This document shows positions 1 to 64,000 of a stretch of DNA of 64,000 nt, one piece after another. Below the pieces are notes generated by a model that saw nothing but the letters and a program-made list of their open reading frames with translations, ran no database searches and was not told the origin of the DNA. How positions within the stretch are numbered: the stretch's first letter is position 1; each line of letters starts with the position of its first letter. This DNA comes from a virus: positions 24,137 to 88,136 of the IMG/VR virus record IMGVR_UViG_3300017950_001860. One strand, given 5' to 3'. A program made the translations under genes and the position numbers.

Positions 1-10
1 GTATTTAACA

Positions 11-22
11 CTAAATACTGTT
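11..22 (+). promoter_or_regulatory. Possible gp55-type late promoter element
   Basis: ACTAAATACTGTT lies immediately before the first gene. It keeps the TAAATACT core of the T4 late promoter (TATAAATACTATT) but differs at the first two positions of the octamer. The same ACTAAATACT core precedes the baseplate gene starting at 61040 on the other strand. Its closeness to the ATG at 24 would give an almost leaderless message, which lowers confidence. Confidence 0.35.
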
Positions 23-23
23 G

Positions 24-1943
24 ATGAAAAAAAATGTTTATCTATTTCAACCAGAAATATCTTCAGGCACACGACCCGAACATTATTTACCGTATAGTGT
101 AGGATGTATTTGGGCGTATTGTAATCAATTTGAAGATATACAGAATAATTACGAGTTAAAAGATGTAATATGGAAACGTGAGCGACAAAAAGACGTACTG
201 GATAGAATAGAAGATCCGGTAGTGTGTGCTTTTAGTTGTTATGTATGGAATGAAAATTGGAATCTTACTTGTGCTAAAAGAATTAAAGAACGCTGGCCCG
301 AATGTATCATTGTATTTGGTGGTCCAAGTGTAAACGAAAATTGGACAAAACACGAATTTATCGATGTAGCAATGTTCGGTGAGGGCGAAGAAAAATGGGC
401 AGAGTTGTTACATAAAATTTTAAACAACGAATCTCTAGATAGATATTGGAATAATCCGAGACAAAAAGAAATTGAAGATTATCCTAGTCCGTATGTTACT
501 GGATTTTTTGATAAAATAATTGCTGACAATCCTGGCGTGTTTTGGTTTATGATGTTAGAAACAAATAGAGGATGTCCTTATCATTGTACGTTCTGCGGAT
601 GGGGTGCATCTTATTTAAATAAATTAAAAACTTTTGCCTTTGAAAGAGTACAAGCAGATATAGAATGGGCAATAACTCATAATATACATTGGATCTTTCC
701 TATTGATGCAAATAGCGGTATATTACGAGAACGTGATGTAGAGATAGCACATCTAATACGTAAAGCAATATTAGATCCAAGAAGTAACATTCGACGTGTA
801 ACATTTAACCATGCAAAAAATCTTAATCCAGCGTGTTTTGAAATGGAAAAAATAATTCAAGAATGGACTTATGGTTTAGAAGTTGCTATACAAAGTTTAA
901 ACGTTGACACACTAAAGGCTGTTAAAAGATTTAATATGGGTCTAAATAATATCGAAAAAACCTATGCTGAATGTAATAAACACGGAATACGTCATTATAC
1001 CGAACTAGTTCTAGGATTACCCTATGAAACTAAAGATACATATATTAATGGTCTTATGAAACTTTTAGAGTTAGGACAACATAACAGTGTAAAAACATAT
1101 CTAGCAACTGTTATACCTAATAGCGAAATGGATGACCCTGCATATCAAGAAAAATACGGAATAAAGCTTATACATCCTAAAGACCTATATAGACGTCCTG
1201 AAGAAAGGATTTGGGACGAAGAAGACGGTAGTGAAGAAGTAATTGCAATGGTTAGTGCTACTAATACAGCATCTTCACAAGATCTTGCAGATTGTTTAAG
1301 TTTTAGTTGGGTTTTAACTCAATTTCATTATGCAGGATATAGTCAAATAGTTGCACAATATCTTAACAATATTGCAGGTGTTTCTTATAGAGAATTTTAC
1401 GATTTTATGTACGAAGAAATAAAATCAGACGAATGGATCGGAGGTTTACAAAAAGATGTGGAAGAAATAATGCTTGCATATCTAGTAAACGGAGAAATTC
1501 CTCCAGAGAGTAAGTGGGGAAATATTGTAGCCCTTACGTTACCAGAAAGTTATGGTACTCAAGAGTTCTTTGCTCATAAAGATTATGTGATTAATTTAGT
1601 AATTAAGATTGCAAATAAATTAATTCAGTTACCTAAGTGTATAGAAGATTTACAATATGCATTTATGAAAGACGAAAATAAAGAGTATCCGTACTTTGTA
1701 AATAGTACCGTTGATATTGATAGATGGACCGAATATGATTGCGTATACGAAGTTAGAGATAGATCAAAAGTAAGCCATCAAACAGATCAAATGTATAAAA
1801 AGTTTTTACATAAGACCGATCTATATAATACCACCAATCCCTATAAACACATAAGTACAAGTGAGATTACTAAAGAACAAGAAAAATCATTACAGCCAGT
1901 AAGTTTAGTAGACAGTAAGGTAGAGGAAGGTAGTTTTCATTGA
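24..1943 (+). CDS. Cobalamin-binding-type radical SAM protein
   Basis: Predicted radical SAM enzyme with an N-terminal B12-binding-like domain. Residues about 1-140 resemble the cobalamin-binding fold, with a VFGGPS loop near residue 100 and a FGEGE stretch near 120, as in B12-dependent radical SAM families. The cluster CPYHCTFC (CX3CX2C, about residues 184-191) would bind the 4Fe-4S centre. A long C-terminal part of about 250 residues has no motif I recognise. Substrate unknown; B12 radical SAM enzymes often methylate unactivated carbons. A TTG at 21 is in frame, but the ATG at 24 is the more likely start; no strong ribosome site is visible. It overlaps the next gene by 4 bases, so the two are probably cotranslated. 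Confidence 0.85.
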   Translation: MKKNVYLFQPEISSGTRPEHYLPYSVGCIWAYCNQFEDIQNNYELKDVIWKRERQKDVLDRIEDPVVCAFSCYVWNENWNLTCAKRIKERWPECIIVFGGPSVNENWTKHEFIDVAMFGEGEEKWAELLHKILNNESLDRYWNNPRQKEIEDYPSPYVTGFFDKIIADNPGVFWFMMLETNRGCPYHCTFCGWGASYLNKLKTFAFERVQADIEWAITHNIHWIFPIDANSGILRERDVEIAHLIRKAILDPRSNIRRVTFNHAKNLNPACFEMEKIIQEWTYGLEVAIQSLNVDTLKAVKRFNMGLNNIEKTYAECNKHGIRHYTELVLGLPYETKDTYINGLMKLLELGQHNSVKTYLATVIPNSEMDDPAYQEKYGIKLIHPKDLYRRPEERIWDEEDGSEEVIAMVSATNTASSQDLADCLSFSWVLTQFHYAGYSQIVAQYLNNIAGVSYREFYDFMYEEIKSDEWIGGLQKDVEEIMLAYLVNGEIPPESKWGNIVALTLPESYGTQEFFAHKDYVINLVIKIANKLIQLPKCIEDLQYAFMKDENKEYPYFVNSTVDIDRWTEYDCVYEVRDRSKVSHQTDQMYKKFLHKTDLYNTTNPYKHISTSEITKEQEKSLQPVSLVDSKVEEGSFH

Positions 1944-3118
1944 CACAATTTACAGAACAAGCCATTGATCAAATCTTTAAGTACATTGGTAACAGAAAAA
2001 TATTAGATCCTACAGTTTCACTTTGTCATCATTGCCATAGTCATATTCCTGCCTATAGGATGGAAGAAGACGGAATGATTTATCTAGTTAAATATTGTAA
2101 TGAACATGGGGTTCAAAAATATATAATAGAAACTAGTGCAGAATTTTATTATGGTTTGATGAAATCTATGGAAGATCCTAGTTTTAATATGTCTGGAGGT
2201 TTATTAATAGAAACAACAGACAGATGTAATTTAGATTGTCCCCATTGCTATCATTTGCCTGATAACGATTCAGCAGATGTAAATAGACAAATATTAATAG
2301 ATACAATTAAAACATTTCCCATAGATAAACCAGGAGACGGTATACATAGAATTATATTAGCAGGAGCTGAACCTACTTTACGTCCAGACTTTCCACAACT
2401 GTGTGCAGAAGTAAGCGAAATACACGAAACTCTGCATCCGGCTGTAATGACCAATGGCATTCGATTTAATAATACAAGATGGCTTAAAGAATCAAAAGCA
2501 GCAGGATTAGTTTCTGTAAACGTAGGATTAAATCATCCTTCATACCATAATCATAAAGTAATTAGAAATAAACAAGAAACTGCAATTAACAATATCTTTG
2601 AACAAGATTTAGATATGGGGTACATTAGTTATACAATGATAGAAATGAACGAATTACCTGATATCCTACAAGAAATTATTAATTCACCGTGGCATCCCCA
2701 CACTTTCAGAGTGCGCTTAGGAAGCGAAATAGGCAGAAATGCAACACAGAATGTTTATAGACTAAGCACCTTATATTATGCTGCTAAGGAATGGTGCGAA
2801 AAAAACAATAAAAGCTTTATTGATATAAACCCTGCAGATAACAATATCTACCATATGATGGTAGACATTGAAGGAAAAATAGTAAGACTAATACAATGGT
2901 GTGACGAAACTAATATAGATATGGAAGAATTACGCACAGGGCCTTGGAATTATTTTGTTCCACATGATGGTATAACAAATTTCCTACATCAAATAATACG
3001 TAGAGATACTGCAACTAACAAAGGTTTAGAACTTCCAGATAAAGTTCCTGCTAGATATAATTATAAACCTTACATCGAATACGATAAGTCAAAACCTGAT
3101 TTACTAAAATTGTATTAA
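1940..3118 (+). CDS. Radical SAM protein, MJ0619/Tes-like
   Basis: Radical SAM enzyme with the cluster CNLDCPHC (C96, C100, C103). Before it lies a small Cys module, LCHHC (C29, C32) with KYCNEHG (C53), followed by a Tyr-rich linker. This N-terminal arrangement (two CxxC-like cysteines, then K-x-C-x-x-HG) is what I associate with the MJ0619 methylase/tetraether synthase (Tes) group; that family assignment is from memory, not a search. AGAEPT near residue 141 replaces the usual GGEP motif. Start: TTG at 1940, inside the previous stop (ATTGA), is supported by a strong GAGGAAGG ribosome site at 1922-1930. Substrate unknown; it likely acts together with the upstream B12-type enzyme because the pair is translationally coupled. 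Confidence 0.8.
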   Translation: MTQFTEQAIDQIFKYIGNRKILDPTVSLCHHCHSHIPAYRMEEDGMIYLVKYCNEHGVQKYIIETSAEFYYGLMKSMEDPSFNMSGGLLIETTDRCNLDCPHCYHLPDNDSADVNRQILIDTIKTFPIDKPGDGIHRIILAGAEPTLRPDFPQLCAEVSEIHETLHPAVMTNGIRFNNTRWLKESKAAGLVSVNVGLNHPSYHNHKVIRNKQETAINNIFEQDLDMGYISYTMIEMNELPDILQEIINSPWHPHTFRVRLGSEIGRNATQNVYRLSTLYYAAKEWCEKNNKSFIDINPADNNIYHMMVDIEGKIVRLIQWCDETNIDMEELRTGPWNYFVPHDGITNFLHQIIRRDTATNKGLELPDKVPARYNYKPYIEYDKSKPDLLKLY

Positions 3119-3124
3119 CCATAA

Positions 3125-3132
3125 TATAAATA
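3125..3132 (+). promoter_or_regulatory. Late promoter octamer TATAAATA
   Basis: Exact match to the T4 late promoter octamer TATAAATA in the 18-base gap between two genes. The phage encodes its own gp55 (61119-61967), the sigma factor that reads this octamer in T4. The spacing to the ATGATG at 3137-3142 would put the start of transcription at or next to the start codon, so either the message is leaderless or this is a chance AT-rich match. Confidence 0.5.
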
Positions 3133-3136
3133 TTTT

Positions 3137-4006
3137 ATGATGGAAAAAATAGTCATTTCAGGTTGCAGCGTAACTGCTGGTATAGAACTTTGGGAAGAAA
3201 AAAATATTCCAGAATATTCTAAATTATCAACACCTGAAAATCAAAAAGTAAATTTTTCACACAAAAAAGGTAGTGTTGTATTTGACAAATTAAATGCATT
3301 TAATACTAAAAATATTAAACAGAATGTACCTCGAGAAGAAATTGTTGCGTATAACAAAAAATTTGCATATCCGTCATTGTTAAGTAAAAACTTACAAGTA
3401 CCAGTCGATAATATTGCTGAGCAAGGAATTTCTAACAAAGAAATTGCTCTTCGAACATTAAAATATTTTCCTAAAGATTATTACACAAATACTATAGCAA
3501 TTATACAAATAACAACCCATAATCGAATGTTGTTGACTTATTCTCAAACTGAAGCTGGAAGTGTTGTTTTACAACCTACTCAACCTATTCATTTTTTATC
3601 TAGAACGCAAAATAATATTTTGCAAGAATACTTTTTTGAGTTTTTTAGCGAATCTCTAACTATGCAAGAAGACTATATGTCTATACTTTACACAATACAT
3701 AAATTAAATTTAAAAAATATAATTTGTTATGTATTGCCGATTTCATCGTCTAAACTAAATCAACCACATGGCGAATATCATTATAAAGTTAACGACAATA
3801 TTACAATAACACATACAGATAATTCTTTTGATTTAAGTTCAGTAGAAAATATGTTACTTAATGATATGAATCATTTTAAATTATCAGAGCAGTCTTTAGA
3901 AGAAATTAGTAATTATTGCTATTTGCCTCATTACCATTTTTCACATAATGCTCATAAGTTAATAAGCGAACACATATCTGAAAGAATAAAATGTTTGCAT
4001 TTTTAA
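3137..4006 (+). CDS. SGNH/GDSL-like protein
   Basis: One of three related SGNH-type proteins in the window (others at 9259 and 16070). The N-terminal block GCSVTAG (residues 9-15) fits the GxSxTxG nucleophile block with Ser11. The C-terminal block HYHFSHNAHKLI aligns with DSHFSVDGHRVV of the 16070 protein, but the Asp of the Ser-His-Asp set is replaced by Pro/His. Family members hydrolyse esters or remove acetyl groups from glycans, so a role in sugar O-acetyl chemistry is plausible; the missing Asp makes activity uncertain. No signal peptide is seen. The start is ATG 3137 or ATG 3140. Confidence 0.55.
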   Translation: MMEKIVISGCSVTAGIELWEEKNIPEYSKLSTPENQKVNFSHKKGSVVFDKLNAFNTKNIKQNVPREEIVAYNKKFAYPSLLSKNLQVPVDNIAEQGISNKEIALRTLKYFPKDYYTNTIAIIQITTHNRMLLTYSQTEAGSVVLQPTQPIHFLSRTQNNILQEYFFEFFSESLTMQEDYMSILYTIHKLNLKNIICYVLPISSSKLNQPHGEYHYKVNDNITITHTDNSFDLSSVENMLLNDMNHFKLSEQSLEEISNYCYLPHYHFSHNAHKLISEHISERIKCLHF

Positions 4007-4083
4007 AATCAATATATTTAAGAATTAAATATAGAAAAAAAATTAAATCTCTTAAGAAAAGAACAAGATATATTTATAAATAG
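3991..4083 (+). CDS. Small basic peptide (30 residues)
   Basis: A short open frame starting inside the end of the SGNH gene (overlap 16 bases) and filling most of the gap to the next gene. The product begins MFAFLKSIYLRIKYRKKIK and ends RTRYIYK: a hydrophobic start followed by a very Lys/Arg-rich stretch, as in many small T4-like phage peptides. Its last codons coincide with a TATAAATA late-promoter octamer. Only a weak purine-rich stretch precedes the ATG. Function unknown; it may be spurious. Confidence 0.35.
   Translation: MFAFLKSIYLRIKYRKKIKSLKKRTRYIYK
4075..4082 (+). promoter_or_regulatory. Late promoter octamer TATAAATA
   Basis: Exact T4 late octamer TATAAATA, about 27 bases before the TTG start at 4109, with an AAAGGAAAAG ribosome site between them. 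The geometry (octamer, short leader, ribosome site, start) is normal for a gp55-dependent late promoter and is the best such site in the plus-strand block. Confidence 0.6.
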
Positions 4084-4108
4084 ACTTGTTAAATTTAAAG
4101 GAAAAGAA

Positions 4109-4780
4109 TTGTTTAACAATATTGCATACTTGCCAATCGACATAGAAGTTGATTTACCTAACGAATCTGAAATATTAGAACATTTTCATGCAATAGGAGC
4201 TATTTCAGATCACATGCCGTGTGCTAGTGGATTATGGAAAACTTATCCTATATTTGGAAGAATGCTAAGAGACGAATGGAATGACGTCGATATATATCAA
4301 TACCATAAAAAACATTCAAGTGTATTAATGGATAGCATTGGACAATACTACGATAGTTTTGATACTAAATTTCCGCAAATTGCTTCCGTTATAGATCAAT
4401 TACCGTATAAACAACTAAGTTTAGTAATGGCATTAGAACAAACAAGTGATGTACCGATTCATAAAGATAGAGAAGATTTTGAAATAGTCGACGATGATAC
4501 AAAATTATTAGACCCAAAGCGTTATAATATACTACTTACAAAACACGAATACAAAAGTTTTTTTCTTTCTGAAAATGATAACGGTGATAAAATTTATCCT
4601 AAAATAGATAAAGGTAATCCTGTGTTTTGTTTATCACACGACAAATACTATCACGGTGCTACAATGGCTGGGCCAGGAAAGGTCATGGTAGCAATCGGTG
4701 GAATAATTGATGTGGAAAAACATAATGCGCTATTAGAACAAAGTTTTAACAAATTTAAAGATCAATCTATTACTTTTTGA
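4109..4780 (+). CDS. 2-oxoglutarate/Fe(II)-dependent oxygenase-like protein
   Basis: Resembles aspartyl/asparaginyl beta-hydroxylase-type and related cupin-fold oxygenases. The iron-binding facial triad can be proposed as H118 and D120 (IHKDRED) with a distal His at 182 (KYYHGATM) or 177; a PKRYNILL strand follows the HxD as in that family. Such enzymes hydroxylate or oxidise a side chain or small molecule using O2 and 2-oxoglutarate. The start is TTG 4109, supported by AAAGGAAAAG at 4097-4106. The 3' end overlaps the convergent methyltransferase gene by 19 bases, so no room remains for a terminator. Substrate unknown. Confidence 0.6.
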   Translation: MFNNIAYLPIDIEVDLPNESEILEHFHAIGAISDHMPCASGLWKTYPIFGRMLRDEWNDVDIYQYHKKHSSVLMDSIGQYYDSFDTKFPQIASVIDQLPYKQLSLVMALEQTSDVPIHKDREDFEIVDDDTKLLDPKRYNILLTKHEYKSFFLSENDNGDKIYPKIDKGNPVFCLSHDKYYHGATMAGPGKVMVAIGGIIDVEKHNALLEQSFNKFKDQSITF

Positions 4781-5364
4781 CCAATAAGCATAAATCTTTT
4801 ATACTTTTCAGTTTGCAACTCTGCTTTCCATGTAACATAAATTTTACTCATTTCTACGAAGTCTTCTAAGTCAGTAGCACATCTTATATGCTCATCTAAA
4901 TCAAAATAGTCGTTACTCTGTAATACTATCATAGCCTGTTCTGGTATGTTACTTAACCAAGTTTCATACTGCTGTTGATTAATATGTTCACAACTTGTGT
5001 TGATTACTAAATGTGCATCGTACTTGTAGTTGCACATGTCAGCGGTTACTGCTTTGAATTTGCCTTCCATTTCATAACGCTTGTTTACAGTGTTTGCAAT
5101 TTCTTCGCAAGTAGGATCTATATCAACGCTAATAATACTTTTAATATCCGGACGAGCATTAAAAAGAATACTTGCCAACACTCCGTTCCACCCTCCGAAT
5201 ATTACTATATCTTTTAAACCTATGTACCAATTGTTTAAATGATCACTAAGCCAAACTTTACTTCGAACTTGTCCTTTCCAAAAACTTTCGAGTGTGCGAT
5301 ATCTATCTTCGCTATTACGGATTGCATCCATCCAAAACAATACATCTTCTATTTCAACTTTCAT
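4762..5364 (-). CDS. Class I SAM-dependent methyltransferase
   Basis: Last gene of the long minus-strand cassette. Rossmann-type methyltransferase features: motif I IVIFGGWNG (G57, G58, G61), acidic end of strand 2 in VDID (about residues 80-83), TADMCN near 108-113 and VINTSCEH near 120 as the post-II/motif IV region. The product is about 200 residues, a single compact catalytic domain with no obvious target-recognition domain, so a small molecule, sugar or peptide substrate is more likely than DNA. It starts with an ATGA overlap with the upstream radical SAM gene, which suggests linked action. Substrate unknown. Confidence 0.7.
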   Translation of the reverse strand: MKVEIEDVLFWMDAIRNSEDRYRTLESFWKGQVRSKVWLSDHLNNWYIGLKDIVIFGGWNGVLASILFNARPDIKSIISVDIDPTCEEIANTVNKRYEMEGKFKAVTADMCNYKYDAHLVINTSCEHINQQQYETWLSNIPEQAMIVLQSNDYFDLDEHIRCATDLEDFVEMSKIYVTWKAELQTEKYKRFMLIGQKVID

Positions 5365-6377
5365 ATTTTTACCTTAGGAATCTTTGAGTCAGCACTGCTT
5401 ACACAAGTATCAGTAACACATTTAGATGGTGCCTTAAACAGCGTAAAACCGTCTTGTAGTGTGCCTAACGGTTCTTCACTACAACTATAACTCCGCTTTA
5501 CTTCATTACCTCTTATAACGCATCCTTGATATCCTGCATTACAAGTCCATCCTTTAAACTTATTAAAACCAAAGGCATTGAATCGCTCGGCTTGATCAAC
5601 ATTATATATGTTACCTGCATCATCTTGTAATTCTACTTGGTATAAAGGAATTATTTTTTTATATCTATCTGGGATTCTTTGGGGGAATCCTGTTTGCATC
5701 TGTCTAAGTTGGCTTGGTGTATATCCATGTACCACGAAGGAGGCAGTGGGGTCGGATTGTGGTTTGAGAGTGACATTAATACCTCGGGCGGCAAATCGTT
5801 CACAGCGTTCGTAAAGTTCCTCAAACCTTTCTGGCACCATGACTTGATTGATTGTAACAAATACTTCATTATCAGCTAATAAGAGACACTTATCTCCAAA
5901 CTCCTGTTCATTAGCAAACTCAGCGTGGTAACTCGCTGTGATGCTTTTTCTTTGCAGTGTGTCTGTGTTAAGTATCCACTTGTTCCACCATTTCACACCT
6001 GGTGATAGATTTGTGGTCATATGAATACTTTGGTATTCGGGTGCTGTATCCCTACAGTAATGATCTATGATCTCCCCAAAGTATTTATACGCTGTAGGCT
6101 CGCCTCCGCTGAACGAAAAATGAAAATCTGTAAAACCGTTATCTCTTGCCTGTGCCTTGATACTATCTAGTGTGTGTAAGTACAATTCTAGATCTTGGTG
6201 GTCAGGGGTACTAGATCTAGCGTATGGCCAGCAATAACTGCATGAATAATTACAAAATCTAGCCAGTATCCAAGAAACTGTGAAAAGATGGCTCTTTAGG
6301 AGTGTCTTCTGTCCAAATTGGGTAATTTTATCCCAGGGTATTGTTTGAAAATTGTTCATACAACCAATCAAAATCAT
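5361..6377 (-). CDS. Radical SAM protein with C-terminal cysteine-rich segment
   Basis: Radical SAM core with FCNYSCSYCW (C42, C46, C49) and SFSGGEPT near residue 98. The C-terminal part has scattered cysteines (WTCNAGYQGC, SYSCSE, SKCVTDTC) in the place and pattern of SPASM/twitch auxiliary cluster domains. SPASM proteins usually modify peptides or carbohydrates. A second ATG at 6359 is an equally good start; neither has a strong ribosome site. It overlaps the upstream gene and is followed through ATGA by the methyltransferase. Substrate unknown, but a methyltransferase partner and glycan-enzyme neighbours point to a sugar or surface molecule. Confidence 0.8.
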   Translation of the reverse strand: MILIGCMNNFQTIPWDKITQFGQKTLLKSHLFTVSWILARFCNYSCSYCWPYARSSTPDHQDLELYLHTLDSIKAQARDNGFTDFHFSFSGGEPTAYKYFGEIIDHYCRDTAPEYQSIHMTTNLSPGVKWWNKWILNTDTLQRKSITASYHAEFANEQEFGDKCLLLADNEVFVTINQVMVPERFEELYERCERFAARGINVTLKPQSDPTASFVVHGYTPSQLRQMQTGFPQRIPDRYKKIIPLYQVELQDDAGNIYNVDQAERFNAFGFNKFKGWTCNAGYQGCVIRGNEVKRSYSCSEEPLGTLQDGFTLFKAPSKCVTDTCVSSADSKIPKVKI

Positions 6378-7014
6378 TTATTCTACGCAAATCTTGCGGT
6401 GATTGTGCGTGTTTTTCTCCGTATTCTCTGCCTTCTTGGGCGCCGCGTTTTGCTTCATTTCTATAAAGTGCATCTGAAATAGGATTTAGCCACGCCGCCA
6501 ATCGGTCTTCAGTTTCAATATTAAGTTGTCCTTGTATAGACTTACTTGATAATTTTGCACATTCTCTAAATGCACTTTTCCAAGTGTTAAACGGATCTGT
6601 ATTAAATGCAGTAATGTTACTTATTTCGTTCATTACTCGAAAATTGTCGCTAATACTTGTAGTCATGTCAGGTTTACTTGTATCCATGTTTATTGTCATA
6701 CGTCTAGGAAAAAGTTTTACTCCGCCGTAGCCGTACTCTAAACCATTTATAGGATTCTTACTGCGCCAAACGTGTACATGATCTAACTGATGATCTGGAA
6801 CTTCATAATCAAAATTAAAGGAATCTAAAACCTGTGCATCACCGTCAACAATCCAAAACATTTTAGTAAAACATTTCTTTGCAGCAGCAATGTGTGCCTG
6901 ATGTATTCCTTTTACTCCGTCAACAGGCTTAGTCATAGGAAATCGTTCTTTTAGTGCAGCATAATTTTCAGCAGCATTAGGTTCTTTATAACTTATAAAA
7001 ACAATGTCATACAT
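6328..7014 (-). CDS. Putative glycosyltransferase (GT-A-like), paralogue of 20051 gene
   Basis: Begins YDIVFISYKEPNAAENYA and carries IVDGDAQV near residue 57, a DxD-like motif typical of nucleotide-sugar-binding GT-A enzymes. The block LDHVHVW...NPINGLEYGYGG has a clear counterpart in the protein encoded at 20051-20980 (LDHSVVSW...NVINGLVYGNGG), so the two are paralogues, this one about 80 residues shorter at the C-terminus. I infer a transferase acting on a glycan; no direct substrate evidence. The in-frame TTG at 7017 precedes the more likely ATG at 7014. Confidence 0.5.
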   Translation of the reverse strand: MYDIVFISYKEPNAAENYAALKERFPMTKPVDGVKGIHQAHIAAAKKCFTKMFWIVDGDAQVLDSFNFDYEVPDHQLDHVHVWRSKNPINGLEYGYGGVKLFPRRMTINMDTSKPDMTTSISDNFRVMNEISNITAFNTDPFNTWKSAFRECAKLSSKSIQGQLNIETEDRLAAWLNPISDALYRNEAKRGAQEGREYGEKHAQSPQDLRRINDFDWLYEQFSNNTLG

Positions 7015-7294
7015 CAAATATCCAGTCAGCTTTATCGTCTACCCACACATCATAATGAGGTTTTTGCATCCACAAATTATGATACTTAACTCCCCAAGAA
7101 AACAACTGTTCTTTAGTTAATGCTGTCCAGTCTATACCTGAATTAGCTCCTCGGGCTGTCCAATAAACTATTGTATGTCCGTCCATATATAATTCGTTAA
7201 TCTTAGTTATATGTTCGTAGTTAGGTTTTGAGTTATAGTAATCACTGTCTTTAGTGTAGCATATTGTTCCGTCAATGTCAACTACATATTTCAT
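7007..7294 (-). CDS. Small HAD-superfamily phosphatase-like protein
   Basis: Compact 95-residue HAD protein: motif I VVDIDGTI (D6, D8), motif II-like YWTARG with the Thr, and a motif III/IV segment QKPHYDVWVDDKAD providing Lys and the paired Asp. The family dephosphorylates small metabolites; similar short HAD proteins occur in capsule and LPS gene clusters. Beside a HldE-like kinase and nucleotidyltransferase it could remove the phosphate from a sugar bisphosphate before activation, the GmhB role, although it is much shorter than GmhB (about 190 residues). That role is inference. Confidence 0.65.
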   Translation of the reverse strand: MKYVVDIDGTICYTKDSDYYNSKPNYEHITKINELYMDGHTIVYWTARGANSGIDWTALTKEQLFSWGVKYHNLWMQKPHYDVWVDDKADWIFDV

Positions 7295-7650
7295 TTTTGA
7301 CTATCTCCTTTGGCAACTCTGTAATTATCTTCAACACTGTCTGGTGTACTAACCTCTACTAGTGTACCTGCTTCTAAACAAATTATTTGATGCGGTAGCA
7401 ATGGAGGATTATGCCACGAATCTCCTACACGTAATTCATGTACCTCTATATCAGCTGTTCTAGTATCAATCGTACGGACTTCAAAATGTCCTGATAGTAC
7501 ATGCCAAGTTTCGTCCTTTTCTCGATGAAAATGCATACTAAACTTTGCACCTGTGTTAAAATTTAATAACTTACCGCAGTATAAGTCGTTAGTAGCAAAT
7601 ATTAATTCACTACCCCAACCCTTTTCTACATGTCCTTTTAGTCTTTGCAT
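7291..7650 (-). CDS. Cupin-fold protein (sugar-phosphate isomerase-like)
   Basis: Single-domain cupin of 119 residues. Metal-binding motif 1 is MHFHREKDETWHVLSG (His, His, Glu, then His), and motif 2 contains PPLLPHQIICLE. The start (VEKGWGSELIF) and the DETWHV segment recall type II mannose-6-phosphate isomerase/GDP-mannose pathway cupins often found in polysaccharide loci. It is joined by short overlaps to the sugar kinase upstream and the HAD gene downstream, so a sugar-phosphate substrate is likely. Exact reaction unknown. Confidence 0.65.
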   Translation of the reverse strand: MQRLKGHVEKGWGSELIFATNDLYCGKLLNFNTGAKFSMHFHREKDETWHVLSGHFEVRTIDTRTADIEVHELRVGDSWHNPPLLPHQIICLEAGTLVEVSTPDSVEDNYRVAKGDSQK

Positions 7651-8435
7651 ATTTCTTCCAATCTCGGAGCATATACGCCTCTATGTTGTACAGAAATTTG
7701 GCTAGACTTTATTGCAAATTCTATTGCCTTTTCTTTATTATCAGTTAACATATAATATGTAACAAAGGCTGCAAAAAAACTATCTCCTGCACCGGTTACA
7801 TCGGCTATTTCTATTGGTTCTACATGATGAGTAGATGTTGTTTTACCATTTTCTATAACAAGCACATCTTTGTCAGCTCGGGTTACAACTAAACTTTCTG
7901 CTTCTGATATAGCATCATTATACTCATGTTCGTTTATTTTTACTATACAATTTCTAAATCTTGCAAGATCAGGTTTCTTAGTATCAATAAATATCGGAAC
8001 AGTTGCATTATTAGTTATTTCTTCTATTAAATCATAAGGAACTAACCCTTTGTCATAATCTGGTATTACTATACAGTCATATACGCCAGCATACGACAAC
8101 TTTACTTCTTGACTCTTAACCTTTTCATCAACTCTGTAAACTTGCCTATAGGATCCTTTTTCAATATACCTATGTTTGTTTTCTACAACATAAGTTTGCA
8201 AATTAATATTCTTTACGCCCAATGCTTTAAAGTTTTCTGCAACATTGTAACTCATGCCGTATGCACTTTCAGTATACATAAGATCAAAAATAGGCACAGG
8301 TGCTTCTTGGCTTATACGAGTTACTTTGCCGTAATGATTTAGATCACAACAACCGTCACCTATTATTAATACGTTCAATGACCTTTGTTGAAGAATATCT
8401 TGCATCTCTTTCAAAGAAAAACAGTTCTTTTGCAT
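7638..8435 (-). CDS. PfkB-type sugar kinase, HldE kinase-domain-like
   Basis: Resembles the kinase half of HldE/RfaE, which phosphorylates heptose-7-phosphate at C1 in ADP-heptose synthesis. The segment VLIIGDGCCD...RISQEAPVPI (residues about 19-50) corresponds to the GD..LD...RISPEAPVP signature, and ADVTGAGDS (about 211-219) carries the PfkB catalytic Asp218. The usual PGGAANVA loop is altered to AYGMSYNVA, so the sugar specificity may differ. The start is ATG 8435, preceded by AGGAAG; it overlaps the nucleotidyltransferase gene by 80 bases. In HldE both activities sit in one chain; here they are two genes in reversed order. Confidence 0.75.
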   Translation of the reverse strand: MQKNCFSLKEMQDILQQRSLNVLIIGDGCCDLNHYGKVTRISQEAPVPIFDLMYTESAYGMSYNVAENFKALGVKNINLQTYVVENKHRYIEKGSYRQVYRVDEKVKSQEVKLSYAGVYDCIVIPDYDKGLVPYDLIEEITNNATVPIFIDTKKPDLARFRNCIVKINEHEYNDAISEAESLVVTRADKDVLVIENGKTTSTHHVEPIEIADVTGAGDSFFAAFVTYYMLTDNKEKAIEFAIKSSQISVQHRGVYAPRLEEICKD

Positions 8436-8751
8436 ATTCGCTTCCTATAACTCTTTTATTTACATAGTCTGATCCAACTATCATTAAATCTGGACCATAT
8501 TCTTTTACAGTACTTATGAGCTCGTCGTCTGTTCCAAACAAACTAACTTCGTCAATGAATTTAATGCATTCTAGCATACGCCTGCGTATGTCTTGGTTAT
8601 TAACAGGTCTGTCGAAACCTTTGTTTACTTTTATCCTCTCGTCAGTATCTATTGCTACTTTTAAATAGTCGCCTTGGGATTTTGCATATTCAAATAATGC
8701 CATGTGTCCCGGATGCAGTATATCAAAAGTTCCGTTTACAAAAATTTTCAT
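8356..8751 (-). CDS. HldE nucleotidyltransferase-domain-like protein
   Basis: Cytidylyltransferase-fold enzyme that would join a sugar 1-phosphate or polyol phosphate to a nucleotide. It has the HxGH motif in GTFDILHPGH (H13, H16), KGFDRPVNNQDIRRRML in the position of the HldE KG-RPVN segment, and YSSTKVIERI as the C-terminal STT-like motif. These fit the adenylyltransferase half of HldE better than TagD-type glycerol-3-phosphate cytidylyltransferase, but nucleotide choice cannot be read from sequence alone. It lies between the kinase gene and the E1 beta-like gene in one overlapping run. Confidence 0.8.
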   Translation of the reverse strand: MKIFVNGTFDILHPGHMALFEYAKSQGDYLKVAIDTDERIKVNKGFDRPVNNQDIRRRMLECIKFIDEVSLFGTDDELISTVKEYGPDLMIVGSDYVNKRVIGSEYAKELFFFERDARYSSTKVIERINNR

Positions 8752-9269
8752 ACAGAATATAATTGCGGATATTCTAACATTAGATGCATGCCGCCCTTCT
8801 CGTATGCGTTTTTATATACATCAAATATCTGTTCGCTAGATGTAAATTCATAAAATGTTGTGTTTGGACATAACGACTTAAATTGTTCAAAATAATTACC
8901 CTTATGTTGATGTCCGGGATCTAATGGCTCATCGGCGCCTTTGCCTACTCTAATAATAACCGTAGCTGTGCTTCCTGTCATCAGTTCATACTTATCTATA
9001 TGGTTAACAAGTTGATTTGTTGCACTTATTAAGAAGTCCCATCTAGGATAAATGGTAACTACTTTCATTCCGGTCATTGCCATACCTAGACTTATCCCCA
9101 TTTGAACTTCTTCCATTACTGGAGTTTCTATCATTTTATCTTTGTTGACATTATCGAGTGTAGCACTCATTGGATTACCAGGAAAAACAATTTGTTGTCC
9201 GATAAACTTTGTATCATTTTTATCACCTAAAAAGGTCATTGCCTTTGTTAGTTCTTCTTTATAACTCAT
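8748..9269 (-). CDS. ThDP enzyme E1 beta-like subunit (pyrimidine-binding domain only)
   Basis: Matches the pyrimidine-binding domain of 2-oxoacid dehydrogenase E1 beta/transketolase enzymes: ETPVMEEVQMGISLGMAM (about residues 48-65) holds the Glu (E53) that activates thiamine diphosphate, followed by IYPRWDFLISATNQLVNH. The protein is 173 residues, against about 325 for E1 beta; the C-terminal transketolase domain is absent. The partner PP domain is probably the E1 alpha-like protein at 15448-16077, about 6 kb downstream in the same operon. No E2 or E3 subunit is present here, so a carboligase or decarboxylase reaction making an unusual sugar is more likely than energy metabolism. Confidence 0.7.
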   Translation of the reverse strand: MSYKEELTKAMTFLGDKNDTKFIGQQIVFPGNPMSATLDNVNKDKMIETPVMEEVQMGISLGMAMTGMKVVTIYPRWDFLISATNQLVNHIDKYELMTGSTATVIIRVGKGADEPLDPGHQHKGNYFEQFKSLCPNTTFYEFTSSEQIFDVYKNAYEKGGMHLMLEYPQLYSV

Positions 9270-10176
9270 TTTGATAAATTCCTTGTTTTATGTTAACATG
9301 TAGTAACGGCGAAAACGACGGTAAATTAGTAAACGGCTGTAACAAATTTCTATCTTCTATAGTTTTAATAACGTTTTCAGCCATTACATGATGGCACAAC
9401 ATTGATGGATGGTCATCTAAGGGCGGTTGATTAAAATAGTCATAATCGGATCTTATTGTTAATTCTTGATTACCAGGTTGATGTTCGTCCATCATGTCTG
9501 CCATGCTTTGGTATTCTATTCCTTTATAAGTCAATGTCATTAACCGTTCATTCATCCAAGGATTATTTCTAATCCATTCTAAATTTTCATTTGGCCATGA
9601 TAGTAACAGTGTAGGTATACCCTTATCTTCACAAGTGCGTAAAAAATGTTCTATAGGTCTTAGACTATAATCAATATACCATTTTACATAATCATCAGGT
9701 GTTTTGATATCATGTATCTTCATAAAACGTTTTAATTTAGGAATATCATTGTACAATTCATTAAAAGCAATACCCGGTCCTTCAAAAGCAATACAATCTC
9801 TATGAGGTTGAGTAAGTTGCATTACTACTAAACCAATATCTTCTAAAGGAATATCTGTCCTTCCGTGTCCATCCACAAAATTAGTATCACTAAAAAAACA
9901 GGTATTCCACCACTTTAAAATACTCTGATGACTGCCGCCGTTAACTCTATCTACTATTTCTGATGTATTAAAGTAATTTGCAACCAGTCTTGGAAATCTC
10001 ATTCTTGCAGCGTGTTCAATTTGTGTGTGATTTACTAGTCGGTGATCGTAGGTGTTCCACGGTTGTTCAACTATGCTAGGAAGTCCTGTATAATAATACA
10101 GACCTTGTCCCCAAGTAAAACTACATCCTGCAAATAAAATAGATTTATTTACTTTTTCTGTTTTTCGTTTTATCAC
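9259..10176 (-). CDS. SGNH/GDSL-like protein
   Basis: SILFAGCSFTWGQGL near residues 12-26 is the GxSxTxG block with its Ser nucleophile; near the C-terminus DDHPSMLCHHVMAENV gives the Asp/His block, although the Asp is two and not three residues before His. Between them VMQLTQPHRD may be the Asn/Gly-type block. The start is a GTG at 10176, decided by an AGGAGG ribosome site five bases upstream, inside the previous gene. Likely an esterase or acyltransferase-type enzyme acting on a glycan; substrate unknown. Paralogues are at 3137 and 16070. Confidence 0.6.
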   Translation of the reverse strand: MIKRKTEKVNKSILFAGCSFTWGQGLYYYTGLPSIVEQPWNTYDHRLVNHTQIEHAARMRFPRLVANYFNTSEIVDRVNGGSHQSILKWWNTCFFSDTNFVDGHGRTDIPLEDIGLVVMQLTQPHRDCIAFEGPGIAFNELYNDIPKLKRFMKIHDIKTPDDYVKWYIDYSLRPIEHFLRTCEDKGIPTLLLSWPNENLEWIRNNPWMNERLMTLTYKGIEYQSMADMMDEHQPGNQELTIRSDYDYFNQPPLDDHPSMLCHHVMAENVIKTIEDRNLLQPFTNLPSFSPLLHVNIKQGIYQNEL

Positions 10177-10600
10177 TTTGTCCTCCTTTCGGCCAACTTA
10201 TTTCCCAGTCTTTAAAATCTGCTGCTAAACAGTCTACTTTATAATCTTTTCTTCCACCAATTAGTTCTTGTATAATATTCTTACTTGTATTTCTAATTCC
10301 GTTCAGACCATGAGTAAGTTCAAGATTTCCTTCTTTTTCGCCTCTACGAAACTTTGATTCATTTTGCCAGATATGCAAATTCATTTGTGCGCAAACTATT
10401 ATAGCTCTAATAGTTTTTGCATCAACTACTGAATTATTTTCATCTAGTATAAGTTGTATGTCGTGTACAATATCATCAATCTCTTGTGCGTACTCGTCTT
10501 TGTATTCTGGTATAAAGACTTCTTTTAATTGTACAATAGAAAGTCTATCAATTAATTCACTTAGTGTTTGTAAATATCTTCTTTCTGATTTGTATGTCAT
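10145..10600 (-). CDS. Conserved-type helical protein of unknown function
   Basis: I do not recognise this protein with certainty. It is 151 residues, mainly charged and predicted helical by eye (SELIDRLSIVQLKEVFI; NLHIWQNESKFRRGE; NGIRNTSKNIIQELI). The pattern N-L-x-x-W-x-x-E-x-x-x-R followed by an N-x-x-R-N helix is reminiscent of DUF4254-type proteins of polysaccharide clusters, but this is only a visual resemblance. It lies between an SDR epimerase and an SGNH protein and overlaps both, so a role in the same glycan pathway is likely. Confidence 0.5.
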   Translation of the reverse strand: MTYKSERRYLQTLSELIDRLSIVQLKEVFIPEYKDEYAQEIDDIVHDIQLILDENNSVVDAKTIRAIIVCAQMNLHIWQNESKFRRGEKEGNLELTHGLNGIRNTSKNIIQELIGGRKDYKVDCLAADFKDWEISWPKGGQSDKTKNRKSK

Positions 10601-11529
10601 AGGTTCGTAAAACTCCTGTTGTTGTGCGTAACTACAATACTATATGCTTCAATAAGTTGTTTTATACCATAATCTAAATCATACAAAGGTTTCCAACCTA
10701 GTGATTCTATTTTATCATTACTTACAATATAGTTTCGTTTATCAAAGTCTTGTTTAAATTCGTCCTGCTTAATAACTAAACCAGGTATGTGTTCTTTTAT
10801 TTTTTCTGCAAGTTCCATTTTACTTAGATTAGCAGTAGACAATCCTACATTAAATGCTTCGCCTGAACATTTTTCATAGTTTTCTATTACAAACTCAAAT
10901 GCTCTTGCAATGTCTTGTACATGTATATAGTTGCGTTTAAAATGCGCTTCAAACAAAACGAGATATCCATCCGTAAAAGATTTATAAACAAAATCATTTA
11001 CTAACAGGTCTTGGCGCATTCTAGGACTAATTCCAAAAACAGTAGCAAGTCTTAGTGCAACACCGCCGCTAGCAATAACTGTATCTTCTGCGTCACACTT
11101 TGTTTTAGCATACAAACTAAGAGGTTTAAATGGACTTTCTTCTGTGATAATTTCTTCACTAGAACCATACTGGCTGTTTGTGTTAGGCATAATCAATTTC
11201 TGTTTTGCTGTTAACACTTGTGCAATGTGCTTTATCTGTTCGTAGTTAACTTCTACTGTAAGTTGAGGATTATCTTTACATGCTGGCATTCCTACAATAG
11301 CAGCTAAGGGAATTATTACATCGTGATCTTTAACTAATTCTTGCAATAGTTCTTTGTTGCGTACATCGCCTTTTACAAAACAAAAGTTGTCGTTTTTAAA
11401 TAGATGCAAAAGAGACAATTGCTTGTACATAAGATTGTCTAATACTGTAACAGCATATCCTTTAGATAACAAATATTCTGCTGCTGTAGAACCTAAGTAT
11501 CCGGCTCCGCCTGTGATTAATATTTTCAT
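10597..11529 (-). CDS. NAD-dependent sugar epimerase/dehydratase (extended SDR)
   Basis: Extended short-chain dehydrogenase: NAD-binding ITGGAGYLG (residues 5-13), D31 at the end of strand 2, GDVRN near 54, a catalytic Ser near 119, and the Y140-x3-K144 pair (YAKTK). NYIHVQDIARAFEFV and FNVG-S are typical of nucleotide-sugar epimerases such as GalE/WcaG/HldD relatives. It would act on a nucleotide-activated sugar, possibly the product of the HldE-like pair. The last residues (SIVVTHNNRSFTNL) extend past the usual end. It is preceded by AAAGGG and overlaps the next gene by 4 bases. Confidence 0.8.
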   Translation of the reverse strand: MKILITGGAGYLGSTAAEYLLSKGYAVTVLDNLMYKQLSLLHLFKNDNFCFVKGDVRNKELLQELVKDHDVIIPLAAIVGMPACKDNPQLTVEVNYEQIKHIAQVLTAKQKLIMPNTNSQYGSSEEIITEESPFKPLSLYAKTKCDAEDTVIASGGVALRLATVFGISPRMRQDLLVNDFVYKSFTDGYLVLFEAHFKRNYIHVQDIARAFEFVIENYEKCSGEAFNVGLSTANLSKMELAEKIKEHIPGLVIKQDEFKQDFDKRNYIVSNDKIESLGWKPLYDLDYGIKQLIEAYSIVVTHNNRSFTNL

Positions 11530-11534
11530 ATATT

Positions 11535-12632
11535 TTATCCCTTTAAAGCATTTATAAACTTTGATGTTAATACCATATCGTCATCTTGTGTAATCATACG
11601 AATTAATTTTTCATAATTTTTTTCTATTTTTTCACCATAATTGTCTAGTAAATATTTTTGAACATTATGATTAGTTTTATATTTTTCTTTTAGATCGATT
11701 AGATATTTGCAAGTGCTATATATAGAATTTTGTGCGTCATCTTGTGTAATCTCATTTAAATTTTCAGGAAGAAATTTAAAATTTAGTAACCAAAATCCAT
11801 TGTCAATAAGCCATTTATATTGATCTTGAGTCGTATATAGCATAAAAAATATTTTTGCTTTACCATATAACAAACATTTTAATGTTTTTTCCGATATATG
11901 TTGTCTGTGAAATCTACTGTCTGTATCGACACCATCAGCCCAATTGTGACCTACATCGTTACCTATTGTTTCCCATAACATATTAACAACACTAGTTTGG
12001 TAATCTGTATAAGATGATATGTGATTATGTTCCCAAACTCCGAATATTTCATAACTATTAATAACATCAGAAATATTACTACTATGCGATTTGTAAATTT
12101 TAAGATCTTCTTTTAATATTTCTTTCATATTATCATAGATCATATGTCTAGTCTGAGACAATTTTCCGTTTATATGGAAAGGTCTGTGATAACATCCAAC
12201 AAGATTATTTTTTACGTCAGATGGATAAAAATTTAAAAATTCATGACCAAAATAATAATAAAAATAAAATAAAGTTAATCTATAATCATTTATAGCATTT
12301 TTATGATCAAAAGAATATTTTGCGCCAGAAAGATATATATTACCGTTATCTAAAAATCTTTTTATATCATTATCTGAAAAGCTAGGACCTATCTTTTCGC
12401 CAGGAGTTGATAAAACTATTTTACTTTTATTTTCTTGATTAATAACATCAATGCTGTTAGAACATTCTAAGTATTTTTTTTTAGGCCAAGATTTGCCAAA
12501 ATAGAACAAATCATTGTTAAGTTTAACACTAAAGCTACCTCGCTCTCCTACATTAACCTTGCCATTTTTTAAAAAATACATAATGTACCCTATTTCATTC
12601 CAATGGCTATACTTAAAATAATACTTGGACAT
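11535..12632 (-). CDS. Putative glycosyltransferase-like protein (EK-motif family)
   Basis: Not recognised with certainty. The C-terminal half has HISEKTLKCLLYGKAKIFFM followed by a WLIDNGFWLLNF segment, which lines up with TEKVFKPIGNYHPFFFF...LRDLGFKTF of the 17297 gene and SEKTFRPFVNLHPFIHY...LHELGFKTF of the 14134 gene. I infer a shared nucleotide-sugar-binding C-terminal domain, as in GT-B-type fucosyltransferase-like enzymes with an EK motif. This is the most divergent of the three. ATG 12632 overlaps the upstream stop (ATGA); a TTG three bases upstream is less likely. Confidence 0.4.
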   Translation of the reverse strand: MSKYYFKYSHWNEIGYIMYFLKNGKVNVGERGSFSVKLNNDLFYFGKSWPKKKYLECSNSIDVINQENKSKIVLSTPGEKIGPSFSDNDIKRFLDNGNIYLSGAKYSFDHKNAINDYRLTLFYFYYYFGHEFLNFYPSDVKNNLVGCYHRPFHINGKLSQTRHMIYDNMKEILKEDLKIYKSHSSNISDVINSYEIFGVWEHNHISSYTDYQTSVVNMLWETIGNDVGHNWADGVDTDSRFHRQHISEKTLKCLLYGKAKIFFMLYTTQDQYKWLIDNGFWLLNFKFLPENLNEITQDDAQNSIYSTCKYLIDLKEKYKTNHNVQKYLLDNYGEKIEKNYEKLIRMITQDDDMVLTSKFINALKG

Positions 12633-14134
12633 CAATCACCTAATAATTTTCTTTTTAAAGTTTTCTTTCTTGTATTACGCAATTGCTCTACTGCATGAAA
12701 TCCAAATCTTTTTTCTAATAGTCTCTCATATTCTGGTAAGCTATTGTATCTATCCCATGCATAATCTCTAAATCTTAAAACTTCTGCTGCTGACAAATAA
12801 TCTGTTGGCAAGTTTTGTGTTTCATATGCGTGTTGCGAGTAACCTATATACTGGTCAGGAAGTTTTACTCCATTTGCTTTTGACTGTCTATATAACGGCG
12901 ATCCTGGATAAGCCATAGCACAGTAAAAACTAGCCATTTCAGTTAAGTTTTCTTTAGCAAACTGTAAGGTATTTTCCATACTTTTCTGCGTGTCTCCTGG
13001 TAATCCAAATATGTAATTTCCTGCTACTGCAATACCATGCGATTGAATATTTGCAATCAATGTAGTAATGTTTACATCTTCAAACCCTTCTTTGTATATA
13101 ATTTTTCTAGCTTCTATATCAGGATTCTCAATTCCTAATGCGAGCCATTTAACACCTGCACGTCTTAGTATTTCTAAATGCTCTGGTTTACAAGTGTCTA
13201 CTCTAGCATATGCCCATATGTTAAAGTCATAGCCTCGTTCAATGATTAACTCACATATTCTTACAAAATGTCTAGGATTAAGAACAAACAGTTCATCTGC
13301 AAATTTAATATTTTTAACACCTTTAGCTGCTAGTATACCAAGTTGATTAACTGTAAATTCCGGAGACCAAAATCTAAAGCCATTCATATGAGATGCGTCG
13401 AGTTGATCATTGCTAGATCTATTAATAATATTAATCATACAAAAGGAACACTTATACGGACATCCTAAACTAGTATATATAGATGCAAAAGGTTCTTTTA
13501 TTGAATTATTAGTCCAACTATGCCAGCCAGCTGTTCTATACCCACTGTTAGGATCTATTTTATTCCAATTTATTCCAGGCAAGATAATATCAAGGTTGCT
13601 TCTAGAAACAGGAATAGATGCTTCATTTAAATGTACACCTTCTGCATCCCTATATGCTATACCTTTGATGTAGGACAAGGACTTTGTTAAGTCCGAAGCT
13701 TGACTTAAATCGTGTAATGCTTGTACACCTTCATTTGTAAATGCAATGTCAATAAAAGAATGTAACTCAAGTGTTTCGACAGGCAATGCACTTACATGCC
13801 CGCCGACGAATCCTATTTTAATATTAGCATCTAATTGTTTTACAAGTTCTGCAACTTCTATTGCTCCGGTCATATTTTGCGAAGAAGCGCTCGGTTGTGC
13901 TCCATAGACAATAAAAACTGCCATTTCACATCTAGAGTCTTGTATCCTTGCCGCTGACTGTTCTGCAGTCAATCCTAAGACTTCGCAATCTAATATTTCT
14001 GTTCCTATACCTGCTGTTGATAGACTATTTTCTAAGAGTCCTGCCCAAATAGGTGTCTCTATAGCACTATCGGATGATGCTAAAGACTGAAATACTCTTT
14101 TTGCAGAATTTGCATGAATAAGCAAAAATTTCAT
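12632..14134 (-). CDS. Cobalamin-binding-type radical SAM protein
   Basis: B12-binding domain (residues about 1-150, with IGFVGGHVSALP at 107-118) followed by a radical SAM core with LGCPYKCSFC (C225, C229, C232), then FADELFVLNPRHF and NYIFGLPGDT, both usual in the Elp3/MiaB-like SAM barrel. About 500 residues, normal for the class. Such enzymes typically methylate or rearrange carbon skeletons, for example in antibiotic or surface-lipid synthesis. It is coupled by ATGA to the following gene. A perfect sigma70-type promoter is found about 95 bases before the start, inside the previous gene. Substrate unknown. Confidence 0.85.
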   Translation of the reverse strand: MKFLLIHANSAKRVFQSLASSDSAIETPIWAGLLENSLSTAGIGTEILDCEVLGLTAEQSAARIQDSRCEMAVFIVYGAQPSASSQNMTGAIEVAELVKQLDANIKIGFVGGHVSALPVETLELHSFIDIAFTNEGVQALHDLSQASDLTKSLSYIKGIAYRDAEGVHLNEASIPVSRSNLDIILPGINWNKIDPNSGYRTAGWHSWTNNSIKEPFASIYTSLGCPYKCSFCMINIINRSSNDQLDASHMNGFRFWSPEFTVNQLGILAAKGVKNIKFADELFVLNPRHFVRICELIIERGYDFNIWAYARVDTCKPEHLEILRRAGVKWLALGIENPDIEARKIIYKEGFEDVNITTLIANIQSHGIAVAGNYIFGLPGDTQKSMENTLQFAKENLTEMASFYCAMAYPGSPLYRQSKANGVKLPDQYIGYSQHAYETQNLPTDYLSAAEVLRFRDYAWDRYNSLPEYERLLEKRFGFHAVEQLRNTRKKTLKRKLLGD

Positions 14135-15447
14135 TACCGATATAGTTCCTCAATTTTTTCAAACAACTCTATATAAGGATTAGTATCTATAAAAGTTTTA
14201 AGATGTTCTTGATTATATAAAAGTATATCCTTACAATTATAATACAGATCATGCATTGTGTCAAGAGACATATTACCCAGTCTTCTAATTTCTTTCATCA
14301 TTAATTGAACACGCTTCTTCTTATTATCTTCTCTAGTATATGCTTCGTCAATATACGGTTCAAAAGTTTTAAAACCTAACTCGTGCAACAGTTGTATTGC
14401 ACCAATATTTCCGTAGTGTATAAACGGATGTAAATTTACAAATGGTCTAAACGTTTTTTCAGAATTAAAAGGATAATCGTTATTGATAAAATCTGTTTCA
14501 GATACAATACTTACATAACTATCAGTATACCACTGTTTATTAGTTTGGTTTGATGGAAATCCTGTTTTGTCATCAAAATGATTAGTGTCAAGTTCTATTG
14601 GAATCATTGCATTAGCTTTATCAATTACGTCCTTAGGCATATCAGCACCGTAATGTTCATAAAGCCAATTTTGTACAATGTCTGTTTCTTCCTGCATAGG
14701 TGAAATAAAACTTGCTAAACTTTTTTCTAATAAACCTGTACGCACTAATTCGTATAATAGATAATATCTATGCTTTCGATTTGCCCTATTTAAAGTTAAA
14801 AAGTGCTTACTACGTTTAGATCCATCTAGGTCTGCCTCTCTTACTATATCAGCAGTATAATTTAGACTACCAACAAACGGAAAGTTCATCATTTCTTTTG
14901 CACTTTCGTGTGCAAAGAACGTCGAACTTTCGATAACATGCATTTCTGTATTTTTTTGAATATTGCCAGCAACCATAATTAAATTTTTTAAATCCATTCC
15001 ATAAGATCTAAAATAGTCTTCTATTTTTCGTATACCGTCTAACATAATCGGATCATGCGTAAGATTAATTATAATCTTAACCTTTCCTGATAGAATTAAA
15101 TTACGCATCTTAGTTGACAGTGTATCCATAAGAGAATAATGAATATTAGTATTTTTTGTATAACTGCCCTTCCATAAAACTTCAAAATGCAAAATCTCTA
15201 AAGGAAATAAGTAAGTTTCATTATCGTTAACATCTACTTCATCTGGACTTACTTGTTTTAATAGTCCTGGTTTAATTGTATATCGATGAAAATTATCGTG
15301 CCATCTAAAAGATACACCGACAGTCTCTTCTATTCTTTTTCTAATTTCTTCTTCATTAAAAAGATTAGAAGTTTCATATAAACAGGACTGATGTAACCCA
15401 TTAGGTAATGCAATTCCATTTACCCATTTATCAAAAACAACTTTCAT
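14134..15447 (-). CDS. Putative glycosyltransferase-like protein (EK-motif family)
   Basis: Member of the three-protein family with 11535 and 17297. C-terminal signature: SEKTFRPFVNLHPFIHYGN, then LHELGFKTFEPYIDEAYTRED. An upstream block NRKHRYYLLYELVRTGLLEK parallels PRNHRQALLYSLYCEQIL of the 17297 protein. The EK-x-x-(K/R)P pattern plus LGFKTF-P-IDE is common in uncharacterised phage and marine bacterial glycan-cluster proteins, and I infer a glycosyltransferase. The end of the reading frame contains a perfect TTGACA-17-TATAAT pattern. No membrane segment is seen. Confidence 0.45.
   Translation of the reverse strand: MKVVFDKWVNGIALPNGLHQSCLYETSNLFNEEEIRKRIEETVGVSFRWHDNFHRYTIKPGLLKQVSPDEVDVNDNETYLFPLEILHFEVLWKGSYTKNTNIHYSLMDTLSTKMRNLILSGKVKIIINLTHDPIMLDGIRKIEDYFRSYGMDLKNLIMVAGNIQKNTEMHVIESSTFFAHESAKEMMNFPFVGSLNYTADIVREADLDGSKRSKHFLTLNRANRKHRYYLLYELVRTGLLEKSLASFISPMQEETDIVQNWLYEHYGADMPKDVIDKANAMIPIELDTNHFDDKTGFPSNQTNKQWYTDSYVSIVSETDFINNDYPFNSEKTFRPFVNLHPFIHYGNIGAIQLLHELGFKTFEPYIDEAYTREDNKKKRVQLMMKEIRRLGNMSLDTMHDLYYNCKDILLYNQEHLKTFIDTNPYIELFEKIEELYR
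14236..14264 (-). promoter_or_regulatory. Consensus sigma70 promoter inside a gene
   Basis: On the minus strand TTGACA (14264-14259), a 17-base spacer and TATAAT (14241-14236) match the bacterial consensus exactly. The start point would be near 14229, about 95 bases before the ATG of the cobalamin-type radical SAM gene at 14134. It lies within coding sequence, so chance is possible, but all twelve positions and the spacing are ideal. Confidence 0.5.
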
Positions 15448-16077
15448 TTAGAAAACTACCCATTTACCAGTACCGTAATGAGGATATTTAGATTTATAGT
15501 TATAATGTATAACATCATTAGGTAAATCTCTTGTTTTATTCCATGTTGCTACAGTCGGAGTTCTTGTACTAACTTCGTTATCTTCTACTACAAAGTATAA
15601 TGGTAGATCGAAATTACGTGCGTACTTATGGACTTCATAAAATAGCCCAGTTTCAAAACACATATCTCCTATAAAGCACCAAACTTTATCATCAGTTCCG
15701 TTATCTTTGATAGACTTAGCAACACCTAATGCTATTGAAAGAGGTCCACCGACGATTGCACTACTATAGAATTTTTCATCGATGTTACAAACTGTAATAG
15801 ATTTACCATCAAGTATTTCTTGTTCTAACCAATTAGGACTTAGACCTTTTAACAAAGCATGATAATGACTACGCCATGTAGAAAATACCCAGTCGCTTGT
15901 TTTAATTCTTTTAAATATTTCTATCAACGAATCTTCATTACCGTTACTTAAATGAACAGGTCCTCTAATCTTAGCACCTTCCCAATGTTCTATTATTTTA
16001 TTTTCAAACTCAATTAGATCTTGTGCTGTAAAAATGCTTTCTCTCACCTGAGGATACTGTTCTAAATTTTTAATCAT
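15448..16077 (-). CDS. ThDP enzyme E1 alpha-like subunit
   Basis: Resembles 2-oxoacid dehydrogenase E1 alpha, the subunit binding the diphosphate of thiamine diphosphate. The ThDP motif reads IGDMCFETGLFYEVHKYA...VVEDN (G137, D138, then D166-N167), with Met in place of the usual third Gly. STWRSHYHALLKG (66-78) and SSAIVGGPLSIALGVA (105-120) match the E1 alpha active-site stretches. It is 209 residues against about 330-370 for typical E1 alpha, so it is a minimal PP domain. The likely partner is the E1 beta-like protein at 8748-9269. ThDP lyase chemistry on a sugar or keto acid is inferred. Confidence 0.7.
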   Translation of the reverse strand: MIKNLEQYPQVRESIFTAQDLIEFENKIIEHWEGAKIRGPVHLSNGNEDSLIEIFKRIKTSDWVFSTWRSHYHALLKGLSPNWLEQEILDGKSITVCNIDEKFYSSAIVGGPLSIALGVAKSIKDNGTDDKVWCFIGDMCFETGLFYEVHKYARNFDLPLYFVVEDNEVSTRTPTVATWNKTRDLPNDVIHYNYKSKYPHYGTGKWVVF

Positions 16078-16780
16078 AATATTTTCCTAAATGACTATGT
16101 ATGTGTTCTGCTACTACTCTGTGACCATCGACTGAAAAATGTGAATCATCTATAGGATAATTTGGTAAGTCTAATAATCTATATTTATTAGTTGAAATAT
16201 ATCGACATAAATCAATGTTGTAATGAATGTTATCAAATGTCATCATGGTTTTACTTTCATCAGGCACTTCGTCTGCATCGTACAGAATCCACAATACATC
16301 AATTTTTTTGTTTTGTAGATATACAGTATATAAGTCAATATTTTTCATAAGGGTATTGAATACGACTGTTCTGTTGTAAAAATATTTTTGATACAAGGTG
16401 TAGTATCGCTTGATATTTTTATCGTCAATTTCTAAATTGTTAACTGTAACAAAATCTTCTATTTGATTTGAGTAAATCATTATACGTGGCAACAGAGTTG
16501 TTTGCATAGTAACTAGAATATTGCTACCATCCTTAATATCTTTTGTGTGCTCATATACGTTCTTAAAAATTAAATCGTTCGATGCTCTTGGAACTCCGTG
16601 ATTTTCTACTTCACAATTTAGCATTTTTGCTAGTTGTGTAGGATATGCATTGGCATACATATAATTTCCATATTCATTAGGAGGATGCTTTTTTAACCAC
16701 CTATGATACTCTGGTGAATTAAGGCCTGCGCCTTGTGTAAAACTACAACCAAAAGATAAAAGTTTATCGTATTGTTTCAT
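16070..16780 (-). CDS. SGNH/GDSL-like hydrolase
   Basis: The best conserved of the three SGNH proteins here. LLSFGCSFTQGAGL (about residues 8-21) holds the Ser block, and IDDSHFSVDGHRVVAEHI near the C-terminus holds a proper D-x-x-H. NILVTMQTT in the middle may supply the oxyanion block. About 236 residues, normal for single-domain SGNH esterases. Likely deacylates or acylates a sugar; no signal peptide, so cytoplasmic. It is joined by overlaps to the E1 alpha-like gene downstream and to the RmlC-like gene upstream. Confidence 0.65.
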   Translation of the reverse strand: MKQYDKLLSFGCSFTQGAGLNSPEYHRWLKKHPPNEYGNYMYANAYPTQLAKMLNCEVENHGVPRASNDLIFKNVYEHTKDIKDGSNILVTMQTTLLPRIMIYSNQIEDFVTVNNLEIDDKNIKRYYTLYQKYFYNRTVVFNTLMKNIDLYTVYLQNKKIDVLWILYDADEVPDESKTMMTFDNIHYNIDLCRYISTNKYRLLDLPNYPIDDSHFSVDGHRVVAEHIHSHLGKYYD

Positions 16781-17307
16781 CTATCTCTTTCCTGTAAAAT
16801 AGGATCTGTTGTAGGCCACTCTATTCTAAATCGAGGATCGTTCCACTTAATAACACCTTGATTCTTTTCGTCTACATAGTCGCCTTCGTAGAACATATTA
16901 TAATGGAATATACAATCTGTTAGTGCATAGTGACCGTTAGCGTACCCAGGAGGTATTAAAACTTGATCTCTAGTCTTTTCTGATAGTATATAAGATTCCC
17001 ACTTACCTGTTTTAAGATCAAGAACAACTAAATAGATATCACCTACAAGAGCTTGTACAAGTTTATAAGTCTTATCATCATAATGCAAGCCTCTTAATAC
17101 ACCTTTGTAAGACTTACTAAATCTTCCGTGAACTTCGCTGTCTTTAGAAATAATTTCTGTTACAGGATGGTCGCTAGAATGATAAGTTGTAAAAATTTCT
17201 CCTCTGTATTCACGATATACAGAAGGTTTATAAATTGGAACTTGTTTGCCAAACGTATTAAGATGCGAAACTATCCATTCGTTCCATTTTTGATTTTTAT
17301 AGCTCAT
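16777..17307 (-). CDS. dTDP-4-dehydrorhamnose 3,5-epimerase-like protein
   Basis: RmlC/RfbC-type cupin epimerase that inverts carbons of a 4-keto-6-deoxy nucleotide sugar. It shows KGVLRGLHYD (about residues 68-77, with R72 and catalytic-type H75), K82 in YKLVQ, GDIYLVVLDL, and LIPPGYANGHYALTD (117-131), all in the family order. Length 176 residues is normal for RmlC. No RmlA, RmlB or RmlD is in the window, so the substrate is either host-made or a product of other cassette enzymes such as the SDR protein at 10597. Confidence 0.85.
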   Translation of the reverse strand: MSYKNQKWNEWIVSHLNTFGKQVPIYKPSVYREYRGEIFTTYHSSDHPVTEIISKDSEVHGRFSKSYKGVLRGLHYDDKTYKLVQALVGDIYLVVLDLKTGKWESYILSEKTRDQVLIPPGYANGHYALTDCIFHYNMFYEGDYVDEKNQGVIKWNDPRFRIEWPTTDPILQERDR

Positions 17308-18673
17308 TTGCTTTTGCTTCCAAGAAATTTACAAAGTCTTTAGTTAAAGGCTCTGACTCGTAAATCTTTATTAAGTGCTCTCTATTGTGTTCTAAAATAT
17401 CTTGCATTTCCCAATACCATGTATATATTTCATCTTCGGACATTTCGCATAATCGTTTGACTTCTGAAACTATCATTTTTAAACGCTTGTGTGCAACTTT
17501 TTCATTATCATACGACTCGTCTATCCAAGGACTAAAAGTTTTAAATCCTAAATCTCTTAAATGCTGTAATGCACCCTTGAAAGAAAAGAAAAAGAAAGGA
17601 TGATAGTTTCCTATCGGTTTAAAAACTTTTTCAGTTAATGATTTATGATCTCCATGATAGTATGTTTCTGTGCATATATAAAAATAACTATTTCTATAAG
17701 GTTCTCGTGTTCGATCAGTCCATGCACTTACAGTATTCATAGTAGTATCGGGCTCGTCGGCAAGTTTTTTTGGAAATAAATTAACCAATGACTCTGTTTC
17801 GACATCGTAATCTAAACTCCATTCAATCTTAACATGTTTTAACATTTGATCATTTAGCGAGGTTTTTTCAGATAGATAACTCCAATCACCGCGATCTAAA
17901 ATTTGTTCACAATATAAAGAATACAGAAGTGCTTGTCGATGATTTCTAGGACTTTTTATTTTCATTAAAAATCTAAAAGGACGTTTTCTACTTTTTTCTA
18001 ACTCTGAATCCCATCGACCAGTTTTTGAATAATATTTACTACTGTTCCACATAACAAACGGCCAATCACGCACTTGAATCTTTCGTTCATGGGGTTCAAA
18101 CCATTCATCGTATATCTTATGGCCATTATGTGTATTAAACACTAAAATAATTTGACTCGGTGGAATATAGGACGATTCTAAACATTTATGTAAATTTTCA
18201 TATTCATGTTTTTCGATATAATTTTCCTGAGCTAAATCTAGAATTATAGTACATTTTTTGTTTTGAGCATCTTCTAATGCTTCTTGCGACATATACTTCC
18301 AAAAATAATTACCATTAAGTTTTGAAAATTGCCTAACTCCATGTGCTGCAAACTGATCTAAATGAGGACTTATCTTAACAACATAAAAATAATGACTACA
18401 CTTTTGTTTTCCTTCGAATAATGAAGTATGTTTTATACTAGTTACTTCTTCTAAAGCATTTAAATTTGTTACTGTCCAACTGTTAGGCCAGTCTCCTAAC
18501 TGATTATTAAATATCTGTCTACTAATATTAGATTCGCTAGGGTCAGTATAGGCGTTAAATCCGTTGCTTATATTATGTTGAGAGTGCATGTAATTCAACA
18601 CAGCATGATTACTTTCTAAAGCATTAGGTAAAAAATATCCCGGAAAAACATAGTCATATAAAAAGTATATCAT
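17297..18673 (-). CDS. Putative glycosyltransferase-like protein (EK-motif family)
   Basis: Third member of the family with 11535 and 14134, and the clearest one: SLTEKVFKPIGNYHPFFFF is followed by LRDLGFKTFSPWIDESYD near the C-terminus. The N-terminus YFLYDYVFPGYFLPNALE resembles FDKWVNGIALPNGLHQ of the 14134 protein only loosely. Function inferred as transfer of a sugar onto a glycan. The start at 18673 overlaps the upstream stop as ATGA, the usual junction in this operon; an in-frame ATG at 18688 would add five residues. Confidence 0.45.
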   Translation of the reverse strand: MIYFLYDYVFPGYFLPNALESNHAVLNYMHSQHNISNGFNAYTDPSESNISRQIFNNQLGDWPNSWTVTNLNALEEVTSIKHTSLFEGKQKCSHYFYVVKISPHLDQFAAHGVRQFSKLNGNYFWKYMSQEALEDAQNKKCTIILDLAQENYIEKHEYENLHKCLESSYIPPSQIILVFNTHNGHKIYDEWFEPHERKIQVRDWPFVMWNSSKYYSKTGRWDSELEKSRKRPFRFLMKIKSPRNHRQALLYSLYCEQILDRGDWSYLSEKTSLNDQMLKHVKIEWSLDYDVETESLVNLFPKKLADEPDTTMNTVSAWTDRTREPYRNSYFYICTETYYHGDHKSLTEKVFKPIGNYHPFFFFSFKGALQHLRDLGFKTFSPWIDESYDNEKVAHKRLKMIVSEVKRLCEMSEDEIYTWYWEMQDILEHNREHLIKIYESEPLTKDFVNFLEAKANEL

Positions 18674-20061
18674 ATAGTATTTTTCCATTTATGATATTCT
18701 TCTTCCATTTCAGGAAACGTTTTAAGAAAATTAGTTCCACGTCTTCTATCATGCTCATCAACAAATCTAATTAAATTTTTTCTATGATTAATTACATGGG
18801 GTTTTGTTTCGTGTTCTTCGTCGATGTATGTTGTTATTTCATATATACGTCTAAACTTTTCGGCTTCCCAATTAAAGAATTTCCTATTAGCTGATTCGTA
18901 CCAGCCGTTGTTTTCTATGTTATCGTATACTAAAGAAACCTGATCATATATATATCTTCTAAACTTTGCAGGCATAATATCAACTGCTTGATATCCAGGA
19001 TGTCTCAAATAAGGAACATCAAGTATCATAGGCATGTGCTTAGCCTGCCAACCGCCGTATGTATCTTTAATTTCTAATATATCTTTAATAAGATTTTTAA
19101 AACTAAACAAACTTAAAAAGTTATATGTTGCCATATTAGTAAATGTACAATTTGGAACTTCAGTTAATACTTTGTTTATATTATCTAACCATTTGTTGTA
19201 GTCTAGTCCGTGTCTAATGTATTCTGCTTGTGCTCCTGTAGCTTCAGCACTTGTAAATATTTTAAATTTCTTAACCTTGCCTTCGCTACAGATTATTTTA
19301 ATTTTTTCCATAAAGCGATTAAACACTCCGTCTGGAACACACATATTACTGTTGACAGCAAACTCTAGGTCTGGTCTAGGATTTTCTATAAGATCGTCTA
19401 GTACTCGAAATGTATCTTTAGAAAGTAATGGCTCGCCGCCTGTAATACGGAAATGTTTGAGATCCTTTGATACATCGGGCCACCATTTCCAAAATGCTTC
19501 TACATAAGGATTGTAATCTTTATTTGGGATAGGCATAACACCTTGATCTTTAAGCCAATCAATACCGCCATGCGCAGTTGTAGTTGGATACGGCCCGTAT
19601 TTCTGAACTTCTTCCATCCATTTACTACTAACTTGTGGTGAACAGTATGAGCATTTGAAATTACACACACTACTAAAACTTACTTCTAAATAACTAGGAT
19701 TAACATTATCATCCCAAGGTTTTTGAATAATTTCTGGAATATAAGATTCAGCCCAGGGTTCTTTGGACTTATATGTTCTATCACTTATTTCGTTATTGTC
19801 TTCTACACGCCAACAATAGTCACACTCTTTAGGCCTATCACCTTCGAGCATTTGCTTACGTTGTAACTTCTTAAATTTTGTATTATGTAATGCACTAGAA
19901 TTACCTTCTAATTCTTCAACAGGTATTTTGTGAGGTACTGGATGATGACAACTATGCGTCTGTCCGGTATGTAGGTGTAGTGTAACTTGTTTCCACTTAG
20001 CTACACAAAAACTGCAACTAACAGGATCTAGATTTTCTTTTTTCCATACTTCAGGTGTCAT
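18670..20061 (-). CDS. Radical SAM protein with N-terminal twitch-like domain
   Basis: Radical SAM core with VCNFKCSYC (C133, C137, C140) and RITGGEPLLS near residue 225. Before the core lie paired cysteines SCSFC (C16, C19), C38 and ECDYC (C80, C83), arranged as in N-terminal twitch radical SAM proteins that bind an extra iron-sulphur cluster ahead of the barrel. The segment CVAKWKQVTLHLHTGQTHSC is typical of that domain. Length 463 residues fits. The ATG at 20061 is preceded by GAGGATAATA; a TTG at 20073 is less likely. Substrate unknown; members are common in phage and surface-polysaccharide loci. Confidence 0.8.
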   Translation of the reverse strand: MTPEVWKKENLDPVSCSFCVAKWKQVTLHLHTGQTHSCHHPVPHKIPVEELEGNSSALHNTKFKKLQRKQMLEGDRPKECDYCWRVEDNNEISDRTYKSKEPWAESYIPEIIQKPWDDNVNPSYLEVSFSSVCNFKCSYCSPQVSSKWMEEVQKYGPYPTTTAHGGIDWLKDQGVMPIPNKDYNPYVEAFWKWWPDVSKDLKHFRITGGEPLLSKDTFRVLDDLIENPRPDLEFAVNSNMCVPDGVFNRFMEKIKIICSEGKVKKFKIFTSAEATGAQAEYIRHGLDYNKWLDNINKVLTEVPNCTFTNMATYNFLSLFSFKNLIKDILEIKDTYGGWQAKHMPMILDVPYLRHPGYQAVDIMPAKFRRYIYDQVSLVYDNIENNGWYESANRKFFNWEAEKFRRIYEITTYIDEEHETKPHVINHRKNLIRFVDEHDRRRGTNFLKTFPEMEEEYHKWKNTI

Positions 20062-20980
20062 TATTATCCTCAATTAAAAATGGTTCTTTGTTTATTCTTT
20101 TTGGCACTTGATAAACTGTTTTAAAAAATTTACTTTGTTGATCACTTAGTGGAGATATTGATATCGGAATATTTAATTCTTTTATCAAAGTTTTACCTAA
20201 ATCCTGTATTGTAGACATTAGTGTTTCATCAGTAACTTCTAATTGGTTCCAAAAATTATTCAAATACGAAAAGTCACGTACATTTATAAAGTTCCAGTCT
20301 GTACACATTGTCATATACAACCCCTGTCTTGCACCAAATATCGCCCATAGTCCGTTTTCTACATCTGCACCGATCATTTGCCAAATATAAAGTCTATGTA
20401 AATTTTGCCAATATCCGTCATACAGTTTACTTGTATCAGGCTTCATTCCCTGATCAAGTGACATCTTAACACCTTCACGAAAACCAGCACGCCATGCTTG
20501 CTGTGGAGTTGCATTATTATACACATCACTAAAAGTAGTATTCATTTGGATATAGCGCATGTCCCAACAAAAGTCAACTTGACCTTGCGGATTTCCTGGT
20601 TCAGCATTTTCATGTGTACGCATATTGAGAACATAACTCTTTGGCCAACATTTAAGTCCGCCATTTCCATATACTAATCCGTTTATAACATTTTTTCCAC
20701 ACCAGCTAACAACACTATGATCTAACTGTGCTTCAGGTTTAAAATTTATAATTTGTTGTATATAATTAGCATATACTATATTGTCAGCATCTACAGTTAT
20801 AAATCTATCAGTTTCGCTTAATTCTGCGCAAGCCTTGTGTGCAGCATCCGAGCCTTCTACTCCGTGGACACGTTTAGCCCATGGTATTTTACTACACAAG
20901 TCTGCATAGTTTTTTTCTGCGTTGGGCTCGTCGTAACTTAAAAAGATAACATCATAGTCTGCTACTTTAATTGAATTCAT
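20051..20980 (-). CDS. Putative glycosyltransferase (GT-A-like)
   Basis: Paralogue of the 6328 protein. It starts YDVIFLSYDEPNAEKNYADL, has ITVDADNIVYA near residue 66 as a DxD-like sugar-nucleotide motif, and the block LDHSVVSWCGKNVINGLVYG. The additional C-terminal third (about 200-309) contains several aromatic residues and no recognised motif. I infer glycosyl transfer within the cassette pathway. Short overlaps on both sides show it is translated as part of the operon. Confidence 0.5.
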   Translation of the reverse strand: MNSIKVADYDVIFLSYDEPNAEKNYADLCSKIPWAKRVHGVEGSDAAHKACAELSETDRFITVDADNIVYANYIQQIINFKPEAQLDHSVVSWCGKNVINGLVYGNGGLKCWPKSYVLNMRTHENAEPGNPQGQVDFCWDMRYIQMNTTFSDVYNNATPQQAWRAGFREGVKMSLDQGMKPDTSKLYDGYWQNLHRLYIWQMIGADVENGLWAIFGARQGLYMTMCTDWNFINVRDFSYLNNFWNQLEVTDETLMSTIQDLGKTLIKELNIPISISPLSDQQSKFFKTVYQVPKRINKEPFLIEDNNDT

Positions 20981-21864
20981 TTTACTACCTCATATCTATA
21001 ATTACGATAAAGTCGTGGTGTAAATATCGAAAGATTTTCTTCTTCTGATTTGTACATGTACGGAAATATGCACTTTGTCTTGTCTATTAAATCTTTAATT
21101 GGTATTTCAATAGTCCGAATTAGTATGTTAGGATCATCGGGCTCAGTGATAAAAAACATAACAACCTTATCAGTAATTTCCTTGTCTAACAATTTTTCAT
21201 TTACAACAATATCTTTAGTGCTATAAAATTGCCATTGTTTTGCAATATCATTTTTAAAAATATATACACTAGTGTCATCAGACGAATTTATCATATACAA
21301 CTGATTGTCAACTAAAACTTTATGTCCTTTTCTATTTTTTCGTGCCATTAAAGGAATAGATTTTTTATCTACTGATACTATATTTTCAAGAAATAGTTCA
21401 GCAGTGTCTAACGTATCTTCAACAGTAAAATCTTTATGAAGTTTGTATACATTATTATTAGCCCAAACGTGATCGCCTTTATAAAACAAATCAGTTGCGT
21501 TATGTTTTCTAAAATCTATACCAACGTATATCTTTTCTAGGTTGTCAAATGTATTACCTTTAAATGGAATTTGATAAAGGTAATCTTCAACTGATTTTAA
21601 AAAACTAGTTGCAACCTCTCTAGCGATTACGTATTCTCTAAGTTGATGATTATATTTTACTACATATTCGCTAATTTTTGCTCTACCTAAAAAATATTCT
21701 TTTACTTCGTCATGATTAACTTCAATAACATCATAATCGCTATCTATAGGGTTATTTGTAATGTCAAAGACTTCGCCATGTGTTTTTTCAAAATACACAT
21801 AACTTATATCTCCTTGTGCTATTAAACTGTTTAATTTTGTTATTGCATTAATTAAATTAGACAT
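20977..21864 (-). CDS. Unknown protein with a carbohydrate-binding-like module
   Basis: No family recognised for most of its 295 residues. One segment, YKGDHVWANNNVYKLHKDFT near residue 128, matches the Y-x-x-G-x-x-V-x-x-N-x-x-(Y/F/W) pattern of CBM5/12-like modules, also found twice in the next upstream gene product and about five times in the giant virion protein. That suggests binding to a glycan or to the same virion surface. It overlaps the 21857 gene by 8 bases. Function inferred only from this module and from its place among glycosyltransferase-like genes. Confidence 0.45.
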   Translation of the reverse strand: MSNLINAITKLNSLIAQGDISYVYFEKTHGEVFDITNNPIDSDYDVIEVNHDEVKEYFLGRAKISEYVVKYNHQLREYVIAREVATSFLKSVEDYLYQIPFKGNTFDNLEKIYVGIDFRKHNATDLFYKGDHVWANNNVYKLHKDFTVEDTLDTAELFLENIVSVDKKSIPLMARKNRKGHKVLVDNQLYMINSSDDTSVYIFKNDIAKQWQFYSTKDIVVNEKLLDKEITDKVVMFFITEPDDPNILIRTIEIPIKDLIDKTKCIFPYMYKSEEENLSIFTPRLYRNYRYEVVK

Positions 21865-23290
21865 AAGTTATTTCCTTGTATTTGTTAAATACTTTTTCGA
21901 CAAAGTCTTTTTCGGTATAATGCAATATACCATTTTGTACAAAATTTCCTAACTTTAAATTACAATTGTCATCTAAATATACGCCTAATTTATCTTGCCA
22001 CCTATCTGGCGGATTGTTCCAGCCTTGTATCATCGGCTTTAAGTGTGTAAATGTAAGAATATTGTTTTTCTTATTTGTAACTTCTTCTTCTATATTAAGT
22101 ATTTTTATTGCAATTGCTGCTGCGACATCTATACTCAAATGTCCGGGTGTTTGATTAGGTAGAAACTCTTTCCAAAACTCTTTCCAATTCTTACAAATAA
22201 TTTCTAGTAAATTATAAAAGTTTTTTGCTAGATCTGATTGTTTAAAATAATGTACCCCAACGTATGTGTTAGGCAAATAGTTTTCGGTAAATGTCTTTCG
22301 GTAAAAATCATTTTCAATTACGTTATTATTAAATGTTCTTACTTCAGATGTAAAGAATAAATCTGAATCACTTAACATATTCCACGTACTAGTAAGATCA
22401 TTAAACACCATCATATCAGTGTCCATTACAATTGTTTCATCATACGGACTACAGTGATAGATTTTCCATCTATTTTCAACTTTCCAAATAGTTGTTTCAG
22501 CATCATCACCAAAGGGAATAGGAATAATTTTGTCAAACAATATCTCATAATCTGCAGGAACAATATCGTTAGTAATAATTGATATTTTTTCATTAGGACT
22601 ATTTTTACTTAGAGACAGTGCTAATAACACAGCCTGTTTAACATAGTCTACTTGTAGTACAGGATCAACTGTATATAAATTATTATAATAACACACTAAA
22701 TTGCCCGGCCGTGGGTTTTCGAATACTAAACTTTTGTTACTGTCTGCATACAATTTAACTTCTTGATCAATAATAGGCTCGTAATCGTCTTCAGTAAACT
22801 CACTATTTGCTGGTACGTCAACTAAAGCACGCCACACTCTGTTATTATGCCAAACATGTTGACCTGCTAAATGTAAAACTTCTTTATACCAAATATCAAT
22901 GTTAACTCCTTCAAATTGAGGAGTCAGTGTATATAATTGTGTTTCATCTTCTTTACGCACTTCGTAAATATTATTATCAGATAATACAATATTATTCTTT
23001 TTACACAAGTGATGTACAACAAGATCGTTTTTGTCATAGTGTATATAGACTTCAGGTATTACTAATTTTACATCATCATAATTAAATGTTTTAGACTGTA
23101 AACAAGTATTAACAAATCTAAAGACTTTATTATCATACCAAACATGCTGACCAGATATATAGTCGAGATCCGGATACCATATATCTACATGAATACCTTT
23201 GTATTGCTCTTCGAGGAAATGATTAGGTATTTGTCTCGATACTCTTTCATAACTATTTTGTGCTAAAACTATTATACCTCTATTGCTCAT
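21857..23290 (-). CDS. Glycosyltransferase-like protein with two N-terminal CBM5/12-like modules
   Basis: The N-terminal half carries two related modules, IWYPDLDYISGQHVWYDNKV and IWYKEVLHLAGQHVWHNNRV, each followed by an aromatic strand. The C-terminal half (about residues 210-477) contains SPYDETIVMDTDMMVFNDL, a DxD motif like that of the 23280 protein and of GT8/GT-A enzymes, and NQTPGHLSIDVAAAIAIK further on. I infer a glycosyltransferase with built-in glycan- or virion-binding modules. The modules resemble those in the giant baseplate-region protein of this same phage. Confidence 0.5.
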   Translation of the reverse strand: MSNRGIIVLAQNSYERVSRQIPNHFLEEQYKGIHVDIWYPDLDYISGQHVWYDNKVFRFVNTCLQSKTFNYDDVKLVIPEVYIHYDKNDLVVHHLCKKNNIVLSDNNIYEVRKEDETQLYTLTPQFEGVNIDIWYKEVLHLAGQHVWHNNRVWRALVDVPANSEFTEDDYEPIIDQEVKLYADSNKSLVFENPRPGNLVCYYNNLYTVDPVLQVDYVKQAVLLALSLSKNSPNEKISIITNDIVPADYEILFDKIIPIPFGDDAETTIWKVENRWKIYHCSPYDETIVMDTDMMVFNDLTSTWNMLSDSDLFFTSEVRTFNNNVIENDFYRKTFTENYLPNTYVGVHYFKQSDLAKNFYNLLEIICKNWKEFWKEFLPNQTPGHLSIDVAAAIAIKILNIEEEVTNKKNNILTFTHLKPMIQGWNNPPDRWQDKLGVYLDDNCNLKLGNFVQNGILHYTEKDFVEKVFNKYKEITYV

Positions 23291-24122
23291 TAATTACTCT
23301 TTCTAGACTAAATTTATTCATTATATGAACACTTTTTCCTTTAGTACTTAATGCTAGATATTCTCCTAAGTATTTTGGTCGTTCAACCAAAAATTGCATA
23401 TAATCATCATTAATTTCTAAACATATATCTTTATCAATTGTATAATAATGCGTACCTGGTAATTCTTGTACACAACTATCAAGTCCATCAAAACCATTAA
23501 GAATATGTGCTGCAATACTAAATGCAAAGTCATTTCTAAATAACGGAGAGTCAATTTGATACACTCGCCTGTAATGAGGCCAATTATCTTGTATGTGTGA
23601 AATTAGATCAAAGAATATTTTATTTGATTCAGTCTTTGTAAAATATACTACAGTTGCCCAATAAAAATCAACACCACACTCACTTATGTACTTAAACTCT
23701 GCTTCACTACGTGTTCCTGATAAATCTTTTGCATTTTTAAACATCATTAAATCATATTGACTGTCAAAACAGGATTTAAATAAATCATTAGAAATAATAT
23801 AATCTGTATCTAATAACAATGTGCTATCGTATGGAGATAGATCATATGCTTGTGCTCTGCCTGCATTTTTAAAAGGAAGTTTTTTGTGTGTTAAAGTACC
23901 ATCAAAGTAAAATCTATTATTCTGGACAACTTCCCATGCTGTAGGAATAATCTTATCAAATATTCCTCGGTCAAAACTTTCTACTAAGTAGTCTGGAGAA
24001 TCAGTAACTATACTAGTAGGAATATTTAAATACTTCTGTATACGTTTTGCTAAAAATTGTGCTTGATTTACATAATCAAGCGATCCGTTATTTCTTGCAA
24101 ATAGTAATGCGCCTTTAGTCAT
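23280..24122 (-). CDS. Glycosyltransferase-like protein (GT-A, DxD)
   Basis: Single-domain relative of the C-terminal half of the 21857 protein: KGALLFARNNGSLDYVNQA at the start, then AYDLSPYDSTLLLDTDYIIS near residue 95-110 with the DTD motif for a metal-bound nucleotide sugar. RNDFAFSIAAHILNG parallels LSIDVAAAIAIKILN of its relative. Likely transfers a sugar; acceptor unknown. It overlaps both neighbours by 8-11 bases. Confidence 0.55.
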   Translation of the reverse strand: MTKGALLFARNNGSLDYVNQAQFLAKRIQKYLNIPTSIVTDSPDYLVESFDRGIFDKIIPTAWEVVQNNRFYFDGTLTHKKLPFKNAGRAQAYDLSPYDSTLLLDTDYIISNDLFKSCFDSQYDLMMFKNAKDLSGTRSEAEFKYISECGVDFYWATVVYFTKTESNKIFFDLISHIQDNWPHYRRVYQIDSPLFRNDFAFSIAAHILNGFDGLDSCVQELPGTHYYTIDKDICLEINDDYMQFLVERPKYLGEYLALSTKGKSVHIMNKFSLERVINEQ

Positions 24123-24468
24123 TTTCTATTAATTTTTCTACCGAACGTTTTTTACCCAATGCTACATAACTGTTATGATAATCGTTAGAAGCTTCAAAGT
24201 AAATATCTAAAATATCTTCTAAAAACTTAGACAAGTCTGGTATCATTACTGGACGATCGTTGTCATCAGTCAAAACAACGTCAGTATCTGCACCTTGCTT
24301 TACTAGTAAATCTATAAATGTAATTAACTCTCGTGTAATAGTAAACTGAGAACCTTCAGTAAAATATATTAAACTTTCTTTAAACTTTTCTTGAAGAATA
24401 CGTTTTTGATTATTGATCGTAACCATATACTTGCTAAAGTCAAGGGCTTTTTCTAATCTTTCGTCCAT
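24115..24468 (-). CDS. Conserved T4-like phage protein of unknown function
   Basis: First gene of the cassette operon. The likely product is 117 residues from ATG 24468, decided by an AGGAGGT ribosome site at 24478-24472. It is a charged helical protein (DERLEKALDFSKYMVTINNQ; FLEDILDIYFEASNDY) that I recall as a conserved type in marine T4-like phages, without known function. It is not obviously a sugar enzyme, so it may be a core phage gene to which the cassette was attached. A strong sigma70 promoter lies directly upstream. Confidence 0.65.
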   Translation of the reverse strand: MDERLEKALDFSKYMVTINNQKRILQEKFKESLIYFTEGSQFTITRELITFIDLLVKQGADTDVVLTDDNDRPVMIPDLSKFLEDILDIYFEASNDYHNSYVALGKKRSVEKLIEND

Positions 24469-24488
24469 ACTACCTCCTGTTAGTGTTA

Positions 24489-24517
24489 AGTATAACACAG
24501 ATTGTTTAGTAAGTCAA
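24489..24517 (-). promoter_or_regulatory. Sigma70 promoter of the cassette operon
   Basis: Minus strand: TTGACT (24517-24512), 17-base spacer, TATACT (24494-24489), in the only gap between the fibre genes and the cassette. The start point would be near 24482, giving a leader of about 14 bases that contains the AGGAGGT ribosome site. No late-promoter octamer overlaps it, so host RNA polymerase would read the cassette before gp55 accumulates. Confidence 0.75.
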
Positions 24518-24534
24518 TATGAATATACTTATTA

Positions 24535-25482
24535 TTACAGGTTGCTTGTAGAGTTGTAAGTTGGTGCTGCTACACTTACAGTGGTGACTGTGTTAGACCC
24601 TATTACCATTGTACCATTTGCTCTCAGTACAGACGGTTGTACTGTTAACGTGCCCTGGACGTCTTCGTCAACATCAGTACCTTGTCCATCAACGCCGCCT
24701 GTATTAACATCGTCAAACACTACGTTAAATCTAATTCTAGAAGTGTTATCTTCTTTTGCTTGAATATAAAAAATGTTACCTGTATACGTTGATGCTGTTT
24801 TTTGCCATATAGTTTGGTAAGTACTAGTAAGATCATAGTTACCAATACTCGAAGCAGTACCATAGCCTGTGCTGTGTATAGTGCTTGTATAACCAAACTC
24901 AACGTGTCCAGTTCCGATTATACCCGACCATTCTTGACCCTTTGTAGAGTTATCGCCTGTTTGTGTAGAATCTATTTTCACTCTACTACCTGCATTAAAA
25001 AATTCTCTACGTGCAGCAGCGTCTGCAAATGTTAGTGTGAATTCATGATTTACAGCACCATTCCATGGAGTTGTTCTGCTATTACTCGAATATGAAGTTT
25101 CAGAACGTTGACTAGTATGTAGGTCAAATCTATTATTTTCGCAATCAGTCATTAAACCTTCAAGATATATTATGTGAGCTTCTTCAATTTTATCAGTATT
25201 AGTTGTGTTTGCAAGGTAATCACCAGTTACATAAGGACTTTCAATTGTCCCAAAAGCGGTTGTTCCAATCTGGTGTACTCTTGCTCTTACAATATCGCTA
25301 TAAATATCTAAATACTGTTGTTCACTAATCAAATCACCGCTAGATGTTGCTGCTACTGTTGTAGAATCAATACTGTTTCCGTAGCCATATGTTTCGTTAG
25401 CACCTGAAGAAGAATCTCCCATTACTGATAATATTCGAGAACGTAGATTGTTATATCGCGTGGCTGTAATAAAGGTAGGCAT
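24535..25482 (-). CDS. Virion structural protein, paralogue of 25527 product
   Basis: About 315 residues, sharing with the next gene the start P-T-F-I-T-A-T-R-Y-N-N-L-R-S-R-I / GDLITASRFNLLQNRI, a Gly/Tyr-rich stretch, VRARVHQIG / IRARLHQIG, PWNGAVNHEFTLTF / QWNGQLIHEVKVSF, RREFFNAG / RRHFFNSG, and IGNYDLTSTYQ / IGNYDLTTSYQ. These are typical of accessory tail or fibre-associated proteins of marine T4-like phages. ATG 25482 has an AGGAG site; the in-frame TTG at 25497 is not needed. Exact location in the particle unknown. Confidence 0.6.
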   Translation of the reverse strand: MPTFITATRYNNLRSRILSVMGDSSSGANETYGYGNSIDSTTVAATSSGDLISEQQYLDIYSDIVRARVHQIGTTAFGTIESPYVTGDYLANTTNTDKIEEAHIIYLEGLMTDCENNRFDLHTSQRSETSYSSNSRTTPWNGAVNHEFTLTFADAAARREFFNAGSRVKIDSTQTGDNSTKGQEWSGIIGTGHVEFGYTSTIHSTGYGTASSIGNYDLTSTYQTIWQKTASTYTGNIFYIQAKEDNTSRIRFNVVFDDVNTGGVDGQGTDVDEDVQGTLTVQPSVLRANGTMVIGSNTVTTVSVAAPTYNSTSNL

Positions 25483-25518
25483 TGGGACTCCTGTCAAACT
25501 ATATCATTATATATAGTT

Positions 25519-25526
25519 TATTTACT
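25519..25526 (-). promoter_or_regulatory. Weak late promoter-like octamer
   Basis: Minus-strand AGTAAATA followed by AACTATATATAATG, six of eight matches to TATAAATA with the TAAATA core kept, in the 30-base gap before the structural gene starting at 25482. Confidence 0.3.
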
Positions 25527-26513
25527 TTACAGTGTTGTTATGTTTTGGTAAACTGGTGCAGGAACTTCGATATAAAAGTCAATTAAATCATCACCAGTTA
25601 GAGTACTTTTTGCTCTTAAATGATTTACACTACTCTTTAAAGTTCCGTCAATTAAATCATCTTCTGCGCCGCTTTCCAAATCATCAAATACAATTTTAAA
25701 TTGTATTTCAGAATCAGAAACTTCTTTTGCATATATTTCCATTAAATTTTGATTATATGTAGGATATATTCCACCATTGCTTAATTTAGTATAAATTAAT
25801 TGATAAGAAGTTGTTAAATCATAGTTGCCGATTGCAGAAGGTGTTCCCTGGTCAGTTGTACTAGTATCACTATGGTTAAACTTAACTATACCTGCTCGTT
25901 GTAATAGAACACTCCAGTCATTGCCTTTAGGGGTTGCATAACCTAAATTAGATGTTTCTATTCTAAGTTCACCGCCTGAGTTAAAAAAATGTCTACGATG
26001 ACCAGAATTATTAAAAGAAACTTTTACTTCATGTATAAGTTGTCCATTCCATTGAGAAGTTCTAGTGGAAGAAGTACCCAATTCGACTACTGACTGAGTC
26101 GAATCAACTAAGAATTTATCAGTTTCGATTCTATCCATCATTCTTTCTAGATCAGCAATACCTTTAAATTCAGCATCAGCTCCTGTGCCAGTTGACTCTT
26201 CGCCTATAATATCAATTCCGGCTACAAATTCAAGATTTTTTATTTGATCAGTTATTTCAGAACTTAATAACCCAATTTGGTGTAATCTTGCTCTTATCAA
26301 GTCTTTGTATAAATTATTAAAAGACTGTGCAGTAACATTAACTTGCATATTGCCGCCTGGGATGTTTGTTACTTCTTCACTACTTATAGCACCACCATAA
26401 CCTGAAGCACCTTGTCCATATCCAGTTTGTCCAGCGCCAGTTCCTAAAACTGCTGCTATTCTGTTTTGCAATAGGTTAAACCTTGATGCTGTAATTAAAT
26501 CTCCGACGGCCAT
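25527..26513 (-). CDS. Virion structural protein, paralogue of 24535 product
   Basis: 328 residues with the same block order as the product of the following gene (see motifs TASRFNLLQNRI, IRARLHQIG, QWNGQLIHEV, RRHFFNSGGELRIE, IGNYDLTTSY, IVFDDLE). The pair likely arose by tandem duplication. The repeated beta-strand pattern and position next to fibre genes favour a tail-fibre or baseplate accessory protein. The start ATG 26513 is preceded by AAAGGAAAG. Confidence 0.6.
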   Translation of the reverse strand: MAVGDLITASRFNLLQNRIAAVLGTGAGQTGYGQGASGYGGAISSEEVTNIPGGNMQVNVTAQSFNNLYKDLIRARLHQIGLLSSEITDQIKNLEFVAGIDIIGEESTGTGADAEFKGIADLERMMDRIETDKFLVDSTQSVVELGTSSTRTSQWNGQLIHEVKVSFNNSGHRRHFFNSGGELRIETSNLGYATPKGNDWSVLLQRAGIVKFNHSDTSTTDQGTPSAIGNYDLTTSYQLIYTKLSNGGIYPTYNQNLMEIYAKEVSDSEIQFKIVFDDLESGAEDDLIDGTLKSSVNHLRAKSTLTGDDLIDFYIEVPAPVYQNITTL

Positions 26514-26524
26514 TTATCTTTCCT

Positions 26525-28048
26525 TTATACCTTAAGAACACATTCTACTAATTTTTCGCCCTCATCGTTATTTGTTTCTAGTGCTATGCCTACCATTGCC
26601 GTTGAAGCAATAGTTGTACATACACCTTCTGCCCAAGCATACACTGCCATACCCTTTGAAACTGGACCTTTTACTCTTACTGGTAAACGTCCTTTAAGTC
26701 CAATATATTGCCCTTCTGCTTCTGAATTCATCATAAGCGCAGGATCTGTTGATACAACACCAATACAGAATGAACTTGCGCTTGCTGGCTCTACTTCATG
26801 ATCCGGATGTCCACATACTGCAACTGCTGTGCCTGCTGGTAATTCTTCAGCAGTGGTATATTTCTCTGCAAGGTCAGCAAATTGTGCTTGTGTTGCTGTA
26901 CCATGAAAAACATTTGCTGTAATGTCACCGCTTGCATCTCTTGCGGCAATTGTATTTCCGCCAGCAGTGACTGTTGCTGTTTGGTGACTAGGTGCGCCTG
27001 CTGCAGGATCATTTACTTTAAGATTAGTTGCTTTATCAGATTCGCCTCTAAAGTTTACAGCATGTACTTCTGCCCATTGTAATGTAGGCGATCCTAAATC
27101 AGTTACATTGTCTAATACCGGAACTACTGCTGGGTGTGTAATTTTTGCTACATCAGTTAGTGTACCTGAAGCGTTTGTTGTTTTAAAAATTATTTCACTG
27201 TTACTACCATTATTGTTTGATAGTACACCAGCACCGCTTTGTGTAGATAGACCAAAAATTCCATCTATAGTTGCACTAGGTGCTGTTAGTGTTGCAGAAA
27301 AGTTAGCTGCGGCACTTAGTGCATATGCACTTGCTGCAACGCCACCTAGTTTTTCTGCATTAGAAGCAGTACCATGGTAAACATAATCATTTCCGGCTAC
27401 ATTAGTACTATTTGTAACACCGTTGTCTGAATCTAAAGTATATTTTAGGGTTGTACCTTTTTTAATTTTATCAAAGCCGGCAATAGGATTAAGTGATCCT
27501 AAAGTAAATTCTTCGTTACTTATAATATACGAAGTTTGATCATTAATTACAGCTTTAATAATAGTTTTTGTAGCACCTAACGTATCAATTACTTGTTCAC
27601 TTACCATGTTAGTAATACCTGAACCAGCAGACTGAGGACCAACTAGGGTATATTGATTATCTCCTGCTGTACCGTTATGCACATATAACTGATTGTTTAC
27701 TTCGTCCCACCAAAAATCACCTTTAACAAGTGTACTAGGTGCACTTGATGCGATCTCAGAACCGCCTGTTGATTTCCAATATCCAATACCTGGTAATGCG
27801 CCAGGAGTAGCAACAAAATATTTTAGTTTACTATTTGTAGAATCGTACCATAACTGCCCTCTAATTGCTCTAGTTGGTGCGTTTCCGCCTGCAAAGTTTT
27901 CTAACAAGAACAATAAGTTTTCGTTTTGAATCTCTCCGTACCCTGCGTAGTTTTTACCAATAAATTTGATATTGGTTGTTTGATCTATAGTTCCATCTTC
28001 TACTGTTGTTAACAGTGAATTGTCGAATCTATCAATTTGATAAGCCAT
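26525..28048 (-). CDS. Tail fibre protein (fibre paralogue 1)
   Basis: First about 130 residues share a module with the 28088 and 29971 products: GYGE-x-x-NEN-x-x-x-LLENFAG, then GQLWYDSTNSKLKYF and KGDFWWDEVNNQLYV. The middle is Ser/Thr/Ala-rich beta repeat sequence. The C-terminal domain (about 395-507) has LAEKYTTAEELPAGTAVAVC, a segment often seen at the end of phage fibres and possibly linked to trimer folding or self-cleavage. Likely binds the host surface or connects other fibre parts. Confidence 0.7.
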   Translation of the reverse strand: MAYQIDRFDNSLLTTVEDGTIDQTTNIKFIGKNYAGYGEIQNENLLFLLENFAGGNAPTRAIRGQLWYDSTNSKLKYFVATPGALPGIGYWKSTGGSEIASSAPSTLVKGDFWWDEVNNQLYVHNGTAGDNQYTLVGPQSAGSGITNMVSEQVIDTLGATKTIIKAVINDQTSYIISNEEFTLGSLNPIAGFDKIKKGTTLKYTLDSDNGVTNSTNVAGNDYVYHGTASNAEKLGGVAASAYALSAAANFSATLTAPSATIDGIFGLSTQSGAGVLSNNNGSNSEIIFKTTNASGTLTDVAKITHPAVVPVLDNVTDLGSPTLQWAEVHAVNFRGESDKATNLKVNDPAAGAPSHQTATVTAGGNTIAARDASGDITANVFHGTATQAQFADLAEKYTTAEELPAGTAVAVCGHPDHEVEPASASSFCIGVVSTDPALMMNSEAEGQYIGLKGRLPVRVKGPVSKGMAVYAWAEGVCTTIASTAMVGIALETNNDEGEKLVECVLKV

Positions 28049-28073
28049 ATTCTGTACCCCTAAATGCTATTAT

Positions 28074-28081
28074 TATTTATC
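28074..28081 (-). promoter_or_regulatory. Late promoter-like octamer
   Basis: Minus-strand GATAAATA, seven of eight matches to the T4 late octamer TATAAATA, 26 bases before the ATG of the fibre gene at 28048, with AGGGG between. It sits in the 39-base gap between two fibre genes. Confidence 0.5.
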
Positions 28082-28087
28082 GTATCT

Positions 28088-29974
28088 TTATAAACTTTCA
28101 ATACCTATGTTTACCCATTCAATTGTTGTAATGTTAGTGACAGGATCAGTATTTGCCTGCACTTCATAAGTTAAAAGTTGTCTGTTTGGATTTGTGAATT
28201 CGATATTGTTAAACGCAATATCTCGAACCACTGGTTGATTTTCTGTACCATTTTTGTCAACAGCAACCGTTGAAATATTCTTTGCTGTTTCAATATTAAT
28301 TGTAACACTACTATAACTAGTTGTGTGTATTCTTGCTAGTTTACCAACGTTAACAGATTCAACTGGAAACAGTCCTGCTAAGTAAGAAGCAACAATTTCT
28401 AGATATGCTAGGTTAGTATCAATACCTGTAACGTCTAATGACATAGCTAATGGCTGTGTTAATGTTGTATTATCGACATATACTTTGTTAGCAGCATCAC
28501 CTGGATTCTGTGGTGTAGCAATACCACTTATTCTAGCAACAGGGTTAATTTGTAACTGGCCGCCTGTAGTAAATGTAATATTACCTGTAGCTTGTAAATT
28601 TAAATTACCTGTTGCTAAAACAGTATTGCCGTCTATGTTAATGTTATCTACATCTAAATACACCAATGTACCTAGTCTAACTAAATCATCTGCAAAGTTA
28701 ATGTTTTGTAAACTGTTTTCTGTTAATTTAATACTACCGTTAATTCTATAACTTAGCGATTCACTTGTTAAATTTAAATCTTTGTTTGATTCCCAAGCGT
28801 TTGAATCGTATTCCCATAAGAACGTTTTATCGCCCTGTGTAGATCTAACAATAATACCACCGCCGTCTGCAAATAAATCGTCTTGTGCTGTACCGTCAGC
28901 AGTAACAGCAAGTTTTATCGATTTATCCAAAACTTGCAAGGTTGTAACTTCAACGCTTAATTGCTCACCTTCAACAATTAAGTTGCCTGTTATTCGTGTA
29001 TCACCTTCAACATCTAGCGTATATAACGGAAGTCGATCAATATTCATTATACCAACTCTACCTTCACTAGCATCAATGTATACAGCGTTAGTTAAGTTAC
29101 CTAAGTTAGCCCCAGACACAACTCTTAATGCAAGGTCACTATTTGAGATAGGATTTTCGATAAAGAAATTAGCACCCTGTGGGCGCATACTCATAATCGT
29201 GTTAGTAGTATTTGAGAATATTAAACCGTTTGTGTTTCTTATTTCTAATCTACCAGTTGTTAAACTATCAATATCAGATCTAATAAACTGATCAGCATTG
29301 AGTAATTGTCCGTCAGTTGTTGCTAAGTTTGAAGTACTTTCAGCAGTACCAATAAACTTAAAATTTACTTTATCGTATACGTTAAACCCTTTGAATATAA
29401 TACCATTAGGATTACTTGCTGATACAAGTGCTGGAATTCTAGCCACTACAGCAGGTGTAAATTCTATGTTACTAAATAAACCAACTTCTTCGTTATTGAT
29501 GTATAGTTTTGCAATTGTAATCTCAACTTCTGTAATACTTTTAATAGTTTCAACGAAGAAACCTGTTTTACCTTGGTTTTTAGTAAAACTCGGTCCAATT
29601 AATAATGGATCGCCGCCGCCATCAAAAAAGTATAACTGGTCATCACTATTGTTAAACCAAAAGTCACCAGCTGCTAATCCAATAGGCTGTGTTGACTGAA
29701 TAAACGGTTCGCCTGTTGATTTCCATTCTACACCAGTATAAATTTTTAACTGGTTGTTTGCGCTATCCCACCATAACTGCCCTGTCAACGGATTGCTCGG
29801 TGCAGCAGTATTCGAAAAGTTTTCAAGCAATTTGATAAAGTTTTCATTAAAAACTTCACCGTAGCCCCTATACCCTCTACCTACAAGCGTTAAGTTTGTA
29901 CTTGTAGTATCAATCTTTCCGTCAATTAAGTCTACTAGTACTGTACCGTTTGTTTTATTTAATTGATAGCTCAT
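28088..29974 (-). CDS. Tail fibre protein (fibre paralogue 2)
   Basis: 628 residues. The N-terminal module matches its neighbours (GYGEVFNENFIKLLENFSN; GQLWWDSANNQLKIYTG; AAGDFWFNNSDDQLYFFDG). The remainder is beta-rich, with EGDTRITGNLIVEGEQLSVE and IATPQNPGDAANKVYVDN, the latter a common phage fibre segment before a shaft or coil. No chaperone-type collar is seen. It starts within the previous stop (ATGA) with an AGGAA site. Probably a long or short tail fibre subunit or adaptor. Confidence 0.7.
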   Translation of the reverse strand: MSYQLNKTNGTVLVDLIDGKIDTTSTNLTLVGRGYRGYGEVFNENFIKLLENFSNTAAPSNPLTGQLWWDSANNQLKIYTGVEWKSTGEPFIQSTQPIGLAAGDFWFNNSDDQLYFFDGGGDPLLIGPSFTKNQGKTGFFVETIKSITEVEITIAKLYINNEEVGLFSNIEFTPAVVARIPALVSASNPNGIIFKGFNVYDKVNFKFIGTAESTSNLATTDGQLLNADQFIRSDIDSLTTGRLEIRNTNGLIFSNTTNTIMSMRPQGANFFIENPISNSDLALRVVSGANLGNLTNAVYIDASEGRVGIMNIDRLPLYTLDVEGDTRITGNLIVEGEQLSVEVTTLQVLDKSIKLAVTADGTAQDDLFADGGGIIVRSTQGDKTFLWEYDSNAWESNKDLNLTSESLSYRINGSIKLTENSLQNINFADDLVRLGTLVYLDVDNINIDGNTVLATGNLNLQATGNITFTTGGQLQINPVARISGIATPQNPGDAANKVYVDNTTLTQPLAMSLDVTGIDTNLAYLEIVASYLAGLFPVESVNVGKLARIHTTSYSSVTINIETAKNISTVAVDKNGTENQPVVRDIAFNNIEFTNPNRQLLTYEVQANTDPVTNITTIEWVNIGIESL

Positions 29975-32340
29975 GTTGATGTTCCTGCGTATATAATATA
30001 ATTTAATGCCAAGTAGGGGTTCATAACATTAAGTGGTGAACCTAAGGCACCGCCTGTTTCTATACCTCCTGTAGTTGTTTTTCCTTGATAACCCGAGGCA
30101 CCTGCTTCTATAGATATAGGAATACCGTCTGGATCGGTTAATAACTGCCCCGGGTTATCTGGATCCTGTGCTTTCTGACTGATAGCATAGAATTGAGATT
30201 CTTCACCTTCTAAAGTATGATCATGGTCTGGTAAATTCTGTGTATTAATTGCATATGATTGATTTCCTTGTGATTGACCTATTGTATCTGGGCCGCCGCC
30301 TTCAAATGCAATACCTGTAAAGCTAAATGTAGCAATTCCACCTACAGTTAATGAGTTAATTGTAATTACTAGATCATGAGTAGGTGTAGCGCCGCCGAAT
30401 ATAACTCCAGAAATTGTAACTTTTTCTGCAACTGTATATCCAGTACCTGGATTAGTAACTTGTACATTATAATTTCCAGCATTAAGTTGTACACTGAATA
30501 CAGCGCCAGAACCAGTACCCGTTGTTGATGTTTGCTGAACGTTTGTAAAACTTGCAACTGATCCAGTAACACGGTTTGCTGCTTGGCCGCCCATATTATC
30601 AACACCTAAAGGAAATCTACCTCTTAAATCAGGTAATCCGAATTTTAAATCTCCGCCATCGCTAACTAAACTTGCTGATTTAAAGTTATGTCCTATCACT
30701 TGCCATAGTTCGTTGTAGTCAGTTTTAAATACTTCTTGCCCTGTGCATAGTAACCAACCTGCAGGCGCTGTAACACCTGCATATGGCATAATACTACCGA
30801 CCGGTGTAATAGGCACAGATGACAATAAATCAACTTTGTTTACTTTATACAGTCCTGAATCTGCTCCTGTAGTTTTGTTAATTAACAGTTCGTCTGTGTT
30901 ACTGATTAAATCAGCTCTAAGTCTTGTTTTACTAGCAACGATATCGTTTGATATTGAAACTTCAAATACCTTTTCAGATCCTGACTGTCCGTCAAACTCA
31001 AAACTATTACTTGTAAAATCGCCTTGCATTCTAAATGTAGTTGCATTAGTTAATTTATCAGCAGTAGTTGATCTACCAGTAACATTACCAGTAACATTAC
31101 CAGTAACATTTCCTAAAAATGATTCTGCATACATTCTCTTAAAAGGAGCATCTGACGATCCTATATCGTAAGAGTTAATTTCTAGTGCAGGCAATATATG
31201 GGCATTTACTATAGTGCTTCCTGCAATGTTTATACTGCCGCCGATATGTAAATCTTGAGCAATCCCAGCGCCGCCTTTTACTACAAGAGAGCCTGAACTA
31301 AAGTTAATAGCATTTTCAGTATTACTAGCTTCTATTTTACCTGTGTTAGTAGGATCTGTTGTATCAACTGTTGCTTTAATATTACCTATAACATCAAGTG
31401 CCTGACTTGGTGCAAGGTTATTAATGCCTACCCTTTCTTCACTATTGACTCTTAAAACAGTATTAAAAGATTGATCTATATCTTTAAGTATTAAATCGAT
31501 TGAAGATATTTGGTTATTGTTTTTTAATTCAACTGACGTACCATTTACACCTATCTGGAATTGGCTATCTGTTCCAAGTTTAACTCCAGAGTTATTATTG
31601 ATTGTAAGTTGTTCGTTTAAAATTGCACGAGAATCAGTTCTTATAAATTTTTCAGCAGCAACTTCAACTGCGCCGCTACTTTCAACAACTATTAGTCCTT
31701 TAGCACTTTCAGCTACACCAATAAATTTTATAGGATTATCTATACTACCTTCATTACGTAAATTAAAACCTTTCTTAAGAGTACCAAACCCACTGATAGC
31801 AGTTTTAGGTGTAAATTCTTCTGCACTTACAATAGCATATGGTATATCCTGTATATACATAATGAATATACTTTTGCTTAGATTATCAATGTCTAAAACA
31901 GTTTGTGCTCTGCCGCCTGTAAGTAGTCCTGTTCCTGCTTCAGGTCCAATTAACAACCAAGTATTTCCTGAAAAGATATATAATTGTTGGTTAACTGTAT
32001 CAACCCATAAGTCGCCCGGTGACGACTGATTAGATAATGGCTGTGAAGCTGCTTTTACAAATCCACTTGCCGTGCGCCATTGAGCACTATCATATATTTT
32101 TAATTGATCAATGCCGGCTGAAGTATCATACCATAATTGTCCTTCAACAGGGTTACTAGGTTCAGATGCACCTGCAAAGTTTTCTAGTAAATGTAGAAAA
32201 TTATCAGCAATTGCTTGGCCATAACCAATTGCACCTTTACCTGGAAATTTTAAACTAGTATCGATTAAGTTAATTTCTCCGTCACTGATTTCAATAGATC
32301 CCTTATTTACAAAGTCTGTAAATCTAACTATATAAGGCAT
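29971..32340 (-). CDS. Tail fibre protein with phage tail collar domain (fibre paralogue 3)
   Basis: 789 residues. It has the shared N-terminal module (GYGQAIADNFLHLLENFAG; GQLWYDTSAGIDQLKIYD; SSPGDLWVDTVNQQLYIFSG), then a beta shaft, a GNVTGNVTGNVTG tripeptide-like repeat near residue 415, and a tail collar domain near residues 503-590 (VGSIMPYAGVTAPAGWLLC; FGLPDLRGRFPLG). A Gly-rich insert and a short tip with HDHTLEGEE follow, as in receptor-binding tips. Start by TAATG with AGGAGGT. Likely the receptor-binding fibre. Confidence 0.8.
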   Translation of the reverse strand: MPYIVRFTDFVNKGSIEISDGEINLIDTSLKFPGKGAIGYGQAIADNFLHLLENFAGASEPSNPVEGQLWYDTSAGIDQLKIYDSAQWRTASGFVKAASQPLSNQSSPGDLWVDTVNQQLYIFSGNTWLLIGPEAGTGLLTGGRAQTVLDIDNLSKSIFIMYIQDIPYAIVSAEEFTPKTAISGFGTLKKGFNLRNEGSIDNPIKFIGVAESAKGLIVVESSGAVEVAAEKFIRTDSRAILNEQLTINNNSGVKLGTDSQFQIGVNGTSVELKNNNQISSIDLILKDIDQSFNTVLRVNSEERVGINNLAPSQALDVIGNIKATVDTTDPTNTGKIEASNTENAINFSSGSLVVKGGAGIAQDLHIGGSINIAGSTIVNAHILPALEINSYDIGSSDAPFKRMYAESFLGNVTGNVTGNVTGRSTTADKLTNATTFRMQGDFTSNSFEFDGQSGSEKVFEVSISNDIVASKTRLRADLISNTDELLINKTTGADSGLYKVNKVDLLSSVPITPVGSIMPYAGVTAPAGWLLCTGQEVFKTDYNELWQVIGHNFKSASLVSDGGDLKFGLPDLRGRFPLGVDNMGGQAANRVTGSVASFTNVQQTSTTGTGSGAVFSVQLNAGNYNVQVTNPGTGYTVAEKVTISGVIFGGATPTHDLVITINSLTVGGIATFSFTGIAFEGGGPDTIGQSQGNQSYAINTQNLPDHDHTLEGEESQFYAISQKAQDPDNPGQLLTDPDGIPISIEAGASGYQGKTTTGGIETGGALGSPLNVMNPYLALNYIIYAGTST
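31075..31110. repeat. Three tandem 12-base repeats in a fibre gene
   Basis: accagtaacatt occurs three times without change. Read on the minus strand it encodes repeated Gly-Asn-Val-Thr. Exact repetition at DNA level suggests recent slippage expansion inside the fibre shaft. Confidence 0.85.
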
Positions 32341-32954
32341 TATGCATTACCTCCTGACAAACTCTGTATTCTCACTGTATAGTCAATTTGTATTAGTCTG
32401 TTTAATGATTTTTGTACAGGGTGAAAAATAACATGTGTAATCAGTTTACCTGATTCATTTGGATCACTTGATTTACTACGCAACCCTAATTCATCAAATA
32501 TATAATCACTAGACAAATTAGTAGCATTATCAAATGCTTCCTGTGCAACAGGCTCTGAATAGTCTAGTAAACAACTTACAAGTATGTCTGTATAATTTGT
32601 TCCTGTAACGTGTCTAATTTCTAAATAATTGCTTTCTGGATTATTATTAAGCAGTCCGTCGTCAACTACAACTTTTGAATATGTTTGATTATAAAGACTT
32701 GCATTTGCGCCTGTACTGTTTGGTGTTAGATATGTAATAATACCTGTTGGATCAACACTTGTGCCGCCGTTGCCGAAGCTCATTTCGTATATAAATCCTT
32801 TACCCAAGTTTGCCATACTTTCTGCAAGAGCAACACTCATATTTTCGTAGTGTATTGCATTACGCTTTTGTACAAAAACTTCGCCATTGCTAGGATCGTA
32901 TATCTTAATATGGCCCTGTACTGCTATTCCGTTTAAATCTGTTATACTGTTCAT
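32340..32954 (-). CDS. Virion structural protein, fibre- or baseplate-associated
   Basis: 204 residues, starting DLNGIAVQGHIKIYDPSNGE, with IHYENMSVALAESMAN and YEMSFGNGG-x-x-VDPTG, then VSCLLDYSEPV. The pattern is one I associate with small virion proteins next to the wedge genes of marine T4-like phages. Exact role unknown. The stop overlaps the collar-fibre start (TAATG), so the two are coexpressed. AGGAAG precedes the ATG. Confidence 0.55.
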   Translation of the reverse strand: MNSITDLNGIAVQGHIKIYDPSNGEVFVQKRNAIHYENMSVALAESMANLGKGFIYEMSFGNGGTSVDPTGIITYLTPNSTGANASLYNQTYSKVVVDDGLLNNNPESNYLEIRHVTGTNYTDILVSCLLDYSEPVAQEAFDNATNLSSDYIFDELGLRSKSSDPNESGKLITHVIFHPVQKSLNRLIQIDYTVRIQSLSGGNA

Positions 32955-32973
32955 GTTGTCTTCCTATACAATG

Positions 32974-32981
32974 TATTTATT
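32974..32981 (-). promoter_or_regulatory. Late promoter-like octamer
   Basis: Minus-strand AATAAATA followed by CATTGTATAGG, seven of eight matches to TATAAATA, 20 bases before the ATG at 32954 and overlapping the end of the giant gene. It would give a leader of about 14 bases containing AGGAAG. Confidence 0.5.
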
Positions 32982-35900
32982 AGTTTCCGGATCTCAGAAA
33001 GAACCCGATACTTGTTTCTGTTTCAGTTATTGATTCGCCTATTACGTTCCACATTGAGCCTTTTTTCCTAGTTACTACAATGTTTCTAGTAGCAAACTCT
33101 AGCAATGACGAATTAGTAATATCAATTATTGCTTGTACTGGTGTGTCGTTTTCAATTACATACGATAATGTAAAATCTGCTGCTACATCTTCATCACCTT
33201 CAGGCGAGTCTTGTGCTATATTAGGATTATATAATTTAGACGTTTTACCAGTTAGTCTAATACCATTAATAAAGATTTCAAACTCATCGACAGAATTAGG
33301 TATAAACCCTAATTCAAATGTACTTGCAACTGAAGATACATCTGCACTATCAACTGTTTGTGTTTGCGTTACATCTTCATATGTAATATTTTTTGTTCTA
33401 CTTTGATCATACACTGGTGTACCTAGTGGATGTACATCACGCACTCCTGTACCAAGCGTTCCTCGACGTATTAGTCTAAGTCTATTTTCATCCTTAACTA
33501 GGTATTCAATACGCTCCTTACCTATCCAAAGCACCCCAGGTAAATTTAATTCTCTATCTGGTTCTGGTAAGTTAGTTGCATCTTTAACTTCAATTTGTAA
33601 ATCATACTGCGTAAGTTCTTTTGAAAGTTTAGTTGTTGGGCTATCAATACGCTTATAAGTTGTATTATTTGTTATGTCTTTAAAGATTCTATAACTATAT
33701 ACTGCACTATCTTCTCCTTTAGTAGTAACTTGCATATCGAGTGTATCTTGCACTTGTCCTGGAACTAGTTCTTCAACACTTTTTGCACTTTCAGGAGTAA
33801 CAAAGTTATCACCATCAATTATAATGTCTTCAGGTCTTTGTCCACTTGCATTTAAATAGTTTAAATCACCACCACTAATATCAGTATCATAAGTTGCACC
33901 GTAAGGTAAAATACTACCATCGCTTGTAACTTTTCTTACAACAATCTTTACATATGATTCTCCTTCTCTAATTGCAGTCATTATTCCTAAGTCATTTAGA
34001 TTAATTACCTGTGTTTCACCGTCGCCGACTAATGTTTGACAAGTTGCGTTTAGATTAGATTGTTGGGCAGTACCAAAGTTTTCGTCATCGTGTCTAATGT
34101 TACTAAAGATATTATCATTAGAATCTATACCAATCCTGTAAATGTTATATGACACATCTAATTCTAGTGCTCTAGGTAATATTATACTTGTACTAGAACC
34201 GTCAAGTTCTACAATTAGATCTTCTAATTCTTCATCAGTATCATAGTCAAAATCAGTCCATTCGCCGTTGCCCCAGCCACGTGCTGTTCCAAAATCTAAA
34301 GTATCAATTTGTACACCAGCATAATCAATACCATCCATTAATTGTGCTGCATCTTTACTAATCATATTATCATTTGGATTATACGCAAACTTAATTCTAT
34401 CAATAGCATTTAATATTTCTAAACTTTTGTTATAGACAATAGTAACAGTATCGCCTACACCAGCCGGTGTACTTAATACAACTCGACCTTTATATCTTGT
34501 ATAACCTTTGGACATATCTTGAATATTAGTTACTGAATATTGTCCTGATAATACCTCGGTATTGTTAATGTATACTACATAAGTACTATTTAAAACTTGC
34601 ATCGGCCATTCTAAATCAAACACTGTTTGTGTTCCTGTTCCGGTAAACGATTGTGTGTGCTCTAATGTATTTACAGATTGGGTTAGTACTGGCCAATTTC
34701 TATCAAATTTAATTGTAGATCTAATTGTTCTAGGTTTACTTCTACCTAAGACAGGGTAAGCTGTTGCTTGAACTCCTTCTGAATTAGGAGGAGGTGCTAT
34801 TTGAATAGTTGGTATTGATGTATAGCCTTCACCTGGATATACAATTTTTAATCCGGTAATATTCCCGTACCCGATAAATGCTTCTATTACTGCGCCGCTG
34901 CCGCCGCCGCCGATAACTTCGACTGCTGGCTTTGTTGTATATTCTGTGCCGCTATTTGTAATTTTAATATCGGTAATTTCAAAGCCAACATTATCTAACC
35001 AATTACGTCTTGGATATTCTGTAATATTATCATCGGTTGTTACTATTTCTCCGTTTGTAATTTTAACATTATTAGGAACTATCTTTTCTTTTATATCATC
35101 ATAGTAAGTAGGTAAATCAAAATCAGTAACGGAAGTATTTGTTTCTTCTGTTTTTGTATGATTACTAATAAATTCTCTTAATACAGTTTTAAAAGGTTTT
35201 ACTTCTTCTATATAAGACTTATAATTATCCAAATTATCAACATTAAATGTTATATCTTGTTCTAATGTACTTGCATGATGCTTTACTTTAACAAAACTTG
35301 TTTTAAAGAACCAGTCCACCGAACGCTGTTCGTTCAAGATATATCTTAATGACGAAATAAACAACTGGTTATATTCATTTTGCAAGTTTCCGACAAATAT
35401 ATCGTCTCTAATTGCTTCTAATATTATTCTTAATTCAATTCTAGGATCTTTATCAAAACTAAAATTATCAAAACTTCTATTATCAAATCCTGTGCTAGAA
35501 TTTACGCCATAAAGCGAAGGTAAAAGTTTAATTGTACCATTCTGTCTGCCAATAGTATCGTAAACTTGTGTAAAATCTTCATTATCTGTTGTAGACTTTC
35601 TTTTAAGCAATAACCAGCCCCCTGTGCCTACATTTTCAACTTTTATAATTTGACCTAATTTTGCATTAGTTCCTTCTATTTGATATGTGCCCTTTATGTA
35701 ATGGTCAACCTTTGATAATGCATTATATCCAGCTGCATACCAATCAATATACTGCCAATATCTCGGAACAGAATAACTTTGTACTCTTGTTTTTTGCCAT
35801 GTTTCTTCAGTAGAATTATATCTATAAATAGCCCAAGAATTATCAGATAGTGTATTATCAGTTATAACAAGAGCGCTATATGCTCTTACTGTAATACTAG

Positions 35901-38900
35901 TATTATTATCATAGTTTGATCCATTGTTAGTAAGATTTACACGGGTTATTTGTCCTAGATTATTAATTTCTATTTCAAAATTAGCATCTTGTCCTATGCC
36001 GTTTATTGTATAAGTAGGAGGCACTTTATATCCTCTACCAGGATCTAATATCTGTACGTTAGTTATTTTACCGTTGGTTATAACTGGTTTTAAAATTGGT
36101 GTTTTTATTTTCGAGTTAATAGAAGTAAGTTCAGTTTCATTATTAAATGTAACATCAAATAATCCAGAATTAATAGTAGGTAATTCGTCAACTAAATTTA
36201 AACGTTGCATATCAATATTGTCAACTATATTATTGTTTTCTAGAACTATATTAACCCTATCAACAAGATTTTTTAAAGCCTCTACTCTATTTTTAAACAT
36301 GCCTTGACGTGGATTATTTTGTATACCGTATCTGTTTTTCTCTAATAGTGCAGGATCGGGTATAGTCCTATCTGATTTATCAAAACCAATTAGACTATCA
36401 AACCATTTTGTTTCGATAATTGGATGCGGTGCACTATTTTTTAAACCATCTGAAAGAATTTGATAAACATCATGTTCATTTTGATCACGATTATCCTGTA
36501 TGTGATACCTAATATTTAAAACTATATCATCATTTGTAATTAAACTATCGCAATTATTTAAAGATATACCATTAGAACTTAAGAAACTTATAAATCTATA
36601 TCCCTGCTCTCTCGGTGTTGCAATTAATCTTGCAATATCTAAAGCGGAAATTGTTCTGTTAGTATCTGTTTTAGGAACACTATTTTTATTGCGCACCCAG
36701 TAGTAGTAAATTTCACTAAATGTCTGACTGTCATTGTCGTATATAAAGCGTTTACTAAACTGTGTATCGCCGTATAATGTTGTTCCAGAAATGCCGAGTG
36801 TCGAACCTTCTGGTAAATTTGATAATTCGTCCCATGTGCTAGGCAAATAAACAGATTCTACCCATTCATAAACATCTACTGATGCGTCAGGCTGTAATTC
36901 ATTCCAATTATCTTTTTGGTATTGTATAGACTTTTGATATGGATATGTAAATTTACATTTAGATATATCCCACCAAATTTTTCCAACATGTTCATCTGAC
37001 CAAAATACTGTATCAGCAGCATCACCGACATTATACGATGCAGGATCATAAGGTGTTTTATAAGTAATATTCTTTTCTGCAGGTCCTGCAATCTTTCCTT
37101 GTATTGGATCAATAAAATCTAGGTAAGAAACAATTTCATCACGGGTTTTATTATACAAAAATGCACTCTTAATTTTTTTAATATCTACAGGATCTGATAT
37201 TTGTCTAGTTACTGTCCAAGTCTTTGCATCGTAGGTTTTCCTATAATTAAAAAACTCACCTTGATACTGATTATTATCTTGAGCCGATGCACCAATATAC
37301 AAATGATTTCCATTAATCTTTACATTTTGTTCAGCATTATCGTCGATTACTCCGTAGGTAATTCTTTCTGCAAAAATTAAGTTATTGTTAACTTCTTCAT
37401 AATAATATACTACTCCTTGATCGTAAACTTCAGGAGTAAATATTCCGTTTACTATAAAATCAGTACTATCGTCAATAAACACCCTAGCATCTAAACTACC
37501 AATGGCTAAATTTTCTTCGCCAAAGGACAAAGTATATCCAAACTTTTTGGTTGTAAACACAGACGGTGGTGTAATAATTTGTGGATTGTTTACATCAAAC
37601 TGTCCGCTAACAAAATTATATATGTGTACTGAACCAATTCCATCTAAAGTTCTCGAGACTGCTAATTTATTCCCTTGTGGATTTAATTTAAAACTAGTTG
37701 CAAACCCTACATTGCCATCGGTATCATCTATAGTTTGTTGATATCTATACCTTCCATTATCAAGCACATAAACTACCAACGCAATAGAATTTCCTGTTTG
37801 TGAAATTTTTGTTATTAAAATATTTGCATTTTCACTAACAATAAAGTCATCACTAAACAATACTATATCAGTGTTATCAAACTGCGCATCGCCAGTTATT
37901 AGACTTGACGTTATCCAAGGAATATATCCAATATATTCCACGTTGTTATCAACTGCTGTCCAACTTGCATCAGTTGAAAGATCTCCGATAGTTGCCGAGG
38001 TAATTATATTTGTTTTTGCTTTATATAATCCATTGTTATACAGTACAACACTTCCTTTTCCATATTCTGAATTTATTGCGATAGTACCTCGGTATTTTTC
38101 ATCAGTAGTTCTCCTCCAACTAATATCTTCCCAACTATTGCTATCATCAATGTCATTATCAGAAGTTAATGTTGTTCTTGCTCTATAATATCTTCCTTCG
38201 TTGCTTACTGTTTCACCTATGACATAATTTTCATTAGAATTATATTTTCCTCTATAATTCGTTACATCTATAGGTCCATGTTCAAAGAAAGTTATTATTC
38301 CTGAATTTTCTTCTGTGCCCGAACCTTTACTCGAAACACACAACTTATAACCATTATTAGAATTTAATATTTTAACCTTTTTACCAAAATTTTCATTTAA
38401 TACGTTAAAGTTAAATTCACTTACTAAAACTTGATTAAGAACATAATTATTGATGCCTGACTTACTATAGATAGCCACGGCTCCTACACCATTTAAACTA
38501 GGATTACCTGCTTCGTTTGTTTCAATATGATAGATTTGAGACCAGTCTAAGTTTAAAGAACTCGGAGCGCTTGCAGTAATTTCTGAAGCAAGTGTCTGAG
38601 TAAGTACAGTATAAAAATAATATTCTTGATCAAAAATTTCGCTATATTGAGAATAAGCAAAATCATTATCAGCTTCGAATACTAAAAACTTTCCGGCATC
38701 GCCTGATGGTACAACAGTGTCTGCATTAAAATCGTTTATTTCACCTATAAGCCTGTTTACTTCTCTTACTGTGCCGTCAGTTGTTGTACCTGCTAGTCTA
38801 AGTATTTGAACTTGTGCAATATTTGGCTCTAAGTCCCACAATCCACTATTAATTTTAATATATACTCTTACCTTTTGAAAGTCAACACCTGTATTTCTTT

Positions 38901-41900
38901 TTATATAGACAATAGTAGCTTCATGATCTGTTGGTGTTGGATTTGTGCTAGGTTGACCATTTATGTCTAGTGGTCGTTGCACATCTTGTATTACATCACC
39001 AACCTTTAAACCGTATATTGTTCCTTCAAAATTAGTGTATCCAGAAAAATCAATATCAATGTACCCATCCCATACATCATATACAGTTTGAGTTTTATTA
39101 GTAATAGCATGTGTAATTCCGCTTGCAGATACATCAATAGCATTTTCATAATTATACATATAAAATTCGTATGACGGATTTGAACTACTACCGATACCTA
39201 CTAGATTACTACTTACACTGTTTGACAAATTAGTAGGTACTCGTACAATCCATTTATCTGATAAAACTATTCCGTTATCAGGATCGTTGTATGTTAATTG
39301 ATCAATTATATTAACTCTATCTCTAGCTAGATTAACTTCTCCTATACTGTTTACTGTATCTAAGACATTAACATAGTCAATTCTTGTCTGAGTACCTGCA
39401 TTGTAATTACTTGCTTCTAATACATCAAGATATACTAATCCTTTTCCAGTTTCAAACGGAGTATTAGTAGAAGTGTATACTGGCGAGTCAATTAACCATA
39501 AGCCAAATTCTTCAGAAGTTTCACCTAACGTAACTTCAGTATATGTACCAATCGGTGCAGTTAGATCGTTTGCAAAATCATATAAATTTAAAAAATCAGT
39601 AGTATCAAAAGTTCCCTTTTCGTCTTTTAAATAAATCATAAGATCAGTTGACGTTGCTTTAACTTTTGCTACAGTTGCAGATCCAGTACTAGATTGTACT
39701 ATATCACCAGTATCAACTGTTCTTAAATAATCATTAATTATTATAATTCTAGTAATTTTTTCTTGTATGCGATGCCATCCAGAAACAAAGTCTGTAGATA
39801 TACCAAATGTACTTAATGTATCATTCCATGGTTTATATACTGAAGTTAGTGAACCGTTAACGTATGATAATTCATTCCATTTTAGTCTTATATAGTCTCC
39901 AGTTGTGGTGGCAATATGCTGAGCAAGAGGAGCTCTTACAAGAATATGATCATTACCGGACGTTGAGCCTAGTCCAGGATATGCTTGAGAAAGTAACGTT
40001 AAGTTTGTACTATCTTGATCTATTCTAGATTCTATGTTAATATAACTATCATATGTTTCAAAAGTCTGTGTTGTTCCTTCTTGTACAATATTTCTATTTG
40101 CACGCCATAACGACTCTTTATATTTTACAATATCTCTTTTAGAATACAATACATTAGATACATAGTCGCCTTTATATTTTGTTTTAATTTGACTAGCCCC
40201 AGGAATACCTATTGCTAAAAATTCTCCATCATCACTAACAGATACAGACTTACCGTATTTGGCATTTTCTGTACTAAAAGGCAATTCTAAACTTGTAAAA
40301 GTTTGTACAAATTCATGTGCAGTATCTTCTCTATTTCGTGTATAGTAAAATACTTTACCATTACCGCTTTCAGGCGATGACAAAAATAAATCTTTATTAT
40401 TGCTACTTATAGCAAAGTCACTTGCATAGTCTGTAAAAACTTCTAAGTTAGTGCTGTCTTCAGGATCTTCAGGATTAACAATTGACCCTAACACCTTATA
40501 AGATGGTGTATTTTCTAATACTGCCCAGCGATTTTCTCCTGCATAGTTATCTATCCATACTCGCTGACTTTCAAACTTAGACTCTCTAGCAATAGTATTA
40601 AATTCTTCAAAGTTACTAGCTCTTACTTTTTTAATTGTATAAATGTCAAAGTTTTCTGAATCAAAGTCAATTATGTTGTTGTCTTCAGATACTCTGATAA
40701 AAATTTGATTATCTATGTAACTTATTACTTCATAAAAAGAAAATACATTATAAAGTTGTGCACCTACAATAGCAACGTAGTCTCCTGATTCTAAATTAAA
40801 TCCTTGATTCTCTGTAAGAGTTATAGTTGCATAATATTGATTAGATTCATCAGGAGTTGCAAATACAGAAAGACTAGCGGAGTTAACTTCAAGATCTATA
40901 ATTTGATATACATTCCAGTTATTTGGATTTTCGAATGTAACCCATATGTATTGTTCGATGTTCATTTGATTAATGTCAACATCTTTTAGGTCAGTTATTG
41001 CTGCTGTTTTAAAATCAATATCATCTTCATGAACATAACCACCAGATAAAATATATTCTTTATTAGTAGTAGTTGGGAATGTGTTTACATTAAAATCCTG
41101 CGGTTTATCTAAAAGATCAAACGGTCTTACTCTGTAAGTTTTGTCAAATGTTTCTTCAGGTAGATATTCTACAAATTCAATCGATTGCGGAGACTCTCTT
41201 AAATTGCTTTGTGTTATAGGTATTTCTATCTGTTTAATATTATCTGTCGAACCGTACTTTCCTACCTGTAGTGCCCATTCTTCGTAAAACTCTAAACCTT
41301 GTCCTCTAATAGAATTAAACAATTTATCAAGAGCATTCATAGTTCCTTTATCTTGGATATAACCTTGATAAAATTTATATTGACTTACATCATCTTGTAT
41401 AATATTTGACAAGTATTCTCTTTTTTGGTAGCCAATTAAATGCTGTGCCATCTTTTGTTGTTCTAAATCAAAGTTATCAGTATCGAGATCATAGAAGTCA
41501 GCAAACTGATTAATTTTGTATTCAAAGTTAGCTATTAGTTTTGATTCAGGTTTTTCATTTAACCTTACCCAATTAGTAAATTCAAAATTATACGACCCTG
41601 CTACTTCATTATTAGCAACATAATAGTACTCTTTGTATTTTACAACACTTCCGATGTTATAGTCTTGCCATCTTGTCCATTCAGTAACGTGAGTATCGTC
41701 GTATATAAATCCAGGTATATTTAATCCGCCTAACCAGTTGTCACTGCGATAACCTAGAACCTTTAAACGTTCTTGTCTATATCCAGTTCTCGGTTGATAA
41801 ATTTTATCATTAAACACTGTTTCGTTATCAATTATTACAACATGTTCTTTTTGCACTAATGGCAGTGCTAAATTATAAATTCCGCTGTCAGTATTTTTTG

Positions 41901-44900
41901 TTTTTAAACTAAAACTATTGTTGTCTCTTAAAATACTACTAAATTTTTGCCTTAACGGTAAACCTTGTTCTGATAATAACGAATAGTCGTAAAACTCATC
42001 ATATATATCATCTACTACTGCAAAATCTTTCTTAAATTCTAATGCATATGCTCCCGGGCTTAACGAAAGTATTGTACCAGAAGCCCAGCCTTCAGACGTC
42101 CAAATAACAAACTCTTGAAGTGCATTATTCCAATTTTCTATAGTATTAAATTTATCATTAAAATAGTCAAAAGTAAACCCTGTTGATTTTAAATATTCTT
42201 GATATCCTAACAAGAAATCACAAACTTCCTGAGTACTTGTAAGTTTTGTGCCGTAGTTTAAATTAGAAATCTTTGTTTCAAACGTGGATTTAATAACTAC
42301 AGACTTTCCTCCGTTTACCGGTAGATTGTCTAGTTTAAAATGAACATTAGTATCAAAGACGCTATCACTAGTATAATTAGACGACACTCTATAATATTCG
42401 TTTTTATACTTGACTACTTGTCCTTTTATATATTTTTTATTTTCAGTCCAATCTGTACTTGGCTCTGGATCACCACCAAATGTAAACTCTCTATCGCCCT
42501 GTCTAGTTAATGGTTTAAAATATTTAAAATTAGGATTATTAAAGTTGTATCCTTTAACAATATATCCATCTGTTGCTTTTTCTATTATTACACCACTATA
42601 CACAATTACATCTATAGGTGAACTAGTATTTAAAAATACATCATAATTTTCTTGGGGAATAAAAATACCCGACGGTTGATCATTTGTAGGTGATTTACTA
42701 TCTAATATAATGCTTAGTTTGTCTTTGTCTGTAAATCCTGCTAATTTAAATCCTAACTGATTGTTTATATTTTTTAAATCATACTGATAATCATCATACA
42801 ATGCATATACATTTGATCCGATTAAATTATGCACAAAATTTACAAGTCCACTAGTAAACACACGTGAATTTTGATTTACTGTATTTGGTAATGATAACGA
42901 TGCTAAATTAACTTGTTTTTGAGTACTTAGATATACGTTTTGATTTGCATTATTTTTTACTGTTCTTGATGTATCAAAAGCCATAGACATAAAATGTGCA
43001 GGTTTATTAAGTAGCATTGCTTTTACTAATGCAAAACAATAAGAACTACTTCTACGCCATGCAGTTTCTACTGGAGAATGATCACCAAATTTGAAAGGTT
43101 TGCCTAAATCTCTAAACACAATATTTTCAATATGACCTGATTCAGCCGGTGACTTTAATTTACCTTGAGAATCTACTGGTACAAAATTAAGTAGTCCGGG
43201 TCTAGCATATAAAGGATTTATTTTAGTACCATTAGGATCTTTTATAGTGCCTGTTTCTAAATCTTTCCACAATACTATGTTATCAGATGTATAAGGTGAT
43301 GCACCATATTGTGTTTCCCACCATTCTGGCTTAATACTAAATCCTAACATTTCCCACGGATGTGTATGTGGACGGTCAGTGTCATATGCATTTATGTAAA
43401 CGCCTCTCCAAAATCCCTCTACCGACTTTCCATTTTGATTTACAGATGTGCTATAATTGTATGTAAACGTATTATCTACATTATAAAAGTCATTTTTAGT
43501 ATAATCGGATATATTAGATCCTTGCATCCATTGAATAAAATCTTTTAACAGTATGTCGTTAACTTTATCTGAATTAATATAACTGTTTCTATATGATCCT
43601 GATATAAAATTGTGTATATTAACTAAGGTTTTAGTATAATCGATCTTAATATTATTATAGATACGTTTTTCAAAATCTAATAACAAGTTATCTCTAAAGT
43701 CTTTATATGCTCTAATAAAACTACCGTCGTGACCTCTTATTAATGCAATTACAGGATATTCTTCATAATCGGTATTTGGTGCTACGCCCTTTTTAACTAA
43801 AGACTTTGGTGCATAAAAGTATACTGGTAGACCGTTTAACTTTATTGTTTCTACTTCGCCATTGGCATCAGCATCTCTTGCTGTACTTCTATCAATATAT
43901 AACGGATAAAACCATCCTTGTGTAGTATGATTATTTTCTAATTGTCCATAACATGTATAGGCTAAAGTTGTATTAATTTCATCATCATTAACAAATGTAT
44001 CATCAATTGTAATTTCTGGATGATAACGAGGATACATTCCTAATTTTGTAGGTGTTGGCGGAACAAATGCTCCATCAGTATTGTCGTATTCATATATTTC
44101 TAATATATCACCTGTTTGCTGAACAGAATCTAGATTAATAAATCCTTCATCTGTAAAATTATAATCGAGATTATAAATTAATTGTTTTCCGTTAAGATAA
44201 ACATTAACTGATTTTTCTGATAGATTCGATAAATTAAATTTCTTAGATAATCCGTAAAACTTATCATCTTTATCAAATATAGTATGTACAATTTTATTTG
44301 TTGTATTATATCCTAACATGTCTGAGAAATAGAAAGGCTGTGTTTCAGTTTTATCTTTATTAATTTCTTGTAAAACTTTATCTAAATGAAGTTTTGTTTC
44401 GCCGTCAAAGCCTAAATTAGTTGCAGTATTAATAACCTCTCTTTTAAACTTCTCATATTCTTTTGCATTATATTCTATAGCATTAACAATATTAAATTTC
44501 TTACTAGTTAAGTGATATAGCGGTAAATTTAAAGGACCTGTATGTTTAATAAATCTTTTTCCAAATTTATCAATATCTCCTAAATCTCGCAGATTACTGT
44601 TACCTGGAAACACACCGTCAAATTCTTGCAAATCTTCTACCATTGATAAAACTTGATCAGCAACTTCGCCAAATGTAAAACTTGTAATTTCTTCATTTAA
44701 CGGATTTTTTTCTAAATTTAAAGGTATTTCATAAAATCCATTGTCATTTTTATCAGCAGCAGAAGTAGTCTTTATTACAACACTGTCATTTTCGTTTAAG
44801 TCGTTAGTAAATATTACCGTTGCTTTAGAATCCTGTCTATAAATTGTATAATCGGTAATTTCTTTTTGTATATTATTATTAACAAATACACTTACAACTA

Positions 44901-47151
44901 AATCATTTAAATCACCAGGAGCATTGTAAACATCAATAGCAAAATTATTTGCAGCATTAAGTGTAGCAATATAATGTCTAACTACTTTCTGACGTGTTTC
45001 CATAGGTGTACTTGACCAACCATTTGCATATTCAAATTTGTCTAAAGCAGAATATTTTTTAAGGAAAGATGTATCTGTACTAAGTGTTACAACCGATTCA
45101 CCGTCCTCGTAACTAAAGGTGTCTGTTAGTAGATTAAAATCAAATACAATATCGCCGCTATTTTCTATGTTACGGTATGTAAGAGGAAATCCTAACTCTG
45201 GGTCTTCTGTTCCTCTACCTTCTTTATATGAGAATATTTTTGTTCCTTGGAATGTACTACTATTAAATAATTCTAAGTCACCATAATACTTTCCATCAGC
45301 ATCATATAGACAGAATAAAGGTTGTTGGTTAGTTTTTGTTTTTTGTTGTGTTTTAATCCAATCTGTTCCATTATAATAGTAAACAATACCCTTGTTATTA
45401 CTTCCAGATTTTATAAGTACATTTTCATCTAATAAAGGTGCAGTATCTTCTGATTCTATAAGTGTAATCAAAACATCATTATCTATCTTAACTTTTTTAA
45501 CTTCAAATACTTTGTCTTTTACTAGTTTGTCTGTATCTTTTGTAAAGATAATTCTCATACCCTCTACAATATTCACACCATCAATATTATATCCTAATGA
45601 ACCTTCAACCTCGCTAAAAACATCAGTAGTAAACGTATCTATTAGATCTACATCTTTTTTAATTTTTGTGCCAAATTTAAATAATCTTAGCCCTGGCTCA
45701 AATTCGATGATAGGTCTTTTTGCTTTACCCGACTCGTCGATTGCTTCATTAGAATGATTGTATTCGTTTGTCTTTTGTAAAACGGTCTTATGAAACCATC
45801 TGTTTGCTCTTGACCAACTGTTTCCGTCGATGCTTTGTCTGCCAATTACAATATAATCTTTTGTTGTTGAATAATTTTCAGCATTATCGAACGGTAACTC
45901 ATCAAAATCGTTTTTATCAAAGTCTAAAGGACGATCTGTAGAATTTGTTTGAATTACATTAAGAGACTCCTGTGGTACTAGCTTAATTGCAGAACCTACT
46001 CCTTCTACATAATAATTGCCTTCAGCGTATTTTTCAGGACTAGTTTGTCCTCTAAAATTAACTTTTAATCCGTTTGTAAATTCTATTCCATTGGCACTAG
46101 TGTATTTTCTTGTGCCGATAATATCATCTTCAACATCTAAGAATGTGTTTTCCTCAATGTCGTAAATTCTTATTACACCACTTACATTTATATCATTTTT
46201 TGATATGTAGTAAAGTCTATCAGGAGAGTTAAACGGAATTGTAAATTCTATTTTACCTTTTTCAAGATAAACGTTTGCAACTTCTTCGCCATTTTCTCCT
46301 AACTTACGAATACCGTCAGGGTATAATGTTGAAACACTTTCGTCATCTTCAAACGTTACACTACCTTCATTTGGTAATACTAACCAATCGCCGGTGTCAT
46401 ATGTTGATCCGAATAAATCAACTCCAAATTTACCATCATCTTTGATGCCTTCTGTTGTAGCAACTACAACTGCTTCACCTGGCTTAAAACTTTTTGTTAG
46501 AGCAAATGCTAACGGATGTCCTTCTGTATCTATTTCAAAAGTATATTTTTGACCTCTATATAATCTTAGTGTAGGATTTCTTTCCAACTTAGTATTAAAC
46601 TGAAACGATGCATCACCGTCAGCATCATCAACTGTAATAGTATATGTACTTTGAACTTCTCTAGACTGGCCTTGTACAGCAACCGAATTTGGTCCATCAG
46701 GTAACCAGTAGTATTCTCTAAAATTAACAAATTTGTCCCAATCAATATTTGGGTTCCACGGATAACTTACTTGTGCATTAATATTACTGTGATTACTAGT
46801 ATCTACATTATAATATTTTAGTTGGTTTATATAGTCATTATAATCTTTATAAAAAGTTACATTATCTAAACTGTCTTTGATAACAGTTGCTGGTTCTAAT
46901 TGGTAGTTTTCTCTATCTTTACTAGCAGGATCGCCGATGTAATTATCTGTAGATAAAAAACTTTTAGCAACTTTACGTCCAAAGTATCCACTAATCTTTT
47001 CTGCAACTCCAGGTTGTATAAGTTGATCCACAGTAGATTGTAAAAACTTTTGATTTGCTTCTGAACGAAAAAATCTAGGTAAAAATCTAGCACTCTGTCT
47101 TTTATCGTCATCTGGAGTAGGTAGTCCAAATTCTCCTTGTATATCGGCCAT
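32980..47151 (-). CDS. Giant virion protein at the gp7 (baseplate wedge) position
   Basis: A single uninterrupted frame of 4723 residues, directly after gp6 (TAATG, with GGAGGAT), where T4 has gp7 (about 1030 residues). The N-terminus (RFLPRFFRSEANQKFLQSTV; NIDWDKFVNFREYYWLP) is the type I recall from marine T4-like virion proteins. From about residue 165: a cupredoxin-like strand pattern (NPTLRLYRGQKYTFEI). Between about 1570 and 3050: at least five CBM5/12-like modules such as YIKGQVVKYKNEYYRV. There are FG-GAP-like stretches (KYGKSVSVSDDGEFLAIGIP) and Gly-Tyr-Pro repeats (GRGYKVPPTYTI, GEGYTSIPTIQI). The C-terminal region has WIGKERIEYLVK and LIRRGTLGTG. Probably a baseplate wedge/arm protein with glycan-contacting modules. 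Confidence 0.75.
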   Translation of the reverse strand: MADIQGEFGLPTPDDDKRQSARFLPRFFRSEANQKFLQSTVDQLIQPGVAEKISGYFGRKVAKSFLSTDNYIGDPASKDRENYQLEPATVIKDSLDNVTFYKDYNDYINQLKYYNVDTSNHSNINAQVSYPWNPNIDWDKFVNFREYYWLPDGPNSVAVQGQSREVQSTYTITVDDADGDASFQFNTKLERNPTLRLYRGQKYTFEIDTEGHPLAFALTKSFKPGEAVVVATTEGIKDDGKFGVDLFGSTYDTGDWLVLPNEGSVTFEDDESVSTLYPDGIRKLGENGEEVANVYLEKGKIEFTIPFNSPDRLYYISKNDINVSGVIRIYDIEENTFLDVEDDIIGTRKYTSANGIEFTNGLKVNFRGQTSPEKYAEGNYYVEGVGSAIKLVPQESLNVIQTNSTDRPLDFDKNDFDELPFDNAENYSTTKDYIVIGRQSIDGNSWSRANRWFHKTVLQKTNEYNHSNEAIDESGKAKRPIIEFEPGLRLFKFGTKIKKDVDLIDTFTTDVFSEVEGSLGYNIDGVNIVEGMRIIFTKDTDKLVKDKVFEVKKVKIDNDVLITLIESEDTAPLLDENVLIKSGSNNKGIVYYYNGTDWIKTQQKTKTNQQPLFCLYDADGKYYGDLELFNSSTFQGTKIFSYKEGRGTEDPELGFPLTYRNIENSGDIVFDFNLLTDTFSYEDGESVVTLSTDTSFLKKYSALDKFEYANGWSSTPMETRQKVVRHYIATLNAANNFAIDVYNAPGDLNDLVVSVFVNNNIQKEITDYTIYRQDSKATVIFTNDLNENDSVVIKTTSAADKNDNGFYEIPLNLEKNPLNEEITSFTFGEVADQVLSMVEDLQEFDGVFPGNSNLRDLGDIDKFGKRFIKHTGPLNLPLYHLTSKKFNIVNAIEYNAKEYEKFKREVINTATNLGFDGETKLHLDKVLQEINKDKTETQPFYFSDMLGYNTTNKIVHTIFDKDDKFYGLSKKFNLSNLSEKSVNVYLNGKQLIYNLDYNFTDEGFINLDSVQQTGDILEIYEYDNTDGAFVPPTPTKLGMYPRYHPEITIDDTFVNDDEINTTLAYTCYGQLENNHTTQGWFYPLYIDRSTARDADANGEVETIKLNGLPVYFYAPKSLVKKGVAPNTDYEEYPVIALIRGHDGSFIRAYKDFRDNLLLDFEKRIYNNIKIDYTKTLVNIHNFISGSYRNSYINSDKVNDILLKDFIQWMQGSNISDYTKNDFYNVDNTFTYNYSTSVNQNGKSVEGFWRGVYINAYDTDRPHTHPWEMLGFSIKPEWWETQYGASPYTSDNIVLWKDLETGTIKDPNGTKINPLYARPGLLNFVPVDSQGKLKSPAESGHIENIVFRDLGKPFKFGDHSPVETAWRRSSSYCFALVKAMLLNKPAHFMSMAFDTSRTVKNNANQNVYLSTQKQVNLASLSLPNTVNQNSRVFTSGLVNFVHNLIGSNVYALYDDYQYDLKNINNQLGFKLAGFTDKDKLSIILDSKSPTNDQPSGIFIPQENYDVFLNTSSPIDVIVYSGVIIEKATDGYIVKGYNFNNPNFKYFKPLTRQGDREFTFGGDPEPSTDWTENKKYIKGQVVKYKNEYYRVSSNYTSDSVFDTNVHFKLDNLPVNGGKSVVIKSTFETKISNLNYGTKLTSTQEVCDFLLGYQEYLKSTGFTFDYFNDKFNTIENWNNALQEFVIWTSEGWASGTILSLSPGAYALEFKKDFAVVDDIYDEFYDYSLLSEQGLPLRQKFSSILRDNNSFSLKTKNTDSGIYNLALPLVQKEHVVIIDNETVFNDKIYQPRTGYRQERLKVLGYRSDNWLGGLNIPGFIYDDTHVTEWTRWQDYNIGSVVKYKEYYYVANNEVAGSYNFEFTNWVRLNEKPESKLIANFEYKINQFADFYDLDTDNFDLEQQKMAQHLIGYQKREYLSNIIQDDVSQYKFYQGYIQDKGTMNALDKLFNSIRGQGLEFYEEWALQVGKYGSTDNIKQIEIPITQSNLRESPQSIEFVEYLPEETFDKTYRVRPFDLLDKPQDFNVNTFPTTTNKEYILSGGYVHEDDIDFKTAAITDLKDVDINQMNIEQYIWVTFENPNNWNVYQIIDLEVNSASLSVFATPDESNQYYATITLTENQGFNLESGDYVAIVGAQLYNVFSFYEVISYIDNQIFIRVSEDNNIIDFDSENFDIYTIKKVRASNFEEFNTIARESKFESQRVWIDNYAGENRWAVLENTPSYKVLGSIVNPEDPEDSTNLEVFTDYASDFAISSNNKDLFLSSPESGNGKVFYYTRNREDTAHEFVQTFTSLELPFSTENAKYGKSVSVSDDGEFLAIGIPGASQIKTKYKGDYVSNVLYSKRDIVKYKESLWRANRNIVQEGTTQTFETYDSYINIESRIDQDSTNLTLLSQAYPGLGSTSGNDHILVRAPLAQHIATTTGDYIRLKWNELSYVNGSLTSVYKPWNDTLSTFGISTDFVSGWHRIQEKITRIIIINDYLRTVDTGDIVQSSTGSATVAKVKATSTDLMIYLKDEKGTFDTTDFLNLYDFANDLTAPIGTYTEVTLGETSEEFGLWLIDSPVYTSTNTPFETGKGLVYLDVLEASNYNAGTQTRIDYVNVLDTVNSIGEVNLARDRVNIIDQLTYNDPDNGIVLSDKWIVRVPTNLSNSVSSNLVGIGSSSNPSYEFYMYNYENAIDVSASGITHAITNKTQTVYDVWDGYIDIDFSGYTNFEGTIYGLKVGDVIQDVQRPLDINGQPSTNPTPTDHEATIVYIKRNTGVDFQKVRVYIKINSGLWDLEPNIAQVQILRLAGTTTDGTVREVNRLIGEINDFNADTVVPSGDAGKFLVFEADNDFAYSQYSEIFDQEYYFYTVLTQTLASEITASAPSSLNLDWSQIYHIETNEAGNPSLNGVGAVAIYSKSGINNYVLNQVLVSEFNFNVLNENFGKKVKILNSNNGYKLCVSSKGSGTEENSGIITFFEHGPIDVTNYRGKYNSNENYVIGETVSNEGRYYRARTTLTSDNDIDDSNSWEDISWRRTTDEKYRGTIAINSEYGKGSVVLYNNGLYKAKTNIITSATIGDLSTDASWTAVDNNVEYIGYIPWITSSLITGDAQFDNTDIVLFSDDFIVSENANILITKISQTGNSIALVVYVLDNGRYRYQQTIDDTDGNVGFATSFKLNPQGNKLAVSRTLDGIGSVHIYNFVSGQFDVNNPQIITPPSVFTTKKFGYTLSFGEENLAIGSLDARVFIDDSTDFIVNGIFTPEVYDQGVVYYYEEVNNNLIFAERITYGVIDDNAEQNVKINGNHLYIGASAQDNNQYQGEFFNYRKTYDAKTWTVTRQISDPVDIKKIKSAFLYNKTRDEIVSYLDFIDPIQGKIAGPAEKNITYKTPYDPASYNVGDAADTVFWSDEHVGKIWWDISKCKFTYPYQKSIQYQKDNWNELQPDASVDVYEWVESVYLPSTWDELSNLPEGSTLGISGTTLYGDTQFSKRFIYDNDSQTFSEIYYYWVRNKNSVPKTDTNRTISALDIARLIATPREQGYRFISFLSSNGISLNNCDSLITNDDIVLNIRYHIQDNRDQNEHDVYQILSDGLKNSAPHPIIETKWFDSLIGFDKSDRTIPDPALLEKNRYGIQNNPRQGMFKNRVEALKNLVDRVNIVLENNNIVDNIDMQRLNLVDELPTINSGLFDVTFNNETELTSINSKIKTPILKPVITNGKITNVQILDPGRGYKVPPTYTINGIGQDANFEIEINNLGQITRVNLTNNGSNYDNNTSITVRAYSALVITDNTLSDNSWAIYRYNSTEETWQKTRVQSYSVPRYWQYIDWYAAGYNALSKVDHYIKGTYQIEGTNAKLGQIIKVENVGTGGWLLLKRKSTTDNEDFTQVYDTIGRQNGTIKLLPSLYGVNSSTGFDNRSFDNFSFDKDPRIELRIILEAIRDDIFVGNLQNEYNQLFISSLRYILNEQRSVDWFFKTSFVKVKHHASTLEQDITFNVDNLDNYKSYIEEVKPFKTVLREFISNHTKTEETNTSVTDFDLPTYYDDIKEKIVPNNVKITNGEIVTTDDNITEYPRRNWLDNVGFEITDIKITNSGTEYTTKPAVEVIGGGGSGAVIEAFIGYGNITGLKIVYPGEGYTSIPTIQIAPPPNSEGVQATAYPVLGRSKPRTIRSTIKFDRNWPVLTQSVNTLEHTQSFTGTGTQTVFDLEWPMQVLNSTYVVYINNTEVLSGQYSVTNIQDMSKGYTRYKGRVVLSTPAGVGDTVTIVYNKSLEILNAIDRIKFAYNPNDNMISKDAAQLMDGIDYAGVQIDTLDFGTARGWGNGEWTDFDYDTDEELEDLIVELDGSSTSIILPRALELDVSYNIYRIGIDSNDNIFSNIRHDDENFGTAQQSNLNATCQTLVGDGETQVINLNDLGIMTAIREGESYVKIVVRKVTSDGSILPYGATYDTDISGGDLNYLNASGQRPEDIIIDGDNFVTPESAKSVEELVPGQVQDTLDMQVTTKGEDSAVYSYRIFKDITNNTTYKRIDSPTTKLSKELTQYDLQIEVKDATNLPEPDRELNLPGVLWIGKERIEYLVKDENRLRLIRRGTLGTGVRDVHPLGTPVYDQSRTKNITYEDVTQTQTVDSADVSSVASTFELGFIPNSVDEFEIFINGIRLTGKTSKLYNPNIAQDSPEGDEDVAADFTLSYVIENDTPVQAIIDITNSSLLEFATRNIVVTRKKGSMWNVIGESITETETSIGFFLRSGN

Positions 47152-50100
47152 TAGTAACTATATCCTCCGCCATTTGAATTATTCGAACTTCCAGAGTTAG
47201 GCGAACTTACACTACTACTCGAACTTGAATTACCGGTGCTTGTTGCACTTGTGTTTGCTGTATTTGATGTAGTAGATACAGTTCTACTTTGTACTTCAGA
47301 TGTTGACGTAGTAATAGTTGTTACTACATTTCCTGATGCTTGTAAATTATCAGCTGTTAGTTTGTCAACAATTTCTATATTATCAACTGTGGCAGCACTA
47401 ATAAATATTTCGTCTGATTCGGCACTTATTTCAAATAAACTACCAAATGTCTGTGTCGATCTTTTTGGTACAACAACTATACTCAACAAAGTTGGACTTA
47501 ACACATTCATTATATAAGAACTAAGTTCTTGGAAGTAAAATGTGTCTCCAAAATCCCAATTTTCAATTTGAAAAAATTGATTTATTAAATCAATAATTTT
47601 ACTCTTTAGTTCATTGTTGTTAATGGCAATTCTATCATTTTTTACAATTTTAAATGTTACTTGAAGATCTTCGTTAGCTTTATCGCCAAACAGCATTTTA
47701 TACTTTACTGGATGAAATACAACTTCGTCACTTATACTTTTTATTTGATAAATTTCAGACCCGTAGTTTCTAAATAACTCGTCAGTGCTAGGTGGTAAAG
47801 GCTTTACACTAAGACCACCGTTAATATATGCTCGCATTGCTTGATCATACGATTTAACAAGCAAAAACGTATCTAAAATATTAGAAGTTGCTGGATCAAT
47901 TCTATAATTAGAATCAGAAACATGTACATAATGAAATTTTAAATTATCTCTACCTATAAATGCTTTATAGTCATTTATAATACTAAGATTATTTTGAGTT
48001 TTATTTAATACCTTAAATAAATCAAAATCAGAAAAGTAAAAAATCTGTCCATCATCAAAATTTACATAAGAACCTAATTCTGAGTCATTAGCAAATTCAG
48101 TATTAATAGTACCATTGCTATTATCAAAATATCGTTGTGAAATGATGTTATCTTTTTTAGTAATTTTCTGGAATATATATTTGTCATTGCCGATAATATC
48201 ATTGAACACTCCTAGATTATCAGCTATACCATCCGAATCACTGTCAACAAATTTTAACTGTATTTTAGTATTATCAACGTAGCCAAACGAGTCAGTATAT
48301 GAATCAGAAATATGCCAAACAAAATCGTTATTAAATGCTATATTGTTTAATTGATCAGGTTGTGTGTTAATATTTAAAACAGTAATTTTGTCTTGTTGTA
48401 CTTGATTAGTCTTAGGATCGTATACTTTGTTATTACCATCATAGAAGAATTTTATTTCGTCTTTGCTTTCAAAAATATATCTTATGTTTCTATAATTAAC
48501 TGTATATTGTTGTCCGTTAGTTTTAAAATAAAATATCCAGCTCGAATCTAAGTTAGATGAAAGAGTACTACCGGCGTTTTGCAAACCAAATTTAGAAGTT
48601 GTATTAATGTCTTCTGATTTTATAAGTTTCCATTGAGCACTATTTTGATCATATCGTATGCCAAAATCTTTGTAAGAAAATGCTCTATCTATTATTTGAG
48701 TTTTTAAATCTGCAGATAATGCTAATGCATATTTTGGCAGTATTTCTACTAATAAAGAACCATTAGGAATTACGTCATTAAATGTAATAGGTCCTTGACC
48801 TGTTATTGTGTTTAGCGTCCCGTCGGCATCGACTGATTGTACCGAAACCCATTTATATGTAGAGGAACCTGGATGGTCAGCTGTACCTGCCATTATTGTA
48901 TCGCCCATAAAGTGATACCCTGTAGGTGCTTCAAATTTACACAATGCTCCTGCTTGTAAATTTTTAAGTGCATTTACTGTGTAAGTTCCTACTGGGTAAA
49001 TGTTATCATTGTCGACGTTGTTTCCGCTAGGTGTAGAAAATATTTCGCCGCTGTCAAGAGTCTTTTCAAAATAACCAGTAGATGCATTTGTAGTTGATGT
49101 AACTTGTTTCCAATATGCTTGTAAATCGATTGTGCTTTGTTTAAAGAAATTTGCAATATAAAAATTTCTTATATTTGGAGACTTAATCCTAGGTTCAATG
49201 TCACTATATAATATGCCTTCAATATCAGATTGTGTTACAAACGAAAAATTAAAACTATCTGTGAATTCTTCTTTATATAATACTCCGTCATTACCGTATA
49301 AATTTGTTGCTGAGTACTTACCGCTTGGATCTCGTAAATCTAAATACCTACTTATTCCACTTGATATTCTATTTACAGTTCGTGTTTTAATAATATCCTG
49401 ATCAATCCCTAAAGGACCAATATTATAGTCTTCAGCAGTTATTAGTCTGTTTTGTGTATAGTAAGTTGCTGGAGCATTTTGTTTTATATCTGCATCTGTT
49501 TCAGACGGTCTTGCATTAGTTACAGAAGTTTTTAATCCTAGTGTAATTGTCAGTGTTTCTTGTCTATTAATTTTACTTACGTAAGGAATTTCGATTGTTA
49601 CATTACTAATAGTGTTAGGGTTAATTACCATATTTCTATTATCACTAGTTCTATAATACAAACGAAATTTACCTGCAGGTAAATTACCAAATACACCATC
49701 ACTAAACACAAGATTTACTCTGTCATTTACTCGAGTAGTAACTGCATAAACATTTTTGTTATTAGCAAATAAACTGTTATAAATTATGTTGTTACCTTCA
49801 ACCGAATCAAGTTTTGTCCATAAATCAAGTTCAAAACCATTGGTGTCAATACCATATAGCCATAAATCAGAATTATTAATATTTGAATTATCAATAGCAA
49901 CAGTTTGATTTGGAATTGGGTTAGTAATATCAAACACAGCACTATCCATTGTACCTTGTCTAAAGTGCATAAAAAATCCTGTATTTGAACTTCCGGCGCC
50001 TTGACCGTCATTTCTATACACAAACGATGGACTAACTCCAGGTAATGGTGGTTCTTCAATTATTGAATCTTCGCTTATAATTGTACTTGTAACTTCGAAT

Positions 50101-50732
50101 TTAGTAGATATACCCTCTACTACAGCTTCAAAATTATATATCGGAACATCTGCATTTAACGCATTAAATGTATATTGCTCAGTAGTAATATTTTGTAAAT
50201 TTGCAATGTTAGATGGATTTCCAATAGAGTTTTCACCTGGCAATGCAGAATTTAAAATTTTATTAAATTGTTCAAAATAATTAGGATTTGATCTGTCATT
50301 CCATACTACAGTTTTATTGGCTAAATTATTACCGTTAGTATCAATAATACCTTCAGTAGTTGATACACTATCAAACTTTAATAGTCCGTTGGCTGCTTTG
50401 TTCCTTGTAGGATTATACGAAATTAATCTAGCTAATCTTAGAACACTTTCTCGACGTTCTGCTGTTTCTAAAAAGTTTTCTCTAGCATTTAAGTCAATTC
50501 TGAAGGATAAGTTTTGTCCTAAAAATGCAATTAAATCGATTAGCGCAAGATATTCTGAACTTTCAATATAATCATTAAAGTCTTCTGGGTAATTTTGACG
50601 TAGGTAATTAATCATTGTCCTACGTAAGTTGTCAAAGTCGTAACTTTGAAAGTCTGCATTACGAAAAGACTGATAAACTCGTTTCCAATCTTCTGTTGCT
50701 AATAATCGCGATTGCCTATCAGTTGATGACAT
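47151..50732 (-). CDS. 6: Baseplate wedge protein gp6
   Basis: Matches gp6 of T4-like phages, the wedge protein forming the inner baseplate ring and joined to gp25 and gp53. Diagnostic N-terminal segment: NYPEDFNDYIESSEYLALID, QNLSFRIDLNARENFL and RRESVLRLARLISYNP. Length 1193 residues exceeds T4 gp6 (660). The last 50 residues are Ser/Thr/Asn/Gly repeats ending in GGGYSY, an unusual flexible tail. The start is ATG 50732 with GAAGGAAA; an in-frame TTG at 50747 is not needed. Confidence 0.9.
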   Translation of the reverse strand: MSSTDRQSRLLATEDWKRVYQSFRNADFQSYDFDNLRRTMINYLRQNYPEDFNDYIESSEYLALIDLIAFLGQNLSFRIDLNARENFLETAERRESVLRLARLISYNPTRNKAANGLLKFDSVSTTEGIIDTNGNNLANKTVVWNDRSNPNYFEQFNKILNSALPGENSIGNPSNIANLQNITTEQYTFNALNADVPIYNFEAVVEGISTKFEVTSTIISEDSIIEEPPLPGVSPSFVYRNDGQGAGSSNTGFFMHFRQGTMDSAVFDITNPIPNQTVAIDNSNINNSDLWLYGIDTNGFELDLWTKLDSVEGNNIIYNSLFANNKNVYAVTTRVNDRVNLVFSDGVFGNLPAGKFRLYYRTSDNRNMVINPNTISNVTIEIPYVSKINRQETLTITLGLKTSVTNARPSETDADIKQNAPATYYTQNRLITAEDYNIGPLGIDQDIIKTRTVNRISSGISRYLDLRDPSGKYSATNLYGNDGVLYKEEFTDSFNFSFVTQSDIEGILYSDIEPRIKSPNIRNFYIANFFKQSTIDLQAYWKQVTSTTNASTGYFEKTLDSGEIFSTPSGNNVDNDNIYPVGTYTVNALKNLQAGALCKFEAPTGYHFMGDTIMAGTADHPGSSTYKWVSVQSVDADGTLNTITGQGPITFNDVIPNGSLLVEILPKYALALSADLKTQIIDRAFSYKDFGIRYDQNSAQWKLIKSEDINTTSKFGLQNAGSTLSSNLDSSWIFYFKTNGQQYTVNYRNIRYIFESKDEIKFFYDGNNKVYDPKTNQVQQDKITVLNINTQPDQLNNIAFNNDFVWHISDSYTDSFGYVDNTKIQLKFVDSDSDGIADNLGVFNDIIGNDKYIFQKITKKDNIISQRYFDNSNGTINTEFANDSELGSYVNFDDGQIFYFSDFDLFKVLNKTQNNLSIINDYKAFIGRDNLKFHYVHVSDSNYRIDPATSNILDTFLLVKSYDQAMRAYINGGLSVKPLPPSTDELFRNYGSEIYQIKSISDEVVFHPVKYKMLFGDKANEDLQVTFKIVKNDRIAINNNELKSKIIDLINQFFQIENWDFGDTFYFQELSSYIMNVLSPTLLSIVVVPKRSTQTFGSLFEISAESDEIFISAATVDNIEIVDKLTADNLQASGNVVTTITTSTSEVQSRTVSTTSNTANTSATSTGNSSSSSSVSSPNSGSSNNSNGGGYSY

Positions 50733-50756
50733 AAAAATTTCCTTCAATAATGTTTA

Positions 50757-50764
50757 TATTTATG
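50757..50764 (-). promoter_or_regulatory. Late promoter-like octamer
   Basis: Minus-strand CATAAATA followed by TAAACATTATT, seven of eight matches to TATAAATA, 25 bases before the gp6 ATG at 50732, with AAGGAA in between. It lies in the gap between gp25 and gp6. Confidence 0.55.
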
Positions 50765-50787
50765 CAAGGAAATAATAGTATCTGTTA

Positions 50788-51225
50788 TTAATCTTTAGTA
50801 CTTTGTTGATCAAATCGAAACAATAATTGCTCTGAAATATTGTAAGGCAGATAGGATAATAAACAACTTACTTCAATACCTGATTCATAAGTATCAACAA
50901 ATACATTCTCAACTTGAACTCTCGGATCATAGTTTACAATATTTGTAACATTCTCTAATATAGCATCTCGCACATCATCAGTAAATGGTTCCCATAATAG
51001 ATCCCAAATTACACATCCAAAATACGGATCACTTAGTTTTTCGCCACGTTGTATATGGAAATGATTAATAATGTCTTGTTTAATAAGCTCAAAATCATAT
51101 AATGCAAATCCTTCGGTATTTTCGTTAATACTAGAGAATCCTCTATAAGATCTTCCAACTGATGATGGCGTCGGTTTACCTTGTACAGTAACCCTTTTGT
51201 ATAGATTTTTTTCTAATGAACTCAT
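50788..51225 (-). CDS. 25: Baseplate wedge protein gp25
   Basis: 145-residue gp25-like protein, the conserved wedge component with a lysozyme-like fold name but no enzyme activity. It shows LYDFELIKQDIINHFHIQRG, then LSDPYFGCVIWDLLWEPF and VNYDPRVQVENVFVD, typical of the family. T4 gp25 is 132 residues, so the length is normal. It lies between gp5 and gp6, the usual order. TAAATAC near the start may be part of a weak late promoter. Confidence 0.9.
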   Translation of the reverse strand: MSSLEKNLYKRVTVQGKPTPSSVGRSYRGFSSINENTEGFALYDFELIKQDIINHFHIQRGEKLSDPYFGCVIWDLLWEPFTDDVRDAILENVTNIVNYDPRVQVENVFVDTYESGIEVSCLLSYLPYNISEQLLFRFDQQSTKD

Positions 51226-51237
51226 ACTGTATTTACC

Positions 51238-54201
51238 TTATGCAAATGCTGATCGAATACGAGTATTTTGCTGAGCTCTACCACTAGATATTTTAGAAGC
51301 CCATGTTGCTGTTTGATTATACCAAGAAAAGCCGCCGCCTCTGTCATTTCCAACAATATCTACGTGTATATTACTAGGCCAAGACATATAAGGTCTACCA
51401 TTCTTTTTGTAGCCACCTACAGCACTACTTCCGCCGTATTTAATAAACAGTCTTCCAAATTCTGCACCTAACGCAGTATTCCATAATATTTGATTTTCTG
51501 GACTTACTGAGTTTTCATAAATTCTAATATCAGCAGCAGATCCAAAATTGTGTCTAGGCGAACCCGTGCCTACTAATATGTCAGGTTCAGATGGATGTAT
51601 CCAGCCTTTTTGACCGCCGATATACCCTTCCCAGCCGCCTTCTGATAGGCACTGATCTTTTGGCATTTGCCCGCCGCTAAAGATTTCTACTTTTACATCT
51701 AATTCTAGTGCAACTTTAATTAATAAATCTTCAAGTCGTTGTTCGCATCTAAGCCTGCGAGCCTTACCTTTACAATCATAGTATAACGGATCTCTGTTTA
51801 CTCCTTCTTCACCGTACTTTACTTTGCCGTATGCTTTTCCAGTTCCTGAATATGGACGATAATCAGGATCAGTTGCAGGTGGAGTTTGTGAACTTGGTGT
51901 TCGATCAATCGGCATAGTATCAGCATCGTCGTTTTCGCCACTGTTAGGTATAGTACTGCTAGTAATATTCCCGCCTGTGCCTAATACTCTGATAGAACTA
52001 GCAGATGATTTACCTTTATCAAACGCATCAGGAGAAACAAACACATCAGTACTTGTAAGTGTACCAATCGATTCTCTGTCTGTTTTGTCTCTTTTAAATT
52101 CTACAGGGTTTAAATTCTCATGATGTGGCCAAGGCTCGTGCTGCGGTGCTCTTGGTACAATAGTTTGGTACGGAACTGGAGTAGGATTACCTGGAAATAC
52201 ATATGGAAGTGTATGAGTACTTAAAGGCGTAACGTTACCATATCCTCCGCTATCTCCATTAGCCTTACCTCCATTATCTCCTCCAGATGATAATCCAGGA
52301 TTTGCGTTTACTAACGCACCTGATGCAGTTTTATTAGGTAACGGTAACTTTGTATTTTTTGCTAACGCCGCAGGTATTGATGTTGGTTCTGATCCTGAAA
52401 AACTAAAACTATGCGAATTTAATTTTTGATCATCGCCGGATCCAGTATCAGACCATACACCGCCGGCAGTTGTTCCGTTAACACTACCTGCTGTTAGGGC
52501 TGAAACATCTGTTGTTAATTTAACTTGTAAATTTCCATCAATATAACTATCAGTTGCTTTTATATTAACTAGACTAGATTCTATATCTAATTCGCCTATA
52601 CTTTTATGATGAATTGTTCCTGCTGACAGATTGCTAATCTTAGAAGTATCAGCAGTTAATGTTTCGTTAACAATATTCTTTTGTGCAACATTTTGTATAT
52701 CACCAACTATAGTTTTGTTTAATATATTTTGTCCAGCTGTTGTGTTTATAGTGTTACCAACTTTGGTGTTTATATCCTCGCCAATATTAAAGTTTGCAAA
52801 TTCACTGTCTAAGTGATAAATTCCTTCTACAAAATCATACATATTAGACCCAGATGTTCTATAAAAACTATTCGCTGACTTTAAATGTATGTCGCCTTCA
52901 GACTCTAAATAAATATGTTTTGCTTTAATACTTAATATTTCATTTTGTGAGAAATTATTAGCGCCGCCTGCAGAAGTATTGTTATTACCTTTTACAGCAA
53001 CATTGTAATCTCGTTCTGCAAGAATATTTGTATCGAATAAACTTTCAATTTGCACTCGGCCACTTTCAATACCGGCTTCACTTGCCTTATAATCACTCCA
53101 ACGTGCAGACGCTTTAACATTTACATTTCTACCTGCTTCCATATTGATATCACGTTCGGCAGTAAAATTCAAGTCAGTATCTGTCATTATCGAAATACTG
53201 TCTTGAGCATGTATATCTATTTTACCGTCTGACGATAATTCAATCCAAGCAGTACCTCTTGAATTAGCAATATAGATTAAATCTTCTGAATTATGTAATA
53301 AAATCTGATGTCCGGTTCTAGTTCTAAAACGCATTAATTCATTATGAGGAATAGTTTCGTCGCCGCCTTCTTCTAGTCGCTGTCTATTAATATATATAGG
53401 CGGTCCATCCTCAGCATGTGTTGCTCTTATTAACTTATCGTCTCCGTCATCCATTACAAAACTACTACCACCGAGTCTATTAAACGGTACTTCAACGCCC
53501 CCGTCGGTTTCGCCATAATGAGATTTAGGACTACCCTGACGCTTATCCATCGGTCCTGGAGTAGAAAGTCCAAATACCATACTCGGTACTTCTCTTACTG
53601 CGCTTGTTGTAGTTGTTCCTCTTGCTTCGTCTTCAAGTAATCCCTGAATCTGTAAAACACTTGTAAAATCTTTATTATATGGTCTAGCAAACTGTGACGG
53701 ATTTGTCTTTTCACCTGTTTCAAACGCTTTATTATATTCGCCTACAGGTAGTTTTTTACCTCTTAATTCTTTTGGAGTTCTTTCTGTAGTATTTTTTGTG
53801 CTAGGACGTCCGTCTGGTATTAAAAAATTCATATTTTGATCAGGTATACATCCAATCCAATAACCATTACTAGAATTTCCTTCTGCAAATATAACCAATA
53901 CTCTAGTTCCATAATCTGGTGGAACTGCCCACATACCATAACTTTTTTGAGAATTTTCAAAACCGTCTTTAGCCTTTAAATTATTTACTGGTGTTACTCC
54001 ATAAAAAGGAGATAGGTATTTTACCTTTACTAGTTGTCCACTACGTTGCGGTGTATTACTGGCTGCATTATGTCGTAAAATTTCAACCTCTAACGACCCT
54101 TGATAATGAGGATCTAAATGGTTTATAATTATGGCTTCAAACGGGCCAGGGCCTCGTAGATTTGCATTTTTTAAAAGTCTAGTTCTTTTATAACTTAACA
54201 T
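51238..54201 (-). CDS. 5: Baseplate hub/needle protein gp5-like with C-terminal M15-type peptidase domain
   Basis: Central spike protein. The N-terminal OB-fold-type domain (residues about 15-130: FEAIIINHLDPHYQGSLEVE, MWAVPPDYGTRVLVIF, YWIGCI) and a long run of short beta strands (about 330-590: ISIMTDTDLNFTAERDINME and similar) form the VgrG-like needle. The T4 lysozyme domain is absent. In its place the C-terminal domain has IFSGGQMP, then PRHNFGSAADIR (H-6x-D) and SNIHVDIV, the zinc motif of M15 D-Ala-D-Ala carboxypeptidases/endolysins. It probably cuts peptide cross-links of the cell wall at entry. A Pro/Ser-rich linker joins the parts. Confidence 0.85.
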   Translation of the reverse strand: MLSYKRTRLLKNANLRGPGPFEAIIINHLDPHYQGSLEVEILRHNAASNTPQRSGQLVKVKYLSPFYGVTPVNNLKAKDGFENSQKSYGMWAVPPDYGTRVLVIFAEGNSSNGYWIGCIPDQNMNFLIPDGRPSTKNTTERTPKELRGKKLPVGEYNKAFETGEKTNPSQFARPYNKDFTSVLQIQGLLEDEARGTTTTSAVREVPSMVFGLSTPGPMDKRQGSPKSHYGETDGGVEVPFNRLGGSSFVMDDGDDKLIRATHAEDGPPIYINRQRLEEGGDETIPHNELMRFRTRTGHQILLHNSEDLIYIANSRGTAWIELSSDGKIDIHAQDSISIMTDTDLNFTAERDINMEAGRNVNVKASARWSDYKASEAGIESGRVQIESLFDTNILAERDYNVAVKGNNNTSAGGANNFSQNEILSIKAKHIYLESEGDIHLKSANSFYRTSGSNMYDFVEGIYHLDSEFANFNIGEDINTKVGNTINTTAGQNILNKTIVGDIQNVAQKNIVNETLTADTSKISNLSAGTIHHKSIGELDIESSLVNIKATDSYIDGNLQVKLTTDVSALTAGSVNGTTAGGVWSDTGSGDDQKLNSHSFSFSGSEPTSIPAALAKNTKLPLPNKTASGALVNANPGLSSGGDNGGKANGDSGGYGNVTPLSTHTLPYVFPGNPTPVPYQTIVPRAPQHEPWPHHENLNPVEFKRDKTDRESIGTLTSTDVFVSPDAFDKGKSSASSIRVLGTGGNITSSTIPNSGENDDADTMPIDRTPSSQTPPATDPDYRPYSGTGKAYGKVKYGEEGVNRDPLYYDCKGKARRLRCEQRLEDLLIKVALELDVKVEIFSGGQMPKDQCLSEGGWEGYIGGQKGWIHPSEPDILVGTGSPRHNFGSAADIRIYENSVSPENQILWNTALGAEFGRLFIKYGGSSAVGGYKKNGRPYMSWPSNIHVDIVGNDRGGGFSWYNQTATWASKISSGRAQQNTRIRSAFA

Positions 54202-54226
54202 TTTTACTACCTATATTTGTCATTAT

Positions 54227-56986
54227 TTAAAATGTAATTAATTCTGTTGTGCCGTCTGCTCTTAATATTTCATAATTTATATATACATTTGATTCAGTAA
54301 GATAACCTGTAAACAAATCTCCTTCATTTAAATTATTTTCTACATCAGGAAAGTCTGCTGGTACATAAAAACCAGTTATTGTACGGCCTGGAGCATTTAT
54401 TTGTGCTCTGCCATCGGAGTTAGTAGAAACACTAGATACTAATTCATCATAATCTGATGAAGTGAATCGAATGTTTTCTGCTAGACGCTTTTTAGCTTCA
54501 ACTTTGTTGCTGTATGTGTTTCTTTTTATCTTTTCAAAAGAATTTTCCATAGCGCCAGAACCGTTATACATAAATTCATACCCTGGTTTAGTAACTATAA
54601 CCTCTCCCGTGTTTGAATATGATATGTCAGTATCTTTAGGTGCTTCGCCTATTACTGCACCTGTTGTTGCATCGATAATTTGTCCGTCACTTTCTACTGT
54701 TTCGTAAGATGCTAAAGCTTCGAGGAATTCGTCGTCGTTTGCTGGAGGCAAATAACCTGATGACTGTTTCTTAGACACTATATCACGTTTCCATTCTGTA
54801 ATTGAAGTGGAAGATCTACTAATAGTTTTTGTTGTTGGTAAAGGCTTTTCAGACAACCCTACGGTACCGGCTGGCCTGTTATTAAATGTTTCGCTATAAT
54901 AAGAAACTGGATTAGACAAGTTTGTCTCAATAGTATTCTGTCCATCGGGTGAATAAAATTCGTCTTTAAATTTATCAGATCGTTTTTTTAAATTGTTAAT
55001 ATTCTCTATTTCCCTAGGATCATTTAGGTCAATTCCTTTTGTTGCAACATAAGTGTTTCTCATACTTGTAAGATCATATACACTAGATGCTTCTTTATAA
55101 TAACTAGCAGTAATTTTAGCACCTATCGTAGGGTCATATACAAGGTCAGGCGTTGATACTAAATCTACGCCGATTTTGTCTGACATTTTTCTATAATTAT
55201 CTTCTCCGGCTAACCCAATAAATCCTCTAGGTTTAAATGCAGAGCCGCCAGCGTATGCATAAATTTCATCAAAGAATAAATCAGGATCTCCTTTTATAGC
55301 ATCTAAAGTTGAATCAGTAATATTTTCTGCTAATGGTCCGTATTCGTATCTTATTTGTTCATTTGAGAAACCTGCAACACTTTTAGTTGCGTTAGGGTTC
55401 AATGCACTTTGCTGTTCTACCATTGCTATAATATTAGATTTTACAGTATTATCTGTAATTCCTATATTTTCTAATTCTGAATTTATACTATTTGCCGAGC
55501 TCAATGCTTGCCCTGTTGTTGTTACTGCAGGAAGTTGAGTTGTAGAGTCTATTACACCTCGGCCTCTTTCTTCAAAGCTAGGGTATCCTTTGTATATACT
55601 AGTAAAATCGTCTTCAACTTTATCTGCTTTGCCTATCGATTCGTTCTTTGACATATGGTTTGAATCAATTGTTCCGTTGTTTACTCTAAGATCTCTAACC
55701 ATTCTTCCTAATCTAAAATCGTAGCGAGTGTAATGAGGTTCCATAGTCTTATATTCGTAAACATTACTATTAGCAGATGGTAACTCGAGCGATTTATTTG
55801 GATGAGCAGTTGTGCTGCGCCCTGCTGTCATAATATTATTATTACCAGTAGCAAAATCTGTAGTACGTTTTAGACTAGCGCCACTTTCAGGATCAGCAAC
55901 ACTTGTTCCATCTGTGTTTATAACTGATTTAGTAATTTTTCCTGTGCCGCCGGTTCTAATATCTTTAAGAGCTTGTGTAAAATTAGAGCCTTTGTGTCCT
56001 ACACCATTTATTCCGTCACCGTCGTAGAAACCCTGTCCTTTGGAAAGATTAGTATTCGGGATAGGAACTCCTTTATACTCTCCTATTGCTCCTTTTGATA
56101 CATCAAACGGCACTGGTACACTTGCAAACTCCATAGCTAATTGTAGTTGAAAATCTTGATCTGATAATTTTCCAGCCTTCCATTTTTTTAGTTTTCGAAA
56201 TCCTTCTAGTCTTATAATTATAAGAGCATCTTGCACTTCAGGAGTAAATCTAATAATATCTTTTTTATCGTTTAGTCCTGCATTCTTAATACAGTAATCT
56301 AGTGTTACTTTGATAAATTGATATCTGCCAACTGCTGACGATTTACCTGGTTTACCTTCTCTACTGACTAATTCATTTTGTTTTTCTTTCACATCATCTA
56401 AGGTCATACTGCATAGTCGATTATCAGTTTCTCCCATCCAATGTGCATTATAACCTAGAGGACCTGATTCGTATTTTGCAATTAAATCAAGTAACTTTTT
56501 ATCTTGCTCAGTAATAGTAATGTACTCTTTGCCGTCTTCGTCTGCACTTTCAGATATGTCTGAAATTTTGTCTCTATTATTATATGTTTCCCCACTAGTA
56601 GATTGACTAGAAATCACACTTGTGCCATTGTTTAAGTTTATCTTTTTTGCGTTAAAGTCACCTATAATAGTTGCTTCGGGATATTGGTTCTTTATCTCTA
56701 GTGCCTTTTCTGTTGTAAGTTTAAGAGAGGCTCCTGCTTCCATAAAATCAGTAGCAGAAACAAGAGGTATAATTGTTGCTCCTTCTGCACTAGCTGCACT
56801 TTCAATTGCACTCTTATAAGAAGGTAACCCATTTTCAGGATCATCATTGGGCGGAACTACAACTATAGTTTCGTATCCTTTTAACTTTAAATCTTTAATA
56901 ATTTTAGTAAGATTTTCGCCTGTGGTTGCAGCAGGTAAATTTTGATCATTATTGCCAATAGATATTATTGCAGTTTTTTTACTCAT
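54227..56986 (-). CDS. Multi-domain tail lysin: SGNH-like, lambda-lysozyme-like and GH19-like parts
   Basis: 919 residues with three likely domains. Residues 1-90: a partial SGNH/GDSL pattern (AIISIGNNDQ, LKGYETIVVVPPNDD). Residues about 163-265: a lambda-endolysin/GH104-like fold, with IAKYESG (E173) and SAVGRYQFI (217-225), then FTPEVQDALIIIRL. Residues about 600-700: a GH19 chitinase-like segment, KPRGFIGLAGEDNYRKMSDK with IGVDLVSTPDLVYDP. These are cell-wall-degrading folds, so this is most likely a tail-associated lysin near the hub. It overlaps the upstream gene by ATGA. Catalytic completeness of the GH19-like part is uncertain. Confidence 0.7.
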   Translation of the reverse strand: MSKKTAIISIGNNDQNLPAATTGENLTKIIKDLKLKGYETIVVVPPNDDPENGLPSYKSAIESAASAEGATIIPLVSATDFMEAGASLKLTTEKALEIKNQYPEATIIGDFNAKKINLNNGTSVISSQSTSGETYNNRDKISDISESADEDGKEYITITEQDKKLLDLIAKYESGPLGYNAHWMGETDNRLCSMTLDDVKEKQNELVSREGKPGKSSAVGRYQFIKVTLDYCIKNAGLNDKKDIIRFTPEVQDALIIIRLEGFRKLKKWKAGKLSDQDFQLQLAMEFASVPVPFDVSKGAIGEYKGVPIPNTNLSKGQGFYDGDGINGVGHKGSNFTQALKDIRTGGTGKITKSVINTDGTSVADPESGASLKRTTDFATGNNNIMTAGRSTTAHPNKSLELPSANSNVYEYKTMEPHYTRYDFRLGRMVRDLRVNNGTIDSNHMSKNESIGKADKVEDDFTSIYKGYPSFEERGRGVIDSTTQLPAVTTTGQALSSANSINSELENIGITDNTVKSNIIAMVEQQSALNPNATKSVAGFSNEQIRYEYGPLAENITDSTLDAIKGDPDLFFDEIYAYAGGSAFKPRGFIGLAGEDNYRKMSDKIGVDLVSTPDLVYDPTIGAKITASYYKEASSVYDLTSMRNTYVATKGIDLNDPREIENINNLKKRSDKFKDEFYSPDGQNTIETNLSNPVSYYSETFNNRPAGTVGLSEKPLPTTKTISRSSTSITEWKRDIVSKKQSSGYLPPANDDEFLEALASYETVESDGQIIDATTGAVIGEAPKDTDISYSNTGEVIVTKPGYEFMYNGSGAMENSFEKIKRNTYSNKVEAKKRLAENIRFTSSDYDELVSSVSTNSDGRAQINAPGRTITGFYVPADFPDVENNLNEGDLFTGYLTESNVYINYEILRADGTTELITF

Positions 56987-59900
56987 GGCTCGTCTGACCT
57001 TCTCAATATAGTTCTACCACTTACGTCATTACCATCAGTTCGATTTTCTCGATAAAGGTTACCATAATAGTGTCCCGATGATCCTTCGCCTTCAGTAGTT
57101 TGATTAGCTCGTCTAATTAATTTTAAATTTTGTTTAAACTCGCCGCCACTAAAACTATTTGACACCCCAAGTATTTGAAATAGTCCACTAAACGGTCTTA
57201 CAAGCTCAGGCATATTCATTACAAAATTTCCCATTTCTTTAGGATAATCAATCGGTGTTTTAAAATTGATAATACATAGTACTTCGTTATTTAAATATTC
57301 AACAGTGCCATCCTTAGACACATTTGGTGATAAAAATCCTGACTTATAATTTCCTTGATCTGTAGGTAGATAGAACGGATCTCCCCAAATTTCCATTGTA
57401 GCAGATATCATTTCTATTTCACTGTTAATAATTCTATTATGAAAAGTTTCAGCAATACGTCTAGCAGTAGTTTTTGAATAACTGCCATTTAAAAATTGAT
57501 GATCATTCCTTGCTATTAGAGATATAGCTCTTGAGTCATAATCATCGTTATTTTCGGTTCCTGAATCATTTTCCGCTATCCGAGGATTGCTAACTATACC
57601 AGGTGCTATTGCTAATTTATTTGTGTTGTCATAACCAGATCCTACGTCACTAAGAACATTACTAACAAATGCATTATTAAAATTAATATTAAAATCTATA
57701 ATATCTTCATTTTTTCCTGTATATATGTAATCATATTCTTTTACAGCAGAATCCTTTAACTTTTTTGTATTCATTGGAGATTCACCAGGTGCTAATGTCT
57801 TTGCTTCGTCTGGTAAATACGGATGTACACAATAAACATACGTCATTCTATGCCTACCAATAGATTTTTCGATATCTGTGTCATATTCAATAAAAACCAT
57901 AGGCTCAATTATAAACCATTTCTTTTTACCGTCATTTGTTTTTTGTGGGGCTTTTTGACAATAGTCTGTATCTAACATTACATCTTCAATTATTTGTGTA
58001 ATTTTTGATTGCTGAGGATACGTAAAAAGGTTAGAAGTTACGGCAGTTTCTAATTCTGCAGAATTCTGAAACATAATAGACTTTTCTTTTGCGGCGTTAG
58101 GATCGTTTGGTCCAACAGACACTGCTGCCGGTGAAGCATTAGACGAATCATTAGATTTAGTAGGGTCTCCTAAAATTTTTGATCTACCTAGTTCGTTTAC
58201 ATTGTCTTCGTTCAGTCCCCATGCTCTTAAAGAACTATATATCGGAGGAGCATTAAAAAATTTAACATCCGATTTTACTGTTGCAACTTTTTCTGGTGCA
58301 TTAGGATTGTTATCTTGTCCGCCTCTTTCTGTTTGATATTGGGTTTCTGCATCTATCATTAGTGCATTAGGGTTTGTTTTAAAACTGTTATAATTATTAT
58401 ACGCCTGTATTACACTATCTTTCTCTTTAGGAAATAAAATTAAATATCTATCATATCCTTTTACTTTTTTAGATTCTTCTAGTTTTTCTATATGTTCATT
58501 AATATTTCTTGTTATACTTTTATTTGATGTTTCTAATACTTCTGCAGCAGTTCTTCCTGAAGCATTTACATCAGTTTTTATAGTATTAATAGAATCTTCA
58601 AAAGCTATTTCAGAGTATGCTACTGCTTTAACACCGTAAACGCTTCCTGATTCTGTAACGTCAAAATCTGTGTTTATTATCATAATAGGGATATATTTGT
58701 CAATTACGCCAGGAGCTTTTATTTTTTCGCCTGTCGGTCCGTATCCTTCAAATGATATTTTTAAACAAAAAGGTATTTTGTTAAAACTTGAATATTGCTT
58801 TTCTTCAGCAGTAATTTTTAATGCTTCTAAAAATTTACCCATACTATAAGGTTCAGTTACTGTAAAATTTATAGTAGTTCCTAAAGATACTCCGGTTTTT
58901 GAATTTGGGGCTATTACACTGTCAATTTCCAAATCATCTATAAAATACTCTGCGTGGCCTTTTAATTGTTCAACCTCAGCAGTAGTAAGTACTCGTCTAT
59001 CTGTGCCGCCGCCTGATCTAATTATTACACTTTCAAATCCGTCAGTTTTATATTTTGATGCATTGTTATATTCTTCAGGAGATAAAACTCCTAAAGTAAT
59101 TCTATAATTATATATACTATGTACTCTTAACGGATTTTTAAGTTTATTACCTTGCATAGGTATTCCGAGATTTGCAAGATCGTCAGTTATAGACATAGGG
59201 TCATTAAATAACTCTATAAACGAATCTGCACCTTCTATAATATCAGTAAGTCCTGTAAAAAATTTATTACTTCTATCAATTTGTAAAAGGTCTGATAATG
59301 GCTGTTGTAAATTTCCTGTTAGATTAGATAATTGTCCTGCAAAATTTGAAATTTGACCGATTGTATTTGTAAGATTTGTTAGTTTTGCATTTTTTGAGCC
59401 AAAAACACCAGCAATATTATTAGCCGATATTAGTGCATTATTAACATTAGAAAGATTAGATATGCTGCTGCCTGGTTTTAGATTTCCGAGGCTAGAATTA
59501 ATACGATTTAAATTGCCTACGATAGAACTCGAACCTCCTAGAAGATTACCTGTTACACTATTAACTTGTTTTGAAAGATCATTGTTTAAGTTTACTCCTA
59601 GTATTCTAGCAGTATCAGAAAGTGGATTTTTTATTGCTCCAATGTTTCCTGCAAAATTTCCAGATAGTCCAGTTATCGAACTTATTTTACCAGCCGTTTC
59701 TAAAACACTAAGTCCAGATAACGACGTAGATAGTATACTATCAAGAGCAGGTATTTTTCCTGCTATACTTCCAAGCCCACCACCGGTTGCTTGACTTAAA
59801 GAATTAAGACTTGCAATTGTACCACGCAATGCAGGATTAATTGTACTAAGTGAATTAGAAATATTTGCAGCAACTTTATTTCGTTGAGGATCTAATGCTA

Positions 59901-60072
59901 CAGTTGTTGCATCTGCAAAAGTAGTAATCAAATCTGTTAATTCACCAGGGAGTAAACTAGGGTTACTTAACGGTGACGAAGTTATATTTTTTGGTGCAAC
60001 ATTACTATCAACGTTTGCTGACGAACTTCTCGGCGTTTGTGTTACTGGTTGATAATAAGACTTCGGTGCCAT
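56983..60072 (-). CDS. Baseplate hub-region structural protein
   Basis: 1029 residues. The N-terminal third is Ser/Asn/Leu/Gly-rich low-complexity helix (SLSTINPALRGTIASLNSL; NLTNTIGQISNFAGQLSNL), recalling tape-measure or spacer regions. Around residues 325-520 a folded part begins with LRVHSIYNYRITLGVLSPEE and includes FTVTEPYSMGKFLEALKI. Such proteins lie between gp53 and gp5 in marine T4-like phages; I cannot assign it to gp27, gp29 or gp26 of T4. Role inferred from position only. Confidence 0.55.
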   Translation of the reverse strand: MAPKSYYQPVTQTPRSSSANVDSNVAPKNITSSPLSNPSLLPGELTDLITTFADATTVALDPQRNKVAANISNSLSTINPALRGTIASLNSLSQATGGGLGSIAGKIPALDSILSTSLSGLSVLETAGKISSITGLSGNFAGNIGAIKNPLSDTARILGVNLNNDLSKQVNSVTGNLLGGSSSIVGNLNRINSSLGNLKPGSSISNLSNVNNALISANNIAGVFGSKNAKLTNLTNTIGQISNFAGQLSNLTGNLQQPLSDLLQIDRSNKFFTGLTDIIEGADSFIELFNDPMSITDDLANLGIPMQGNKLKNPLRVHSIYNYRITLGVLSPEEYNNASKYKTDGFESVIIRSGGGTDRRVLTTAEVEQLKGHAEYFIDDLEIDSVIAPNSKTGVSLGTTINFTVTEPYSMGKFLEALKITAEEKQYSSFNKIPFCLKISFEGYGPTGEKIKAPGVIDKYIPIMIINTDFDVTESGSVYGVKAVAYSEIAFEDSINTIKTDVNASGRTAAEVLETSNKSITRNINEHIEKLEESKKVKGYDRYLILFPKEKDSVIQAYNNYNSFKTNPNALMIDAETQYQTERGGQDNNPNAPEKVATVKSDVKFFNAPPIYSSLRAWGLNEDNVNELGRSKILGDPTKSNDSSNASPAAVSVGPNDPNAAKEKSIMFQNSAELETAVTSNLFTYPQQSKITQIIEDVMLDTDYCQKAPQKTNDGKKKWFIIEPMVFIEYDTDIEKSIGRHRMTYVYCVHPYLPDEAKTLAPGESPMNTKKLKDSAVKEYDYIYTGKNEDIIDFNINFNNAFVSNVLSDVGSGYDNTNKLAIAPGIVSNPRIAENDSGTENNDDYDSRAISLIARNDHQFLNGSYSKTTARRIAETFHNRIINSEIEMISATMEIWGDPFYLPTDQGNYKSGFLSPNVSKDGTVEYLNNEVLCIINFKTPIDYPKEMGNFVMNMPELVRPFSGLFQILGVSNSFSGGEFKQNLKLIRRANQTTEGEGSSGHYYGNLYRENRTDGNDVSGRTILRRSDEP

Positions 60073-60075
60073 ATA

Positions 60076-60357
60076 TTATCCTATGCTCTTTGTTAAATAT
60101 TGCTCTTGCGGTAGATAAATTTTTGTACCTGCAATAAAATCAAAAATAGGATCTTTTAATATATCAGTATTTCTCTGAGCAAATACCCACCATAAATCTT
60201 TTGATCCATATAATGCCATTGCAAGTAAGTCAGGTCTATATGTATACGCTGCTGGAATTTCAAACAATATATCGTCAGACGCTCTTGGAACTGGTCTAGG
60301 AACAAATAAGTCTAAATATCCTTGATTATTAATTGGTGTATTTTCGTATAACTTCAT
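60076..60357 (-). CDS. 53: Baseplate wedge protein gp53
   Basis: 93 residues with AAYTYRPDLLAMALYGSKDL, WWVFAQRNTDILKDPIFDF and AGTKIYLPQ, the gp53/LysM-like signature that clamps wedge to hub. T4 gp53 is about 196 residues, so this is the short marine form. TAATG overlap with the upstream gene, with AAGGA before the ATG. Confidence 0.85.
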   Translation of the reverse strand: MKLYENTPINNQGYLDLFVPRPVPRASDDILFEIPAAYTYRPDLLAMALYGSKDLWWVFAQRNTDILKDPIFDFIAGTKIYLPQEQYLTKSIG

Positions 60358-61040
60358 TAGATAAATCCTTTATCACTAAGTTTACCTTCAGCAAAATCTT
60401 TAAGTGTAAATTGCGATACTAACGCTCTTGCGTATGTTGGTGATGCTGTAACTGTAATAGTCGATGATACAGGAACATAATTATCCTTGCCATCTACTTC
60501 GCATTTTATATAATCATTATCACCTAACAAATCAGTAGTAAAGTTTGTTATTACAACTGGTACTCTGTCAAATACATGTCTGCCATAACCACTTAATCTA
60601 GATATCGGAGGCGGGGCACCTGTATCGCCGTAAAACATTTTTGTCATTGTTCTTAAAAAATGTACTGCTGCTAACCAATATTTTGCATCTTCTGCATTTT
60701 CGCTTATAAATTCACCGGTAATAGTAATTTGTTGAATTTCACTATTTCTATAGGACTGGAATGGATAGTTAGAATGTGTTGGTGCTATTTGTGTATAATT
60801 TGCACTATGTCCTAAAATAATTGTAGGAGTAAAAGGAAAAATCATATGACTGCCTAATGGTTTTAATATTTCACTATCTTTAAATTGGCTAGGTACTGCA
60901 AGTCTAACCCTCCAGTCATTTATAACTTCTCCATTATTTGTGGATGCTTGTGCAATTGTCTGTTTTTGTGCATTTGATTCAAATCCATTCAGCGCTTTCA
61001 TCCATGACGGTAAAAGATTATACTCATAAAATTTATCCAT
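60357..61040 (-). CDS. Tail tube-baseplate junction protein (gp48/gp54-like)
   Basis: 227 residues, with DWRVRLAVP, FPFTPTIILGHSANY, THSNYPFQSYRNSEI, QQITITGEFISENAEDAKYW and RTMTKMFYG. This is the pattern I recall for baseplate tail tube proteins annotated gp48 in marine T4-like phages; gp54 is an alternative. It probably starts or caps the tail tube on the baseplate. First gene of the minus-strand virion block, with an AGGAG site and a late-type TAAATACT just before it. Confidence 0.7.
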   Translation of the reverse strand: MDKFYEYNLLPSWMKALNGFESNAQKQTIAQASTNNGEVINDWRVRLAVPSQFKDSEILKPLGSHMIFPFTPTIILGHSANYTQIAPTHSNYPFQSYRNSEIQQITITGEFISENAEDAKYWLAAVHFLRTMTKMFYGDTGAPPPISRLSGYGRHVFDRVPVVITNFTTDLLGDNDYIKCEVDGKDNYVPVSSTITVTASPTYARALVSQFTLKDFAEGKLSDKGFI

Positions 61041-61052
61041 TAGTTATTCTCC

Positions 61053-61064
61053 TATAGTATTTAG
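61053..61064 (-). promoter_or_regulatory. Late promoter-like element before the baseplate block
   Basis: Minus-strand CTAAATACTATA contains TAAATACTAT of the T4 late consensus TATAAATACTATT (six of eight in the octamer ACTAAATA, plus the downstream CTAT). It directly abuts the -35 of the divergent gp55 promoter. The leader would be about 12 bases and start at the AGGAG ribosome site. Confidence 0.5.
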
Positions 61065-61093
61065 TTGACAAATTTAACTACATAGTTTATAAT
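61065..61093 (+). promoter_or_regulatory. Perfect sigma70 promoter for gp55
   Basis: TTGACA (61065-61070), 17-base spacer, TATAAT (61088-61093): exact bacterial consensus. The start would be near 61100, about 19 bases before the gp55 ATG, with GGAG between. This makes the late sigma factor gene an early or host-polymerase gene. Confidence 0.85.
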
Positions 61094-61118
61094 AGTAATA
61101 AAGTTTCTAGGAGAAATT

Positions 61119-61967
61119 ATGCGCAAAAAGAATTATCTTAACAATAGAGATCTATTGTTAGAAATACACAAATCTAAAAATACATTTAATAGTTACATTG
61201 AACCGATATATTCTGAGTTTGATATAATACTGACTGATATCGACCGTATTAACATTCGTACAATAGCAGAAGCAAAGCGCAATAAAGCAAAACGCTTATC
61301 TACTAAAGATTACGAAACTCGGAAAATGGCAGGTGAGAAAGTAAAACAAGCAGATTGTGAAGTTGATTATAAATCTATTACAAAAGAAGAATTAGTTTTT
61401 CGAGTAATGACATTTGACCACATTCCAGACGAGCCTGGTCGCAAAAAGAATCCAAAGACTACAGCTGACACAAAAACTAAACTTAACTTTCCTCCGTTTC
61501 AACATTATAAATTTGACGATGAAGGTAATTTATTTTGCATTGGTAAAAGTCATTGGATAGGCGGTATGGAAAACGGTACTTTTTCAAAAACACACGGCAA
61601 AGCAACAAACAAACTTGCTATGATGTGGCTAAAACTTGTAGATAGATATGCTACAAGAGGTAATGTTCGTGGCTATACTTACAATGACGAAATGAAAGGT
61701 CAAGCAATCTTACAACTTTCACAAATTGGATTACAGTTTGACGAATCTAAGTCAAACAATCCGTTTGCATATTATACAGCAGCCGTTACTAACTCATTTG
61801 TGCGTGTAATTAACTTAGAAAAACGTAATCAAAACATCCGAGACGACATCTTAGAAATGAATAACTTAAACCCAAGTCATACAAGACAACACGCAGGTGA
61901 ATGGGAGGCAGCAATAAAACGTAATGAAGAAGCAAGTGCCACTATTTTTACTAATAAGAAAAGTTGA
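61119..61967 (+). CDS. 55: Late-transcription sigma factor gp55
   Basis: Divergent sigma70-family factor that directs host RNA polymerase to late promoters (TATAAATA in T4), together with the sliding clamp. Diagnostic stretch: YTYNDEMKGQAILQLSQIG, NPFAYYTAAVTNSFVRVI, LEKRNQNIRDDIL, corresponding to sigma region 2 of gp55. It is 282 residues against 185 in T4 gp55; the extra part is N-terminal, Lys-rich (AEAKRNKAKR), with FPPFQHYKFD in the middle. GGAGAA precedes the ATG. Next to gp47 and gp46 as in other marine T4-like phages. Confidence 0.9.
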   Translation: MRKKNYLNNRDLLLEIHKSKNTFNSYIEPIYSEFDIILTDIDRINIRTIAEAKRNKAKRLSTKDYETRKMAGEKVKQADCEVDYKSITKEELVFRVMTFDHIPDEPGRKKNPKTTADTKTKLNFPPFQHYKFDDEGNLFCIGKSHWIGGMENGTFSKTHGKATNKLAMMWLKLVDRYATRGNVRGYTYNDEMKGQAILQLSQIGLQFDESKSNNPFAYYTAAVTNSFVRVINLEKRNQNIRDDILEMNNLNPSHTRQHAGEWEAAIKRNEEASATIFTNKKS

Positions 61968-61996
61968 TTGACATCTCAATACTTTCCTGTTATAAT
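61968..61996 (+). promoter_or_regulatory. Perfect sigma70 promoter for gp47-gp46
   Basis: TTGACA (61968-61973), 17-base spacer, TATAAT (61991-61996), an exact consensus lying right after the gp55 stop. The start would be near 62003; CGGAG precedes the TTG start at 62020. Confidence 0.85.
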
Positions 61997-62019
61997 TAAA
62001 AGAAAAGCGGAGTCTATAG

Positions 62020-63033
62020 TTGTTTAAAAAAGCGGCAGTATTTACTGACATACATTTTGGCCTAAAAAGTAACAGTAAAATGCATAATCAAGACTGTGAA
62101 GATTACATCGATTGGTATATAAAAACTGCAAAAGAGCATGGTTGTGAAACTGCTCTTTTTTGTGGTGATTGGAATCACAATCGAAACAGCCTAAACTTAA
62201 CTACTATGGATGCAGGCATCCGCAGTTTAGAAAAAATCGGTGCAGCGTTTGACAACTTTTACATGTTTGCTGGTAATCACGACTTGTATTACAAAGATAA
62301 ACGTGATGTAAAGTCTACTGAATTTGCAAAACACATACCGGGTGTTACTGTTATTGACGAAATATGGGAGCAAGACGATGTTGCGTTAGTTCCTTGGTTA
62401 GTCGGTGACGAGTGGAAGAAAATGTCTAAGATTAAAAGCAAATATTTGTTCGGACATTTTGAACTACCCAGTTTCTATATGAATGCTATGGTGCAAATGC
62501 CCGATCACGGTGAACTAAAGTCGGAACACTTTGTAAACCAAGAATATGTGTTTTCAGGACACTTTCATAAAAGACAGAAACAAGGACATATACACTATAT
62601 AGGAAACGCATTTCCACACAATTATGCAGATGCTAGTGACGATGCACGTGGCATGATGATTCTTGACAAAGAAAACAACGCCGAGCCTTTGTACATCGAT
62701 TGGGAAGATTGTCCAAAATATAGAAATACAACACTTAGTAAACTACTCGATCCTAAGAGCAGTCTTATTAAACCTAAAATGCATCTACGTGTTACACTAG
62801 ATATTCCTATTAGTTTTGAAGAAGCAGGGTTCTTAAAAGAAACGTATATTAAACAATATAACTGTAGAGAGATTACACTTATTAGCCAACGTCAAACTGA
62901 AGAAATTAATACAGATTTAGACATCAGCCAATTTGCAAGTGTTGATCAAATTGTGTCAAACGAAATTTCACAACTAGATACTGAAAACTATAGCAAGAAA
63001 ACGCTATTAGATATTTACAACGGGTTACAATGA
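62020..63033 (+). CDS. 47: Recombination endonuclease subunit gp47 (Mre11-like)
   Basis: Nuclease half of the gp46-gp47 (Rad50-Mre11-like) complex that resects DNA ends for recombination-dependent replication. Phosphodiesterase motifs in order: FTDIHFG (D10, H12), FCGDWNHNRN, FAGNHD, FGHFELP and SGHFHKRQ. 337 residues, as T4 gp47 (339). The start is TTG 62020 with CGGAG upstream. Its stop overlaps the gp46 start (ATGA). Confidence 0.95.
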   Translation: MFKKAAVFTDIHFGLKSNSKMHNQDCEDYIDWYIKTAKEHGCETALFCGDWNHNRNSLNLTTMDAGIRSLEKIGAAFDNFYMFAGNHDLYYKDKRDVKSTEFAKHIPGVTVIDEIWEQDDVALVPWLVGDEWKKMSKIKSKYLFGHFELPSFYMNAMVQMPDHGELKSEHFVNQEYVFSGHFHKRQKQGHIHYIGNAFPHNYADASDDARGMMILDKENNAEPLYIDWEDCPKYRNTTLSKLLDPKSSLIKPKMHLRVTLDIPISFEEAGFLKETYIKQYNCREITLISQRQTEEINTDLDISQFASVDQIVSNEISQLDTENYSKKTLLDIYNGLQ

Positions 63034-64000
63034 TAAAGATTAAGGATTTAACAGTAAAAAACTTTATGAGTGTAGGTAATGTAAGTCAAGGTGTTGACTT
63101 TGATCAACAAAGCCTTACACTCGTGCTCGGCGAAAACTTAGATCAAGGAGGTGACGATTCGGGTTCCCGTAACGGTACAGGTAAAACAACAATCATTAAT
63201 GCATTGTCATACGCTTTATATGGCCAGGCTCTGACCAACATTAAGAGAAACAACCTTATTAATAAAACTAATTCAAAAGGTATGCTAGTTACACTTAGTT
63301 TTGAAAAGAATAATATAAATTATAGAATTGAACGTGGACGTTCTCCTAATATTCTTAAGTTTTATGTAGATAATACCGAACAAGTTGAAGAAGACGAGTC
63401 ACAAGGCGATAGTCGCAAAACACAAGAAAGTATACAAGAACTATTGGGCATGAGTCATGATATGTTTAAACATATTTTAGCACTTAATACATATTCTGAA
63501 CCATTTTTAAGTATGCGAGCTAATGATCAACGTGCTATTATCGAACAGTTATTAGGTATTACATTACTAAGTGAAAAAGCCGATTCGTTAAAAGACGAAA
63601 TTAAGCGTACTAAAGAGGCTATTACAGAAGAAACATTTAAATTAAACGCAATCGAAAGTGCTAATCAAAAAATACAAACTACAATTGACAGTTTAGGTAA
63701 AAATCAACGTGCATGGGTTGCAAAACGCAGTTCTGACGAAGAAAAACTAGTAACTGCTATCGAAGAATTAGAAAAACTAGACATTGATGCTGAATTAGAT
63801 GCACACGAAAAATTAGCAAACTGGACAGAACATAATAATTCTATTTTGGCTCTTAGAAAAGAATTAAGCACACTAGAACCTGCACTAATACGTGCTGACA
63901 AAAGTGTAACCAAAGCAGAAAAAGATATTGCAGAACTAGAAGATGCTACTTGTTATACTTGTGGACAAGAACTTCATGCAGACAAAAAAGCAGAGATTGC
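63030..64000 (+). CDS. 46: Recombination endonuclease subunit gp46 (Rad50-like), partial
   Basis: Starts at ATG 63030 and runs off the window end, so only about 323 residues are visible. The N-terminal ATPase has a Walker A motif in GSRNGTGKTT (45-54). YSEPFLSMRANDQRAIIEQL follows, then a coiled coil begins near residue 185. CYTC near 307 is the zinc-hook motif of Rad50-type proteins. It pairs with gp47 to resect DNA ends. The rest, including Walker B, lies outside the window. Confidence 0.95.
   Translation, partial: MIKIKDLTVKNFMSVGNVSQGVDFDQQSLTLVLGENLDQGGDDSGSRNGTGKTTIINALSYALYGQALTNIKRNNLINKTNSKGMLVTLSFEKNNINYRIERGRSPNILKFYVDNTEQVEEDESQGDSRKTQESIQELLGMSHDMFKHILALNTYSEPFLSMRANDQRAIIEQLLGITLLSEKADSLKDEIKRTKEAITEETFKLNAIESANQKIQTTIDSLGKNQRAWVAKRSSDEEKLVTAIEELEKLDIDAELDAHEKLANWTEHNNSILALRKELSTLEPALIRADKSVTKAEKDIAELEDATCYTCGQELHADKKAEI

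Follow-up and report, generated by a model that had tools for sequence, protein, structure and literature searches.

A TokK-like methylase gene overlapping one for a compact Tes-like radical SAM enzyme in a T4-like, probably jumbo, phage

The gene pair described here has its closest characterised relatives among two sets of radical SAM enzymes. One is represented by the tetraether synthase Tes, which houses a rubredoxin site (C9X2C12X20C33X2H36) and in which the S-C intermediate of lipid coupling sits on the C-terminal cluster; MJ0619 itself has been re-assigned from pterin to lipid chemistry (PMC9433317). The other comprises the methylases TokK, CysS and KedN5, of which TokK is the C6 methylase of the carbapenem asparenomycin; here a tryptophan (TokK W76, CysS W75) lies under the cobalt (PMC9692996, PMC12846815), and TokK W215 sits between SAM and cobalamin (PMC9692996). 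As for phages, an account of pelagimyophages reports radical SAM cassettes within tail-fibre ‘host recognition clusters’ (PMC7029224).

The window that we have analysed, by which we mean the whole stretch of 64,000 nucleotides, corresponds to bases 24137-88136 of an IMG/VR record of 88136 bases; the record is classed as linear, a label that often denotes a fragment. Within the window lie genes for a late sigma factor (phrog_12791, 7.6e-81), a large baseplate wedge protein (phrog_10646, 3.2e-286), gp53-like and gp25-like baseplate proteins and a tail collar protein. An SbcD-like protein (50%) and a virion protein (35-38%) both have their nearest relatives in jumbo phages such as PA5oct and Atu_ph07, and a relative of the radical SAM island is found in a contig of 265,680 bases. 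Taken together, the sigma factor, baseplate and tail genes, the jumbo-phage nearest relatives and the size of that contig indicate that the source is a T4-like, and probably jumbo, phage. The 88-kb record holds 14 matches to Radical_SAM, 13 of them above the Pfam cut-off, and the island carrying g01 and g02 adjoins the tail collar and baseplate genes. The pair of radical SAM genes put forward in the original prediction is present on the plus strand at the positions given there, together with the features collected in Table 1.

Table 1. Features of the g01-g02 locus, in window coordinates
Feature	Position	Strand	Basis or remark
g01, predicted cobalamin-dependent radical SAM methylase, TokK/CysS type, 639 aa, ATG start	24..1943	+	sequence, profile, model
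codon of W75, counterpart of TokK W76 / CysS W75, under cobalt	246..248	+	alignment
radical SAM cluster motif of g01, C184-X3-C188-X2-C191, with W193 (TokK W215 position)	573..602	+	alignment
ribosome-binding site AGGAAGG ahead of the g02 TTG start	1924..1930	+	sequence; window and L004
overlap TTGA, g02 start and g01 stop	1940..1943	+	sequence
g02, compact Tes-like radical SAM enzyme, 392 aa, TTG start	1940..3118	+	Pfam, profile, model
rubredoxin-like site of g02, C29-X2-C32-X20-C53-X2-H56	2024..2107	+	37/37 homologues, Tes spacing
radical SAM cluster motif of g02, C96-X3-C100-X2-C103	2225..2248	+	invariant in alignment of 37 homologues
g05, methyltransferase-like, 200 aa; named from motifs by eye, no Pfam match	4762..5364	-	recurs near paired g02
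g06, third radical SAM enzyme, 338 aa, overlaps g05	5361..6377	-	Pfam Radical_SAM 1.1e-11

For g01, the prediction of a B12-type radical SAM enzyme has held up well. TokK is found at E=1e-73 and CysS at 6e-32 in a search of PDB sequences, and the profile match to TokK reaches 4.6e-83. When the AlphaFold (AF2) model (pLDDT 87.6) was submitted to Foldseek, TokK was matched over the whole length (1.7e-43, TMq 0.82) with CysS second and the remaining B12 enzymes at 1e-12 or worse. Pfam itself registers both B12-binding (4e-6; 27.1 bits against a cut-off of 32.1) and Radical_SAM (7.5e-5) below their cut-offs; despite this sub-cut-off score, the overlay of the whole model on TokK supports an N-terminal cobalamin-binding domain. 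The three cysteines of the cluster motif are invariant across 31 of 31 viral homologues, as are W75 and W193; homology shows that g01 possesses the cofactor-binding sites expected of a methylcobalamin radical methylase. Sequence, whole-length predicted fold and the two tryptophans of the cobalamin site lead us to regard g01 as highly likely to be a cobalamin-dependent methylase; with 155.1 bits in the NCBIfam KedN5 subfamily model (NF033712), against a cut-off of 700, it is a relative of KedN5 rather than KedN5 itself.

The second gene bears out the front module that had been likened to MJ0619 and Tes. Residues 22-63 of g02 match Zn_ribbon_HMPTM (PF23545) at 50.2 bits (1.8e-13; gathering cut-off 27), a domain that among 14 control genomes was matched only in M. 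jannaschii, S. acidocaldarius and M. acetivorans, and residues 90-211 match Radical_SAM (PF04055) at 57.5 bits (2.5e-15). All 37 homologues in the alignment have both CX2CX20CX2H, whose spacing is identical to that of the Tes site, and CX3CX2C without variation, which rules out chance motifs. Tes is the top sequence match in the PDB (1.1e-18; by profile 8e-32) and, for an AF2 model of high confidence (pLDDT 90.8, pTM 0.90), the nearest solved fold by nine orders of magnitude (7tol, 9.6e-17, followed by MoaA at 4.9e-8). The profile searches and the structural comparison with Tes that had been proposed as checks thus do not place g02 in an unrelated radical SAM family, and the front cysteine module is there.

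Other parts of Tes are missing or incomplete in g02. The stretch that bears the N-terminal auxiliary [4Fe-4S] cluster of Tes (CX3CX2C plus His) is absent from the profile alignment to 7tol, and in none of the 37 homologues does the region from the rubredoxin motif to the radical SAM motif contain a CX3CX2C. As to the C-terminal auxiliary [4Fe-4S] cluster, which in Tes has a labile Met, no cysteine past the radical SAM motif is invariant in the 37 homologues; at three columns cysteine is found in 31, 31 and 23 of them, respectively, and the window protein has it at only two of these. A partial C-terminal cluster site may persist in the main g02 clade. Because the cluster that bears the S-C intermediate is incomplete, the coupling mechanism of Tes is not expected in g02. 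The NCBIfam models for Tes (65 bits, cut-off 450) and TrsS (NF045646; 77.3 bits, cut-off 490) are likewise not reached. We therefore describe g02 as a compact Tes-like enzyme and not a tetraether synthase, given the missing N-terminal cluster motif and the incomplete C-terminal set; by homology it has a single radical SAM cluster along with an iron site of the rubredoxin type, and it is very probably, judging from sequence and model, a working non-tetraether relative of Tes. Both proteins are maintained by purifying selection, since dN/dS against relatives 96-98% identical (L004, L005) is ~0.04-0.05 for g01 and ~0.04 for g02.

The original prediction also had the two genes translationally coupled by ATTGA, with a strong ribosome site. 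The coupling itself stands: ten g02 clusters have a g01 relative directly upstream, and in each of these paired lineages the two genes overlap, by 1, 4 or 13 nt. The AGGAAGG site does not generalise, being confined among the 11 junctions compared to the window lineage (the window and L004). In two lineages (L036, L043) the upstream partner belongs to another TokK-like subfamily, 39-40% identical to the g01 of the window; most g02 clusters have no g01, and some of these unpaired genes (L059, L068) adjoin a gene that we named, by eye, terminase large subunit. About two changes suffice to explain pairing on the g02 tree. Identities disagree between lineages (L017 against L010: 71% for g01, 90% for g02), which implies that the two are not always inherited together. 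Tandem TokK-like pairs with no g02 are also present in other large viral contigs. Their coupling, and its recurrence where g01 is of another subfamily, leads us to infer that the two enzymes act on the same or successive intermediates, and we consider it likely that they serve one pathway.

The neighbourhood gives some indication of what that pathway might contain. Three B12 radical SAM genes lie in tandem upstream of the window start (locus L028), where there are also a class III aminotransferase (Pfam 3e-44, in close relatives) and a homologue of amidinotransferases. Each of the 8 paired lineages whose flanks are complete has both the amidinotransferase homologue and the aminotransferase within 6 kb, versus 0 of 24 unpaired ones; the associated Fisher value (1e-7) overstates independence, as most paired g02 genes form one clade. 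Two unpaired loci with short flanks (L045, L050) carry both genes, which are thus not exclusive partners of g01. Over the same distance and in the same sets, g05 occurs in 5/8 paired versus 1/24 unpaired lineages, g06 in 5/8 versus 2/24, and a Trp halogenase in 4/8 paired. The amidinotransferase homologue is nearest to HsvA (4.2e-30) and inosamine-phosphate amidinotransferase (1.6e-29), with AGAT and SxtG also matched; the Cys motif is kept in 43 of 45 homologues and HID in all 45. The Asp position of HsvA and the inosamine-phosphate enzyme, which we take to be D254 of AGAT in a presumed catalytic triad of Cys, His and Asp, is however His in 44 of 45, so that the reaction may differ or be lost, and assignment as a canonical amidinotransferase was dropped once the alignment showed this change. 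Sugar genes at 7-24 kb were rejected as a conserved link, since they adjoin the pair only in the window lineage.

Profile-guided scans of IMG/VR returned 113 g02 and 331 g01 relatives, from which the best 80 of each were kept; the g02 family in these contigs amounts to 112 ORFs in at least 52 clusters at 95% identity. By tblastn against INPHARED phages, g01 found just two partial matches (24-25%) and g02 no relative, and BFVD yielded no close structural relative (best E 1.9e-7). Outside viruses, most of what a profile search of 274 Gammaproteobacteria recovered were generic radical SAM enzymes; there were also some full Tes-like proteins, and a single compact g02-like protein, L159, from a Gammaproteobacteria MAG; a gene of this type occurs in only one of eight genomes of its order. 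The viral g02 proteins and L159 split from three sampled cellular Tes-like proteins with full SH-aLRT support, L159 itself joining the viral side on a long and unsure branch. Another protein from a Gammaproteobacteria MAG, L158, which emerged from a GTDB scan with the g02 alignment, was rejected as an orthologue, its 25% match being partial and restricted to the radical SAM core.

Synthesising these findings, we propose a model in which the coupled two-enzyme radical module would be part of a larger tailoring pathway adjoining the tail genes. From the neighbours, we suggest that the class III PLP aminotransferase might install an amine, on which the amidinotransferase-family enzyme would act, perhaps adding a guanidine. 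The assignment of g01 is strong by homology: one SAM would supply methylcobalamin and a second the 5'-deoxyadenosyl radical, such that one or more unactivated carbons of the intermediate become methylated. The predicted fold of g02 suggests that it would then abstract hydrogen from the same or a related intermediate, with desaturation, cyclisation or a single C-C step as conceivable outcomes, none of which would use the cluster-bound S-C intermediate of Tes. The finished group might finally be attached to a surface structure, be it the phage tail, a glycan or the host envelope. This phage tailoring pathway, in which a group with an amine or guanidine would be C-methylated by g01 and altered through radical chemistry by g02, perhaps for surface decoration, is the reading that we favour, with a confidence that falls a little short of even. 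Its elements differ in strength: an amine or guanidine intermediate, to which the conserved aminotransferase and amidinotransferase neighbours point, is an evenly balanced proposition, while surface decoration as the end use, suggested by the adjoining tail genes and by the radical SAM cassettes in host recognition clusters that PMC7029224 reports, is put forward only tentatively.

An island beside tail genes could instead serve protein modification, whereby radical SAM enzymes, 2OG oxygenases, a halogenase and methyltransferases act, as proteusin enzymes do, on the side chains of a phage structural protein or a small peptide. With twitch-type radical SAM enzymes, oxygenases and a daptide-like aminotransferase alongside B12 radical SAM methylases, the gene set does resemble RiPP toolkits, and methylation of protein residues has precedents in two B12 radical SAM enzymes, Mmp10 and MgmA (PMC9692996). 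We nevertheless consider such modification unlikely, given that g01 is nearest to TokK and CysS, which act on small (pantetheinylated) intermediates, that no precursor peptide was noticed in a search that was not systematic, and that Pfam scans showed no peptide-recognition domain. That same kinship would suit a soluble product, antibiotic-, siderophore- or toxin-like, released into the host or at lysis: the relatives of g01, the amidinotransferase and the aminotransferase all belong to natural-product pathways, and a halogenase is close by in half of the paired lineages with full flanks. Yet the genes sit in a tail-adjacent island, and there is no thiolase, NRPS, PKS, peptide ligase or exporter among the annotated genes around the pair, which leaves a released small molecule distinctly improbable.

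Modification of a lipid, cofactor or glycan, as originally predicted, is only partly supported. The glycan option has sugar genes beside the pair solely in the window lineage, and the pterin precedent falls with the re-assignment of MJ0619. Lipid chemistry as in Tes, with g02 coupling or modifying acyl chains that g01 methylates, would be in keeping with Tes as the nearest solved structure, with the existence of B12 radical SAM lipid enzymes such as HpnR, and with the fatty-acid desaturase homologues beside g02 at some unpaired loci. It is weakened, to the point where we think it very unlikely, because the auxiliary clusters of Tes are absent or incomplete in g02, because g02 has a low Tes score and a short length, and because the nearest relatives of g01 act on natural-product intermediates; nor do aminotransferase and amidinotransferase partners fit. 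Phages are known for base hypermodification using radical SAM and PLP enzymes, and the pair might by analogy build a hypermodified nucleotide; among the annotated genes of the 88-kb record, linear and perhaps incomplete, we saw none for a thymidylate synthase-like protein, a base kinase or a glycosylase, and we rate modification of phage DNA as a slender prospect.

Returning to the tailoring pathway that we favour, a wider reading would be that aquatic jumbo phages run their own multi-step radical pathway (aminotransferase, amidinotransferase-like protein, g01, g02, further radical SAM enzymes, oxygenases and sometimes a halogenase) towards a previously unknown C-methylated, nitrogen-rich group attached to the surface of the virion or host, g02 catalysing a radical SAM reaction that would be new; this we regard as rather unlikely. 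Two auxiliary clusters, together with the rubredoxin iron, account for the chemistry of Tes, and a widespread viral family in which the iron site persists while the rest is gone would naturally test the role of that iron. A TokK-type methylase translationally coupled to a Tes-like enzyme in phages would also bring the chemistry of specialised metabolites into virus biology, and the radical SAM islands of aquatic T4-like phages, so far unexplained, would gain named genes that can be tested; that one record of 88 kb has 14 radical SAM domains gives a measure of how much such chemistry a phage can carry.

The novelty here lies in the coupling, in a virus, of a TokK-like methylase with a Tes-like enzyme of compact form: the literature that we searched, not exhaustively, held no earlier description of such a pair in phages, and none was found on phage radical SAM enzymes together with an amidinotransferase or Trp halogenase. 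Like Tes / GDGT-MAS (MJ0619), g02 has an N-terminal rubredoxin-like CX2CX20CX2H followed by a radical SAM barrel; unlike Tes, it is without the N-terminal [4Fe-4S] stretch, has an incomplete C-terminal ligand set, and runs to 392 aa rather than 526. The TrsS radical SAM (seleno)protein family, for which we know of no assigned function, provides the top NCBIfam model, matched by 37 of 37 aligned members (best 1e-31), yet the window protein falls far under its cut-off. What pelagimyophage host recognition clusters share with this locus is a hypervariable island of T4-like aquatic phages in which radical SAM genes keep company with tail fibres and LPS genes; in contrast to the present case, the available part of that account (PMC7029224) names neither radical SAM families nor a coupled TokK-like/Tes-like pair. 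Finally, g01 shares with TokK, CysS and KedN5 the whole-length fold, the N-terminal cobalamin domain, CX3CX2C and both tryptophans, one under the cobalt and one bridging SAM and cobalamin; it departs from them in its identity of 24-26% across the fold, its phage host, its own C-terminal tail and its partnership with a Tes-like enzyme.

Across the 88 kb of a single phage record (G000; loci L027 and L028, the latter lying upstream of the window, and window 1-24500) there are 14 matches to the Radical_SAM domain, and four of these, three in L028 and one in L027, are of the B12 type besides g01, the cobalamin-dependent member of the pair. Window 7007-17307 is a phage sugar-nucleotide island. The phage homologues of the amidinotransferase-family protein retain the Cys and His motifs despite an Asp to His change at the catalytic site (WHTAT), which is seen in 44 of 45. 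Tryptophan halogenase genes accompany the pair in related phages; in the window's own lineage, the 10 kb surrounding the two genes has none.

Features of the record and of related loci
Feature	Location	Remarks
B12-type radical SAM genes	L028:5508-9876	three, tandem; among the 14
B12-type radical SAM gene	L027:415-2034	among the 14
g17	window 12632-14134	among the 14
2OG-type oxygenase-like ORFs	L027:10713 to L028:2294	several, tandem; by eye
Amidinotransferase-family protein	L028:9873-10943	homologues in other phages
Heptose-kinase-like gene	window 7638-8435	
Nucleotidyltransferase-like ORF	window 8356-8751	with heptose-kinase-like gene
NAD epimerase	inside window 7007-17307	
dTDP-sugar isomerase	inside window 7007-17307	
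E1 and transketolase halves	window 15448-16077 and 8748-9269	separate genes
ORF, 4723 codons	window 32980-47151	minus strand; tail region
Trp halogenase	L010:3376-4944; L011:5092-6678	Pfam 3e-93; ≤7 kb from pair
Solitary g02 homologue	L059:9986-11161	flanked by virion genes and terminase-like gene (named by eye)
Solitary g02 homologue	L068:10001-11167	flanked likewise (named by eye)
Tandem g02 paralogues	L087:8995-11086; also L085, L089	examples

Homologues of g02, the compact Tes-like enzyme, also occur in other settings. The two solitary genes stand apart from all other radical SAM island genes, and the tandem paralogues of L084-L091 (divergent, in twos or threes, some overlapping) belong to a more distant viral clade. 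A compact g02-like gene is also found in a cellular genome, a gammaproteobacterial MAG (L163, G198:C98, region 787-4774), where it adjoins a 718-aa membrane protein that, by eye, resembles an M50/HlyD-type secretion protein, as well as a gene read by eye as GNAT-like.

Follow-up and report, generated by a model that had tools for sequence, protein, structure and literature searches.

What does a virus gain from a long run of sugar-enzyme and radical SAM genes placed next to its tail-fibre genes, and to what would the product be attached? The question is raised by an uncultured virus (IMG/VR record IMGVR_UViG_3300017950_001860), of which positions 24,137 to 88,136 were analysed; this stretch of 64,000 nt is called the window below.

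The gene run and its surroundings

ORF calls on the window give 24 collinear ORFs on the minus strand, spanning 4762-24498. This agrees with the original prediction, whose end at 24468 differs only by the choice of start codon. Of the 23 junctions, 21 are overlaps, one is abutting and one has a 5-base gap; overlaps of 4-20 bases, said to be the rule, do account for most (16/23). In the overlaps of 50, 80 and 32 bases, the starts may have been called too far upstream. When compared with near relatives (L056, L015 and L243), 21 of the 24 genes have dN/dS of 0.03-0.15; the comparison is saturated for w17, and w12 and w16 are without counterpart. Comparison with the distant L051 gives 0.41 for w14 and 0.18 for w18, at dS above 1.4. 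The 24-gene run is real and under purifying selection. The run lies within a longer island that continues outside 4762-24498. The features are:

21..3118, plus: two island radical SAM genes (640 aa, sub-threshold B12-type; 392 aa, HMPTM zinc ribbon)
3137..4780, plus: SGNH-like (289 aa, by motif) and 223-aa proteins, convergent with w01; no Pfam match
4762..5364, minus: w01, 200 aa, methyltransferase-like by motif, far-end module; no Pfam/PHROG match
5361..6377, minus: w02, 338 aa, radical SAM, far-end module (PF04055 45.6 bits; CNYSCSYC)
6328..7017, minus: w03, 229 aa, w20 paralogue (GT-A type; 40% identity over 169 aa), far cassette border
7007..7294, minus: w04, 95 aa, HAD phosphatase-like (HAD_PNKP E 1.4e-4, below cut-off)
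7291..7650, minus: w05, 119 aa, cupin, sugar isomerase-like (Cupin_2 35.3 bits, over cut-off)
7638..8435, minus: w06, 265 aa, PfkB/RfaE1-like sugar kinase (PfkB 53.2 bits; rfaE_dom_I 99.6, cut-off 345; GAGD motif)
8356..8751, minus: w07, 131 aa, RfaE2-like nucleotidyltransferase (CTP_transf_like 60.4 bits; rfaE_dom_II 92.9, cut-off 181.5; HPGH motif)
8748..9269, minus: w08, 173 aa, pyrimidine-binding half of ThDP enzyme (Transket_pyr 29.2 bits, over cut-off)
9259..10176, minus: w09, 305 aa, SGNH-like (GCSFT motif)
10145..10600, minus: w10, 151 aa, no assigned family (no Pfam match over cut-off)
10597..11529, minus: w11, 310 aa, NAD epimerase/dehydratase, SDR (Epimerase 113 bits; YAKTK)
11535..12635, minus: w12, 366 aa, no family match; G+C 26%, lowest in the run; none seen in L056 or L243
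12632..14134, minus: w13, 500 aa, B12-binding radical SAM (Radical_SAM 57.9, B12-binding 37.6 bits; best NCBIfam HpnJ, 135.9 bits vs cut-off 577.6)
14134..15447, minus: w14, 437 aa, w18 paralogue (GT-B type; 30% identity over 275 aa, alignment A3)
15448..16077, minus: w15, 209 aa, E1-alpha-like half of ThDP enzyme (E1_dh 44.3 bits)
16070..16780, minus: w16, 236 aa, SGNH-like (GDSL E 0.009, sub-threshold; GCSFT and DDSH motifs)
16777..17307, minus: w17, 176 aa, RmlC-type sugar epimerase (dTDP_sugar_isom 99.3 bits)
17297..18688, minus: w18, 463 aa, predicted GT-B glycosyltransferase (predicted structure, Foldseek)
18670..20073, minus: w19, 467 aa, twitch-domain radical SAM, core, near cassette border (NF033640)
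20051..20980, minus: w20, 309 aa, predicted GT-A glycosyltransferase, core (predicted structure, Foldseek; DxD)
20977..21864, minus: w21, 295 aa, partner protein, core, less conserved, one CBM5/12-like module (iterated HMM only; no NCBIfam/Pfam match)
21857..23290, minus: w22, 477 aa, glycosyltransferase-like (DxD motif), core, two CBM5/12-like modules (iterated HMM; no Pfam over cut-off)
23280..24122, minus: w23, 280 aa, related to w22 (28% identity over 201 aa), core; DTD motif
24115..24498, minus: w24, 127 aa, conserved small protein, core, adjoins fibre genes; homologue in 50/80 loci
24535..32340, minus: s25-s29, five virion genes upstream of the run, same direction
26525-28048, 28088-29974, 29971-32340, minus: the s25-s29 genes with PHROG tail fiber or virion matches
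24535-25497, 25527-26513, minus: without family match; fibre-type by position and mutual similarity
32340..32954, minus: s30, conserved gene, anchor for relatives (phrog_11259, unknown function, 233 bits)
32980..47151, minus: giant virion protein, 4723 aa, five CBM5/12-like modules (phrog_10938 virion structural protein, 1099.6 bits)

The gene classes originally assigned by eye hold up to different degrees. Profiles identify the PfkB/RfaE1-like kinase, RfaE2-like nucleotidyltransferase, cupin, NAD epimerase/dehydratase, RmlC, both ThDP half-enzymes and three radical SAM proteins. The HAD phosphatase match is weak, the two SGNH assignments come from the GCSFT motif (with the sub-threshold GDSL match for w16), and the methyltransferase w01 has a glycine motif and no profile match. 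None of the proposed glycosyltransferases has a Pfam match over cut-off; w20 and w18 are assigned from predicted structures, w03 and w14 by homology to these two, and w22 and w23 by DxD motifs only.

The AlphaFold2 model of w20 (pLDDT 89.9) has ThuS/SunS as its best Foldseek match (E 1.4e-4) and matches the GT-A fold with VIA Z 10.2, rmsd 3.0 and 137 aligned residues. Its DxD is invariant in 34 sequences, as is that of w03 in 14. The predicted nucleotide-binding fold and the DxD are those of a GT-A enzyme; no finer family can be given because many structural rows tie, some of them nucleotidyltransferases. For w18 (pLDDT 76.5, with 76/463 residues under 50), trehalose-6-P synthases match best (E 2.6e-4, probability 1.00) and WaaG is also found; TM is 0.34-0.41 in the best six rows, and the model appears to have the GT-B fold. 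A module of CBM5/12 type that the giant virion protein contains (CBM_5_12 E 5.6e-5, sub-threshold) is also found twice in w22 and once in w21. Before iteration, the module in w22 had a domain E of 0.034, and an SGNH protein outscored w22 over its full length (E 0.0028), though lacking a good domain match.

A core, an exchangeable cassette and a far end

The run had been proposed to be a single coherent 20-kb operon. It is instead composed of three parts, not one pathway: a fibre-linked core (w24-w19), a swappable cassette (w18-w04) and a far end (w03-w01), all within the longer island. The core, w24-w23-w22-w21-w20-w19, combines soluble glycosyltransferase types with the twitch radical SAM protein. 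Core and fibre genes are together in 26 of 33 non-redundant loci; by the rule used, the core is missing in the other seven, in one (L059) solely for want of w24. Between w19 and w03, relatives have other nucleotide-sugar cassettes, some including UDP-glucose dehydrogenase, in place of w18-w04. w03 follows the cassette in 12/38 locus groups, and w01 homologues follow w03 in relatives. In a gene-order search, modules recur in order in relatives, and the scattered unrelated insertions that would have spoken against a functional unit were not found.

The cassette was also followed from w15. RmlC, ThDP-beta, SDR and GT-B are all present in 20/26 loci surrounding w15 homologues (14/17 groups), a w09-like gene in 18/26, and w10, often adjoining w11, in 11/26; a radical SAM gene of the set is present in only 14/26. 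Among the proteins of the outer island are aminotransferase, methyltransferase, nitroreductase and 2OG types, and in a near-identical contig an acyl desaturase-like ORF follows immediately beyond the island.

Radical SAM genes on the fibre side

Three radical SAM genes had been noticed, which is correct for the run; the whole record has 14 matches, all with CxxxCxxC (14/14). w19 is just under the Pfam cut-off and over the curated NF033640 cut-off (336.6 vs 170 bits), and has at least 598 relatives in IMG/VR. A set of 39 relatives was anchored on s30, which is not a radical SAM gene. Radical SAM matches are present in 29 of these records (28/33 after grouping near-duplicates), 215 in total and up to 21 per record; in the other ten, the fibre side covers only 4.7-15.3 kb. 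All 150 of the matches listed (of 215) are on the fibre side of s30, and 130 of the 150 are on its strand, the sequence examined in the 25 records listed being 1270 kb on the fibre side and 1126 kb on the other. These islands point to an extensive reservoir of radical SAM enzymes yet to be characterised.

What is modified?

That the virus makes and attaches a modified sugar, as was first proposed, is supported by the nucleotide-sugar enzymes, the two predicted glycosyltransferase folds and the alternative cassettes at the same site in relatives. The best explanation, still a tentative one, is that a jumbo-type myophage has a long modification island here, of which the run forms the portion on the fibre side. 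Its soluble enzymes would make an unusual sugar and attach it, perhaps most likely to a tail-fibre or baseplate protein, more than directly to the host surface. w06/w07/w04/w05 would activate a sugar phosphate and w11/w17 convert a keto-sugar; the split ThDP enzyme w15/w08 might, more speculatively, add or move a carbon unit. w13 and w19 would be the radical SAM tailoring enzymes, and w09/w16 may have acyl groups as their targets. Attachment would be by w14, w18, w20, w03 and probably w22 and w23, two of them with predicted folds. The core would thus be a general attachment and tailoring unit, the cassette, exchanged among phages, would determine the sugar made, and the virion surface that meets the host would gain a variable coat of glycans.

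The absence of membrane proteins and the fibre-side placement lean to the virion, and the CBM5/12-like module shared by the giant virion protein, w22 and w21 also speaks for it. By hydropathy, the 55 island proteins examined are all free of membrane-like segments; therefore they include no flippase, polymerase, ligase, initiating transferase or Gtr-type protein. Such segments are found in 9/1374 ORFs in 80 loci vs 47/207 in 13 bacterial loci. Gtr-type O-antigen conversion uses a polytopic membrane flippase with transferases; it was considered and rejected, none of the 55 proteins having a membrane-like segment. These proteins, and the strict fibre-side and largely one-strand placement of the radical SAM matches listed, also count against host-surface remodelling, which we regard as possible but rather doubtful. 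Here the sugar would be built in the cytoplasm into the host lipid-linked O-unit or lipid A-core and exported by host proteins, and would block superinfection or re-adsorption of progeny to debris. Export of a phage-made unit by host proteins is conceivable, which counts against the virion reading, and surface-polysaccharide types are represented by the RfaE-type kinase/nucleotidyltransferase, RmlC and SDR, with UDP-glucose dehydrogenase in other cassettes. Cellular relatives of w20, w01, w02, l09 and l10 adjoin GT2 and other transferase-like genes, and linkage of w19 and cassette genes to fibre genes is not universal among phages: in 6/80 loci (4/38 groups; L051, L057, L087, L089) a w19-type gene adjoins an ATP-dependent DNA ligase gene, not fibre genes. 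Much of the sugar cassette accompanies the ligase gene in L050 and L051, and the same ligase set or its neighbour is present in 3/17 w15 groups. Both the ligase linkage and the bacterial relatives lean against the virion. Also counted against it are the loci lacking the core, the w15 loci that have no radical SAM gene of the set, the absence of radical SAM matches from Salicola SCTP-2, the score of the w22 module before iteration and the acyl desaturase-like ORF beyond the island. Host-surface remodelling is also the published reading for cyanophages and pelagimyophages, in the portions of those papers available (PMC7824862, PMC7029224).

The ligase gene beside w19 in those six loci would also suit placement of the sugar on phage DNA bases, as would soluble transferases without exporters. 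A thymidylate synthase family is present in 3/13 records searched, the record of the window being one of the 13, but no match was found in that record or in the near-identical 127.6-kb contig, a weak objection since the records are incomplete, and fibre-side placement is left unexplained; we consider DNA hypermodification very improbable. Equally improbable is a small metabolite assembled from pieces of sugars and amino acids, an idea put forward for a second cluster of jumbo cyanophages in the part of PMC7824862 available. The enzymes of the outer island would fit it, but several paralogous GT-A/GT-B genes would point to a macromolecular or glycan acceptor.

Cultured jumbo phages

Among the best 15 of 80 rows, the isolates matched by baseplate protein are jumbo phages. 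Agrobacterium phage Atu_ph07 and Sinorhizobium phage Phosso have s30 homologues 52-53% identical, and in their complete genomes 8/8 radical SAM matches are just past the fibre genes; a search of Salicola SCTP-2 gave no radical SAM match. Gene order in Atu_ph07 and Phosso is that of the window except for some additional genes: a baseplate wedge, a giant virion protein, the s30 homologue, a fibre gene and a one-strand radical SAM run. Unlike in the window, the radical SAM proteins, only distantly similar, accompany a CHxS-tailed protein, and no nucleotide-sugar gene was annotated or found in the Atu_ph07 run among six proteins searched (gp164, gp167 and gp169 left out).

These runs bring up peptide modification, in which radical SAM enzymes (and oxygenase-like island proteins) would act on virion proteins as RiPP maturases do, the sugar genes being a separate decoration. 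They include a SPASM radical SAM protein, for which DynA and PapB are the best NCBIfam models at scores well under their cut-offs; beside it are a JmjC_2 protein (in Atu_ph07) and a ~300-aa protein ending in three CHxS repeats. According to the available part of the Atu_ph07 paper, mass spectrometry detected virion proteins in three clusters, of which CDS 170-215 are one. However, a scan for the Cys-repeat precursor type (ORFs of at least 60 aa) found no such C-terminus on fibre proteins of the marine loci; its three plus-strand matches outside Atu_ph07/Phosso comprise one ATPase-like protein, from L009, and two ORFs, of 149 aa in L089 and 62 aa in L160. Moreover, w13 and the 640-aa protein resemble small-molecule/lipid enzymes as much as peptide ones. 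Peptide modification appears improbable.

With sugar on tail proteins as the preferred reading, a broader and rather unlikely proposal is that a whole jumbo myophage lineage keeps a dedicated fibre-modification island behind its fibre genes, in which up to about 20 radical SAM enzymes and swappable cassettes diversify host-contact proteins chemically. If true, island chemistry, beyond fibre sequence, would set host range, as a viral counterpart of bacterial O-antigen loci, and receptor-binding chemistry would not be predictable from fibre sequence alone.

Comparison with known systems

Phage sugar clusters are usually interpreted as host-surface remodelling. Nucleotide-sugar enzymes and glycosyltransferases, which mark clusters of the surface-polysaccharide/LPS type, are both present here. 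The HldE ADP-heptose pathway shares the RfaE1-like kinase, RfaE2-like nucleotidyltransferase and HAD-like phosphatase; it was rejected, as w06 and w07 score far below the HldE-domain equivalog cut-offs (99.6 vs 345 and 92.9 vs 181.5 bits) and no isomerase match was found among the 24 proteins. Bdellovibrionota clusters share homologues of w20, w01, w02, l09 and l10 in bacterial contigs with GT2-type genes; w02 homologues are 50-53% identical in four contigs, and at least two members of the radical SAM set are within 10 kb of a w20 homologue in 6/8 loci, two of them near-identical.

The pelagimyophage host recognition cluster, as far as the available text of PMC7029224 describes it, is likewise a large hypervariable island with fibre genes after a giant baseplate-type gene, and shares glycosyltransferases, rfaE-type genes and radical SAM cassettes; its authors interpret such placement as host O-chain modification. 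The fibre-side placement of this layout is found in our loci; the neck family PF11649 (gp14 border) is found in 0/9 records, and also in 0/14 controls, which makes that result uninformative. The window lineage differs in its best-listed isolate matches, which are jumbo phages, in having up to 21 radical SAM genes per record, and in the core w24-w19 and the w19/w03 borders, which are without counterpart in that description. Jumbo cyanophage polysaccharide clusters, e.g., of P-SSM2, share SDR, cupin, PfkB kinase, HIGH-type nucleotidyltransferase and several glycosyltransferase families; the fixed fibre-side core and split ThDP pair are without counterpart in the available part of the description, and "radical SAM" occurs 0 times in the main text (PMC7824862).

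Phage sugar clusters are therefore already known, and what is new here is the radical SAM arrays and the core-plus-cassette design. Since the core is without membrane proteins and fixed behind the fibre genes in most loci, with swappable cassettes and radical SAM arrays, the virion-modification reading is directly testable, and Atu_ph07 and Phosso, which are cultured and similar in layout, offer an entry point for experiments.

Organization of the Gene Run

The window covers bases 24137-88136 of an IMG/VR virus record 88,136 bases long. The run comprises 24 ORFs on the minus strand, from 24498 to 4762 by the ORF calls for the window, numbered w24 (nearest the fibre genes) to w01 (far end). Its genes overlap at 21 of 23 junctions, by 4-20 bases at 16 of these. 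The virion genes upstream share this orientation and are separated by at most about 40 bases. The features concerned are:

4762-24498, minus strand: the run, w24-w01
24535-61040, minus strand: virion genes upstream of the run
32340-32954: s30, conserved and adjacent to the gene for the giant virion protein
32980-47151: giant virion protein

In a simple Nei-Gojobori count against near relatives, dN/dS is 0.03-0.15 for 21 of the 24 genes; w17 is saturated in this comparison, and the near relatives lack counterparts of w12 and w16. The genes of the run are maintained. A tRNA scan finds no tRNA genes in the window. The T4-type late promoter TATAAATA is depleted over 1-64000 (6 copies seen vs. about 18 expected) and neither of its two minus-strand copies is at structural genes, so that late control through this sequence is unsupported. 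On the plus strand, two copies lie directly ahead of the genes at 3137 and 4109.

Most of the enzyme classes named in the original prediction are borne out by profile searches: a PfkB/RfaE1-like kinase, an RfaE2-like nucleotidyltransferase, a cupin, an SDR, an RmlC-type epimerase, two ThDP half-enzymes (w15 and w08) and three radical SAM proteins, one of them B12-binding. The HAD assignment is a weak profile match, and the SGNH and methyltransferase labels are motif-based. The glycosyltransferases of the run have no Pfam match above cut-off. AlphaFold2 models of two of them, w20 and w18, were built on alignments of viral relatives. The w20 model (pLDDT 89.9) has an N-terminal domain that matches folds of the GT-A type (the top match reaching Z 10.2 over 137 residues, with many ties, including nucleotidyltransferases), and the Foldseek matches of the w18 model (pLDDT 76.5) are GT-B enzymes, among them trehalose-6-phosphate synthase and WaaG. 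Because TM-scores are at most 0.45 in the Foldseek lists of both, the models are taken to indicate fold class only, GT-A-type for w20 and GT-B for w18.

A Core with Exchangeable Cassettes

Relatives of w19, a twitch radical SAM gene, number at least 598; the loci of the best 80, and thus of close relatives, were compared. These form 38 groups at 90% w19 identity, 33 of which have at least 4.5 kb of upstream sequence. A core was scored when w20/w03, w22/w23, w24 and a fibre gene all lay within 9 ORFs, w21 not being required. Fibre genes, w24, w22/w23 and w20 precede w19 in 26 of the 33 groups and do not in seven. What follows w19 varies: nucleotidyltransferase, cupin and aldolase-like genes in one type of cassette, a w14/w18-type gene with UDP-glucose dehydrogenase in another, and an inverted set holding a DegT-type aminotransferase fragment in a third; the window's own gene set is one of several. 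In 12 of 38 groups the cassette is followed by w03, after which w02 or w01 often comes, and five loci (L080, L081, L083, L085, and L088) have the core without any cassette. The run had been described as a single 20-kb sugar operon. Its 24 collinear, overlapping genes agree with that description, but the different cassettes after w19 in relatives indicate that it is a composite of core, cassette and far end.

The window's cassette is in turn made up of two travelling sets. Searching with w15, one half of the split ThDP enzyme, gave 34 loci, of which 26, in 17 groups, remain once near relatives of the window phage (L204-L210, L235) are removed. RmlC and a GT-B gene are present in all 26, a second SDR in 24, and a w11-type SDR and ThDP-beta in 20 each; RmlC, ThDP-beta, SDR and GT-B occur all together in 20 of 26 loci (14/17 groups). 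A radical SAM gene belonging to the set occurs in only 14 of the 26, and radical SAM chemistry is therefore no fixed part of the w15 module. The kinase, the nucleotidyltransferase and partly the cupin are apart from this module in L249-L252 and together with it in L237. In L056, w10, w11, w13, and w17 are much more diverged than neighbouring genes, as would be expected if tailoring alleles had been swapped.

Radical SAM Arrays and the Fibre Genes

Three radical SAM enzymes had been predicted. That number is correct for the run, but the whole record holds 14 matches, all with CxxxCxxC. Their placement was followed from s30, an anchor chosen to avoid selecting loci by a radical SAM gene. The best 80 loci, hence close relatives, were kept, and every record of at least 34 kb among them was taken (39 records). 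Radical SAM matches, 215 in total, occur in 29 of the 39 records (28 of 33 groups when near-duplicates are grouped); nine records have 10 or more and the maximum is 21. Among the matches listed (150 of 215, from 25 records in 24 groups, leaving 4 of the 29 match-bearing records outside the position test), every one is on the fibre side of s30 and 130 share its strand, the matches being not independent of one another. Sequence available in these records is 1270 kb on the fibre side vs. 1126 kb on the other. In the ten records that lack a match the fibre side is just 4.7-15.3 kb long, so many may be cut short.

Further genes were noted in relatives. At L009:10123-14294, in the outer island, a tandem family of 2OG-oxygenase-looking proteins of about 175-235 aa, with no Pfam match in the two scanned, adjoins a nitroreductase. 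At L010:2873-5147, three paralogous radical SAM genes stand next to a class-III aminotransferase (144.9 bits) and a protein that resembles an amidinotransferase by eye and has no Pfam match. L253, a 127.6-kb contig near-identical to the window's record, has a QueE-like ORF at 2569-3462 (E 2e-5 to 7-carboxy-7-deazaguanine synthase) with the cluster motif CNFRCMNF, the third cysteine apparently missing. Just past the island's outer end, the ORF at L253:13810-14580 resembles acyl desaturases (E 1.2e-9 to an acyl-CoA desaturase of solved structure); it is outside the membrane-segment scan.

Possible Acceptor of the Sugar

By hydropathy, none of 55 proteins, from the run and from the neighbouring island, has a membrane-like segment, compared with 9 of 1374 ORFs in 80 loci and 47 of 207 ORFs in 13 bacterial loci. 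Therefore, no flippase, polymerase, initiating transferase or Gtr-type system is encoded there. A CBM5/12-like module of 35-50 residues, for which the Pfam assignment is below cut-off only, is present in five copies in the giant virion protein and is matched directly, before iteration, in three homologues of the glycosyltransferase-like w22. Before iteration, the window's w22 domain scores E 0.034 only, and the SGNH protein p3 scores E 0.0028 over the whole sequence without a good domain. After iteration, two modules are found in w22 and one in w21, and the search of the loci matches 22 w22-type and 10 w21-type proteins and no other family; partial giant proteins in the loci have no match to the module. 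The lack of membrane-like segments, the module common to the giant virion protein and w22/w21, and the placement of the genes together favour a putative virion acceptor.

The alternative, that the sugar modifies the host surface, is kept alive by cellular relatives, since bacterial neighbourhoods of the w20 family fit a glycan pathway. Bdellovibrionota contigs carry this family with homologues of w01, w02, l09, and l10, and at least two of the radical SAM set occur in 6 of 8 such loci, L183 and L185 being near-identical. In L195 a neighbouring gene matches GT2 enzymes, and in Rhodobacteraceae w20 homologues adjoin transferase genes that look GT-B- and GT28-like by eye. Clusters of phage-type GT-A, methyltransferase-like and radical SAM homologues are seen in the Bdellovibrionota loci L183, L185, L195, L196, and L198. 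MAG contigs were rejected as a route to the host: in the genome collection, those that carry fibre and core genes of this phage (L175-L178, L180-L182, L184, L192, L194, and L200) fall into MAGs of unrelated taxa, whose labels are therefore no guide to the host.

The virion reading is also weakened by six of the 80 w19 loci (L049-L051, L057, L087, and L089; 4/38 groups), where the w19-type gene adjoins an ATP-dependent DNA ligase gene, not fibre genes. The ligase was tested for L051 (E 7e-167 to a solved chain) and assigned by cluster in the remaining five. Much of the window's sugar cassette is present at the ligase site in L050 and L051. Both w19 and the cassette are therefore mobile: in other phages they can function, or at least be located, apart from fibre genes. 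This neighbourhood speaks against a pure fibre link of w19, and its confirmation slightly lowers our confidence in two readings. That soluble enzymes make and attach an unusual sugar, most likely to a tail-fibre or baseplate protein, is put forward tentatively, at somewhat less than an even chance. A lineage-wide fibre-modification island, in which radical SAM arrays and swappable cassettes would diversify the host-contact proteins of the virion, we consider unlikely.

Cultured Relatives

By baseplate wedge protein, the best isolates among the matches listed (15 of 80) are the jumbo phages Phosso, Salicola SCTP-2, Atu_ph07 and the PA5oct group, at 33-35% identity; with jumbo phages as the top isolate matches listed, a pelagimyophage identity was dropped. 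One relative with the same core, among 30 records hand-picked from 80, is 364 kb. The layout of the window phage recurs in Atu_ph07 and Phosso, whose whole genomes have four radical SAM matches each, all just past the fibre gene; none is matched in the SCTP-2 genome. In both phages, the first radical SAM gene (SPASM-type), preceded in Atu_ph07 by a JmjC_2 protein, is followed by a gene (L094:26119-27009 in Atu_ph07, L093:30415-31335 in Phosso) whose product ends in three CHxS repeats and then SRSRR. Profile searches give no family match for these proteins, which we read as fibre-like; the repeats beside a SPASM gene might form a RiPP-like core on a virion-associated protein. CDS 170-215 of Atu_ph07 are one of three clusters that contain most of the virion proteins detected by MS; the main text of that report does not mention gp170 by name (PMC6102473). 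The radical SAM protein gp171 matched its own record and one other contig. A C-terminus scan of the marine loci did not bear out Cys-repeat tails as a general feature of fibre proteins.

The isolate collection has no DNA relative of the run at megablast sensitivity, none by blastn for 5 kb of the giant gene, and no protein relatives of w20, w22, or w18. Weak radical SAM matches link w19 to two Vibrio phage records and w13 to two records of one Streptomyces phage. The neck gene profile PF11649 matched neither phage records nor any control and is uninformative.

Comparison with Known Systems

Among the matches listed in a search of the open-access literature (titles and abstract starts), no paper was found on radical SAM arrays behind fibre genes; phage sugar clusters themselves are known. 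Jumbo cyanophages carry polysaccharide clusters, described in a main text that does not mention radical SAM (PMC7824862). In pelagimyophages, a hypervariable island combines fibre genes, glycosyltransferases and radical SAM cassettes, and is read by the authors of that study as serving O-chain modification (PMC7029224).
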